A stretch of 64,000 nt of DNA from Pontederia crassipes. Lineage: Eukaryota; Streptophyta; Magnoliopsida; Commelinales; Pontederiaceae. A program made the translations under genes and the position numbers. Location of the stretch: positions 16,752,001-16,816,000 of the forward strand of contig JAUKPH010000019.1 of NCBI GenBank assembly GCA_030549335.1, read 5' to 3'. Below the pieces are notes generated by a model. It saw nothing but the letters and a program-made list of their open reading frames with translations. It did no database searches and was not told the DNA's origin. Shown here in pieces: positions 1-64,000 of this stretch. Each line of letters begins with the position of its first letter. The stretch's first letter is position 1.

Positions 1-3
1 AAA

Positions 4-1710
4 AGGTTATTTCTTTTAACCACCCTTAAACTATTACGATTTTTTAAATCTAACTTCAAACGATGAACTTTATTTTTTGGATCCTTAAGCTATCATAATT
101 TTTCCAATTTGATTCTTCCGTTCAATTCTATCAACTTCTCGGTTATCTTTAATTTTTCGTATTTGTGAAAAGTCAATTATACCCGTTACAAGTGTTAGTC
201 TTTTGATCTGGTCACCACCGGTCAAGATTTAGCCATCCCCTCAATGAGTTTTTCGAACTTGAGCGTGATCTGGGGTGGCAGCTTCATTGGGGCTCTTCGG
301 TCTCGACGGCGGCCGAGATCCATAAGCAGAGCATCGGAGACCTCGTCGGAGCTCTAGCTCGCTCGTCGGAGCGGGTTGGAGCAACGGTCCGCCCGAACCA
401 GTAATAGGTCGAGGATGGCGTCCGTGTTGAGAAGGACGATGGAACTGGGACTGGCAGACGCGGTTGAGTCGTCGTCACCACTGTCCAAGATGCCGGAGGT
501 GGACACGTCGACCATCTCGTTGACGTCCATTTCACCCACCCTCCTTCCCTCATAACTGAACCGATCCGGTCGACGAAGCCACCGACCCAGTCCGATGTCC
601 TGGACGTAGATCGGATCTCCATGAATCGTGCCGAATTCGGCATCGGGGACGGAGGCGATGACTCGGTCTCAGAAAAGGAGGACGACAATGACGAGGAAGA
701 CGAGAAGGATGAAGAGAACCGATGGCGGCGATCGGAGGCCGCGTCACTCCAAAACTCGATCCAGCGGGGCGTGCGTGTGGCGACGGCAGTCTCGACGCTA
801 CGGTGGGTGGATGACGTCGATGAAGGCAGCAACGGTGACTTCTGATGCTGATGGCAGCAAAGTGGAGGCGGAGGCGGACAGGGTGGCTGGAAGGCGGAGT
901 GCCATAGGAAGAAGTCAGTGAGGTCGACGCCGCAGCAGTGGATCTGGGAATCATCAACGAAGAAGACAGGGTTGCCGGCGATATAGGGAATAGTGGGGAT
1001 GTAGCAGCGCTCAAAGACCGGGATGAGGATAGGGGCGCGGCGGAGAGCGGAGCGCGCGAGGCGGAGTGCGCGGTCGGGGTCGATGGGTCGAGGGCCCCAG
1101 GAGCGAGGCCAGAGGGAACCGCGAACCACCTGCAGGGACGCGGTTGCCAGAGGCAAGTCGAATGCGAGATGGGGGAGCTTCGGGCTGCCGCCCAAGTCGT
1201 CGGAGGAGTTCCGTCCATTCAGGTGATTCCTTCAATCCGAAAAGCCTAGGGAGGAGGGTAAGGCAACGGCGAGGAGCGCGCGGAGGTCTGGAGGAAAGGT
1301 GAAGCTGAGGTTGGCCTCGAGACGCGCCAGCTTGGCGTCGGAGATGGGCGGCATGAGCGGCACTGGGGCTGCTGCGAGGTGAGCAGCAACCGACGTAGGG
1401 AGAGGAGAGGGGGGCCCACCTTCGTCCGGCGTCCCCATCTCTCCTCTCCCTGCGTAGGAGGACCCCCCCCACCTTTGTCCGGTGTCCCCTCTGCTCTCTC
1501 TCCCTATGCACAATATTTTTTTTTCGCGTAAGGACATTTTCAACTTTCACAAATGCGAAAAATAAAAAATAACAGAAAAGTTGATGGAATTGGATGGAAG
1601 GATCAAATTGAAAAAATCATGATAATTTAAGGACGTGAAAAATAAAGTTTGTAGTTTGAGGTTAGATTTGGAAAATTGCGATAGTTTAGGAGTAGTTAGA
1701 GGAAAGTTTC
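4..1710. mobile_element. Pack-MULE 1: Mutator-like non-autonomous element carrying a host gene copy
   Basis: The two ends are inverted copies of each other over about 185 bp. Shared blocks, read inward from each end, include TAAACTAT, AAATCTAAC, AACTTTAT, TTTGATYCTTCC and TTCTCKGTTATTTTT-like runs. The right end stops at 1710 by comparison with the sister element at 29459-31105, whose border is fixed by a 9-bp duplication. The left border falls at the window edge, so the left target duplication cannot be read and this copy's duplication is unproved. Between the TIRs there is no transposase; the cargo is a minus-strand host gene copy (222-1354). Long TIRs plus host-gene cargo are the definition of a Pack-MULE. 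What is seen: inverted ends and gene homology. What is inferred: MULE membership, from the sister copy. Confidence 0.8.
222..1354 (-). pseudogene. Captured SMI1/KNR4-domain-like gene, near full length, frame-broken
   Basis: Read on the minus strand, the stretch starts at an ATG at 1354 (MPPISDAKLARLEANLSF), continues with FPPDLRALLAVALP, then a well-kept middle (WPRSWGPRPIDPDRALRLAR, RRAPILIPVFERCY, AGNPVFFVDD, CCGVDLTDFF), then IEFWSDAASDR, WVGGFVDRIGSVMREGGW, VDVSTSGILDS, LLLVRADRCSNPLRR, EVSDALLMDLG, and ends LIEGMAKS with a stop at 222. This order and length match the plant family of SMI1/KNR4-type proteins of unknown function, from N to C terminus. The parts lie in different frames: there are at least three frame changes (near 1235, 540 and 370), and the 1133-bp span is not a multiple of three. 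It is therefore a dead copy with the stop codon about 20 bp inside the left TIR. Family naming is from memory of the conserved blocks. Confidence 0.72.
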
Positions 1711-3640
1711 AACATAACACATAAACATAAAGTTGTTTGGACATATTAAGACAACTCGAGATAAGACTTCCACAATATAACATAAAACATATCTTGGGCT
1801 TAAGGTCCAACCAAGAATTCACCACCGTTAAGTCTATGCCTCTGTATCTATACGGATATATGAAGTACAAGAGAGATTTTCCTATTAGACAATATCGACA
1901 TCCATGCATGTATGCTTTTTATGTGGCATGACACATACAATTACGTAGCATTGATGCACATGCATCTTATAAAACATGTTATACAATCATTTGTATCAAG
2001 ATAAAATTTTGCATAAAATATGGAACACCAATTTTAAAATCACATTATAAATTTATCTTACATATTTAAACTTCTTGATCATAAAATATCATATGGCAAG
2101 TGATAACATTTTATTGCATTCTTAACGATGCAATGATTAACATTTTCATCTTTATGTTCATAATATTATATCTTAATTATCTCATATGTTTTTCTCCATT
2201 TTATCTTCATTTTTCATCTTTTTAATATAACTTATTATCTTGGTGATTGAGAATCATATTGACTTATCAATATTAACTAGCTAGGCCATAGTATCGTCTT
2301 TTTACTCTTGTAAATTTTTACATATATTGTGTAGTATTTTTTAATTAAAACTTTACACTAGTACTATTGTCCACCTCATTTTCATGAAACTTTACACTTT
2401 TATTATTCGACACTTCACCTTTCGTATACTTTATACATTTGCTAACGAGTGTAGACTTAGTTTACTTCAAATGATAATAAGAAGTCATTTCCATCAATCA
2501 ATCTTTCAAATTAGAATCATCAATACACAATCATAGTAAACATGTTTTATTTTTTAATTACTAATTTCGACTGCCCATGCATCACTACTTATATGTGATA
2601 ACAAAACATCAAACAATTGATAAGATAATGCTAGATATTGTTATAATTAAAAATAGTCAATTAACAGTTTAATAAGATTTTATTAATACATAACACATTG
2701 ATTATTGTTCATAACAGTGCCCATTTGATTCGCTGTAGATAAGTCGGATGTACTATGGCCCAATCGTAGACACACGACTAAAGAGTGCAAGTTTAAATCC
2801 TCTTGCTATGATTTATCATCATGTGCTACTACTTGATTGAGAACGCTATGACATGTCTGTAGGGCTGTTTTTAAAGGATGCATTTCATAAACACATTGTT
2901 ACGATTTTCATTTTGCTTTATTTTATCTAATGGATGAAATTAAAATAATGGTCCGTTATTTAAAGAAAGGACGCACACATTGCCTTTTAGTTTCACCTTT
3001 GGATTAAAATAATGTCCTTTAAATTAATCCATTGGTTTTTCATCAGTTTAAACACAAACTCATGGGTTAAAAAAAATCAGTTTGCTCACCCTAAAATTTG
3101 CCCTCACTCCTCATGTCTCTCCTCTTCCTCAATCTTTGTCCTCTTTCTCCCTTGATTTTCACCATCGACAGTAGTGTAGGTGATGTCAAGATGATAGCAT
3201 GAGAGGTGGTAGTGGCACAAGGCATTGACGACGTAGTGGCAATGACAATGAGAAAATGATAGCATTAATTGTGGCGTAAGGGTATCAACAACACAATGAG
3301 ATGACAAGAAAACAATGACGTTATCACATTGAGGTTATGGCATCGAGATGTCTGGGTGATGTCATTGTGGTGCCATAGTCAGGAAGAAAGATCGTGAGAG
3401 AACCATTAGTCTTTTTTCTCAAGAGAGATGTGGAGAGAGATTCAAATCTTTTTTGTTTGGAAGAGAGAATGGGGGAGGAAACATAGTCAGTTAGATAGGA
3501 AAGGGTTTTTTTGTTTGAGGAGAATATGGTAAAGACTTTTTTTAGAGAAGACATCTCATTATCTTTACTAATATGGGTATTATAAAACAACCTCCCATCG
3601 ATCCGTTTCCTAACATTCGCCTCCAACGCCAACGTTTATG
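1711..3640. other. AT-rich spacer, no gene seen
   Basis: No reading frame with a recognisable domain, no splice-consistent exon chain and no RNA gene were found. Part of it (about 2860-3060) resembles a small inverted-repeat element, with TTTAAAG-type blocks facing each other, but no duplication could be fixed. Composition is strongly AT-rich throughout. Confidence 0.5.
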
Positions 3641-5050
3641 GCGTTGGGTCGTCTAGTTCTTCGACCAAAAACCCTCGAAACTTGGTAATCACCGTCCAAA
3701 GCAAGATCGTTTATGGGGAGTTCTTGTCAGGTATCATCCTCTCGATGCTCATGAAGGTCACTATGAAGTTGGGAATCCTTTTGTTATACTCTTGTAAATT
3801 ATTGTCAGTTGACATGGACATGGAACTAGCCGCCAATACAACTGTGGACATGATAGTAAATAAAGCCACGTTGTCTCATCGACAACGATGTTGCATGCTC
3901 CTCCATGAACTCGCACGATGAGGGTGGTGCATGGATGGTCTAATGTTTGGAGCCCACTTAACATCAATGTCAATGTTGGACAAGCAAACAACCTAAGGAT
4001 TAGGACAGCCTCAATTGAAGCTAACATAAATCATACAACCGTGTTGAAAGTAGCAGTCGACCACGAGAATTTTGAGGACATGGGAGAGTCATAAATCACC
4101 ATGCAAAGACAGTGAAGTAAGGTCCAATTAGTGGCACAGTGGAAGATGGTTCTTTGGAAGGCACATGTGCACTAGGTGACTATAGGAAATGCTTACTTCT
4201 CTTTTAATGGGGCTAGGACTTGGATCACTACAGCTCTTGCTCTCATAATATTAAATTTTAGAGATGCTCGTCCTTATTTTAAGAAGGTAATGGACTTGAG
4301 GGATCTCAAAATCATGCCATCATTCTAGATTGGCAACCACATTCATTAATGTCCACCGTGAATGAAGGAATTCCTACAGCTTTTGTATCCGGTGCTCCTA
4401 ATTTGTTGTGGGATGTTTGTCACTGTATTGGAATACCAAGTAGTTTGTGTGATTTGATGGAGCCTCTTTCAGGGATTGACAAAGGCAACACACTTGTAGT
4501 GATTGCTATTGTAATTCTTGTCCTCTCAAAATGTTGCATCAAATGTACCAACTAGCGAACAAGCTTTAGATGCATGGTGTGAGTTCATATATACTGCACA
4601 AAAATCATTCCCTCCACATGAATTTGATTTTTGTATCTCAAGTGGTGGTAACCTTGAACATTTTTTGTGTTCACTGAAAAAATCTAACAATGCACATAAA
4701 CTACCTTCCTGATCTATTTGGGTATGTATATTTTCTCCTTCACTTGGAGCTCATGTGGTAGATGTAGCAGAGAGATCTCTCCTGCACAACAAACCAAGGC
4801 ATACTCCTGCACAACAAATCAAGGCACATATCATACTAGCATCAATGAACATGAACCCTGGGATCAACCACAAACTTGAAAGTCAGTGAGGACGAGGTCA
4901 ACTTCTCGGCCACACCCTCTTTCCTCGCTCACTTAAAGTTTGGGATGCTTTGAACCTTCGTTGTGAAAAAGAATGGGACCAACATCTATATGACCCAAAA
5001 TTCCATCTGTGGTTATTATTGTTTCCATAAGAAGAACATTAAATGTTGTA
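3640..5050 (+). pseudogene. Unidentified decayed coding stretch
   Basis: The base composition here rises above the surrounding AT-rich DNA and plus-strand frames read like protein in short runs. Examples are FVSGAPNLLWDVCHCIGIP and LCDLMEPLSGIDKGNTLVV (4349-4555), then EQALDAWCEFIYTAQ, FPPHEFDF and GGNLEHFLCSLKKSNNAH (4518-4712), then AHVVDVAERSLLHNKPRH and AQQIKAHIILASMNMNPG (about 4740-4870), and KEWDQHLYDPKFHLW (about 4970-5020). The frame changes between runs and stops intervene, so it is not a working gene. I do not recognise the family. It could be an old host gene copy or a fragment carried by a transposon. Confidence 0.4.
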
Positions 5051-6810
5051 CATAGTACATGTAAATGAAACTCAGAACCTTTATTTAGAAATCATGATAT
5101 TGTGACATTTGTGATTGTATTACTCATATAGTACCAAGGTGTTATATGTTGCAACATACAAAGTTGATGGTATAAATAGTCAAGAGATGCAGGTTGTTAA
5201 GGAAGATTGTGATATGCTTATATTAATAACCAACTCAATATAAAGTCATAATTGCCAAAGGCATAAAGTTGTCATAACATAGTGCAACTGTTGAATCGGA
5301 AGAAGTCGCCTAGAATATACGTTGATGCTCACTAGTCACCGACACTACTAATCTATTAGCCAATCACCAACCGGCGTACTATACTTGCCCATTCATGTAG
5401 AGCTTCTTTGCGGACATAGTTGATAGCAACGAAAGGGGGATGAGAGAGATGGAGAGAACACTATTGAGAGTAGAAAGTGGAGAGTGATAACATCTTCTTT
5501 AGGATATCCATCACCACCTTCTTGCCTTTTGAGTCCCCCATTTGTTGGCATCTCATGATATGCCAAAGGTAACTAAGTTAGGGGCATTTCATATGAGTTA
5601 CTTCAGATAAATTATTCGTTATTTTATTTAAATTTCTCATGATTCACCACATTATCTCATTTATTGTCTGATAATTTTAATTACTCTAATAATTTTAATT
5701 ATCACCCCATTGATAATTTTAATTGCACCAATAATCCAGATAGCAGATAGAAAAAATGCATCTTTTCATATTATCAGTTACTTTAAATGCATTTTCATGA
5801 AAATATTCACTCAATCAAAATTTTATTATTAAACAAATATCGTTTAACTCTATATTTCTTATTGTTTGGAATCTTTTACAAATAACTCTTAATTTTAACT
5901 TATATTCTTTTATCTTTATTTATTTTTTTATTTTTTGGTTTTTATTTATAATAATATATGACCAAATCTAAAATATTTTTTAGGTATATGTTAATAATTT
6001 TCTCTACAATTTAATTATTAGTATTTATCAAACATTATAATGTGTTATTAATAGTAATTTAAATAATGATAATATATTTTAGTGATGATCTAAATTACTA
6101 ATTAATGAAATTAGTAATGCACCAAAATGTTCCTCATATATTTTTTTCTAAGACCTCCTTCTCAAGGTGAGTTTTCCATATTTACTTCCAACAAAGCAAC
6201 ACATTTAGCTGGATGAACATGGAAATGCATGATATTTTTGCTTGTTTTTTTTGTGAAATGTGAGAAAATAAAGTAAACCTAGGACATGGGAAGAAGATTG
6301 TTGAAAATCTTTGAGGGTGATGATTGCAAAAGTTATATTTAATCCAATATTTGAGAATAGGTGTCGATCATTTAACTGCTCATGTGGTGCTAAAAGTTAT
6401 AGGCACTCATGAAAAATAATTATTTTTCCCCAAGAAATAATTTGTACCAATTATTTGAGTGAAGAATTCTAACCTTCATTTATAACTCGATATCATTTGA
6501 ACGAGAAAATAGAAAATTTAAAAGGCAAAATTTGTTCTTCAAGCTAAGTATTTGGAACTTTGACTCGAGGAAAAATGTAACAACAATGAAGGATTCTAGT
6601 AGAGATAGAATTTCGATCGGGTTGGTATAATTCAAAATTGTATCATATCGAAAGTCACTTGGGCAACCTGACATAATTTGAGCACGATCTTCACCATGTC
6701 AATAAGTTCGGATTGGACTCTTCATTATTTTTACTATGAATATTATTTAAATTTATATGTATATATAAAGTATTTAATGTCGGTGTCAAGCGCTTTCCGT
6801 ATGAAGCGTG

Positions 6811-7110
6811 TGTCAAGTTGCTTTACACATATTTTTCTTTATTTTTTTCGATATCTTTCTTTATTAATAATTTACATGATTATTTACGATAACAAAATTA
6901 TGATTAAAATAATCAACAATAATTATATTCATCATTTTTATAAATTTACGAACTTATGCACTTTGTTATTCTTCATAATTGATATAACCATTTTAAATAA
7001 CTTTTTATGTTATAAAATTATTTTTGTTATTATCAATGATCCTTTAAACTATCGATAAAGAAAGATATCAAGAAAAATAAAAAAAATATGTGTAAAATCG
7101 CTTGACACTT
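6811..7110. repeat. AT-rich inverted repeat (foldback)
   Basis: A stretch of about 57 bp near 6811-6868 (GTGTCAAGTTGCTTTACACA, then TTTTTCTTTATTTTT and GATATCTTTCTTTAT) returns in inverted orientation near 7050-7110, with a few mismatches. The 180-bp loop is almost pure A/T. Weakly similar direct copies of GACAYAATTTGRGCACG lie outside it near 6672 and 7268. It may be the core of a small DNA element, but no target duplication could be fixed. Confidence 0.4.
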
Positions 7111-7119
7111 GCATTAAAC

Positions 7120-8408
7120 TTATATATATATTTATAACAATTAAATAAATAATATGCAACACACATATATATAATATTAATTACTAATCTAGAAAAATAA
7201 AAAAAATAAAAAGGGTCACATTGGGCTAGTAAAAAATGCTGACCAACTTCTTGTTGGACAACTTGACACAATTTGGCACGGACCTAACTCGTGCCAAATA
7301 ATTACATTACTAATTATTTTATATTAAAATTTTAGATAATTTTAACGTTTATTATTCTTAATCTTATCTATTTTAGCTGCTATCATTTTTGTCTGATAAC
7401 TTCCATTTATTCTTGTATTTAAAATATTAAAAAATAACTAAGCCCTCGGGTCAAACTCGGATCCAAGTGATTGGTTTGAGTGGGCTAGAATCATCTCTGG
7501 GATGGGCTAAACAGTCATTATGGAACACAGATGGAAGCGATGAATCCAAAGAAAATAGTTCAGTAAGACTCATTTTATTTCTTTTTTTTTTTAAAATATA
7601 ATAAACTTTTTAGAGAATAAGAAAAAATCAAATAGAATTTGAGGAGATGATGACGTGAAATTGGGTCACATTTGGTTTATCTTTTAATTTTAAAAATATA
7701 CATGCAATTTAAAGATTAATAATTTATTTGTTTTTTTATTAAGTGAAAATATATTTAACATTGAGGAAAGATAAGTGAATAGTCTTAACCTGGAAAGAAA
7801 TACATCTTAATAGTGACAGATTTTTTACGATTGACTCGTAGGATGGGTATTCTGAGCCGATTTTTTTTAAAAATTTTATACCGACAATATTTTACTCGTA
7901 AGTATTTTAAGATAGGGACTCCTATCCGACTCCAGGGAAAAAGTAAAAAAAAAGGTACTTCTCTAATAGAAGGAAATGGATCGACTTAAATAAAATCCGG
8001 CTAAAAAATCACACAAGCCTGAAATTTTATTTTTTATCTGTATAATAATAAGTTCATAAATAACCAATTCTTTTATTTTTTTCTAATATACTAATGTTCT
8101 TATGTTTCATCATGAAATTATTGTTTTAATTTAAATTTTGCAGTACTATATATTTTATATTTATTTATAAAATTGAATATATTTATATTAATGCCATTTA
8201 ATTTTTTATTTTTTAAATATTATTATATTAAAGTAGGGGCCCAAAAAATCATTAAAAAAAGGATAAGAGGATAATCTTCACCAAAATAGAATATGTGACT
8301 TTTTAAAATCCAAAATTCAATTTGATCCGTGTTTTTTTTTGCCCTTTTTTAAAGATGAATTGAAGGGGAAACATTATATAAAAAATAATAAATGACGTTG
8401 AAAATAGC
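7120..8408. other. AT-rich spacer upstream of the KH gene
   Basis: No coding or RNA feature was recognised. The stretch is made of A/T runs with a few short GC islands (for example near 7440-7510 and 7840-7930). Its last few hundred bases should contain the promoter of the KH-domain gene. Confidence 0.45.
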
Positions 8409-8415
8409 TATAAAA
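8409..8415 (+). promoter_or_regulatory. Probable TATA box of the KH-domain gene
   Basis: TATAAAA lies 221 bp before the chosen ATG at 8630 and marks the change from AT-rich spacer to a GC-rich transcribed leader. If it is the TATA box, transcription starts near 8440. The upstream ATG at 8415 would then lie before the transcript start and would not be translated. Confidence 0.5.
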
Positions 8416-8629
8416 TGGAAAACGGGAAAATTCTAATCTTGAGACGTAGCTGGAAGTCGTTCCCCGCCGCCCTTCTCTGCACCCTTTCGGCCTTTCTCGC
8501 AAAACCAGTCGTTAATGCTGCGAGGAAGAGGCCGACGAATCCACTAATACTCGACACTTCTACATCACTTCTTCTACTGCTGCTGCTGCTTCCCTACGCC
8601 GTCTCCACCAAATCCTTCGCTCTCCGCCC

Positions 8630-11600
8630 ATGGAATCCCCCGAGCCGCACCGCGATTCCTCACCTGATTCGAACCCCAAGCGGTCGCAGCAACAGCGGTC
8701 GCCGTCACCGACCCCGACCCACGGTAATATCGATCTCCCCACTTTGTGTCTCCGTTCCCTTCTTTCTTCGCAATTTTTCTTCTTTGCTCATTCTGTTCGA
8801 TCTCGCAGATCTCTGGTTGGGATCAGTTTCGATCTCGTAGTGCTCGACGATTTGCCATGTTTTTTCCTGTTTTTGCGATTAGTTGTTCTTTGGGGAGCCA
8901 GTGTGACTGTTAACTGTTTGTTCAAATGCCTATTTGATGAACGCTGGATTTGGAGCCAATTTGCGTCTAGTGTTATTCTACGCTGTTGTAATTAATTAGG
9001 CGCTCTGCTTAACGTTCCATGATTTAGATGAGTAATTGCTTCTTACGGTTACCTGCTAGTGCACAAGAAAAGAAGAAACTCGAAAATGGAGATCATCCAA
9101 GTATTTAGATATAATCATTTTGATTTTTGAAACATGCAATGTACAGTTTGAATCTTTTATACCCAGCATGGGAATTAATCTCCTCTGTTAATGATCCTAC
9201 CTACCTACGTGCTTTTATCTGTGGTCCATGGGGTTTGGTCTGCCGTGTCCTTGTGCAGATTGTTTGAAAAGTTTTATGTCTATGCTTTATTCCGTTGTCT
9301 ATGGAAGTTTCCTAATAGTAAAAAAGCTTGCAATGGATCAGGGAATATGGATGGCATTGACTAATATAATCATTGGAGATAGTCTCTACGCAACTTTCCA
9401 AACACAAATCCATAATTATTTGCGGAATTAACCAATCCATCTGAGTGCAGTTCCATGGAATGTATTGCCACTCTGGTATTGCGAGCTTTCTTCGAAAAAA
9501 AAAACTCTGGAATTGCAAGGGACTAATGAAGACTGAGGAAATGAAATACGCGTTGCTTCTGTAGTCTTGCTGAAGAGTAATGACATATTTGAGTGCCATC
9601 AATCACATGTTGGATTGATAAATTTTATATTTGCAATCGTCTTGTGTGATATATCACACTCTCCAAAAAATGCAATTATTTTATTTTCAGTAGCTTCAGA
9701 TGTTTTTTTGCTGTCTTATTTGATTAGAAAGGTCATCTTGTGTGAAAGAAAAAAATAATATTTGATATATAGGAAGCTCATAGAAATTTTTGTTATTGCA
9801 AGTGTGTTTTTCTGTGTTAGTTTGGCTGAAGGGATTACCATTGTAGAATATACATTTTGCACATAATTCTTGTGACTTTGCTATGACTTATGAGCACTTA
9901 GAGCACAACATAGGAAAAAATTGTCGTCTCAATTTTATTTTAGTTCTAGTTTTCCCCATGATATATTTATTCTTCCACTTGTAACATATACATATTTAAA
10001 TTTCATTCTTTAGTGGTAATTTCCACAAGGCTTTTTTTGTTGTCAGATAAGGAAAAGCAGACATATTTAAGGTTTCTCGTTTCAAACACTGGGGCTGGAT
10101 GCATCATTGGAAAGGGAGGATTGACAATTTCCGAATTCCAATCACACTCTGGAGCTCGTATACAGCTATCTCGTAATCAAGAATTTTTTCCAGGAACACA
10201 AGAGAGAGTGATTATGGTTTCTGGAACATTTGACGAGGTAATTAAAGGGATGGAGTTGATCCTTGAGAAACTGCTAAATGAGGTATGTTGATATGTCAAG
10301 TTTTTTGGTAGCTGAATCTTGAGCTTTTACTGAAGGTCTGGTTTTATCTATTTGCAGGTGGAAGAAGGTAATGACACTGAAGGTAGATCCAGGAGCCGAC
10401 TTATTGTGCCTAATGGCTCATGTGGTGGCATAATTGGCAAAGGAGGAGCGACCATCAAGTATAATTTCATGTCCTTTGTTTAGATCTTATAAGTTGGATT
10501 GAGTCTGGAAAATTATTAGTAAGTTGTCATTTGCTTGGCTTATGTAAGGATCTTAACAATGATGTCAAACACATAAAATGGACATGACATGGAGGATCCA
10601 CAAAACACAAAATTCTATACATGTAACACAACATGGACGATTCTACTAGAAACAGAAATATATTTATATTAACTGGTAAAAAAATTATATACCTACAATT
10701 TTATAGGGAGATGCCACAAAATGCAATGGTTACCTACCATTAAAAAAGGTTAATCAAGCATTAAGAACAAGAATAACATCACGCTCTCTTAGCACTTTAA
10801 CATTGTGGCATAAATTTTAAACAAATACTAGCACTAAAATTGGAAAAAGGAGTATCACAAAAAATAGTCCCCTGTCTGAATGAGCAGGGGAAGCACTTCG
10901 GTACAGCGGGGAGGAACTTGCTTCCCCTGTTCACAGACAGGAAGGCCTTAGTTCGTGATAAGGATGCACATGTGGTAGTTCGTGATAAGGATGCACATGT
11001 GGAAGCTCAAGAGTTGGGGGGTGGGGTGGGGTGGTGGTGGTGAGTAGTGTTAGCTCATGATAAGGACGCACATGTGGAAGCTCAAGAGTTGGTGGGGGGG
11101 GGGGGGGGGGGGGGGGGTTGAGGTGGGGTGATGGTGTTGGGGTTGAGTGGGGTCAGCAACAACAAGAGTAGCCAGTGGGAGCAATGACGATCGCAGAGAA
11201 GCACCAGCGACAACATAGAAGTGTAGTCACAGCAGGGCAGCAGAGAAGAAGCAGTGTTGGCAGGTCACCAGCAAGGGCACCAACATCCACAGCAGGCTGC
11301 AGCAATGGTAGCATGACAGCAGCAACAGCATGGTAACGACAGCGGTGATATAAGAACAGCATCCATCAGATTCCCAGGTAAAGGAAAAATTGATTGGGTT
11401 GATGGAGACATGCCACTGATCTTGCTGTCTCGCGCGCTGTACAAAAATTATTCAGCATAGGAACGAGCACGAAATCCCTGCGTGCACACATAGAATCGTC
11501 TGAATCTACATGTCAGAATGCAATTTTGACAACTTTGAATCTTAGTGTCGCTCGCTTTCTGGTGCATGAAAAACTAATTAGAATGACACGGTGCTGTTTA

Positions 11601-14600
11601 CATATATGGCACAAAGGAAAAGTAGTAGGAGGAAAATGAAGAAAGGAACTTGGCAGACAAGGAAATGATCTGATGATTGAAGATTCTCAGATATTAGACA
11701 TCATGTATATGTTTATTGTTGACACGATGCCCTCCTGCTGGGGTCTTCAATTGCTCAATCATGGTTGGGATAACTGTTAAGCTGGCACATCAATTATGAT
11801 AAGCAATGAATATGGAGATATTAAAAATTATTATGTTCCTTATAATGAACAGGGATTCACATAACTTTTCCTTTTTATTGTGTCAAGTCATTCATCTGTA
11901 GTTATTTGTACTGTTCTAGTTTAGCATGTGTATTCGTGCTTTTTCTTTTTGTTTCTTAGTTAGCATGGAAATATGCAGGTCCTATATTGAAGAGTCGGGG
12001 GCTGGCATTAAGATAACACCTCAAGATCAGATGAATGACAGACTAGTTACCTTGACAGGGACATTAGAGGAGCAAATGCGAGCTATCTTCCTCATATTGT
12101 CAAAATTGAAAGATGATGCTCACTATCCACAAACTCCAAGTTCACCTTTTACATATTCAGGTTTGTCTTAAATACTTTATTATGTTGCTGTAGGTTCTGT
12201 TGCAAACACCAGCTACTCAAGTCATGAATTCAAGTGCCTTCTGCTTCTGTTGTATGCCAGCCATTTTGATGGTTTATATAGTTGCTAATGCATGTCAAGC
12301 CATCAGTGTAAACATGATGTTTGTACAGAGGATTTTTTAAATTTTAATCATGCTTTCTATTCCTTTTAGGATATTAAGAACCAGCATTTTGGGTCTCTGG
12401 AGTGTGCTAATACTTCTCTGACATGTACATGAAATCCTTTTTGTAATAGTGGAAAGGAGTCCCTTTGTGGAGTGGTCAAAGAAGCTGGTCTCATTAACTT
12501 GCTATCAATACATGAATCATCTCATTTGAAGAAAATGCTTACTATGTTTCTAAAAGAAAAATCCTTACCATGTTATTTTAAGCTTTTACTGTGTATACCT
12601 GTAAATCTGTAACATGACTTTGAGATAAGAAAATATGTGAAAGAAGACTCGTTGGATGTAAAAGTGCTTTCTGAGTCATTTTGAGTTTTGTGTTATTGTC
12701 ATTGATTATTTTATGAGGTTTCTGAACAGCAGGCATTGTTTTGCTATTGCTGTGGATGACTTCCCCCTTTCTTACTGCTGGTTTTTTTTTTCTTTGTTGG
12801 ATGAGAGTCAGGTATTACTGCTGATTATTTTAGCTTAGGTGCCTAAATGATTGTACTTTACATGAATAAGTACCTTAAGATAGGTTTTCCATATTTTGGT
12901 CTCAAAGTTTTATTTACTTGATATCTGTTTTGTGTTTGAATGTCTAGGTTATTCTGGTATTCCTGTTGGTTATATGATTCCTCCTGTAGCATATGGCACC
13001 ATAAGTTATGGACAAAATGGATATGGAGAAAAATATCCTAGTAACAAGGTTTGAAATGCTGTTCTTAAATATTTAATTTCCTGCAAACAGAATATTTGTT
13101 TCAGTGACACCTTTTTATCTAATTTCTTGTTCATGGATAATGATATTGATGTCTTTAGGTGCCCTATGAAAAATTCACATCTTAGACAAATTTTATGATG
13201 TGTAGTTTACTAAATCTGGAGATTTTCTTGTATTCTTGTTGTTCTATTACATTGCTTTTTTTTAGGAGAGTTCTATTACATTGCTTCGTCATTGCAGGTT
13301 TTTTGCTCGTCTATGCAGGTAGAATGCAATGTGATTCTCTTCATACTATGTTTCTGAAATTTGTGATGTTTAGCACAGGAGTGATAGCTTTGAAGTGCCA
13401 TCAAGCTTACTTCTCTAACTAGATAGTCTGTCATGTTGAAGGTTCAACTGTTATTGACATGAATCCGGCTTGTTTAACTTCCATTTATCAAAGCAAAATG
13501 AAGAAAGAAACAGTAGAGGGATGAAAATAGTATCTTCAGTTTTGAAGCATTTAATCTTAACAATTACTTATTAAAATGAGTATCTTAACATTTTCCATGT
13601 TAATTCCTGCTGTTTTCAGCAACTTGTCCAGTATGACATGTTCAATGATATATTGTTTAGAACTGGATTGATTTTCACTATGACCTTCCAGTGTTGTATA
13701 ATGTACATTAATTTCAGAAGTTCTGAAAGCCATCTGGAACTTTGGCTTGTTAAAGTAGAATGTATGCTCCGTGTGCCATAAAACACATGCATGAGAAAGA
13801 TGCAGTACTAATAACTCTCACATTAAATTTTCACATCCTTTTGTTCAAGGGATAGATAAGAAAAATATTGTTCAGGCCTTAACCAACAATGTGATGTTCA
13901 AGTTCTACTCTGAGTCTAGGATAGCCACATCAAATGCCAAACAACATGATGTAGCTGCTCATAAGACCTTGGTACATTAATGCTTTGGATAAAAAAGATC
14001 TATACCATACGGTTAACAATCCATGTCAGGTGTTCAGACCATATCCTCAATAGTTTTTATAGATTTGCATAAGTTTCCTGCAATTTACATATTCTGATGC
14101 TTAGGCAGATATTGAAGAATTCTCCTTTCGTTGTTGTATATTTTAATTAGGATGCTTTTTGCTTCTTTCAGATTTCCTCATATGTGTCTAACCTTTTTCC
14201 ATTATTTTGTCAATGATGTTGGATTTCAGGGGGCTCTGAGAAGAAATCCTGCAGGATCATCTGATGGTCAAGGTAATTCAGTTACAATTGGCATTGCGGA
14301 TGAACATATCGGTGCCGTTGTCGGTCGTGGTGGAAGGAACATAATAGAGATAAGTCAGGTTTGTGGAACTGCTTTAAGTCTTATATGTCACTTTAGTACA
14401 ACTGCATAACCACTAAACTATGCAGTTGATTGTCCAATTGGTCTGGTAATGTTTAGTTCTAGAGTTCAATCTGTTGTCAAATGGAATTATGTTGGAAGCT
14501 GGTAGTGGACTACTGCTGAAAGTGCTCCATTGTTTCTATGTTATGCTTATGTTGAACCATTCATTGGAATGATCATCTATTCATTCTAACAACAAAAGTA

Positions 14601-15028
14601 TTGGTATTTGATCCTTTTCTATAATTGTGCTGATTGATATATTGTAGAGTGTAGACTGTTAGCGAAGTATCTCCTGGTCAGTTTTATGCTATGTAATAAT
14701 ATTTCTTTTCATTATACTTTATCCTGTATTTAATTCATATCCACTACCAGACAGAGATAAAAACATTGCTAGAATCTGCAAGCTAATTTGATTGTAATTT
14801 TTCAGGTTAGTGGGGCTAGGATTAAGATTTCAGATAGAGGTGATTTCATGTCAGGTACATCAGACAGGTACGTGACGGGTTCTTCTCCATGTGTTTTACT
14901 TTATGGAGTTGTCTGATGTGCATTGCAATGATTTCCACAGGAAAGTTACAATCACCGGTTCTTCGGAAGCAATTCGTACTGCCGAGTCTATGATTATGCA
15001 GAAGGTTGCATCCAATTCTGAAAGGTGA
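8630..15028 (+). CDS. BTR1: Triple KH-domain RNA-binding protein, BTR1-like
   Basis: The joined product is 330 residues and matches the Arabidopsis BTR1 family (poly(C)-binding/Nova-like proteins, which in Arabidopsis bind tobamovirus RNA). Exons that splice in phase are 8630-8723, 10047-10282, 10358-10458, 11979-12160, 12948-13048, 14230-14358, 14806-14867 and 14941-15028. All introns are GT-AG. KH1 has the GKGG loop at residues 53-56, KH2 GKGG at 137-140 and KH3 GRGG at 270-273. A Gly/Tyr/Pro-rich linker (exon 5) separates KH2 and KH3. The N terminus is Ser/Pro/Gln-rich and has no signal peptide, so a nuclear or cytoplasmic RNA-binding role is expected. The start was chosen because it is the first ATG in frame after the probable leader and gives MESPEP, like the MEST start of the family. 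Every exon is intact. The third intron (1.5 kb) carries unusual repeats. Confidence 0.9.
10860..11125. repeat. Hairpin, minisatellite and G tract inside intron 3 of the KH gene
   Basis: Three structures lie in a row. First is an inverted repeat: CCTGTCTGAATGAGCAGGGG near 10871 and its near reverse complement near 10921-10944, with about 22-bp arms. Then come three copies of a unit with GTGATAAGGAYGCACATGTGG, two of them followed by AAGCTCAAGAGTTG (about 10950-11090). Last is a run of about 25 G residues (about 11093-11117). None overlaps an exon. The G run may be an assembly estimate of a longer tract. Confidence 0.7.
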
Positions 15029-16490
15029 TCCGATGGATTTTGCCGTTTAGTTTGTTGTATTCAAGCATGTTCGTCGGGTTATGCGTCACTGGAGTATATG
15101 TTTTATATATCTTTTTTAAGATCTTTTGTATGAATTAACTGAACTGCTCTGCGATTAGCGTCCAAGAGGGATAACCTAGGTGCACGTGTAGCATTATCCG
15201 AGGCTAAGCTATGTTGCCAGGAGTTCCTTTTGTTGTTACTGATGGCAAGTTTTGATCGATCTAGTTGAAGGAACCTTGTTGAACATTAATTTAATTCATG
15301 AGCGAAATTTCGTGGGTTTGACATTGGTAGTATTATGCGTTATCTGCTTTCCCTCTCTTTTGCTTTTATCTTTGTTGTGCCTGGCATTATGGCTTCCTGT
15401 TACTGTCCAACAAGCGGTCGGATCACTACCACGTTGTGTAACATCCAGGAAGACAGCCACCAGAGGCCAGGCATTTTATTGCAGATGAGCAACCTTAGAT
15501 TTTGATGTCTTTCATTTTAGAGAGTTGAGATGTTATATATACACACACATATTCACCTTTTTACCTTTTTACACACACATATTCACCTTTTTACCCGCAT
15601 ATTGTTTATTTCAATTGCAATGACAAATAAAGAAAACTGTAATATGATGGTTTTGGAGGTCGGCCTTGTTCGTTACTGTAAAACTTTTAGCAATGAGCGG
15701 ATCCGTATCTCTTAGACTACGGCTATGCTCCGGTCACTGTCATGCAGGTACCTCAACCTACAAGGTTCGCTGCCATGTCCCTGTCAACTGCACTTCGGGG
15801 TTTGTAACATGTGAAATTGTGATTCGTGAGGAGCTTCTTACATAATTGGAGTTGTAATATAGATAGGTTTTAACTTTTTTTTTCTCTATATATTAGGTTA
15901 CCTACTATAAACAGTCTTCAACATGAAAATTTCAATTATTGTATGATTAACTTAACAATTAGATTTCATAATAATCATGCGTAAGATTACCTTGTGGCAA
16001 TAAATTTACTTATAATAACTAATTAAAACTATATGTATGCACATTTGCATGCTCCTTTAACTCTAGCATTCCACTTAGTTGTGTTTTTAAAAAAAATTAA
16101 AAAAAAACTTACAGATGAAACTTGTTTAATATCACGTCACCTTCGTACACTGCCCTCCTTTTCTGGGAAGAAAGGAGTGGTGGTTGACAATGGGGCTACT
16201 GGAAGCCTCTATCTATTCACCAACTTCCACTTTCGTGCCCACGCGTCCACCATCGGGACTCCCGACCAGAAGAAAAGTGAACTCCGATTCGCACCCGAGT
16301 CAGTGCGCACCACCCGGGATCCAATTTTCACGCGTCTGGCCTATCGAGTAAACTGTGTGGTGGTGGAGTGGAGATTGGTTGGTCCCATTCGACCGGGACC
16401 CACCTCACACTACCACAGACAGCAGTCCATCCCAATAATTGACCCATGACCCATGCAGATGCAGGTAAGTAAAAATAAGCAACATAAATT
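15029..16490. other. 3' region of the KH gene and spacer
   Basis: The first part should be the 3' UTR of the KH gene; no clear polyadenylation signal was chosen. Near 15535-15595 a 35-bp unit with ACACACACATATTCACC is present twice in tandem. The rest up to the glycine-rich gene has no recognisable gene. The reading frame at 16033-16449 is treated as spacer or promoter sequence. Confidence 0.45.
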
Positions 16491-16493
16491 TTG

Positions 16494-16535
16494 CATGCAT
16501 GGCCGCGCGATCCCTCCATCTGATTTCTATATAAA
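16494..16535 (+). promoter_or_regulatory. RY-type motif and TATA box of the glycine-rich protein gene
   Basis: CATGCATG (16494-16501) is the RY core bound by B3 factors of the ABI3/FUS3 type in other plants. It lies 27 bp before TATATAAA (16528-16535), which is 62 bp before the ATG. The spacing puts the transcript start near 16560. Tissue specificity from the RY motif is inference only; the motif is short and can occur by chance. Confidence 0.5.
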
Positions 16536-16596
16536 CCCCCTCACACGTCCCCTCTCCTTCCCACGTCCCCAGCGCGGAGCAAATCAAACTGACGCC

Positions 16597-17241
16597 ATGG
16601 CCGCAGCTCCGAAGGTCGCAGCCGTCGCGCTCTTGCTGCTGCTTTGTGCTGAGGCCATTTCGGCCGGGAGGGCTTCGCTTCGTGTCACTGGAAAAGGTGG
16701 AGGTAAAGGGGGAGGACGTGGAGGTGGTCGCGGTGGGGGCGGCGGCGGTGGTGGGGGCGGGTCAGGCTTTGGCAGTGGGTCGGGCTATGGCTCAGGGTAT
16801 GGTGGAGGCGGTGGCGGGGGAGGAGGAGGGGGAGGGGGAGGAGGAGGAGGTGGAGGTGGTGGTGGTGGTGGAGGTGGGGGTGGCGGCGGCTCGGGCGGTG
16901 GTAGTGGCTCCGGTTATGGGTGGGGGTATGGCTCTGGCGGCGGTAGAGGAGGTGGTGGCGGTGGAGGAGGTGGGGGAGGAGGAGGAGGCGGCGGCGGAAC
17001 GGGCAATGGGAGAGGGTTCGACGGCGGTGGCAACGGTAATGGCAGTGGGAGCGGATCTGGGTATGGAAGTGGCGGCGGCGGCGGAGGAGGAGGAGGAGGA
17101 GGAGGAGGAGGGGGGGAGGGGGGGGGGGGGGGGGGGGGGGGGGGCGGTGGAGGCGGGGGCGGGGGCGGCTCGGAATTTGGACAAAGGTCTGGTTACGGAT
17201 CAGGGTACGGACGTCGTTTTGGCGGTGGATCACGGGGGTAA
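16597..17241 (+). CDS. Secreted glycine-rich protein
   Basis: A single-exon frame encodes 214 residues. The N terminus is a signal peptide: MAAAPK, a hydrophobic VAAVALLLLLCAEA core and a likely cut after ISA near residue 23. The mature part is mostly runs of glycine broken by Ser, Tyr, Phe and Arg in GSGSGYGSGYG-type blocks, and it ends QRSGYGSGYGRRFGGGSRG. This fits the class I plant glycine-rich proteins, structural proteins of the cell wall in which tyrosines can be cross-linked. There is no RNA-recognition or cold-shock domain. The start is supported by the TATA box 62 bp upstream and by the signal peptide directly after it. The long G-only run near 17107-17144 may be mis-sized in the assembly, which would change the length or the frame of the last 40 residues. 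The C-terminal Tyr/Gly blocks are still in frame here, which argues that the frame is right. Confidence 0.82.
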   Translation: MAAAPKVAAVALLLLLCAEAISAGRASLRVTGKGGGKGGGRGGGRGGGGGGGGGGSGFGSGSGYGSGYGGGGGGGGGGGGGGGGGGGGGGGGGGGGGGSGGGSGSGYGWGYGSGGGRGGGGGGGGGGGGGGGGGTGNGRGFDGGGNGNGSGSGSGYGSGGGGGGGGGGGGGGGEGGGGGGGGGGGGGGGGGSEFGQRSGYGSGYGRRFGGGSRG

Positions 17242-17877
17242 ATGAAATGCTCTGGCAAGATCTTTTTTCCATATATCACGTTAGCATATATGAAATTATG
17301 AATACTTTATGAGACGTATTTAATAAAAGAAAATTTATACTAAATAAGAGACGTGAATTGGGGAAAAATAAAATAAACAAAATGGCAGTGGTTCGTGCCT
17401 TAATAATTAAGTTGGATGCAAGACGATATGTTGCAAATTCAATATCAATTTCTTTTTTTGATATATGTGTGTGCTTTGAGCTCTTTGTATATCTACGTAA
17501 AACATCCGAAGTCATATATTATCCATCGTATATCCAACAATACATCATGTATCTGGCGATTTATAGTTCTCATAATAAATATAATTAACTTCGGGCTGAG
17601 TTATTTTTGCTGAAATAAGATATGGATGTTTAATTCTAATCAAATAATTGATTATATTAATATAGCTGACAAATTGACTTAGATTTTAATTCGGAGCTAC
17701 AACGAGATGTTCTTCTTCTTTTGTGTGTGTGACAGTGTGAGTGTGTGTTTCTATTGTTACACCTCTATTTTTTGTGAGGTGTAAAGTAACAAAATGTCTT
17801 GTCTCTTAATTTGTGCTACGTGATTCTAACGATCAAACTTACATATGTGATCGAGATGGATGCGGTGGAAAATATTA
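17242..17877. other. 3' flank of the glycine-rich gene, AT-rich
   Basis: The first 100-300 bp should hold the 3' UTR. Nothing else was recognised before the copia target duplication at 17878. Confidence 0.45.
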
Positions 17878-17882
17878 TATAT

Positions 17883-18361
17883 TCTAGAAATTAATAAACA
17901 TAATAATATGGAGGAGGTTCACGAAGTACCTCTTGCGGAAGCGAATCGTTCACGCGGCTTCTCCACGAATAAGCTACGGATTGCACTTGTACGCGTGATC
18001 GAGAATCAAATCACGTGAAATGGAACATAATACCACGACTCAAATGCAAAGGATATAAGAGAGAGCAATGCTAATTGAATGAAGGGAGCAACCACACAAG
18101 TTCAACTCACAACACTTCACACTTGAATTTGCACTCATCCTTTTACTCATCTCAAGTGCACCAAGGGACCTCTATTTATAGAGGTGCTTGGTCACAAAAG
18201 GCCAAGCAAGGAGTGCTGCCGAGAAGTGTGGAGAGGCATGGCCTTCATGCATGCTGCATGGCAGCCATGCCTCGCATGGCAGCCATGTCTTGGCATGGCC
18301 ATCACACCATGCCACGGTATGGTTGCCATGCAAGGAGGCCCATGCGTGGGCGATTCCAACA
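17883..18361 (-). repeat. Left (3') LTR of the copia element
   Basis: About 479 bp and collinear with 25029-25511. It carries CTATTTATAGAGG, read as a TATA region on the minus strand, and a cluster of overlapping GCATGGC/GCCATGC palindromes near 18236-18330. Confidence 0.92.
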
Positions 18362-21300
18362 ATCTTTCACTCGCACATGATGAGTTCCATGCATATGCTC
18401 GATCTCTTCATGTCTCATGAAAGCAAATGAGTCGTGCGACCCACGAGTACAAGCACAAATTCAAAATGTGGGAGCCTTTGATTGTGACCGATTAAGGATG
18501 CACAATCGCTCAACCATCTCGAAAGCCAAGACCATGACCTGTGATGGATCCATGATTGCTCAATCGATCTTTGAGCCATTACTATGTCTCACATAGTTGC
18601 TCAACATTTTGTGTGATATACATCGTGTGTGCTATAACCATGACTTATATGGCTTTATCCTGCGAGCCAAATCGTGACTCACACAATCGCTCAAGCATGA
18701 TGTACTCGTTATGCCTCAGATTTGCTTTGCTGCGTTATCTAGACACGCCATGTGTATGACACTGCGGTAATTAATTCTGTATGCAAAACTATTTATCCTA
18801 CACAAGGAGAATAGCTGGCCAATTGCATGCAGAACTCTCATGCAGCTCTCAATAAATCTTTCCTTTGCACTCATATTTCTCAATTCCGATCGGCTGCTTT
18901 CCTAGACACGACTCAGCGGACCTCTTCACTTTGGGTCTTGGAGTATCATGTTAAAGTAGCAACACCAATCATTACTTTGAAATATAGCCAAAGTTCAAAG
19001 AGCAATAACTAGACCGTTATGTCTAGAGAGACTCACACAATGATGAAGATCAACATCGATTTGTCATTTCTCAGGGTCGTCTTAGCATACTTGGTACAAA
19101 ACACAAGTATTGCGATGGAAACTTCCACTAAGGAAGCGTGTGTCTAACTCAAACACCGCACAGATTTAAGTCCAGTCGCCCTTCATTGGCGTCTGACCTG
19201 AGACATCTAACCGCTTGCCATCATTTGATGTCAAAGCTAGAGTCCCACATCTGACTATCATCATCAGACTTCATTGAGTTACCAAACTCATGTTTGCATC
19301 ATCTTGAACACATCAAGGCGGTTTAGGTCATTTCTCATAAGAAATATTTAGGTCTAAACCATTTCTTCCCCGCGTGCAATCACATAAGCACCGGAGGCGA
19401 TTACTCGTGTGAGTGAGTAATCTCATGCTGATGGACACACTTAACACATGCATAACATAATTCTCTTATGAAAAACATATTTTCATTAATATGATTAACT
19501 TTGGGTACATATTTCTTTTTATATTCTACGCAGTCCCAGTGCATGTACATGTCTTAAGAATACATCTCTAGGTAGTGGTTTGGTGAACGGATCAGCAATC
19601 ATATTGTGTGTAGATATGTACTCAACAGAGACCTCCTCTTTCACATCTTCATTTCTTATAAATTTGTATTTGATGTCGATATGCTTTCCTTTGCAATGAT
19701 ATTTTTCGTCCTTCACATAGGCAATCGCTGCTTGATTGTCGCAATGTAAAGTCGTCTTTCTCATTGCAGCATCCGAAAATTGCAGATGTTGAAGGAATCT
19801 TTTTAACCATAGGGCTTCTTGCACTGCGGCTGAATATGCCACAAATTCAGCCTCCATCGTAGACAATGCTATGCATTCTTGCTTTTTGCTACTCCATGTG
19901 ACAGCACCATTACTGAGCAAAAAGATATATCCGGAGGTGGATTTTCGTTCATCAATGTCCTGCCCATTCGACGTCCGTATATCCAACCAGCCTTTAGCTT
20001 CCTCCGTGATAACATAAAGCAAAGTCAGCAGTGTCTTTGAGGTATCTCATGATTCTCTTCACAGCCTTCTAATGTTGGCGTCCTAGGTTTGTCTAATATC
20101 GACTCACTAGACCCACTGCATAGCATATGTCCGACCGAGTACACAACATAGCGTACATCAGACTGCCGACTGCACTTGCATAGGGGACTGAAGACATCTC
20201 TTTTTGTTCTTCTACGGTCTTTGGGCACATATTGAGGTTCAAAGTCTCGCATGTCGCAATAGGAGTATCAATGAGTTTGCAGCCATCCATCCAAAATCGT
20301 TCTAAAATTTTGTTAATATATGCCTCTTGCGACAAAGCAAGAAATCTCTTAAAACGATCTCGTTAAATTTTCACACTCAATATGAAGGCTGCTTCTCCCA
20401 TGTCTTTCATCTCAAAGACAGAGGACAACCATTTTTTAATGGTGACCAAAAACTCCATATTGTTCCTGGCTATCAAGATGTCGTCTACATATAGAGTCAT
20501 AATGACGAGCATATCCTTGGATTTATAGACATACACGCAATAGTCTTCATCAATCATTTCAAAACCATATGATATGATTGATGAAATTTAATATACCATT
20601 GTCTAAATAATTGTTTAAGTTCATAAATGGACCGACGCAACCTGCAAATTTTGCGCTCTTCTCCTTTTACTATGAAGTCTTCAGGTTGTTTCATATAAAT
20701 TTCTTCATCTAGTTCTCCATTGAGAAATGCAGTCTTTACATCAATCTGATGTAATTTCAAGTCCATATGTGCGACAATTGCTAGGATAAGGCGAATAGAA
20801 GAAAACCTTACAACTGGAGCAAAGGTTTCTTCATAATCAACACCCTCCTCTTGGGTGAAGCCTTTCGCCACTAAGCGAGCTTTGTATCTCTCAATGGATC
20901 CATCACTGCCTCATTTTATTTTAAGAACACATTTGTTCCCAATTGCTCTACAACCAGGCGGGAGATCAAGTCCCAAACTTGATTTGCCTTCATAAACTGT
21001 AATTCTTCTTCCATTGTCTTAATCCACTTTTCTTTATAATAAGACGAGAGAGCCTCATTGATTGAATTAGACTCAAGCTCTTCTTCAGGATCTACTATAT
21101 GAACTTCATGAATTCCTTCGATGTCAAATCGTCGGCGTGGGATGCTCTTTCTAGTAGTCCTTCGAAGTGAGCACTCTGGATTCTCGTTTGACGACGAAAT
21201 GCTCCCACTCGGATCAAGGTGTGATGAAGGGACAAACTCTTCTACACTGTGATCCGCATATGTCGCCATTATGAGATTCCTAACTTCTTCTAAGTGAAGT

Positions 21301-24300
21301 GTTCTATCAATCTCGCATTGCTTTGGAAAATTTTCCTCTATAAATGTCACATCTCTACTCTCAATTTCTGTAATAATTCCATCATCCCTTTTCTCCTATG
21401 AACACATAGTCTTTAGAGGTTTCATGATATCTGATGAAGATACACTTCTTGCCTCTAGGGCCCAACTTTTCATACTTTTGAGAGTTGTCAAGGACATAGG
21501 TGGTACATCCCCATGGACGTAAATAACTTAGGTCAGGCTTACGACCTGTCCAAAGTTCGTAGGGAGTGGAAGCAAACTTCGATGGTACGCGGTTGAGTAT
21601 GTAGGCAGCTGTAAGCAATGCATCTCCTCAATACGAAATTGGTAAGTTTGCTTGTGCCATCATAGACCGGACCATATCGAGTAGAGTACGGTTTCTCCTT
21701 TCCGCAACATCATTTTGTTGTGGAATTCCTGGAATTGTTAGTTGTCTAACTATTCCTTTTTCACCACATAACTTTTTGAATAAATTTGAAAGATACTCAC
21801 GACCACGGTTGGTTCGCAAGGACTTAATCTTGCGATCTAATTGATTCTCAAGCATGTTCATAAATCGCACAAAGCAATCTATAGCCTCGGACTTATAAGA
21901 CATCAAGTATACGACCCCATAGCGTGAATAATCATCAATAAATGTGATGAAGTATGAGAAACCGTGTCTTGCTTGGACAGTTATTGGACCACATACGTCC
22001 GAGTGGATTAATTGCAATGGAAACTCAACACGCTTTCCTTTTCCAAATGGTTTTCTTGTTTGCTTGTCAGCTAGACATTCTTCACAAATTGGCAGATTGA
22101 CTTTAGCGAGGGAGTTTATGAGTCCTTCTCTAATTAGTCTATTCATTCGATCTTGTCCTATATGTCCTAGTCTGACATGCCAAGTCTTGACACTTTCATT
22201 CACATCAACGGATGACATAAATGAATAACTACTAGCAACACATGCAGTATTAAGAACATAGAAATCATTTTCAAGAAAGCCATTGCATATATGAACACCA
22301 TCCATTGAGACGTTCAGATGTTTAGAGCCAAAAGTTATTACATATCTATATGCATCAAGAGTGGATACAGATATTAAGTTTCGTCGAAAATCAGGGGCAT
22401 ACAAAACATCGTGGAGGTAAAGGATTTTTCCATTGCTAAGTTCTAACTTGCAACTTCCTATCCCTTTGACTTTCACTCTTTTATTGTCTCCTACGTAGTA
22501 AGTTCTAACTTGCAACTTCTTATCCCTTTGACTTTCACTCTTTTATTGTCTCCTACGTAGATGTACTTAAAGACTGCACTGAGTCGACGAAACTCGACAA
22601 AAATCTCACATTCCTTGGCTACGTGGTCTGTTGCTCCGGAATCTACAATCCACGAAGGATGAGTTACAGCAACCAGAACACAGCTAGAAACATACGCAAA
22701 GAAAATATGGTCAGGACAAACCTTCTTCGGCTCAGTGCACTCACGAGCGAAGTGACCATGACTACCACAATTGTAGTATTTCACTTTGCTTTTATCCACT
22801 TTGCCACAACGCTTCTTCTTTTTGCGCTGTTGGTGCTGAACCTTCTGTTGTCCACTATATCCGCTCCTCTTATTGGGGTGCGACTTACGCGACCTCTTGC
22901 ATGTGGAACTTAGGCCATGCTTTCGTCCACCTATTTCAGTAACTAATGCTTGACTAGAGGATTTCTGAGATTCCAGTACCTCATCCTCCATTTCTAGGTG
23001 ACGAGCCACATCATCAAAATTATTTATATTGTCATTATGCATCAGGTTGACGCGCATGTGTTCCCAAGATCTGGGAAGAGAGCGGATAACTGCTTGCACT
23101 TGCTGCTCATCAGTGAGCACATGTCCGGCATTCTTGAGTTCGCGTATCATGTTCATCATTTCCCTTAGGTGCTGCCTCATGGTGTGATTAGGCCGCATCG
23201 TATAGGAATCAAATTTGATGGTCAACATCCTCAACTTGAAAGTTGATGTGATACCGGACTTGTTCTGGATAGCTGCCCACATTTCAAATGCCGTTTGATA
23301 AACCTCAAATTTGCACACAAAAGAGTTCCATTGTACTCAACAACAGAATGCGAGCAATACGACTCTTTTTGGACCAGGCTCGAAATGCCTTAGCATCCCT
23401 TCTATGTTGGGCAGTATTACCAAGTGCCGGTTGTGGCATGACATGTTTGATGGTCTCTAAAACATCTTGTTCCTCTAAAAAATACTGAACTTTTCGATGC
23501 CAAATATCATAATTTTTACCGTTCAGTTTATCCCCTTTATTCAGGTCGACAATTATGGACTTTGATGCCATGGTCAATAGTCTAGGTTCATTAAGAGAAC
23601 AAAAGGAATTACGTTATGCATGTCTTAATTTGTCACAAACATTCAAAATAATAAATGACACAATTCAAGAGTAATGACATCGAGAGGTCTCTACGCTCCC
23701 ACTCATCTCCCACTATTCCTAGGATAATTACCATTTATTAAATTAATAATGTGACAAATCGTTTCCAAATTTTGGATCAACTGATAATCCAAAAATATTA
23801 TGTCTTATGTTTTCTCAAGTAATTAGACATTAATCACTTCATGTTTCATTTATTATGTCTAAATAGTTTAGAAAAAATTAGCATAAATTTATTTCTCTAA
23901 GTTTGATGAAACATGATTATCTATTATGAGAATGCATGATAGAAAAAATTAACTAATTATCAATTTTTCTCGTATAATACACATGACATGTTTTTCTTTT
24001 GTATTTTTCACTAAGGAAAAAAATAACTATGCAAATCATACACGTGATAAAATTTACAAAACATACATGCCTCTCGAAAAACATATACAATTAATTACAT
24101 ACTCAAAATTTATGTAATTAATTTTCTTTCATGCATATGTTCAATTTCTCATAAAATTAATTGCATTAATTAGCACTAAACTGTAAATGCAATTAAACTT
24201 ACATATGCATTTATATTCTGATAGGAAACATCTGGAAAAAGATTTTAACATTTATCCCTATTTTCCATAATTTTCTATCAATTTCCAAAGAAGTAATTTA

Positions 24301-25028
24301 ATTGCATAAATTGTCACAAAGCAATAAAATGCAATTAAAATTTCTATAATATTTCATAAAATGAAAGAAAACTTTAGAAAAAAATTTCACAATTTTCCGT
24401 TACTTCTATAATTTTCTAGCAATTTATGATGTTTTCTGACTTTTCAGAATTAAAAAAAATGGGAAAAATATCCTTCTGGGCTGCACACAGCATTGGCCCA
24501 CTTAATCGGGCCGCGCGCCCGCACGTGTCGCGTGCCCGAGCGCGCGCCCAGCTAGCCGCGAGCCCTCGCGCGCCGAGCTGGTCGCGCATGGCCGCTGGGC
24601 CACTAACTAGCGCACACCACTGGGCCGCGCTTGTGTGCGCCCGTCCAGGCCGTGAGTCAGATTGCGCCGAGTCGGCTTCCAGCCCGCCTCTTCCGCTCGG
24701 CCGCGAGCTTACGTGCACTATTAGGTGCATCTCCGGGCCGCCTGCATGTGTGTGCGCCTGCTGGGCCTCGTGCCCGCATAAGGCGCTGGGCCGCGTGCAC
24801 AGCGCCCGTGCGCGCGCCACCTGGCCGTGCCTTTCCGCACGCTGGGCGAGCGAGCCGGGCCATGTGCCTGCACCCAGCTGGGCCACACGCCCACGCGCGA
24901 CCAGCCAGGCCATAAGCCAGGCAGTTCTTCTGCCTTTTTTTTTTACAGCCGAAAGGTTTTCTTCCTTTTTTTTTAAGAATGAATTTTTAAAAAATTTCGG
25001 GAGTAGCCGACATAGCTCTGATACAAAT

Positions 25029-25511
25029 TGTAGAAATTAATAAATATAATAATATGAAGGAGGTTCACGAAGTACCTCTTGCGGAAGCGAATCGTCCACG
25101 CGGCTTCTCCACGAATAAGCTACGGATTGCACTCGTACGCGTGACGGGAACCAAATCACGTAGAAATGAAACACAATACCACGACTCAAATACAAATGAT
25201 AGAAGAAAGAGCAATGCTAATTGAATGAAGGGAGCAACCACACAAGTTCAACTCAACACTTCACACTTGAATTTGCACTCATCCTTGAACTCATCTCAAA
25301 TGCACCAAGGGACCTCTATTTATAGAGGTGCTTGGCCACAAAAGGCCAAGCCAAAAGCCAAAAGTGCTACCGAGAAGTGTGGAGAGGCATGGCCTTCATG
25401 CATGCTGCATGGCAGCCATGCCTCGCATGGCAGCCATGCCTTGGCACGGCCATCACGCCATACCATGGCATGGTGCCATGCAAGGAGGCTCATGCATGGG
25501 CGATTCCAACA
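25029..25511 (-). repeat. Right (5') LTR of the copia element
   Basis: About 483 bp, begins TGTAGAAATT and ends ATTCCAACA on the plus strand. The primer-binding site follows directly on its inner side, and TATAT follows on its outer side. Confidence 0.92.
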
Positions 25512-25848
25512 TATATGATTATGATAGCCACGCCTTCTGTGTGCTCTGGAGATTTACTTGCAAAATGGACAGCAAAAACTCATCTGTAGCATTCTTTTTT
25601 CTCCTCGTTGACATTTATTTCGTGTGCCATGTAATGAAGTGAGATCAATGTGTCAATCATCAACCGTTCAAGCGTAGGGTGGTTGGCAATGGGCACGAGT
25701 TGGCAATACTTTTATCAATCCATGATTGATCCAAGTAAACGAAGCTTCGGTTTCTTACCACCAATATGCTGATTTCAATCTTTCTTTTGCTGTCGTGTAT
25801 TACCGGGCAACATTTTTTTCTCATTCAATTTGTGACACTAATTATAGT

Positions 25849-28800
25849 TGTAACATGTCGAGATTTTTTTGCATTTGTCTAAAAGACTATCTCAGTGACT
25901 GTCAATTTTATTACTAGTCAATATATTGATTTATAGTAGCAAAATAATAAAATATAATAACCTTTACAACGTGCGGAATCATTAATCCAATGGCAGTGGG
26001 TTCATATGCCCTAGACCTATATAATAATGGACATGTATATGTGCATATATATCAGTTATCAGAGGAGTCATCAATCGTCTCGCCACCGCTATGCATCCAT
26101 CTGTATAGTTCCAAATACAAGGATAAAACTTAATATACGTAGGGTCTCACATAACAATTATCAATATCACTTATGATTAATATTAATATCAATACTATCA
26201 ATAAACACTTATCTATAAGAAATATATGATTGATCATGACAATTATCCATTAACACTAAACAATAATCCAATTGATCAACCATAATAATTATCTATATCA
26301 TCAATTTATCGATGAATAATATCAATTCAATTTCATATCAATTCTATCTCGATTCGATTTAATATGATTATTAATTCAATATCAATTATCTTTAATCAAT
26401 CAGTGAATGCCACAATTCAATTAATAATTGATCAATTTTCAATTGGTCAAAGGTCGGCGAAGGCTACAATTCAATAATTAATCATTCAAATAACAATTAT
26501 CAATTGATCAAATTATTTTCCAAAAGTCGATGAAGGCCACAATAACTTATCAATTCAATTATATAAACAATTTACCAATTCATTTATCAGGCACATTATC
26601 CATCAACTATAAAGACACAATTCGATTATCCATCAGCCACGAGGGCAAATTAGTTATCCATCAATCACAAGGGCGAAATTAATAATCTATCAACCACTAT
26701 GGTGAAATTAATTGTCCATCAGTCGCTTTGGTGCAATTCAATTACCAATTCAATTCGATTCAATTCAATTACCAATTCAATCTTTAGTGTTAGAATCAAT
26801 CCTTTTTGGGTGCAATATGAGAGCTTTCTATTATTAATGACACCATGTCATTTTATGTCAATCATAACTTCGGATATGATGGGGGACGAAAGACTACACC
26901 TAGGACAATCGTAGTTTTTATGCTATCTGTCTCATTTGATTATCCATCAGTCCGAAGGTGCAATTAGTCCGAAAACCCATTAGCCTGACGAATTCATCAG
27001 TTCAAAGGCGTAATTAGTCCGAAAATTCAATCAACCTGAAGGCGCAATCAGCGATATGAGCTCCAACAATTTTGTAATTTTTTATTTCAATTACTTAAAA
27101 TGTCTATTTTTATCGATTTATCTTTGGCATGATTAGATATGATAATAATCAATCGAATATGATAACATTTTGATCAAGATCAATCAATAATAAGGTCAAT
27201 AGATCAATACGATAATTAATATCATGATTGAGTGTAATAACAATGATAATATGATAACATTTTGATTACTTAAAATGTTAATTTTGTAATATGATAACAT
27301 TTTAATAATAAAAAGGTCAATTTTGTAATTTTATTTCAATTACTTAAAATGTCTATCTTTATCAATTTATCTTTGGTATGATTAGATATGATAATAATCA
27401 ATCGAATATGATAACATTTTGATCAGGATCAATCAATAATAAGGTCAATAAATCAATACGATAATTAATATCATGATTGAGTGTAATAATAATAATAATA
27501 TGACAATCTGATCAAGTATGATCATACTGAAATCAAGGATGTTAATCAAATGATCAACAATGATTAATAATCATAACTATTCAATAAAATATAAATTAAT
27601 TCATAAAAATATATTTTTTATCCCCAGAACTTGGCCCGCGTCGGATGGAACCTGGGCCGTATTCTCGATGGTCCAATATGCCTTGGCCGGGTCTCAGGTC
27701 GGGTTGCCCGATTCACATTCTACGTCCATCGCGCCAAAACACGGATCATGTTTATATGAACTCGGCCTAGTCTTGTGTTGTGCTCTATATAACCCAGATC
27801 AGGTTTATACGAACTCGGTCTGGTCAAATCCTATTCGCACCCGGGTTGGGCTAGGTTCTGCCTTCGTTGAGAAATGATGATTCCGACATTAGTTTTCGAT
27901 CATTCAATTATCCAATCAATGCAAATAATATATCAATATATCTCTATATAAAGGGTACATGTCGCGAAAAATCGACACCATGGAGATCCTCTTATGTACC
28001 TTAAGTTGGTTGAAAAACTAATTAGGAATCCTTGATGGCTGCACGAACGGCGATACTTTGGTCGATGATTTCTTCGCGATGAGACCTTGGACCTCATGCC
28101 TATCATTTGAATTTTGTTCTCCTCTATCGGGGCTTCAAGACGATATGCCGATCACGTTCTCAGATGTATCGATTTGTGAAAAAACGGAGGAGAAAGAGGA
28201 CACTCTCGTACAGAAATTCTGTGAAGATAAACAATAGTTTCTATTCACCCTTTAAGCTTTATTTATAGTTCTTAAATATGATTTTTTACTTAAACATATC
28301 TTGATGCCTGAAAGTTGGATAGGTTGGCCCCTACATAAGGACTATATTACCCCCAATTTCTATGAATTACAAGATGCACATTAAATAATAAGAAACTAAT
28401 GTTTCCTTAACATATACGACATGGTTCCAAATTGCATTCAAGTCAAGGAACTTTTTTTTTACGTTCTGTTTAACATGAAAGAGAGTAACTGGACTCTAAT
28501 TCATATTATGGATAGCCTAAAGAAGCTTCATTCATATTCTCTAATTTGGAAAAGAGGCTATCCATTTTCTATGAGCATAAAGAATAGGTTGGCTAAATAA
28601 AAAAAGTTCCGCATCATGAACTTTGTACCGCGCGCATTGGGCCATAGATTATTTCTCCATCAATCATGGTCATTCATTGTTAATTACCTTATGTTAAAAA
28701 TTCATATTTAGTTAAATCTAAATTTTACTAATTATTTCATAATTATACATATCAAACATCTATCTCTACTTAAATTCTTTTCTATTTTTTCCATAACTTT

Positions 28801-29282
28801 TCTCAATTAAACTCTACTTTCGCTTTATCATTTTATTTCTTCATTTTCTTAATTTTCTTAGTTATTTAATTTCATAATATTTTATCACCTAATTTATAAA
28901 TTAAAATAATAATAAATATTATTTTAATGATCAAAATATTTTTAAGTCATAAGATTCTCAATCCTATCTTATTTGGAGTCCTATATTTACTAAGCATTTT
29001 TTTTAAAATCTCAAGTTAAATTGAAATTCTAATTTTAATCTACTTATAATTCCTACTCTCAGTAAGATTTAATCTTTCTTTATTTTTTTCTTCCTAATCA
29101 TACTTTTAATCCTACTCTAATTCTAATTTATAGGATTAGTCTTTCTTTTTATTCATATTCTTTTTTCAATTATATTCATATTTTTTTCTCAAATTTTCCT
29201 TTGATCATCTTCAATTCATTAAGAATTCTAATTAACTTATAAAATTACTATATTACCCATCACGAAATCGTGAGATGTTACA
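25849..29282 (-). mobile_element. Solo LTR A (3.4 kb) of a long-LTR, probably Ty3/gypsy, family
   Basis: The piece starts TGTAACATGTCGAG and ends GAGATGTTACA on the plus strand, the TGTAACA/TGTTACA ends common in gypsy LTRs. It is flanked by ATAGT (25844-25848) and ATAGG (29283-29287), a 5-bp duplication with one difference. It is collinear, in inverted orientation, with 57859-61150. Shared landmarks are the TATA region (near 28257), CACAGAATTTCTGTACGAGAG (27-28 kb side), the GGCCC-rich block near 27630-27870 and the GACTCCTCTGATAA region near 26050. No internal domain or primer-binding site adjoins it, so it is a solo LTR fossil. The end-to-end length is in the range of Tekay/Del-type LTRs, but the family is not proved. 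Confidence 0.8.
27089..27501. repeat. Tandem duplication inside solo LTR A
   Basis: A block of about 165 bp starting TCAATTACTTAAAATGTCTA occurs at about 27089-27253 and again at about 27337-27501, nearly identical. The step is 248 bp. The other LTR copy lacks it, which explains much of the length difference. The surrounding DNA is a degenerate TTGATATTGATCAATT-type simple repeat. Confidence 0.75.
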
Positions 29283-29458
29283 ATAGGCAAGTTAAGATGC
29301 ATTCTTCGTTTAAATCATATTGTGTTTGCACTTAATTCCCCAACTTAATTAATGAAGATATATATTTTTTTATAACAATTTGCTTCGAAGAACACCCACA
29401 CAATGATTTAGCTATTTCCTTACCATTCGATTAATTAATGAGTAACTAGTTATATTAA

Positions 29459-31105
29459 GGGTTATTTCCTCTAACCTCTCTTGAACTATCGCAAAATACC
29501 ACATCTAACCTTAAACTATGAACTTCATTTTTTGGGTACCTAAACTATCGCGATTTTTCCAGTTTGATCCTTCCATCCAATTCCGTCGACTTCTCTGTTA
29601 TTTTTTTTCATTTGTGAAATATCCATCGTACCCCTACGTTAGTCCACTTTAATATAAAAAATATAATAATGAATATAGAAATATTTTTTAAAAAAAAGTG
29701 ACGACGGGGGCAGCGACCCCCACCCGCCATCCTCCACTCTCTTTCCCGACGCCGGGAAATAGAGGGGAGGAGGGGGGAGGGGGGGTCGCCGCCCCCCTCT
29801 GTGTCGTCGTCGACGACGACGCAGGGGGCGACGACCGGGGAGGAGGGGGGTCATCATCCCCCCTCTGCGTCGTCGTCGTCGGCTATTGGGAGGAATTTTG
29901 GACACGAGATTTGGAACTTGTTGGTGCCAGCGGGGAAATTAGGGTTGGTGTTCATGTATTCCAGTGGGCATGCAGATGGTTTTGCGTCTCTTACCCTTCT
30001 TGTTTGAGAAGTGAGGATTTCAGGGCGGGTGGCGAATTCCGCTGGAAACTAGGGTTTTGGGTTGTTTTGCGGTAGAAGCGGCGAGATTGCTCCTGGGGAT
30101 CCGTCTGAATCAATCCCTATTAGCTTAAACGTCCAGTTTTGGTAAGAATTCCATCTTAGCGATCTGATTTTGACTTACATCCATGTGCATGAGTGTTGGA
30201 TTTTGTTGGTATTTTTTGTGCGTTATTTGCAGAAGGATAAAGAGAAATTGAAATCCACGAATTTTGTGTGCGTGAAAGTTGATTTGTGTGCCTCTAGAAA
30301 CTATTTTCTGAATGCACCGAAGATAAGTTTGGCATTGTCGTATAGGAAGCCTTCCAACAGATGCCAACTAGATCTGTTATTTGCGATGATGGGGAAAACG
30401 CAGAGGTTCTCGAAAGGGTACTCATCAGGTTTTGTGCCAGATTATCGGCACGCAGTAGAGACTGTGGGCGAGTCAGATGGCTTTGGCAGTTCTGGTCATG
30501 TAGACTCCGAGGACTCATCTGCCCCAAAGAGGAAGTGCATAAGCCTAAACGCTGACAATCGTGATAGTTTCAATGTACCTTTGGAAGTTCTATCACTGTC
30601 AAAGATGACCAAGTCAGAGAGGAAGGCTCTTCAATTGAGACTTAGAGAGGAGCTTGAGCAGGTTCAGATTTTCCAGAAGAAAATGTCCATGAGGAGTGTT
30701 GCAGATGTTAATGTGGTTGCGTTATCATCCTGGGGGGTGTGGGGGGTGCATGATTTGATTGTCGACCGCCCCCCGTGTCCCACTCCTCTCCTTTATTTCC
30801 CGACGTCGGGAAAGAGAGAGGGGGGGGGGGGGGGTCGTCGCCGCCCCCCTCACTTTCTTTTTTTTAAAAAAATTATTTTTATATTTATTATTATATTTTT
30901 TTATATAAAAGTAGATTAACGCATGGGTATAATGGATATTTCATAAATGTGAAAAATAAAAAATAATGGAGAAGTCGACGGAATTGGACGGAATGACCAA
31001 ACTGAAAAAGTCGCGATAGTTTAAGTACCCAAAAAATGAAGTTTGTAGTTTAGGGTTAGATGTGATATTTCGCGATAGTTCAGAGGACGTAAGAGGAAAT
31101 AACTC
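29459..31105. mobile_element. Pack-MULE 2: Mutator-like element carrying a GTE gene fragment
   Basis: The element is bounded by a perfect 9-bp target duplication, TTATATTAA, at 29450-29458 and 31106-31114. Nine bp is the Mutator-superfamily signature. TIRs begin GGGTTATTTCCTCTAAC on the left and GAGTTATTTCCTCTTAC on the right (read inward). They stay similar for about 310 bp, through an A/T block into a GC-rich block with a TTTCCCGACGYCGGGAAA palindrome (near 29745 and 30797). The outer 190 bp match the TIRs of the element at 4-1710. No transposase is present. The cargo between about 29880 and 30735 comes from a bromodomain-factor gene. Confidence 0.92.
30386..30735 (+). pseudogene. Captured 5' coding part of a GTE8/GTE10-type transcription factor gene
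   Basis: From the ATGs at 30386/30389 the frame reads MMGKTQRFSKGYSSGFVPDY, RHAVETVGESDGFGSSG, APKRKCISLNADNRDSF, VPLEVLSLSKMTKSERKAL and LRLREELEQVQIFQKKM. This is the conserved N-terminal part of plant GTE8/9/10/11/12 proteins, before the bromodomain. The homology stops near 30735, where the TIR-proximal GC-rich block begins, so bromodomain and C terminus are missing. Upstream cargo (about 29880-30385) looks like the 5' UTR of the same gene and keeps a GT-AG intron (about 30142-30232, GTAAGAATT to TTATTTGCAG). Capture therefore happened at DNA level, not through mRNA. The frame is open through the whole cargo and into the right TIR (stop at 30919), so a chimeric peptide is possible. Confidence 0.8.
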
Positions 31106-31147
31106 TTATATTAATTAATTAGCTGATGAGAGTAGAAAGCGTGCACG

Positions 31148-31679
31148 TGTTCCGGGGGCTTCTCCTCGGGGCACGTTGAGTTATCTTACCATGTATTTTC
31201 CTTTTCAATCCACTTTTGTACTTAGTTTATTTTTCAAGCGTGGTGGTGGCAGTTTTGTAATTTGCACTCCAGAAAAGTGCACCCCCGGAGATGGTCCTCC
31301 ACACCACACGTCGCAAACCTACCACCCGAAACGGTGGTATAGTAGGGGAGACCCGCTAGTGCTCCCCCGAAGCGTTGTAATCATCCGTATTTACTCAACA
31401 AAGTTTTCAAGTTTCCCTAAATCTAGCACCGTGCCTCAAGCGTGGGGTGGCAACCCACAAAAGAGCGTCCCAAGCAATCGAACGTTACGTCGAGGTGCCC
31501 ATTTGTTCACAAACGCCTCTATCGAAGAAGCGTCCGCTCGGGACCGTGCATCCCAAAAGATGTGGCATACAAAAAGTGACATAAGCAAGCTTCCGCAAAG
31601 CGCATAAAAGAGCTTGCCTAAATGTTGGGCACGTCTAGGTGCCGCACGGGTCGGTCGAGCGAAAAATGACCTCGTGACA
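31148..31679 (+). repeat. 5' LTR of the gypsy chromovirus
   Basis: About 532 bp, TG at the start and CA at the end, with the primer-binding site three bases inside the element. It is collinear with 36255-36798. Confidence 0.9.
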
Positions 31680-34600
31680 AGTTGGTATCAGAGAAGCGTT
31701 TCTGGGACTGCTCAAGTTGGCGTTCGACGATCAAGGTGAAATGACGTCGAACTCGGAGATGACACATGAACCCGTCGCACCGGAGAAGGGCCGCCAGGAG
31801 CGAGGGCGCGCCCGCTCGAAGGACGCCATGTCCGCCTTCGAGCAACGCCTCGGCCAATTCCAATTGGACGTGGGCGAAATGCAAGACCAACTCGCAACGC
31901 ACGAGCGGAAATTGGAGAAGACCGTGGATCTCACAACGTTGCGAGAGGAGATAGCGCCGTTGTATACACGGCTCGAGTCCATGGAGACGACGATCATGGA
32001 CATGCGGGAGACATTGGATAATGGTCTCTCAAACATGCGGTTCGAGATGAAGGAAGAGTTTAAGACCATGCGGGAAGAACTCAAGCGACGGTATGGAGAT
32101 GGGCGGCGTCCCAAGGCGACCGCCCCGCATGAGGCAAGGATTGAGGTGCCGAAGCCGCGGCCCTACGAAGGCGAGCGATTGGCAATGGAGATCAATGACT
32201 TTCTGTGCTGTTTGAAGCGAGAATGGTGAAGACCATATCCTTCTACTTGCAAGATGCGGCGAGTCTGTGGTGGCGGTGTCATTGCGACGACGTGGAGCGT
32301 GGCATCGTTGATCCCATTGTGAAGTGGGACGACTTCAAGAGGCAGCTTACCAACTACTTCTGCCCTGCCAAGTCGGGACTGTAGGCCAAGATTGCGTTGT
32401 TCAACATTTGCCAGAAGGCACGTTGAAGAAGTATGTGAAAGAGTTCATCGAGCTCCGGCTACAGAATTCCCAAGTGGATGAAGACACGTTGCTGATGGTC
32501 TTCGTGAAGGGTTTGAAGCCATGGGCTAGGACGGAGTTGGAGCGACGAGATTGCTCCAACCTCAGCTCGCTAGTCGCCGCTGCGGAGTCGCTCGTGGAGT
32601 ACGCCAAAATGAGCGCCTCACCACCAAAGCCCTCGGACAAAGGCAATGGTGGAGGAGAGAAGTCGAAGTCACAAGGAGGCAAGCCGCACTATCAAAACAA
32701 AGGCAATGGACACCAAGACAGGAAGCCTAACAATGAAATATTCAATAGGGACGAAAAGCCGCCAAAGTCTTGCTACATTTGCAAGGGTCCACGTTGGACA
32801 AGCGATTGTCCGCAGAAGGCGACAGTCAACGCAATGTATTGCCCCGACGAGAAGGAGAAGGAGGAGGCGTGTCTCAGTTCGATGCACGTCCTCAGCGCCA
32901 TCAATGCCTCGAAGGGTCCTTCAACGGCTGCTCGACTTTATGCGGACATCGAGTTGAACGGGCAAGTCTTCAACGCCCTCATCGACACGGGAGCACCGGA
33001 TTTGTTCGTATCGAAAGTGGCCGCCAAGAAGCTAAAGTTGCCACTACAGAAGACAAATGCCACGTTCAAGACGGTGAACGCGAAGTCTATCTCGACCACA
33101 GAAATTTCTCCTTGAGTGAAGGTTCGTATCGGCAAGTGGTCGGGAAGCTTTGACGTGTCGGTGGCACCAGTGGATGACTACGAAGTGGTGGCGGGCATCT
33201 CTTTTCTGCGACACATCGCTACATGTGACATCCCGCTCACCAACTCGATGGTCATCTTCGACCCCAAGGGACCTTACAACGTCCCTGTGAGGTCAAGAGG
33301 AGATCTCAAGCAGAAGACCCTCTCTGCCATGCAGGTGGCGAAGGGGTTGTGTAAACAGGAGCACACCTTCTTGGCGACCGCCATTTTGAAAGATCCGAAG
33401 GCCTCCACTCCAACACCTCCCAAAGTCCTTGAAGCCCTTGAGAACTTTGCGGATGTCATGCCCCCGGAACTCTCAAAACTGCTCCCGCTGAAGCGTGAAG
33501 TGGATCATGTCATCGACTTGATCCCAGAATCGAAAGCCCCACATGGAGTCCCCTATCGGCTCGCCCCTCCAGAACTCGCAAAATTCCGTAAGCAACTTAC
33601 CGAACTATTAGATGCAGGATATGTTCGGCCCTCAAAGTCTTCATATGGCGCTCCGGTTCTCTTCCAGAAGAAGCATGACGGTTCCCTTCGGATGTGCATC
33701 GACTACCGGACGCTCAACAAGCTTACGGTGAAGAACAAGTACCCCATCCTCTTGGTGGCGGACTTGTTCGACCAACTTGGTGGTGCAAGATGGTTTACCA
33801 AGTTGGATCTTCGTTCGGACTATTGGCAAGTCCGGATCGCGGAAGATGATGTGCAGAAGACGGCGTGCGTCACAAGATATGGCTCCTACGAGTTCCTTGT
33901 GATGCCTTTCGGCCTCACCAACGCCCCGGCGACCTTCTGCACCCTCATGAACAAGGTATTGCAATCATTCCTTAACAGGTTCGTGATTGTCTACCTCGAC
34001 AACATCATGATCTACAGCCGCACCTTGGAGGAGCATATCGAGCACATTCGACAAGTGTTCGAGGTGTTGTGACAGAACGAGCTCTACGTCAAGCGGGAGA
34101 AGTGTGCCTTCGCGCAACTGGAAGTACACTTCTTGGGACATGTCGTCGGAAGTAAAACGCTGAATTTGGATGGCACGAAGATTCGAGCCATCGTGGAGTG
34201 GGAGTCGCTCAGGTGGGTTCCCGACATGCGTTCGTTCCTTGGCCTGACGAACTACTATAGGCGGTTCGTCAAGGGATATTCACATGTGACGACCCCTTTG
34301 ACGAATCTCCTCCGGAAGAATGTGAAGTGGGAGTGGACGCCGAAATGCCAGGAAGCGTTCGACACCCTCAAGAAGGCCATGACGGAGGAACCGGTGCTCG
34401 TCCTGCCAGACCACACTAAGCCCTACGAGTCTGACTATGCCATTGGAGGAGTTCTTATGCAGGAGGGGCATCCCGTGGCGTTCGAGAGTCGCAAACTCAA
34501 TGACACGGAGCGGCGCTACGCCGTTCAGAAGAAGGAGATGACCGCGGTGATTCACTATCTTAGAACATGGCGGCCCTACCTTCTCGGGTCGCGATTCCAC

Positions 34601-36254
34601 ATCAAGACGGACAATGTCGCGACAAGTTACTTCGAAACACAGAAGAAGCTCTCGTCGAAATAGGCAAGATGACAAGATTTTATGGCGGAGTTCGACTACA
34701 TTCTGGAGTACAAGCCTAGCAAGACGAATGTCATTGTCGACGCCCTCAGCCGACGCGCGGAATTGACGGCCATGAGCTCCTCTCAGACCGACCTCATCGA
34801 GAGGATCAAGAAGGGATTAGAATCAGACCCCACGGCGAAGAACTTGTTTGAGCAAGCGACGGAGGGCAAGACATACCGCTTTTGGGTGGAAGATGGGCTG
34901 ATCTTCACCAAGGAACGTCGCATCTATGTTTCACTCTTCGGCAACTTGCGTCGCACTATCATGCAAGAGTGCTATGGCTCCAAGTGGGCAGGACATCCGG
35001 GCATCCGCCGCACTTTGACACTCATCGAAGACAACTACTTCTGGTCAAATATGGAGGACGACATTGAAGCTTTAGTGAAGACCTGTCTTGTTTGCCAACA
35101 AGACAAGAATCTCAATCAAGCGCCCGACGGACTTCTGGAACCTCTACGCATCCCAGAGCGTCTATGGAAAAATGTCTCCATGGACATCATCACAGGCCTG
35201 CCCAAGTCTGAAAGGGCAGGTACCATCATGGTGGTCGTCGATCGATTCTCCAAGTATGTTATTTTCGCCGCCGGCTCCGCAAGTTATCCTGCTACTGAAG
35301 CTGCGGAGTTATTCATGAAGCATGTAGTGAAGTATTGGAGCCTACCACAAAGCATCGTCAGCGATTGTGATGAGCGATTCGTTGACAACTTTAGAAGGAA
35401 TTGTTCAAGATGATGGGCTCTAACCTGTATTTCTCAACATCACTTCATCCTCAAACCGACGGCTAAACTGAGAGGGTGAATTGTATCCTGGAGATCTACT
35501 TGCGGCACTATGTGAGTACCAATCAGAAGGACTAGACGAAGCTACTCGACATCGCGCAATTCTCCTACAACCTGCAACGAAGCGAGTCGACCAATCGAAG
35601 TCCCTTCGAGATAGTGACGGGGCAGCAACCTCTAACGCCCCCGGCCGTCGCCACTTCTTATGGTGGCAAAGTCCCCGCCGCTCACCGCATGGCGAGAGAA
35701 TGGCATGAGCAGAATGACATGGCAAGAGCATGTTTGCACAAGGCATCGAAGCGCATGAAGAAGTGGGCGGACACCGCCCGACGGGACGTCAACTTTGAAG
35801 TCGGAGACTTGGTCCTAGTAAAGCTGATCCAACATCTTCGACTAAGTGGGAAGAATCTGCATAAGGGGCTCGTTAGGCATTACGAGGGCCCCTTCAAGAT
35901 CCTGAAGAAGGTAGGCAAAGTGGCCTACAAGTTGGAGCTCCCGCTCCAGATGCAGCAACACTCCGTCTTCCATGTCAGCTTGCTCAAGTCTTTCGTTGAA
36001 AACACTGAAAATCCCGGGCGTGAGGTTTCAGACCGCGCCCCGCCGGCCATCCGTCAACAGTTTACTGATCAAGTTGAAGAAGTACTCGCCGTCCGCACGA
36101 AGAATCGGAGGAAGGAGTACTTTGTTCGATGGAGCGGAAGACCGAACGTCGACACAAATTGGGAGACAGCCGAACACTTGTGGTAGTTCAAGCAGAAGAT
36201 TGAAGAATTCTAAGCTGCAGCTCTAGGGACGTCGCTGACTTGAGTGTGGAAAAA

Positions 36255-36798
36255 TATCCCGAGGGCTTCTCCCCGGAGCACGTCAAGTTATCTTATCATG
36301 TATTTTTCTTTTCAATCAACTTTTGTACTTAGTTTATTTTTTAAGTGTGGTGGTGACAGTTTTGTAATTTGCACTCCAGAAAAGTATACCCCCGGAGATG
36401 GTCCTCCACACCACACGTCACAAACCTATCACCCGAAACGTTGGTATAGTAGGGGAGACCCGCTAGTGCTCCTCCCGAAGCGTTGTAATCATCCATATTT
36501 TCTCAACAAAGATTTTAAGCTTCCCTAAATCTAGTATCATGCCTCAAGCATGTGGTGGTAACCCACAAAAGAGCGTCCCAAAACGTCCCAAACGATCGAG
36601 CATTACACCAAGGTGCCCGTTTGTTCACAAACGCCTCCACCGAAGAAGCGTCCGTTCGAAATCGTACGTCCCAAAAGTTGTAGCATATAAAAAGTGACAT
36701 AAGTAAGCTTTCGCAAAGCGCATAAAAGAATTTGCCTAGACGTTGGACACGTCTAGACGCCGCACGGATCGATCGAGCGAAAAATGACCCCGTGACAC
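36255..36798 (+). repeat. 3' LTR of the gypsy chromovirus
   Basis: About 544 bp. It is richer in A and T than the 5' LTR at the same sites, as expected from loss of methylated cytosines. Confidence 0.9.
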
Positions 36799-37421
36799 AC
36801 GCTCCCACACAAAAACTGATAAAAACATGTTAATGCGACCAACTAGTACATTGCCAAACAATTTATTTCGCTCAAGCGGGTTATTTAATACTTCAATTTG
36901 TTTTATGCATGTCCACATTTTTCGTTATGATATAATGTACCCGCGTTTAATTATACTGCATAAAATGACGCCTTGACATGGGTACTCCTGTTTACCTCTT
37001 TTAAATACTGGTAGACCATTTTTTCCCGAGATTTAAATATTAGTCAAATGGACTAATTTTGTAATACTATAATATTAATTTAAGATAATTAAAAAAAGCA
37101 ACCTATTTAACCGATTCAACTCGGTGACTGACTACACGCCAAAACGGACTAACGGGTTTCGGATGAACGTTAGGCACAAGTTTACTCCGATTTCCGAGTC
37201 CCAAAGCCGCGCGCGACGCGTAACGCGCCACGAGTCGGGACCCACTCGCTACATCGTCCTCGCGATTCATGGGGTCGCGCCACGGGCGTAGAAACCACCG
37301 GTGCAAATAGCGCGCTGTCTCCCTCCCTCTTCCAGCACTCCCATCTTCCCATATTTTGTTCTCAAACGCTCTTCCTCTTCTTCTCCGCCGCCGCGCCGCC
37401 GCCCCCAAAATTTTATACGCC

Positions 37422-37460
37422 ATGAGAAAAGAAGCGACCCAAAAATTTTCCAAACCCTAA
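37422..37460 (+). other. Short upstream reading frame in the NAC leader
   Basis: An ATG at 37422 opens a 12-codon frame (MRKEATQKFSKP) that stops 95 bp before the main ATG. Whether it lies in the mRNA depends on the transcript start, which I could not fix. The leader from about 37260 on has the CT-rich, intronless look of a 5' UTR. Confidence 0.3.
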
Positions 37461-37555
37461 CACAAAATTTTCTCATCGGTTTCTCGTCCTTGGAGCACTC
37501 TTTTTCGCTCCAATTTCCTCCGTCTTTTGATCCTTGACTTCGATTGTTCCGATCC

Positions 37556-40500
37556 ATGAACGGAACAGACGCCGGCTCTGCTGTTGCTGCCGCGGCGGCG
37601 GCGGCGCCGCCGACCACGGGGGCGGCCTCTCTGGCGCCGGGATTCCGCTTCCACCCGACTGACGAGGAACTCGTCAGCTACTACCTGAAGCGGAAGGTCG
37701 CCGGGAGGCCGCTGCGCGTGGACGCGATCGCGGAGGTCGACCTCTACAGGCTTGAGCCCTGGGAGCTCCCGGGTCTATCCCGCATTCGCAGCCGCGACAT
37801 GGAGTGGTTCTTCTTCAGCCCCCTCGACCGCAAGCAGTCCAATCGCGGCCGCACCAATCGCGCGACCGCCGACGGGTACTGGAAGACCACCGGAAAGGAC
37901 CGCTCCATCCGCCACGGTTCCTGCGTCGTCGGCATGAAGAAGACCCTCGTTTTCCACTCTGGTCGCGCTCCCCGCGGCGCCCGCACCAATTGGGTCATGC
38001 ACGAGTATCGCCTTGCAGGCGATGACCGCTCGGAGGCTGGTGTCCCGCAGGTACTTTCCTAAAGAGGTTGGCGCACATCTGTACGAAGTTCTCCATTTTG
38101 TTTCTTGAAATTTCCTTCTTTCTTGCGGAATTTGGTGGCGTGGCCCATCTAACGTTTAGAAGAGAAGGATGCATACGTTGTGTGCAGGATATTCCAGAAG
38201 AACGGCGCTGGTCCACAGAATGGGGCTCAATATGGAGCTCCATTTGTCGAGGAAGAGTGGGAAGATGAGTCTGCCGGCCAGTTGTCCATGATGAACGAGG
38301 TCGGTGAGTTTGTTGATGCTGGGGAGCCAGAGTACCTGCAGTACAATGATCTTCAGGTTGTGCGTCCTCACCTTTATTTTGGTTTTGTCAATAAGCTTCG
38401 TTTTCCTGGTACCATTATAACTTCTAGGCCCCTTTTATGTGAAGAGAAACCTTTTAGCAGTTTGGGTTATAATGTCTGACATGCTCCTAGGTTTCATTGA
38501 GATCCTCTCGGAAAATGTATGAAAATTGGTTCTTTGATTATTTGGCGTTTTATCTACTTCTGATCTAGTTCTGCTGCCTGATTTCTTATTATCTACTTAT
38601 TATCTGCGGATGCTTAGTTGATATGCTCTGGCCACTTGATTCATATTTGCCTTTTGGACCACCAGGTTTAAGCACTTTCTCATGTTATCTATTGGGAGAT
38701 AGAAGCTAGTTTAGGCTGGTGGTGGCTAGCATTCATTCTTTTCATGTGAAATCCATCTTATTCATCTCTTATTTTATGTAGCTATGATTTTGAATTCAAA
38801 ATGGTTTTTTTTTCTTGAGAAAATTTTAGATTTGAAATATTTGACCTAGAGGGTGGATACATGAAAGGAAAATGCAAGTTATTTAAAAAAAATATTCTAA
38901 TAGAATATTGAGCTAGCAAGTAAGATAGGCTTAGGAAATGCAATCTTTTTTTATTCTTATGACTTACTATTTGCGGAAGTATAAATAAGAGGTAATCGAC
39001 ATGTAATGAGATCACCACCCACTATAGACATCATAGCTCAAAATTTTATTGCAATCTTTGTTTATGCATAAAACACAATTTCATAGAGAAACCTCTGACT
39101 TGCAGACAGAGCCTTTTTTTATTCTATGGGCTGATGATGAGAGTGCATGTCCCTTCTTAATTAATAAGTTATTTATTTGGTTGGTTCTGATAATGAAAAC
39201 ATCAGCCCCAGAGAGATTTTTAAGGGGACTATAGCCATCTAACCAAAGGAAGTTTAAGCAATTGCTAGGTTTGTTATATGTTTAGATAATGGGTGCGACA
39301 TAGATCTACTCAACGAGTCTATATCCTTGGCCAACAGGTCCGATTTGCTGTCCAAAATTTCATCATCATAATTGTAAATGTTGGTTTTTGACAAGAAATT
39401 ATTAATACTTGCAAGCCATCATCCCTTAAAAATATGACAATTTCAAGCCATCAGCTGGTGTCAAGTTGTGACTTTGTACTAGGTGTACATAATCTGAGAC
39501 TTCTACAAACTGAATGGTGCTTTGGATGTTCTGATTCTGATCATAGGGACAAGAAGTGGTTCTAATATATTCCCACTATGAGGGCATTGTTTCGAATGAT
39601 CTGCATTCTGAATTCTTTCTTCGATGTTAAATTGTCCGTGCATTTTCTCCTAAGAAAATTTTGTCGTTATATCTTTAAATTGAGTACATGATTGTTCTGA
39701 ATGAATTATGAATTATTTCAGAATCAAAACTCCGAGGGTCAACATGACATTCCTGTGGTTTTGCAAGCGAGTCCTGTTGGACAGCATGGTGGTGAGAATG
39801 CAGATGATACTACTGCTCTACTGGATGAGTTGCTTAAGGAGCCTAGTTTGATTAATGATATCGTTGACCCTGTAGATGAAATGGGTCATCCAATTCCCAT
39901 CCATGACTTTAAAAGAGAACCTCATGCGGAAGCTTCTTCTCACATTTCTCTGGTCCAAACTGATGAATTTTTGGAGCTAAATGACCTTTCAGATATTCTA
40001 AACGCCGGAAAACTGTCGAGTGAAGATTCTATGAATCATCTTGTAAGGAACCGCCATGATGAGAGCTTTCAAGATCGAGTAGGTGACGGTAGCAATTTCA
40101 AGAACACTTTTAAAGATGAAGGGTCCATGAATACTGTTCATCAACATCCAGATCAACTAGAAGCCCTACAAATGCGCTCTTTTGGGGACAATATGTTCAT
40201 GAACTCTGATCGTTCCCATCAACAGCTTGAAGATGTCCTTGCATTCTATGATGCACCTGGTGATGATCTAGCATTCATACATAACAATTTCGTCCAATTG
40301 AATGAGTTTTATCACTCACCTGTTGCGGAGCAACCTTCGTTTGATGTGCCTGATGACTTAATGGCTTACTTTGATGCTTCTGATGATAACCTACAATATG
40401 ATGTGCCAAGCTTTCCAGAGGAATCTGAAATTTTCAATTCTATTATGACACAATCCAATCTTGCTAATGCGGTAAAAAGTCTATTAGAGCACTCTATTTT

Positions 40501-41524
40501 TTTTTCAGATCTTGGCAATGGACTTGTTAATACTTCTAAGTTAAATAGAGTATGACTAATTATAAATAATTACTGCAATGATTCAGGCCCCAGGTTCAAT
40601 AGTCACTCCCGGTGCTTCATTCTCGGCTTCTGTTCTGGCTGATGATCAATTGATGAACAATTATGAGGGCCTTAATGCTGAATCAGGTAACACCTAATGT
40701 CCTTTCAGACCTTTCAGAAGCATTAGTTGGTACTCTGAATATCCTTTTTATTTAGTCACCATAAAACATTCTGGACTGTTCAGCTTATATATCATATTTT
40801 GCTGGGCACCACAATTTTCCTGTGCTATATGGCTCTCCTTTTCTTTTTGGTTAGATTTTATTGCATTTATTTAGTTACGAGTTTTTAAGTATGGATATAT
40901 GACGAGGCATGGAACTATTGTCATAGTAATTAATCTTTAAACTGTTTGCATCTCTTGTTCTTTATAGCAAAATTGTATTCACATGACAGTGTATTGTTTT
41001 TAGTGACAGATCTACCAGAAAATCAAGGTAAAGCAAATCTACCAGCAAGTCAAGGTAAAGATAAAACCGTTGCTGGACGCCTTGCCAGCATGTTGGGCTC
41101 AATTGCTGCACCCTCGGCATATGCTGCTGAGATTCCATCTATCCCAAGAAAATATTTTGAAGGGAGCTTTGACAATGGTTCAACTAATTCGCTTCGCGTG
41201 ACAGCTGAGCCCCTCCATATACACGGTTTACCTGTATCTGGAAATTCAGAACACTGGTCCTTGCAGAAGAATGGAGATATGGGTTACCTCCTTTCCTATA
41301 ACGTCAAGGATGACGTGGTTAAAAAATCTCCGGGCTCAGTCAATTACAAAATCTCACGGTCCAGCGTTCTCCGGTGTGCTACGAGGTGGCTTCTGCCTAT
41401 TCTTCCTCTCGGCAGCAATTCTTGGAATAAGCTACAAAGTGGGACTTTGTATTTATGGCAGATAAATTACAGGTTCATCTTCTTGACCAGAGTCGTGACT
41501 TTTTTTTTCTTGGATCTGTATTAA
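37556..41524 (+). CDS. NAC transcription factor of the membrane-tethered (NTL, ANAC017/053/078-like) type, anchor out of frame
   Basis: The exons are 37556-38050, 38165-38356, 39722-40471, 40587-40686 and 41004-41524; all introns are GT-AG and in phase (685 residues). Residues 27 to about 185 form the NAC DNA-binding domain: [76 protein letters not shown]. The long acidic Asp/Glu/Ser-rich exon 3 is the expected activation region. NTL proteins sit in the endoplasmic reticulum by a C-terminal transmembrane helix and are released by proteolysis under stress. Here the helix ([20 protein letters not shown], ending IYGR at 41465) is intact but in the next frame. The main frame leaves it near 41350 after NYKIS and ends in an unrelated tail at 41524. 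So this copy is predicted soluble unless the shift is a sequence error. The exon 2 start may be 38165 or 38168 (GAGAAG tandem acceptor). Confidence 0.85.
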
Positions 41525-42119
41525 TACGAAAAGGTGGTGGGGCAAGTTAACTGGCCCTGATGTTATGGATTGTGTCGTGGCGTCTGTGTCATAAGCCCTA
41601 TGATAGTGCAGCAAAATTTATGTATCTATTACAATTTTTGTTAGGTCAGATGGTGCCTGCTCCCCCGCCCTCCTACTGCATTCCTTTTTTTTTTGGGGTA
41701 AATACTGCATTGCTTTTATGTGCAATTTCGTCACCGTTATAACCTTTGTAATGGAAAAAAAAAGTGATCCATTGAGCGCGTATAACAGCTTTATGTGATG
41801 GCTTCTCAGGCTGATTTGTTCTAACAATGTCGATAACAGGAAAACTCGTTCTCATTTTTGTGTTGCAATTGTATCCTTGAACTTAATCGTTTAAACGACG
41901 TACTAATTAGCATATTCTACAATGGCTTTGACTTCCCGCATCATCGAACAAACCAGGAAAAGTAGAAACAACGAGACTATTAACATATATTTCCATTACC
42001 TTTGTCAAAATGGTTAAAAACGAAATACCATTCTAAAATTGGGGAAAAAAATATCAAATTTGGGTATTTTCCTTTTGTTTCCTGCAGAAAGAAAACTCTG
42101 AAAAATCAATCATTTTGCC
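41525..42119. other. 3' UTR of the NAC gene and intergenic DNA
   Basis: The first few hundred bases are a likely NAC 3' UTR; no signal was fixed. Nothing else was recognised until the TATA-like TATAAAC at 42120. Confidence 0.45.
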
Positions 42120-42126
42120 TATAAAC
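42120..42126 (+). promoter_or_regulatory. Possible TATA box of the 83-residue gene
   Basis: TATAAAC lies 277 bp before the ATG at 42397. That would give a leader of about 245 bp. It is the only good TATA-like match in the interval, but the distance is large. Confidence 0.3.
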
Positions 42127-42396
42127 AAACAAAAGATTTGTACACTTTCGGTTCTTGTGTCGTGTCACGTCCTCCTTCCCCGCTAGGCTGCCGGTTCCGG
42201 CAAGAGGATTCGTCTCGAGTAGCCATCTGTCTCGCCCTATTGCCACGTACGCACGTACTCCACTGTGGCTTCTGGTGTGCTCTTTGTTCGAATACCTCCG
42301 CCGAGTGGTCGAGAAGCTGCTGCTTCTGGGAGGGGAAGAGTTGGGAGTTGGGAGTTGGAATCAACTAAAAGTAACTATTAGAGGGATCTCGTCTCG

Positions 42397-42825
42397 ATGG
42401 AACAAGGGAGCAGCAGTGATCATAGCACAGGTACATGGAGGAGCAAGATGAAGAAAGGGTGGGTCTCCTTCGCCGCCTCCGTTGAGGAGGGCTGGGCGGA
42501 CGCCAAAGCTTACATCCTAGGCACGGTAAGTTGGTAACTGCAGAGTAGTTCTATATAAACACAAATAAAGTGTTCATTCATCATGTCTCGATGATTCATC
42601 CGTTCAGGATAATACATATTTCATATATGCACGACTTTTTATCGAGTTCGGATTGCATGCTTTTATGTTTCTGAATCAGGAGTCATCTTTCTGTCCTTCT
42701 AGGTAAGGAAAGCGAGGGCCAGGACAGAGAAGGAAGCGAGCGAAGCAGATCTGCGGACGGCCAAGGCGCAGGTGGAAGCAGCTGACGCGGCCGAGAACAA
42801 GAAGAAACAAGTGCAGATGCTGTGA
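42397..42825 (+). CDS. Small two-exon gene for an 83-residue charged helical protein
   Basis: Exon 1 (42397-42525, 43 codons) and exon 2 (42703-42825, 41 codons with stop) join in phase across a GT-AG intron (GTAAGTTGG to CCTTCTAG). The product begins MEQGSSSDHSTGTWRSKMKK, continues GWVSFAASVEEGWADAKAYI and LGTVRKARARTEKEASEADL, and ends RTAKAQVEAADAAENKKKQV plus QML. It has no signal peptide or membrane span. From about residue 18 it is predicted to be helical, and the second exon is a regular alternation of Lys/Arg/Glu with Ala, like a short coiled coil. GC-rich codons in both exons differ from the AT-rich intron, which supports real coding. I do not recognise the family, and no function is assigned. 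Confidence 0.65.
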
Positions 42826-43619
42826 AACTCTCCATTCAAACTTCCCATCTGCTCTTCTGAAATGAAGTGTTTGGAGACGTACTGCGTCATTATGTTCCAC
42901 ATGAGTACCCCCTCAATGTATTACCTAATTATTAGTGCATGGATTAGCTTTGGTACATTTCTTTTCTTTTTTTTTTGTCGTATGAGATTGACGAATTAGC
43001 TAAAGTACCTCTAGTGGGATTTCTGTCAGGCTTTTGTTCCTTTTTTCCTTTGGAAAAACGAAAAAAAAAAAAAACTTGATCTCCGAGAAATTCAGACTCG
43101 GGAATGATTCTTGTCTGGGTATCTACATGAAGTTTCTTTTTTTCAGTTGAAGGGGGTGGAAAACAATATTTTAAAAATCCGATCATCGGGAGTCAATTGG
43201 TTCAACTAATAATAATTTATATATAAATTATTATATAAATAATTAATCTAATTAAATAATTATTATTTTTATCAGATGTTAATTTAAATAATAGTTTTAT
43301 TTTTTATTGAAGAATATTAGAGTACATATACACTTAAGTGCATACACACTTAGATGCATATATGCATATAGGTGCATACATTCGTTTACAATCGTTAAAT
43401 TAAAATTATTTTAGTTATAATGGTTGAGATTTAATCATCAATTATATTATTAGTTTAATAGAAATCCGGTTCAATAAAAATTCGGTTAAAAAAAAATCGT
43501 GACCTCTCCTGAGCCGATCTCTCATGCGCCGACCTCCTGCACCGATCGTCGACCGTCGACCGTCGACCACCAACCTCAGCTATCGACGCTCGCCCACTCC
43601 CTTCGATTGTCGACCGGCG

Positions 43620-43800
43620 ACCTCCCCCCGGTGACTTCCTGGAGGACAACAAAAAAGGGGGGGCCGACGCCCCCCCTTTTGCGTTGGCTAGCGCGGCAGC
43701 AAAACGGGGGGGCATCGGCCCCCCTCTACGACCTCGCCGACGGCAACGAAAAGGGGGGCGTCGGCGAGGTTGCAGAGGAGGGCCGACGCCCCCCTTTTCG
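43620..43800. repeat. Cluster of G-run/C-run hairpins
   Basis: Three inverted pairs of homopolymer runs follow each other: AAAAAAGGGGGGG / CCCCCCCTTTT, then AAAACGGGGGGGC / GCCCCCCTCT, then AAAAGGGGGGCG / CGCCCCCCTTTTCG. Each pair has GAC or CAT in its loop region, with GGGCCGACGCCCC-like cores. The block is very GC-rich within AT-rich DNA and encodes no recognisable protein. Confidence 0.75.
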
Positions 43801-44321
43801 CTGTCGCCTGACGCCCCTCTTCTCTCTCCTTTCTGCTACTACGCCGGCCGGCCATCGATCCTGATCATCACGAAGGCGGTTTGTGACGAACCGGACACGC
43901 CTATGCTTGTGGATGAACCGGACGCGTGTGATCACATCTCAGCCCTTCATGCTTCTCTGTGCAGATCCAATGGCTAGAAAATTGTGTATGCACCTGTATG
44001 CACTCATATGTCAATGCACCCGAATATTCCTCTTTTTTATTATTACTGATATAATGATCTAATTTTAATATCAATTAAAAATGATTACTAACACGGATTT
44101 TATTTTTTTCCTTAATATAAATCTCCTTTATTTGATTTGATTAATAATCTATTTTTATTTTAGCAATTTTTTATTATTACTTAATATAAGATTAAATTTA
44201 ATTTCAATCTAAGTATATTACTAATATATTATTACCAGATTTTATTCTCTTTCATTATATAATTCTCTTTTATTTTATTTAATTAATAATTTGTTTTCAT
44301 TTTAATTCATTTCTTGATACA

Positions 44322-44632
44322 AAAACTTTCCTTTGAATTTGAACTTTTTTCCTTTTTTTATCCTTTCACGTGCATAACTTTCCAATTTTAATATAAAATC
44401 ATTAAACATTCAATCCCCTAATAAAATCTTTTTATTTGAATTTGATTTTTTTTTCCTTTTTTTGTATCCTTTCACGTGCATAACCTTCCAATTTTAATAT
44501 AAAATCATCTAAACACTCAATCCTTTAATAAAATCTTTTTATTTGAATTATTTTCCTTTTTTGTATCCTTTCTAACCTTCCAATTTTAATATAAAATCAT
44601 TTAAACATTGAATTCGCTAATAAAATCTTTCC
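44322..44632. repeat. Tandem repeat, three units of about 105-115 bp
   Basis: Each unit holds CTAATAAAATCTTT or a close variant, then TTTTCCTTTTTTGTATCC, then AACCTTCCAATTTTAATATA. The second unit keeps CACGTGCATAA, as does the first; the third has lost it. Confidence 0.75.
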
Positions 44633-44824
44633 ATATTTTAATGTTTTTAAAATAAATTAAAAAATTGGATTGAACCCAATTTATTGATTCAACCCTGTTT
44701 CGATTTTTTTTGAACCAACTTGATTTTTTGTCATTTTCGATTTTGCTATTAAACTGAATCGATTTTATGACCGATTCACAATTAGACCGAGGTCCGAACT
44801 TATTTTTAAAACATTGATGGAAAA

Positions 44825-46140
44825 CGATAAGGGATTTGTTAAGAAAGAAAAAAAGATAAAATTGAAAAGGTGAAATAAGATGAAGGGTTGTTTTTTTAAC
44901 ACTCGCTTAGTTTAATTTCCTTTTCTAACCTCTAAATTATAAATTTGTAAATTTACTTTGGTTTGACATTTAGATCTCTTTTTTTTACGTTTCATTTTAA
45001 TTTTTAATATAAGAAAAATTTATATACAAAATATTATTATCAGCAGAATATTGCATAAATTATTACTGTGTTAAATATCACTCGTTCAGATTATGTTTTA
45101 TTTTCATATGGAAGTAAGATAAAACTAATATTTTGCAGGCACTAAAAAATTAGAGAGAATTATAAACGTTAAGTTGTTCAAATTGAAATTATAATAATTT
45201 TATATTTCAAACTAGACGGAAAAAAATGATAATTTCAAATGTTAAAGAAAATAATCCATAATATATGTAATTTATAGAAAAGATAGAACCCCCATTGTAT
45301 ATATAATAATAATTAAACCGAAAAACACTTTACCTCTTGAGATAATAATATTAAATTAGGCAGCAAGATTGCATCTCACAGACATAGAAAGGGGTGAGGT
45401 TTTATTTCTCGTTCAGTCCTTCATTTAGCAGTCCAAGATTTAATTTTGCATCGTAGACTGGTCAAAGCTTTAACCCGAACTAAGAAAACTATATGCATGA
45501 TGAGTGAATTGTTCATCTCTCTTAAAATTATTTAACAAACTATAATCAAGACAACAAATAAGAAAATATTAAATTACTTAACCGACATTTGATTAGGCGT
45601 TGAAAAAGGAACAACGAAGAAAATGACATTTCATTATATATGGACAAATTTGACTGGCTAATTTACGTGACATCCTGAATTCATTAGCTTCAGGTCTTGA
45701 CTAACTCAATTTTCTTTTTTGACTTGTGTACATATGAGGTTATTTCAAATGTACCAGCAAACATTTGGTGATATATAATTTATTTTTACTTGAGCAAATT
45801 TTCTCAAAGAAAACACTTCTATTGAAATTTAATTTGAATTAGTCATATTAAAATGACAATGGAAAATTCTACGTAAAAGATAACCAAGGGAAACGAAGTA
45901 AAAAGATGAAGAGTAGAGGTACGCAAGGATGGCACAAACTTCTGCGGTGAAAGGTGCTAATTCTGTGTTTCATGACAAAAAAAAAGATCCATAAACCCAT
46001 GAACCTTTTATTACTCTTTGAGATAATGTCCAAAGAGCGAATTAAACAAAAAAAATGTCACAGTGAAAGAATAATGAAAGTATAACATCTAGAAAAGCAG
46101 GCGGAAAAATCATGAACCGACTTACTAATATTGTGATTTA
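44825..46140. other. AT-rich spacer, no gene seen
   Basis: There is no long frame, splice-consistent exon chain or recognisable repeat end. It separates the hAT-like element from the V-ATPase gene's 3' region. Confidence 0.5.
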
Positions 46141-47146
46141 TTCATAACACAGAAGTGCTTACTGCTTCCTGCAGCATTTCCTATAACGCAGGTTTACCTT
46201 CCTGCACGGGTGAATTCCAAATATTGCCACTGTCTTCTTCCTCTTGTCTATCTACAACCAAAAAGAACATGAGAAACATCAGTTCTGATACACTAGAATG
46301 ATTAGTAGATCAACATCGTTAATAGAAGGGAAAACAAGAATGGCTAGTAGACCACTAATTATTTGTCACGTATCACTGATATTATTTTACTATTTCTTAA
46401 TATGCCAACAATACATCCATCAAAAAATGTTTTTGTTTGTTTTCCTTTCTAAAGATTTGACAACATACTCTACCGCATGGCATAGAATTCGTTTTTAGTA
46501 TCAACCCCGGTAACCAGCATCCTACTAACACTTTGACTAATGTAATTTGAAGCAGAGGGCATAAAGACTACTACATCTTTCAACAGTGGCTCCAACATCA
46601 ATCTTGAGACCTCCCCAGTTCGAGTTTCAATTTGCTAATTAATTAAATTAACCAGATGTTGATATAGAGTTCCATTTAAAAGGAAAAGCATGTTGTGACA
46701 CTTTTTTTTATGCATGCTGTAACACTGGGCCAACACCTTATTTCTTTTCGGGGCAAAAACTATTAATATTTCAATTATGCTCAGTATCTAAAACAAAGGT
46801 TCAGCACTCATAATTGGAAGAGCAAATTCAAATGCTTTGAACTCTCATTTAGTATTCAGTTAAATCTATTTTTTTTCTGAAGGAAGAAAGATTTTTTATT
46901 CACTCAAACAAAATTCGACCAAGAATAACAAATTATCCACACAATATGAATCTCGATGCAACTGATACCAATACAAACGAAATCACTAGCATTTATTAAG
47001 ATTATAATTGTCAACTATTTTGTCACATGAAAAAGTGTTTGCAAGGAGGAAATTACCAGACGCCATTAGACATTGGTTCATAACTAATGTGATACAGTAA
47101 ACAAGAAAGCAACACTGACCTGAGAACCATAAGAAACTCTGCACTA
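46140..47146 (-). other. 3' UTR of the V-ATPase gene with a probable intron
   Basis: On the minus strand, 27 bp after the stop codon is a good donor (CTCAG, then GTCAGTG; exon end 47120). A good acceptor (TTTTGGTTGTAG) ends at 46252. Splicing would remove 868 bp and join a last exon of about 110 bp (46251 downward). The junction would be less than 50 nt from the stop, so nonsense-mediated decay is not expected. The last exon happens to read RQEEEDSGNIWNSPVQEGK in one frame, which I take as chance. Confidence 0.4.
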
Positions 47147-47941
47147 TTAAAATATGATGTCTTCATCCTTCTCTGAACCAAGCATTAACATGTTATGAGC
47201 TGAATTGATAGATATGCCCTTCTTAAGAGAAATCTTCTCAGCATACTGCTCCTCTGCAAACTGCTTCGCAGACTGAAGCTGACGCTCAATCTCTCGCTTC
47301 TTATACCCCTGGATCTTCTTGAGGCGGAAGAAATCTTCACGCTCAAGCTCATCAAGTTCTCCCTTGATGTAATTAATAGTGTTCTCGATTCGAGGCTTTA
47401 CAACATTCTCAAGCGCATTGACTCTCCGATTAGTGGTCTTGATTGCTTCATCAAGCGTGAGGAAAGATGTCTGCAAAGATGCAAGCTCGACAAGCACCTC
47501 AATGGCTTTAATATGTGCCACTCGGCAAGCCTGTATTTGCTGGCCACCACGGGCGAGGCCAGTTAGGTCTGCCTTTGCATCTCCTGCCCCCTGGTCGGTG
47601 AAGTGCTCAAATCGAGGAAGCTTGACACCAGCAACATTCTCTTGCCGAGACCGGACCCGGAGGGATGCATTCCGCACAGATTCCAGGACTACATGCTTGA
47701 CATTGTCGCCTGCTACGTACTTGGCCTCAGTGAGGGCAAAAGAGGAGGTTCGCATAATTTCTCCCATGGACTCTTTGGCAGACACGATCTTCTTCAAGAT
47801 GGTACGGAACTGAACAGTGAGCGCATCACTCTTCTTCTTGAGGAGCGCATGGCCACGGGTGGCCCCGATCAGCCGGGCCTTCATGACCCCAAGCATCGTG
47901 ACCGTTGGGACTACATTCAAGCGCTGACCTTGGCCAGACAT
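47147..47941 (-). CDS. VHA-D: V-type proton ATPase subunit D
   Basis: A single-exon frame encodes 264 residues, close to the 261 of the Arabidopsis protein. It begins MSGQGQRLNVVPTVTMLGVM, has KARLIGATRGHALLKKKSDA near residue 22-41, two long coiled-coil helices at the N and C thirds, and ends GSEKDEDIIF. Subunit D, with subunit F, forms the central rotor stalk of the V1 sector. It turns inside the A3B3 head and passes the energy of ATP hydrolysis to the membrane ring that pumps protons into the vacuole and Golgi/TGN. The start is fixed by the conserved N-terminal MSGQ. Upstream, up to about 48560, lies a GC-richer leader with a possible 5' UTR intron (candidate donor GCCTG/GTAAAATCC near 48341), and it contains a G/C run at 48247-48273. 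The gene is intact. Confidence 0.95.
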   Translation of the reverse strand: MSGQGQRLNVVPTVTMLGVMKARLIGATRGHALLKKKSDALTVQFRTILKKIVSAKESMGEIMRTSSFALTEAKYVAGDNVKHVVLESVRNASLRVRSRQENVAGVKLPRFEHFTDQGAGDAKADLTGLARGGQQIQACRVAHIKAIEVLVELASLQTSFLTLDEAIKTTNRRVNALENVVKPRIENTINYIKGELDELEREDFFRLKKIQGYKKREIERQLQSAKQFAEEQYAEKISLKKGISINSAHNMLMLGSEKDEDIIF

Positions 47942-48559
47942 TTCTTTGCCGCCCTACCTTCTCTCAATCAGCTACGAAGGGTTTCAGAAATTTGCACTTC
48001 GATCAATCAAAGAACCCAGAATCCACCAGTTCTGAAAGTGATTTCGCTAGGGTTAAGTTGACTATTCTTATCTGAACCCGAATACATTGCAATCTAACTG
48101 AACAAAGATGGAACTTTTACCCAAAAATGAGAGAAAAAAATCGAACAGATTAAACGTTCCAAAAGCTTCAAAACAATTACTTCAACATACGAAAGACCCA
48201 AAGAAGAAATATGCAGGTCAAAATAATCGAATAATATCCCAATAATGGGGGGGGGGGGGGGGGGGGGGGGGGGAATCTAGCAAAAATTGCGCATTTCAGA
48301 TCAGGAAAAAAACTCTCATTACTAGATCGGATTTTACCAGGCGATCGACTGATTGATCGAATCGTCAAAAGCAAAACGCAGTAAACTGCTAAGCCTTGCC
48401 AGAGATCCCCGCCTCGGATCCTTTTCACCCCTTGAGGAAACGTGAGGTTTTGATCGCGTTCGTGCGCGATTCGAAGCGAAAAAAAAGGCTCTTGAGTCGT
48501 AAGGGAATTGGCACGAGAACTTGATCGGTCTGGCGTTGAGGCGCGAGGAAGCAGGACCC

Positions 48560-49143
48560 AGCTTACAAATAACGGGCCCATCAAATAATTGGGCTATCTA
48601 AAAATATTAACCCATGAGAAAAAGGTTCAATAGCTAAATTCAAACTTTTTTTTTGCCTCCTGATTTCTATTTGATAAAGTTTACACCCAATCAAAACACA
48701 CAATATTTGGGAAGCAAGGACGCCGCACGATGGTCTCTTTATTTTTAAATTTATCTTTTTTTATTACAACAATAAAAAAATAAATATCATTTGTGATAAT
48801 ATTTAAATGATACAGATAACCATGATAATAGCACCATCCTACAAGGAAAAAAGATAATATCATAAGTTAGGAATTAAATAGATAAGAATCTTTATGATGA
48901 TTTGTTGTTTTCTTTATTTTATTTTCTGTGCCAACTCCCATAGATGCGTATACGATGATAGCATGAAAGTAAAATGATATTAAGAACAAAATACTGAAAT
49001 AGTAATTATGGACATTTGGATGGGCTTCGGGTAAAAAACAATATTATTGCCCGGACGATGCGACCTAGCATCAGACGATTCAGACCGAGTCCACTGCCGC
49101 ATCGTTCTCCAAACCAAAAGGGACCACGAGTCCACCACCACCT
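48560..49143. other. Divergent promoter region between VHA-D and the fucosyltransferase-like gene
   Basis: The two genes are transcribed away from each other, and this AT-rich stretch of about 600 bp must hold both promoters. No feature other than the TATA box at 49144 was recognised. Confidence 0.5.
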
Positions 49144-49150
49144 TATAAAA
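49144..49150 (+). promoter_or_regulatory. TATA box of the SUB1-like gene
   Basis: TATAAAA lies 204 bp before the main ATG. It predicts a transcript start near 49175 and a leader of about 170 bp. That leader would include the upstream ATG at 49199. Confidence 0.55.
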
Positions 49151-49198
49151 CATCCCCTTCGCACGCCCCGCAAAACACAACCCAAATATTGCCTCGAA

Positions 49199-49648
49199 AT
49201 GGACGCTCTACCGTCTAAACACCCCACGCCGTGTGTAGTTGTAGCCCACTCCTCGCCTCTCGCATCGCTACACCTCAGGCTCAAACCAACCCCTTCGTCT
49301 TTGACGACTAAACCCAAACACTGCTCCGACTCCGACGTCCTCCGACCATGGCGCATTACTTGTCGGCGTCGCGGGTTCATCACCAGACGCCGCTCACGGC
49401 GGAGGGCCTGGGCCACGCCGCAGTCCGCCCCGCCGGTCACCTCTGCTCATTCGCCCTTCTCGCCCTCGGCGTCCTCACCTTCACCGTGGTCGCCGCTACT
49501 TACCGCCACGATGACCCCCTCATTCACGCGTCCTCCCACCTCACCTCCTTCCTCACATCCACCTCCCCTGGCTCCACCTTCCGCTCCGCCGTCGCCGCCT
49601 ACGACGACTCCGCCCTCCCCACGAGCGACGACTCCGCCCTCCCCATGA
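49199..49648 (+). other. Upstream reading frame overlapping the start of the SUB1-like gene
   Basis: An ATG at 49199 with G at -3 and G at +4 opens a 149-codon frame that runs past the main ATG (49348) in another frame and stops at 49648. If the transcript starts near 49175, scanning ribosomes meet it first. The peptide is Pro/Ser/Thr-rich and looks like a shadow of the main gene beyond 49348. A regulatory role, if any, is inference. Confidence 0.35.
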
Positions 49649-51108
49649 ACGACGACTCCGCCCTCCCCACGAGCGACGACATCCTCAGCGCCTCCAACTC
49701 CTCCTCCCTCGGAGACACCGACGGCGCCGATGGCTCCGATGACGTCGCCGTCAACGAGTTCCTCCTTCTTAACGAGTCCACTCCTCATCACGCCGCCGGC
49801 GACTGCGACCCCAAACAGCCGATAGACTGCTCGGAGCAGGAGGTGTTCCACCTCATGATGCGCACCGCCATCGAGACCTTCCGAGATGTCCACTTCTACC
49901 GCTTCGGGAAGCCCGCGCGCGGCGACGACGACGGAGGCTCCTGCGACATGGCCTGGCGCTTTCGCCCCAAGGACGCCCGCCGGGCCGGATTCTTCAAGGA
50001 CTACCGCCGCTTCCGGGTCGCTCGCTCCCCTTCCACCTGCGCCTATTCTGTCCTCAGCATCGGCGAATACCACACCGGAGTCAACGCCCGCAAGAAGAAG
50101 CCCGGGGCTAAGAAGAAGAAGCCGGCCGACGGTGACGCTGTCAACGATGGGTTCCCGGAGGTCGAGTCGGAGGCCAAGTTCCGCGCCGGAAGATACCTTG
50201 TGTACGCAGGCGGGGGAGACCGGTGCAAGAACATGAACCACTACCTCTGGAGCTTCCTCTGCGCCCTCGGGGAGGCGCAGTACTTGAACCGCACGCTCGT
50301 CATGGACTTCTCGATATGCCTCTCTTCGAGGCACGCCTCCACTGACCTGGATGAGGAGGGGAAGGACTTTAGGTTCTACTTCGACTTCGAGCACCTGCGG
50401 GACTCGGCGGGCATCCTCGACCAGCGCCAGTTCTGGGCGCACTGGGAGCTGTGGCAGAAGGACGGGCTGAGCATGCACCTTGTTGAGAACTTCCGCACCA
50501 CGCCCATGAAGCTGGCGAAGGTGCGGAACACGCTGATCGTGAGGAAGTTTGGAACCGTGGAGCCGGACAACTACTGGTACAGGGTCTGCGAGGGGGAGAC
50601 GAAGTCCGTCATCCAGCGGCCGTGGCACATGATCCGGATGTCCCACCGCCTGATGGGCATCGCCTCCGGCATCGCCACGAGGATGAGCTCGGACTTCGAC
50701 TCGGTGTACATCGTGGCGGCTGACAAGGCGGGGGAGGACGCCAAGCGGTGGCCGAACCTGGCGACGGACACGTCCACCCGGGCCCTGTCGACCCTGGGCG
50801 AGAGGATCGAGAAGGGTAGGCGCCTCTACGTGGCCTCCAGCGAGCCCGACACCGCAATCCTCGACTCGTTGAAGGGGAGGTACATGGTTTACTTCCTGGA
50901 CGACTTCAGGGACTTGTGGGGGGAAGAGAGCGAGTGGTACGCCGAGGCGAAGAAGCTGAACAGTGGGCTGCCAGTGGAGTTCGACGGATACATGAGGCAC
51001 GTGGTGAACAGAGAGGTCTTCCGACGGGGAAAGACGCAGCTCAGGGCCTTCAACGACCTCACGAGGGACTGCAAGGACGGCGACAACAGCTGCCCTTCTT
51101 CATCCTGA
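49348..51108 (+). CDS. SUB1-like / O-fucosyltransferase-family Golgi protein
   Basis: An intronless frame encodes 586 residues. Residues 1-31 are cytosolic, 32-51 form one membrane span (CSFALLALGVLTFTVVAATY), and the rest is luminal: a type II protein. A low-complexity stem (about 52-150) contains three 8-residue DDSALPTS-type repeats encoded by a 24-bp minisatellite near 49602-49680. The catalytic-like part has RFRAGRYLVYAGGGDRCKNM-type sequence: GRYLVYAGGGDRCKNMNHYL, ALGEAQYLNRTLVMD, DFRFYFDFEHLRD, TVEPDNYWYRVCEGET, QRPWHMIRMSHR and a C-terminal RLYVASSEPDT. These match the plant family that includes Arabidopsis SUB1 (At4g08810) and At5g50420, annotated as GDP-fucose O-fucosyltransferase-related; SUB1 was studied in blue-light signalling. 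Activity and acceptor are unknown. A KKKPGAKKKKP patch near residue 250 is unusual. The start follows a good context (ACCATGG) after the TATA box. Confidence 0.85.
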   Translation: MAHYLSASRVHHQTPLTAEGLGHAAVRPAGHLCSFALLALGVLTFTVVAATYRHDDPLIHASSHLTSFLTSTSPGSTFRSAVAAYDDSALPTSDDSALPMNDDSALPTSDDILSASNSSSLGDTDGADGSDDVAVNEFLLLNESTPHHAAGDCDPKQPIDCSEQEVFHLMMRTAIETFRDVHFYRFGKPARGDDDGGSCDMAWRFRPKDARRAGFFKDYRRFRVARSPSTCAYSVLSIGEYHTGVNARKKKPGAKKKKPADGDAVNDGFPEVESEAKFRAGRYLVYAGGGDRCKNMNHYLWSFLCALGEAQYLNRTLVMDFSICLSSRHASTDLDEEGKDFRFYFDFEHLRDSAGILDQRQFWAHWELWQKDGLSMHLVENFRTTPMKLAKVRNTLIVRKFGTVEPDNYWYRVCEGETKSVIQRPWHMIRMSHRLMGIASGIATRMSSDFDSVYIVAADKAGEDAKRWPNLATDTSTRALSTLGERIEKGRRLYVASSEPDTAILDSLKGRYMVYFLDDFRDLWGEESEWYAEAKKLNSGLPVEFDGYMRHVVNREVFRRGKTQLRAFNDLTRDCKDGDNSCPSSS

Positions 51109-51942
51109 GCAACGACAGCTGGATGGTTAGTTCCAGTAAGAGCTTTTTTATTCAGATATAGAGAAAACTAGATATAATAGCGATATGCTGCATTCTCTCT
51201 CTTTTTCTTTTAATCTTTTCCAACACATTGTACATTCTTCATCAGAACTGTTTTTATTTCCAAATTTTTTGAATTTAGAAATCCAATTAGGTAAAAATAT
51301 GTTACTGCACAGAAAGTGCTTTCTAAAGTGTTGTGAACATACTAGTTGCTACTTGCTATTATAAGTCACTACCAGGTGTTTGCTATGTCTAGTGTCCGAC
51401 TTTGTTTCCAGTTGGCAGATTTAGTAGCAACCCATTAGATTTGCTTGCCCACTGGATCATTCTGTCAGGGAAAGAGTTAAAGTTCCATCAATAGGAGGAA
51501 AGAAGGACCACATTGGTCTTCTGAGTTCTGACCCTATTTTGACTCTGAACAAAATGGCATCTTGGTCGTGAGCTTGTCCTCAACAAAAACTGGCAGAGTT
51601 TTGGCATCAGAAACATTGGAATTTGGAACTTTGGTTGGCACTCAATGGAAGAGTTGCTGTCTGTTTAAGGCATCGACCTCAACTGGGAGCATATAAACTA
51701 GTTACAGAACCGGGATTAGACCAATGGCGCCTGCCAGTGCTAGAAAAGGAAATCAAGGTTTTGTTTCTCTTTGGAGTGTTTTAAAAGTTAAATAATTTGT
51801 ATCGTTTAGTATATTACTATAACTAAGCATATAACCAGTTGGGTATTAGCCTCAAGTATTAGTTGCACCTATGTATGCTTTTTCTTTGATTTCTGTGTAA
51901 AGTTGTAGAAGGATTGATAGCTAAACTTCACTCTCCAGACAT
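51109..51942. other. 3' flank of the SUB1-like gene
   Basis: The first part is a likely 3' UTR. No other gene was recognised before the LINE tail. Confidence 0.45.
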
Positions 51943-52660
51943 CCTTTTTTTTTAGAAAAGGTAATTCATTAATTAGTTAACTGCTCCAATAGAGTCCTCA
52001 TACAAAAATGAAATGAGTTCTGGAGGTGGGTCATCCGCCCAAAAATTGTCGCCTTTAAGTGACCAAAATGTGCAAGAAAATCGGTCACAGTATTAGATTG
52101 TTGTGGGCAGGGAGGCAGGCAGACTGGATCCGATGTATGATCGTCCAAATGTTCAAAATGATTCCTTTGATCCGTCATGGGCACCTAGTCTCCTTTCTGA
52201 CAATTTTGATTAGTATGCTTGAGTCCGAGAGGATGTGAACATGTGTGATGCCTCGATCAGCGCAGGTAGTGACACCGCGTAGTAAGGCCAATGCTTCATT
52301 TCCAGTACTGAGCTCATGCCACAGCGTGATGTGCCTGCAGAAACAATAGAATTATCGTGAGAGCAAAGAAGGTAGCCTGTACCAGCCATCCCAACCTCTC
52401 CTAAGAAGGAGCCATCTGAGTTATCTTTAACCCAGGGCTGGAATGGGGGCTCCTGCACGACCAGGGATCGTGGGGTGGTGGTGTTGTGCCTCTATTATGC
52501 AGAAGGGAAACTGTGCTTGTAATGTGCTTTTATAAAGCATGATTTGGTTTGTCACTTGAGGCTTTGATATGATTCTTTTCAATTGCATTTCCCATAGATG
52601 TCTTCTCTTGTTTTGTAAAATGATCCCGTGGAAGAAAATGGGTGTTTCTTTCATGATTTA
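51943..52660 (-). mobile_element. 5'-truncated LINE (L1-type) tail with RNase H domain
   Basis: Read on the minus strand, two frames carry the C-terminal RNase H region of plant LINE polyproteins: QPWVKDNSDGSFLGEVGMAG, TGYLLCSHDNSIVSAG and ALIEASHMFTSSRTQAY (52458-52210), then CPQQSNTVTDFLAHFGH (52184-51969). The minus-strand 3' end finishes in an A tail (a T run at about 51945-51953 on the plus strand). The reverse transcriptase and everything upstream are missing, which is the usual 5' truncation. The frame changes between the two parts. The left border is fixed by the tail; the right border (near 52660) is an estimate, and no target duplication was found. Confidence 0.65.
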
Positions 52661-53938
52661 TTATTCAAACTTAAAAAAACATGAATAATATGGATTTCTT
52701 ATTCATAAAGTTACTATTTTTTATTTCTGTTTGGTAAAAATGTAAACAGTGCTTAGTTGGAATAAAATAGAGAGAAGAAATATAGATAAGTAATTTTTGT
52801 TGTAAAAAAATAACGAATCTGGATAAACACATCCTTTTAGACATTGTCCAGTTTTGTTAACCCAGGTTATTCTTTTTGTGATTTTGATTATTTTTGGGTG
52901 AATAATGTGTTATTTCATGTGTTTATTTACCTAGTTGAGCGACTCGCCCTTCCAACCTTAAAAGTTATAAGTTTGAAGATCATAAATTGCAAGCCAACTT
53001 GGTGGAATATGTGCATGTTCAAATTTCATGGTCATGGATGCGATCTTAACACCTGCCAAGATAACCAACAGCTTTGACAGAATAGTTGCATGAAGGTGGA
53101 CAATGTGCAAGTCATTGATGTACCACAAAAAACCTAGACATTGTATGTAAATTAATGAAGCTCAAGCATGTTAGAGTGTCTGTTCAGAATTGTCAACTAT
53201 AGAATGTTTCACTTAATTTTATTGAAACTGAGAATAACATGTTAGTTGTTTTCTTACTTCCTCTAGCAATGGACTACCAAGGTCCTATTTGACCCTACCT
53301 GTTTTCTTCTCGGGGTAAATTTAAATTTACTCAACTATGTGTCAAAGCTCAGACTCTAATAAGCACAATGGTCTTCTTGAGTCCCCTAGGAACACAAATG
53401 TTCTCGGTAATTATCGCTGTGGAGTTCACAACGTCAAAAAATAAATGTTATTAAAAAATGGGAACAATGTCTCCTGCTTATAACTTGGAGCACCCATGTT
53501 TGTTTTTAAAATCGTTGTTCGATCTCGTCAGTCACTGAATCATGATTCAGTTGATTCAACAGAATTTGATTTGATTAAATTTAATATTTAATAATATTTT
53601 TTATTACTTTTTAAAATATACTATCCTTTTTTTTCAAAAATAACTTTTTTGTTATACCAAAATGAATCGGCGGCCTGTCTGACCTAACACCGCTTACAAC
53701 ATTCAAATCTTTCTCCAGCATTTCCAGGGTTGTTGAAGCTGAAGTTGCTCCCCTACAAAGCATCTAAAAGCGAAAAAAAATGTTGATTAGAAAATGGAAA
53801 TTACTAAATTCAAGCCCATTAAACAACATAGCCATTTTTTTTTCAGAAATATAATTCATTGTTATACATTTAACTAAGTGGTTTCAGAATTGCTAATGCC
53901 TTTCCTGAGGTCATCTTAGAGCTAGTAAGCTTCGAACC
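52661..53938. other. AT-rich spacer
   Basis: No gene was recognised. Near 53506-53710 a stretch with TTTTTAAAATCGTTGTTCGA at one end and GGCGGCCTGTCTGACC at the other resembles the ends of the hAT-like elements, but no 8-bp duplication could be found. Confidence 0.4.
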
Positions 53939-54887
53939 TGAAAGGAGAGAAACTTACATAACAGAGAAGATAATAACTTTAGGGGGCTTTTTGATGTGCA
54001 TCTTCCATCCAATTGAATCAAATATAAGGCATTGGCCATGTGTTTGTCCATCCTCGGATATCACCAATCAAGCCCACCGATCGGGGTTTTGATCGATGAC
54101 GCAATTGACATTGCCCAAGTATCAATTTCAGACTATTGAATCGTCCACTAATGGCTTATCGATCAATCAAGCAATTCTGTTGATGGTGTAATCATTCTTT
54201 GCTTGTGTGTGTCTCACTACCATGACCATTTGGATTACATCTCCCACTTAATCGATATGGTGATGGTGTGGAATACTCTCTTATTGTAGTATCAATTTAC
54301 AGATGTGATCTCATAATTCACTAGATGTGAATTTTCGTTTCTAATTTAATTACTTTTTTAATTCCATTGAATAAACATATTTGATAATATTATGGTTGTA
54401 TTGATGCCCTTTTGAAATAATTTTAGATTCATATATAAATACTATTGCTAAAACTGTCCTAATCGATGCGAACTTAGTCATAGAAAATATGTCTTTTGAA
54501 AGTCATTTTTGGCTTGTTAGGTATAAGCATTGACAATTAATCCTTGGCAATTAACTTTACTTTGTGCCTATTAAGAGAATTATCAATTCGATATTTTCTT
54601 TTGAATTCAATTACACTTTATGGAAGGCTTACTTTGATAGCAAATCACATAGCGCCAATATTTCGTTCCAATTTGTTATGTTCATTTCATCACTCGTGAT
54701 GATCGTCCATCATTTTGACTCAACAAAAATCATCACTTTTTTTTATAAGTAACATAATATGCACTATTCTCTACATCAATGTCAACTGGATAATACTAAA
54801 TCTCACGCCGCTACAATACATAATTATCTAGATGTGTAGGCTACATTTTGAGCCTTTTGTTGCCAATTGTACACACCGTGGTAATAG

Positions 54888-55952
54888 CAATATTATTAGA
54901 ACCGGACCGGACAACGATCTGAAAAAGTGTTCATTTCAAGTCGAATCAGTCGGTCGGACCGGATAATAATAAAATATTATATTTATTATGATATAGTGAA
55001 TCAAGCTATGATATTTTGATTGTATATATGTATATATATATATATATATATATGATGCCAAAATGTAATTATACAAAAAAATAACACTCATAAATGTATA
55101 ATTAATTTTAAGATTTGATATTAAAATTATTATACACTTAATAAATTAAAAACATTGAATTTGATTATTATATGCAAATTTTATGTTGGTTAATTCTTTT
55201 TGTATTTCATATCTTTATTTTTTTTATGTTAGAAGCAACAAATACGTATTTTTCTCCAAAATATTATGACAAGATTATATATTTTTATAAAGAACTATAT
55301 AATATAATTAGTAGTTAACTATTTAATTTTAGTTATTACATACTAAATTAATGAAATTTAAACTTGTGTATATATATTATTATATTATACTAAGCATATT
55401 ATAGTTTGCACCATTCATTCATAACTAATTTATCTAATATGATAAATATTATATTAATATAATAAATATATAATTAATTTATATTACAATATACATTTAT
55501 GATATTAAAAAAAGTGAATAAAATCATAATTCATAACTTAAAGCTCAAAGTTTAATAAATTCACGACTAAATGAAAGGAAAAAGAACAAGTGAGTGTATA
55601 AAAATAGTTCAACGTTGATAGTAGTAGCAAAGTAAGAGTAAATGATCTATAAATGAAGAAGGTGACTAATGTGCCAATATGAATATTTTTTAAGAAAGTT
55701 AATTTTTGGATATTTTCTAAATTTATAATAATATTTTTTTTATCAAATTATCTCTTAGTAAAAAAAATTTTAATAAAAAAATTTGGTTGAACTAAACAAT
55801 CGGGTTGAAACATGGTTCAACCTAGTTTTGGCCGGTTTTTACCGATTTTGACCGGTTCGATCCGGTTCATATTGAAGTCCGATTTTTGGACTTCAGATGG
55901 GTCGCAATAGTGGCCGGTCAGCGGTCGGACCGGTCCGGCCCTGACAACACTG
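54888..55952. mobile_element. hAT-like non-autonomous DNA element 2
   Basis: A perfect 8-bp target duplication, GGTAATAG, lies at 54880-54887 and 55953-55960. The ends are inverted: CAATATTATTAGAACCGG then ACCGG on the left, and CAGTGTTGTCAGGGCCGG then ACCGG read inward from the right. Sub-terminal DNA on both sides has CGGTCGGACCGG motifs. The interior is AT-rich, with a (TA)n run near 55025-55051, and has no transposase. Eight-bp duplications and CA/TG ends fit the hAT superfamily. It is non-autonomous. Confidence 0.8.
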
Positions 55953-56399
55953 GGTAATAGGCTCCTTCACTTCTTATGAAGGCATATCAGTAGTCATAGT
56001 TTTATTTTCCACTATTGGATCGACATCCAATATATTTTGATCGAAGCTTTGTGCTTGAGGGGCATCAAAGGTTCATTACCTTAGGTTCTATACTCTTTCA
56101 TTTTCTCTCAATTTTTCTTTTGGGAGATAGTACATATTCTTCTTCTATATCTATTCTTAAATATGTAATTAATTTCTTCTTCACTTTCATCTTATATCTC
56201 TTAAATAAGTTAAATGCTATATGAAAGTTGAATTGATCGTTTGTGAATGTAATAAATAGTGATTGTTCATGTGTGTTGTAACACTTAATTTCTCTACAAA
56301 TATCAGAATGAATTAATATAACAATTTTATTGACCTACTTTTTATCGATTTGAATCATCATTTTGGATAAAGAATGTTCATAAAATAAAATTTTTTGCC

Positions 56400-57183
56400 T
56401 CAAATATATCAAAAAGTTCATTTTGACTATTTATTCCATTTTAGTATTTTTTTGAATATCCTAATCTTAAATGTTAAATATCATAATCAGGCAAAAATGC
56501 AAATTTATTCATTGTCATTAAAAGTTAAAAGGCAAAATATGTGTACAAATTTTCTTATAGCAAGTATCATTCTATCCTTTCCTAAAGTTACATGATCAAT
56601 AAAATTAATTGCAAAACCCTTTTTACAGAAAGAAAAATATGAATAGACATTAGTTCTTATAGATTTCAATCATGGAGATCATATAGGATCATGATATTGT
56701 CCCCTAGATCTATCTTGTATTTTTCAATACCCTCCACATCTAAATAGTTGTTGTTGCTCTTATAGATCTTACGATTCACTCTTCTTCAATTTTAGAAGTT
56801 TATTTTGACTATTTATTTCAATTTAGTGTTTTATGAATGTCCTAATCTTTAATATCAAATATTAATCCGTCAAATAACATACATAGTAAGTAAAAATTGA
56901 TTTGTTGTCATTAAAAATTAAAAGGCAAAACATTGTACAAATTTTCCTATAGCAAGGAACATTCTATTCTTTCATATTGTTACACGATCACAATAAAATC
57001 AGACTTCAAAGACCTTTTGCTGAAGGATATGAATAGATATTAGGTTCTTGCGAATTTAATCATGGACGTTATGTAGGATCATGACATTGTCCCCTACATC
57101 TAGCATGTATCTTTCAATACCCTTCGCATCTAAATAGGTGTTGTTGCTCGTGTAAATCCTATGTTCACTCTTCTTCAATTTGG
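56400..57183. repeat. Tandem duplication, two units of about 390 bp
   Basis: The units are about 56400-56796 and 56797-57183. Each begins TTTATTTTGACTATTTATT or a variant and ends ATGTTCACTCTTCTTCAATT or a variant. Shared blocks include CAATACCCTYCGCATCTAAA and GATATTGTCCCCTAGATCTA or close forms. Identity is roughly 75-80 percent by eye, so the duplication is old. It lies within the decayed copia-like element. Confidence 0.7.
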
Positions 57184-57858
57184 TGGTATCAATCAGTCCT
57201 TCTTCAGTCTTGTTATGCGATGAGTCGCAGCAAAGTCAATCCACCAACATTTTTGTCGTCGTATGGTTGCACTCATAATTGCAACAAAGTTTGACTTGGT
57301 GGCACTTTTATGTTGGTCGTTGCTTTGATCCTCTTGCAAAATCTTATTATTTCTTTGCTTCCTTCTTGAGTGACAAGTTGTCCTAAAGTATCAATTTTTT
57401 TTAGAAATGGCAAAGTTCCTCGCGGGTCGTATCAAGCTTTCTCTTGAATTGTTTTTTTTAAATATCGAGGATTCTTTTTTGTTAAACAACATGAGTTTTT
57501 TTTTTGCCCTTCTATAGCTCATGTAGCCTCAAACAATTCAATCTTTCTTCTTTTATTTGCCATGTTTTGTTCTATGGACAAGATGGATGACAAATCCGCA
57601 ACAATTTAAATGCTTTTGTTAATGGGAACAGTAGTAGTCAAAAGATGGTGGCAACGTATCTCACCGGCAAAGCTTTAAATAGGGCTAACTTAGTAGTGGC
57701 TATATTTTTATCATCATGATCATTCTAGTCACATAATTTACAACATTGTCACCTTTTTTCATATTGCAAAATTATGTATTTATGTAAGAGAAATTCTACG
57801 CTCATGCTTCTTTTCTTATCTTACTTATCCTTGATGGCATTCCATAGAGCAAATATTA

Positions 57859-60800
57859 TGTAACCCTCTAAGATTTTAATAGGGGCAATAAAGTAATTTA
57901 CTAATTGAATTAGCAAATATTAATGTATGATAAGAGATTAAAGGAGAAATTGAGTAAGAATAGGAATATAATTAGAAAAGAAAAATGAAAAGAAAGAAAG
58001 ATTAAATCTTATTGGAAGTGGGAATTATGATTAGATTGAAATTAAGAATCTTAATTTGATTTGAGATTCAAAAGAATGTTTAATGGACATAAGACTCCTA
58101 ATTAAGAAATGATTGAGAGTTTTATGACTTAAGAATATTTCAGCCATTAAAATAATATTTATTACTATTTTAATCCAAAAATTAGGTGATAAAAATTATT
58201 ATATTAATTAATTCCGAAAATTATATAGATGAAGAAAATAAAAAAGATAAAACAAAGGTATAATTTGGTTAACATAAGTTGTTAATAAAAGATAGAGATA
58301 GAGTTGGATTGAGATAAGTTACGGAAAGATTAAAAAGAAATTTGAAGAGATTTTGTTAAGTATGTTTATGAAATAAATTAGTGAAATTCGGATTTAATTA
58401 AATTTGAATATTTAAGATATGATAAATAATTATGGATGGTCATGATTGATGGAGAAATAGCTCGAGATTCAATAGAAGTAAAAAATCTCACTTAAGAGCT
58501 ATAAATAGAGTCTAAAGCGTGGTTAAAAAACATTATTTGTCTCCACAGAATTTTTATACGAGAGCCCCTCTCTTTCCTTCATTTTCTCACAAACTGAGGC
58601 TCCTGAGAGCACGAGTGATATACCATTTCGAAGCTCTGAAAGAGGAGAACAAAATTCAAGTGGTAGCCAAAGATTTTTGAACATTAATTGAGAGGAATCG
58701 TTGGTCAAAGTTTCGACGTTCATGCATTCAACAAACAACAAGAATATAGTTAGTTTTTCAACCAACTTAAGGTACATAGGAGAATCCCTATGGCGTCGAT
58801 TTTCTGGGACATGGAACCATGTTCGCCTCTCCCTTGTACTAAGATTTTATAGATATAGATATTGCATCGATCAGACATCGTACGGTATAATTATGGTGGT
58901 CGAAAAATCACGTCGAAACGTAATTTCTTGACGGCGATAGAATCCGGCCTAGGTTCTGACCTGTCCGGCCCGGGTTCCTTAGAACCCAGACCAAATCGAA
59001 GTCGAAATTAGATCGTCATTGGACTTGGCCCAAGTTCCCTATAGCCTGCCCCGTGTTAGTGTTAGCACAGCCCGGGTTGCGGCTCATCGAACATAGGATG
59101 TGGATCATGACCAACTCGACCTGGATTCATGTCATACCTGACCCGATTTTATCGAGGCTGAGGAAAATTGGACGTCCCTTGAACACAACCCGAATTTCAC
59201 CCGACGCGGACCGAGTTCTGGAGGGCAAAAGACCTTTTATGGGTTTACTAATATTGAATGAAATTGTCCCTGATCATTTGACTATCATCTTGATCATATT
59301 GTTGGCATATCTGGTCACATTGTTATTATTATATTTGATTTTGATGTTGACTCATATTACTGGTCCTAGAATAATTCTATTTGACTAGATTATCATTATC
59401 ATTGATTTTGTTGTTGTTATCACATTGAATCGTGATTTTGATTCTAGTATTGATGTATTGACCTTATCATCGGGTGTTCTTGATCAGATCTTTGTCCTAC
59501 TTGATTATGTTGTCATCATATCTGATATTATTGTTATCATATATGATCGTGTGATTATTATCGTATCTGATTATAGCATAATCATTCCTGACTTCATTGT
59601 CATGATTAGTATATCCAATTATGTCATTAATTATAGTATTGATCCAATAGTTTTCTTTTGATTGGGTCTTGTGAAATCTAAATAAATTGTCAAAGATAGA
59701 TGTGTTAGGTAAATAAGATAAAAGATGAAAACGGTTGTCTTCATGCTCTCTTTGTCTCTAAGTTTCCTGGACCATATTGTTATTGAATTGAATGAGACAG
59801 ATAGTGTACCTAAATATTTAAGACGTCGTCATCTTTTAGAGAAGCTATGTCTGTCTTGTGTTTCATCATGGTTTCCTGCTACTCGCGAATCGCTGTTAGC
59901 ACTATTATTGGAGGGCGGCTTGCCGTGACTTGATCTCCCACTTGCCTACATGAAAGATACATGAAGTTTCCTTAATTGATCGATCACTCCCTATTGTATT
60001 GGATAACTACAAAGATTGAATTGAATTGAACTAAATCAAATTGAATTGAATTATGGTCATTAAGATATTGACGTTGACTAGCATTGCTTGGCCAATGACC
60101 ATTGATATTGAATTAGAAATTGTTAAATTAAATAGTGCCATGGTGATCCGGCATCATTGATATTGTTAATTGTAAAATCGATATTGATCGGTCAGACCTT
60201 CTTTTGTGGCTTTTATTATACTATTGTTACATTGAATGATTCAATGCTCTACAGTTAATTGAGCAATGTTATATTGATCAGTCAATTATTAATTAATATC
60301 ACTATTGATGGGTCTTTTGATCTTAGCCTGATCCATCACATTGATCCATTGATGATCCATCAACATATCACATTGTTCATATGCTCAATTGTTTTGTTGG
60401 TTCTATTTTGAGCATTATTAATGAATTGATCCTAGTGATAAATTGATATTGTTATTTATTAATCTTCTGACCTTAGCTTGATTAATCCTATTAATTTATT
60501 GGCATATTGATCTATTGATACATCAGGCTATTGGTATGTTAATCTATTGATCCATCGTTATTGTTATATTGGTTCAATGTTATATTGATCAATCGATCTA
60601 TTATTATATTGCTTCATTAATTATCATATGGTATCGTTCATCTGCTAAATTGTAATGTTATTGATTATATCTCTTAACCATTGAAATATTGATTCATTGC
60701 TATATTGATCATTGTTATATCAATCTATTGGTTATTGCATAGTATTGTTTATTGCGCAATCGATTTATTGTTTATATATTGAGCATTATTGATTATCATT

Positions 60801-61150
60801 TATTGATCATGGTTAGATCCTACGTACTAAGTATTTTTATACTCATGGATATTTCTCTATACATGGATTCGAGCAGGATGAAATGATGACGATGATGCGA
60901 CGCTTGATAGCTCCTCTGACTGGTGACATACACATGAATATATGGTCCATTATTGTATAGATATGAGCCCTGACCCACATGTCATTTTATAGAGTTTTAA
61001 TAACTTTCGCATAATGTAAAGTTTATTGAAAAATTAATTTTCTGCTTATGTAAGTCAGATCAGTTGACTGGTCAAAGTTAAGTCATAGAATTGAGTAGCG
61101 TCACTAAAATAACTTTTTGGACAAACAAAAAAAAATCTCGGAACGTTAGA
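57859..61150 (+). mobile_element. Solo LTR B (3.3 kb) of the same family as solo LTR A
   Basis: It starts TGTAACCCTCTAAG and ends TCTCGGAACGTTAGA. A perfect 5-bp target duplication, TATTA, is at 57854-57858 and 61151-61155. It is collinear with 25849-29282 in the opposite orientation. Shared landmarks are the TATA region CTATAAATAGAGTCTAAAG (near 58500), CACAGAATTTTTATACGAGAG, the GGCCC-rich block near 58950-59230 and GATAGCTCCTCTGACTGG near 60906. A degenerate TTGATATTGATCC simple repeat fills about 59950-60830. No internal region adjoins it, so it is a solo LTR fossil left by recombination between the two LTRs of a full element. Confidence 0.85.
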
Positions 61151-63191
61151 TATTATTTGATGAATTTCAAAGGACTCTCGTCACGTCATTTTTCATGTTC
61201 ATAAAAGAGAAAGTTGTAAACTTCTTATCATGCATCTCTCTACTCTTTTGTCTTCTCATATGCTCGCCATTGATCATTATTGAGAATGATCAAAACCATA
61301 AGTTTCATTGACATTTTATAAAAAGATCAATAAAATTTATTTAAGTTCTGAATAATTAATATCACACAATAAAATTATAAGAGATCTAGTTTAAATATCA
61401 CTCTAAAAATTTGGTTAAACTAACTTATCAATTAATATCTATCCGAATATTCAGTACTATGAATATAAATTTATCCAAAAAATTTGATTTAACAATTAGA
61501 TAAACTTTAATTAATATTATTCCCGAACTATAAATTTGAAAAACAATATTAATATTAATTCATCCAAAAATAGATTTATGAAAATCATTGTAATATTAAT
61601 CTGAAAGTATTAAAGATGAATTGTCCAGACAAAATATCAACAATTGCCCTAAAATTGATTTAATAATTAGTGCTAATTTATTGATATCAATTAATATTGA
61701 GTTTATTTGGATTAAACAAAAAGTTTATTGAATTTAATTTGACAATAAATATTAATACGAAAATATTAATTAATCAGATATGAATTTTGATAATTAGTTC
61801 GATTGGATCAAATGTAAAATTAACAGGATATTAATTTAATAATCAAATGTTAAAAAGAAATCAATTAAATCACAAAGTAATTATTTAAATACAACAATAA
61901 TTGTACAAATTAGATCCTAAAATTATTTAGGAAGATATTAAATTAATTTAATTAAATTTGTCTAGATTTAATTTAAATACCAATTCAGAAGATTAAATAA
62001 CTATATTAAGTGTGGACAGAAAAATAAATAGAACAGTTTAAATGTGCTTGAGCATGTTAATTTTAAAGTTCCTCGAGCCTTATGAAATGAGGACCCAAAT
62101 TTAATCACATAAAGATCTAATGTCATAGAGTAACTATAATAATTATAATTAGATTAGAAAAACACCTCAATGGTTAGATATGAATAGTGAGTTATAACAG
62201 CTCAAGTCAAAACAAATTAAATAAAAAACATCTTTAACCAAGATCAGAACATATATATGCGATTCAGATTAGATTAAAAAAACACATCAATGGACCAGGT
62301 TTATAGTTTGATTATAACGATCCAGATCAAATCATAGAATCGACCAATGGCCCCAAATAATGACGAGTTAGAATATCTGTGGTTCCATCAAGGAAAACAG
62401 ATCTAACAGATGATATTGAATCCAAGATGTGATCAAGTCAAATGAATAGTAAATGGATCTATCGGATGAACGAGATTTAATCAAAATAGCCAAATCATAA
62501 CACCAAATTAAATCACAACGATTGCGATATGAATGCTGCATTGTCATCTTCTCCCTTCTGATTCTGTTGACAATCGGAGCTGCAATTTCGATGATTCAAT
62601 TGTCGGCACAGATGATCGAGAGCTGGAATCGCTTCGCTTGTGATTGATACGTCCAAGGATTATCGTCCATTTGTGTCGACGGTGTTCGAATAATATTTTC
62701 CAACGAGTTCAAAATTTCTTTGGGATTCTCTGCAAGTTTGTCTAAGCCCGACAAAGTCTTAAGAGATGGAAAGAGAAATTTTTGCATGGCGTTGAGAGAT
62801 CGGTTTGCAAAATTAGATTCGTCGGTGTATCACGATTGCTAAAATGGAGTTCACCGGAGAAAAAAGTTTCATCTTGCATTTGGCTCTGGTACTAGTGAAG
62901 AGGGAGAAACTTATAGCTAACTTTAGGGGACTGTCGATGCCATTTGTCTTCCATCTGATTGAATCGGAATTACATATGCATTCGTGACATGTTCATCCAT
63001 CCCCCATTACCATCAATCATGCCCATCGATTGTGGCTTCAATCGCTGCCACAATCGACGCTGCTCTACTATCAATTTCAAGCTATTGAGTCGCCATTTAA
63101 TGGCTTCCCGATCAACATGAGCGATTCCGTTTATCGCATGGGTGCATTCTTCACATGCGCGTCTCACGATGGTGACCATATCTCGGTCACA

Positions 63192-64000
63192 CCTGTGACA
63201 GAATGCTCAACTGAATTAGCTCCACTCCATGGTATCTAAACATACAAAGCAATCCTATCTCTTATGAGATGAAAGAAGCCAATGACCTTATCTGACAAGT
63301 CGCGCGAATTGACGGGGTTTCATGGTTCAAATTGCCTGTTTGTCGATGATGGTCGCCTCTCCAATCCTACATTTTGGAAAACCAACATCCATTCCCAAGA
63401 ACTAACTCAGTCAGATTGAAGGACGGTACACAATGGGGACTCTGTGACTTGGGTGATGGATGTATTACTTATATTCCGAATACCTTCGGCATCAGCAACC
63501 ATGTTTCCTAGGTCACCGGCAGGGCGGCCGATCTCGTCTTGAGGAGCAACGCGCGTGCGCCATCGAGCTAGGACAGTATTCAAAGGCACTTAAGATTATG
63601 CCAAAGAATAAAAAAAAAGTTAATGAGTAAACACACAGACCAAATGGATGCTGCGAGTGGAGAAGAATGACTAATTTGGAACGTGAACCTGTTAGAGTAC
63701 GCAGCAGCTATTGGTCATGTCTCTATGCTCATGTTCAAGTACTGCACGATAAGAATGTGAAATCACTAGAACTGAACCACTTTAGATTGAGCAAGAGAGA
63801 AATTGAGCTGCAATGCGGACACTGTGGGTCCGTCCTGTGGGGAATTCAGTCAAACAGTTGTCTTGCATAGCATTCAAACCAAATGGGATCGGTTCTATAC
63901 CTGTACCAAACCCGTCAATTTGCTGGAACGAAAAGCTTCCATGCCTTGCAGCAACAGAGAGAACGCAATAAAAGGCGAACATTTCTACATCTAATTCTAC
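63192..64000. other. Right edge of window, unidentified
   Basis: The stretch is less AT-rich than the preceding 2 kb. Frames such as 63667-63870 (REIELQCGHCGSVLWGIQ, with a CX2C pair) are suggestive of a small zinc-binding piece. They are too short to name and may continue beyond the window. No exon border could be fixed. Confidence 0.35.

Follow-up and report, generated by a model that had tools for sequence, protein, structure and literature searches.

The 64,000-nucleotide stretch of Pontederia crassipes DNA analysed here, which we call the window, very probably contains two non-autonomous Pack-MULE-type Mutator-like elements, A (about 5-1710) and B (29459-31105), which belong to one broad lineage of terminal inverted repeats (TIRs), carry different captured host sequences and are by now probably inert. 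In this respect the first-pass annotation, which had described a pair of Pack-MULEs with arms that are related and cargo that is not, is upheld by the structure of both elements, while several of its more specific claims have to be narrowed in the way described below.

Element B is bounded by arms of about 330 bp, the left TIR at 29459-29785 on the plus strand and the right TIR at 30769-31105 on the minus strand, which align to one another with 82.4% identity over 341 columns. The left arm has an AT-rich outer part in common with A and a GC-rich inner part matched only by the right arm of B; this inner section of about 90 bp, present in both arms, has a GC content of 0.713, the core arms having 0.37 and 0.35 and the cargo 0.446. 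The nine bases TTATATTAA lie on both sides of the element, at 29450-29458 and at 31106-31114 (plus strand), and agree at 9/9 positions at the fixed register of the element ends. Counted at this register only, a match of this kind has a chance of about 2e-5 as calculated from local composition, and in an empirical check 23 of 517,550 local 9-mer pairs matched. The duplication shows that B was inserted by transposition, and the perfect copy which had been reported is indeed present; it had also been offered as proof of the capture of a gene, but it neither proves nor dates such an event. A looser finder, in which the ends could be shifted by up to 12 bases past the BLAST ends and duplications of 8-11 bp with at most one mismatch were accepted, preferred the 10-bp ATTAATTAAT (29430-29439 and 31110-31119) over TTATATTAA. 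The right copy of ATTAATTAAT overlaps the 9-bp duplication, and this candidate was rejected because the arm homology does not extend that far; as evidence, the match at the fixed register alone was used. Such a chance match implies that short duplications are weak evidence, as they arise easily in AT-rich flanks, and the flanks here have GC contents of 0.23 and 0.27. On the left of B, a diverged repeat, found in inverted orientation at 27958-29130 and 57939-58813 (about 29 kb apart, 72-73% identical in two aligned pieces), ends its first copy some 330 bp before the element; on the right, a gypsy-type retrotransposon (about 31148-36797) starts about 33 bp past the duplication.

Element A is likewise an inverted-repeat element, with arms of about 180 bp. 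The left TIR (5-186, plus strand, starting at 4 or 5) was placed by alignment to the right arm and to both arms of B, and the right TIR occupies 1523-1710 on the minus strand, the two being 77.5% identical over 173 columns when aligned and 80.7% over 161 bp by BLAST. The outermost five bases of the right arm have diverged and are unlike those of the other arms, and therefore the 3' end of A is uncertain within 1705-1711. The left flank within the window consists of four bases, so the result of the loose finder, which gave no duplication for A, refers to these four bases. In the register 5-1710 they compare as AAAA against AACA, three of four being equal; nevertheless, two other right-end positions that were tried also gave three of the four visible bases, which makes this match uninformative. 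If a target duplication does flank A, its left flank would be expected to end in AACATAACA or in a sequence much like it.

Mutator-like elements are recognised by a target site duplication of 9-11 bp and by long TIRs, typically of 100-500 bp. The arms of A, at about 180 bp, and of B, at about 330 bp, are both within this range, and B has TTATATTAA on both sides. A Pfam scan revealed no transposase family in the interior open reading frames (five overlapping references in A, three in B), nor was a transposase found at E 0.01 among 52 of the 204 stop-to-stop open reading frames of at least 70 residues in the window. The statement that neither element has a transposase is thus sound for the interior frames scanned, although not as a claim on every frame. 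Since no transposase with these arms was seen, the Mutator assignment rests on the lengths of the duplication and of the arms.

Judged by alignment, all four arms are related, far above chance. Their outer parts show pairwise identities of 71.8-87.0% over 167-174 columns, and the local alignment scores of the six arm pairs range from 433 to 634; against 1881 random segments of the window (2000 draws, from which those starting in or beside the elements were removed), the scores of the right arm of A had their median at 93 and peaked at 217. When a profile built from all four arms was searched against the whole window up to E 10, it recovered these four and no further copy. In addition, a search of the window for inverted repeats (at least 40 bp, span of 200-20,000 bp, BLAST E 1e-4) returned three pairs: those of A and B, and a weak one of 53 bp (56291-56343 and 58177-58229). 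A 26-base arm pattern, exact to both arms of B and not to those of A, had 0 matches in viral and 0 in prokaryote contigs, as is to be expected of plant DNA. Of the approximately 190 bp of TIR that had been assigned to both elements, the outer 160-185 bp are common to them, whereas the arms of B are longer.

The first-pass annotation had also spoken of a single family, and as regards related arms and one TIR lineage this can stand; nevertheless, the four aligned A-B arm pairs are 71.8-79.0% identical, each below 80%, and none of them reaches the 80% of the redundancy rule given in PMC3310237 (80% similarity over 80% of the length). On alignment, A and B would share one TIR lineage, for which the label of one family is borderline. 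The reading in which they belong to different MULE families, with only an old common ancestry of their arms, would make the label an overstatement, and we consider it a serious possibility, if not the probable one. These identities, which lie below the 80% of the rule, agree with it, as does the GC-rich inner part of the B arms, for which no match was found in A. Against it, the two arms of A are as divergent from each other as from those of B, so that decay alone could account for the distance between the elements, and the best local A-B pair by BLAST has 80.1% identity over 161 bp.

The interiors under these related arms are unrelated, as had been proposed: a self comparison of the whole window (E 1e-10, matches longer than 80 bp) gave no common match of A and B outside the arms. 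In A, the GC content of the interior is 0.609, compared with 0.28 and 0.30 in the arms. Its cargo (222-1354, minus strand) is, from reading frames and a weak Pfam match, an apparent full-length, single-exon host coding sequence of SMI1/KNR4-like type. It starts with an ATG at 1354 and, past a stop at 1232-1234, keeps its frame until a frame change near 536, after which there are a further internal stop at 354-356 and the terminal stop at 222-224. With two internal stops and one frame change the cargo is a pseudogene, and a function for it is not likely. The SMI1/KNR4-like gene reported in A finds a match at the start of the cargo, where residues 3-28 of the first piece (40 residues) align to Pfam SMI1_KNR4 with E 0.00078, but the score of 20.5 bits is under the Pfam cut-off of 25.4. 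When 560-1354 was read through, with X at the TGA, the match weakened to E 0.014; for the second piece, the longer one, taken by itself there was no match to a Pfam family. Up to E 10, the single match of a cargo piece in the PDB was a viral capsid chain (E 0.3), which was taken as chance; moreover, the 224-residue piece had six pattern stretches in viral contigs, none of them confirmed by tblastn. Judged by plant relatives, the pieces are presumably one whole plant gene of the SMI1/KNR4 kind, and if they do form one gene, the cargo of A would be a complete but dead coding sequence.

The cargo of B (29885-30732, plus strand, limits approximate) appears to be the 5' part of a putative host gene. 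The frame begins with an ATG at 30386 and 115 residues are open to 30730, while upstream of this ATG, in the apparent leader, an interval of 91 bp with GT..AG ends (30142-30232) looks like a candidate leader intron. The retention of such an intron-like interval would point to capture from genomic DNA and not from mRNA. As regards function, this cargo might at most be transcribed, either from its own leader or from an arm. As for its identity, which had been given as a GTE bromodomain factor, the cargo may be the amino-terminal region of such a factor, a candidate name that agrees with this region of GTE8/GTE10-type proteins. No bromodomain was found in element B; against Pfam, no family reached the cut-off (IFT46_B_C, at E 0.08, being below it), and nothing appeared in the PDB up to E 1. 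The 115 residues gave 29 pattern stretches in viral contigs, with 0 confirmed by tblastn, and two peptides of the cargo were absent from the literature in a text search. Where the available portions of the literature pair Pack-MULEs with bromodomains, integration sites are concerned.

Other features of the window include domains of NAM (at 37538), ATP synthase D subunit (at 47147) and DUF7074/7075 (at 49312), as well as reverse transcriptase and integrase domains of retrotransposons, which we read as copia and gypsy from the domain matches. By these genes and retrotransposons the window is taken to be nuclear DNA of a plant. KH_1 was matched in three of the 52 scanned open reading frames (best E 1.6e-14), which implies that a KH-domain host gene is probably present in the window. 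At 16450-17241, an open frame that encodes very long runs of glycine is an apparent glycine-rich protein gene, and in very AT-rich DNA at 44332-44630 a unit of 92 bp is repeated in tandem, in about three copies. The copia-type retrotransposon (17881-25511, minus strand) has long terminal repeats (LTRs) that are 92.0% identical over 489 columns, and in its coding region a segment of 62 bp is duplicated in tandem almost exactly (22437-22560). In the gypsy-type element beside B, the LTRs are 87.2% identical over 539 columns and the coding region is broken by stops and frame changes.

These LTR pairs provide a scale for the arms. The two halves of an LTR pair are identical at the start; the arms of Mutator-like elements, on the other hand, need not be identical at insertion and usually differ, and so arm distances are at most upper limits for age and the dating is suggestive. 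With this qualification, the arms of B lie at a K2P distance of 0.147 and those of A at 0.282 (13% and 22.5% difference within the element), both above the LTR-pair distances of 0.123 (gypsy) and 0.064 (copia). Transitions make up most of the differences between arms, with 18 of 22 in B and 30 of 39 in A. In gene-carrying Oryza MULEs, TIR similarity drops with age, according to PMC4858842. The broken cargo of A argues against recent capture in that element, while in B neither recent activity nor the lack of it is shown. The first-pass annotation had seen in both elements a lineage that is currently active in capturing genes, a claim which these results do not bear out and which we regard as improbable. 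Two unrelated cargoes within 30 kb, the perfect duplication at B and the 115-residue stretch that is still open there would agree with such activity, and if the arms were unequal at insertion the distances may overstate the age of both elements. However, in A as in B the arms are further apart than the LTR pairs, the cargo of A is broken, and at the divergence of B nine identical bases are not unusual, since 0.87^9 is about 0.29. A different origin of A, in which it is not a capture but a resident host gene that decayed after separate elements had inserted on either side of it, is scarcely credible. In its favour, the coding sequence seems to run complete from start to stop codon, and the left copy of any duplication would reach beyond the four visible bases of left flank. 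Against it, only 35 bp (187-221) separate the left arm from the stop codon, the two arms are directed outward, the size of A matches that of B, and it is unlikely that two half-elements arrived independently in the right orientation.

The preferred reading, that A and B are both decayed Pack-MULE-type elements, suggests the following course of events. At separate earlier times, host sequence would have been copied from genomic DNA into the space between the arms, possibly through the repair of gaps while the element transposed or afterwards. A MuDR/MULE transposase encoded elsewhere would have acted on the arms and mobilised both elements, and A and B would then have decayed in place. According to PMC3310237 the acquisition mechanism is yet to be understood, and PMC4858842 mentions repair and conversion models. 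As they stand, A and B are two more examples of the well-described copying and moving of plant gene pieces by Mutator-like elements, ordinary members of a kind known in thousands, and the pair settles no open question. Nevertheless, their arm sequences could serve as queries for screening the whole genome of the source species. It is rather doubtful, though conceivable, that one TIR lineage has captured many genes, including a complete single-exon gene from start to stop as in A; if this were true, whole genes, and not fragments alone, would be spread by one TIR lineage.

A table in PMC3310237 gives the numbers of Pack-MULEs: rice has 2853 of them, maize 276, tomato 220 and Arabidopsis 46. The size class that is most abundant in tomato (1000-1200 bp) contains 24 interior types under 9 TIRs, so that an average TIR is found with more than one interior. 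By analogy, two related elements with different cargo would be expected in such a genome. PMC3310237 also describes a preference of Pack-MULEs for GC-rich sequence in rice and maize and the integration of acquired sequence into extended TIRs, and the GC-rich inner arm part of B would fit acquired sequence within an extended TIR. Like the Pack-MULEs of rice, maize, Arabidopsis and tomato, as described in PMC3310237 and PMC8903248, A and B are non-autonomous elements of 1-2 kb with long arms, a 9-bp AT-rich duplication (seen here at B), putative host gene pieces inside, a GC-richer interior and different cargo under related arms. They differ from them in the seemingly whole coding sequence of A, and in no other way that matters. 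In the Pack-CACTA, hAT, PIF and Mariner superfamilies, arms and duplications are shorter than in Mutator-like elements. These other Pack-TYPE elements (PMC8903248) also have inverted arms around captured coding DNA; unlike them, the 9-bp duplication of B and the arms of 180-330 bp point to Mutator-like elements.
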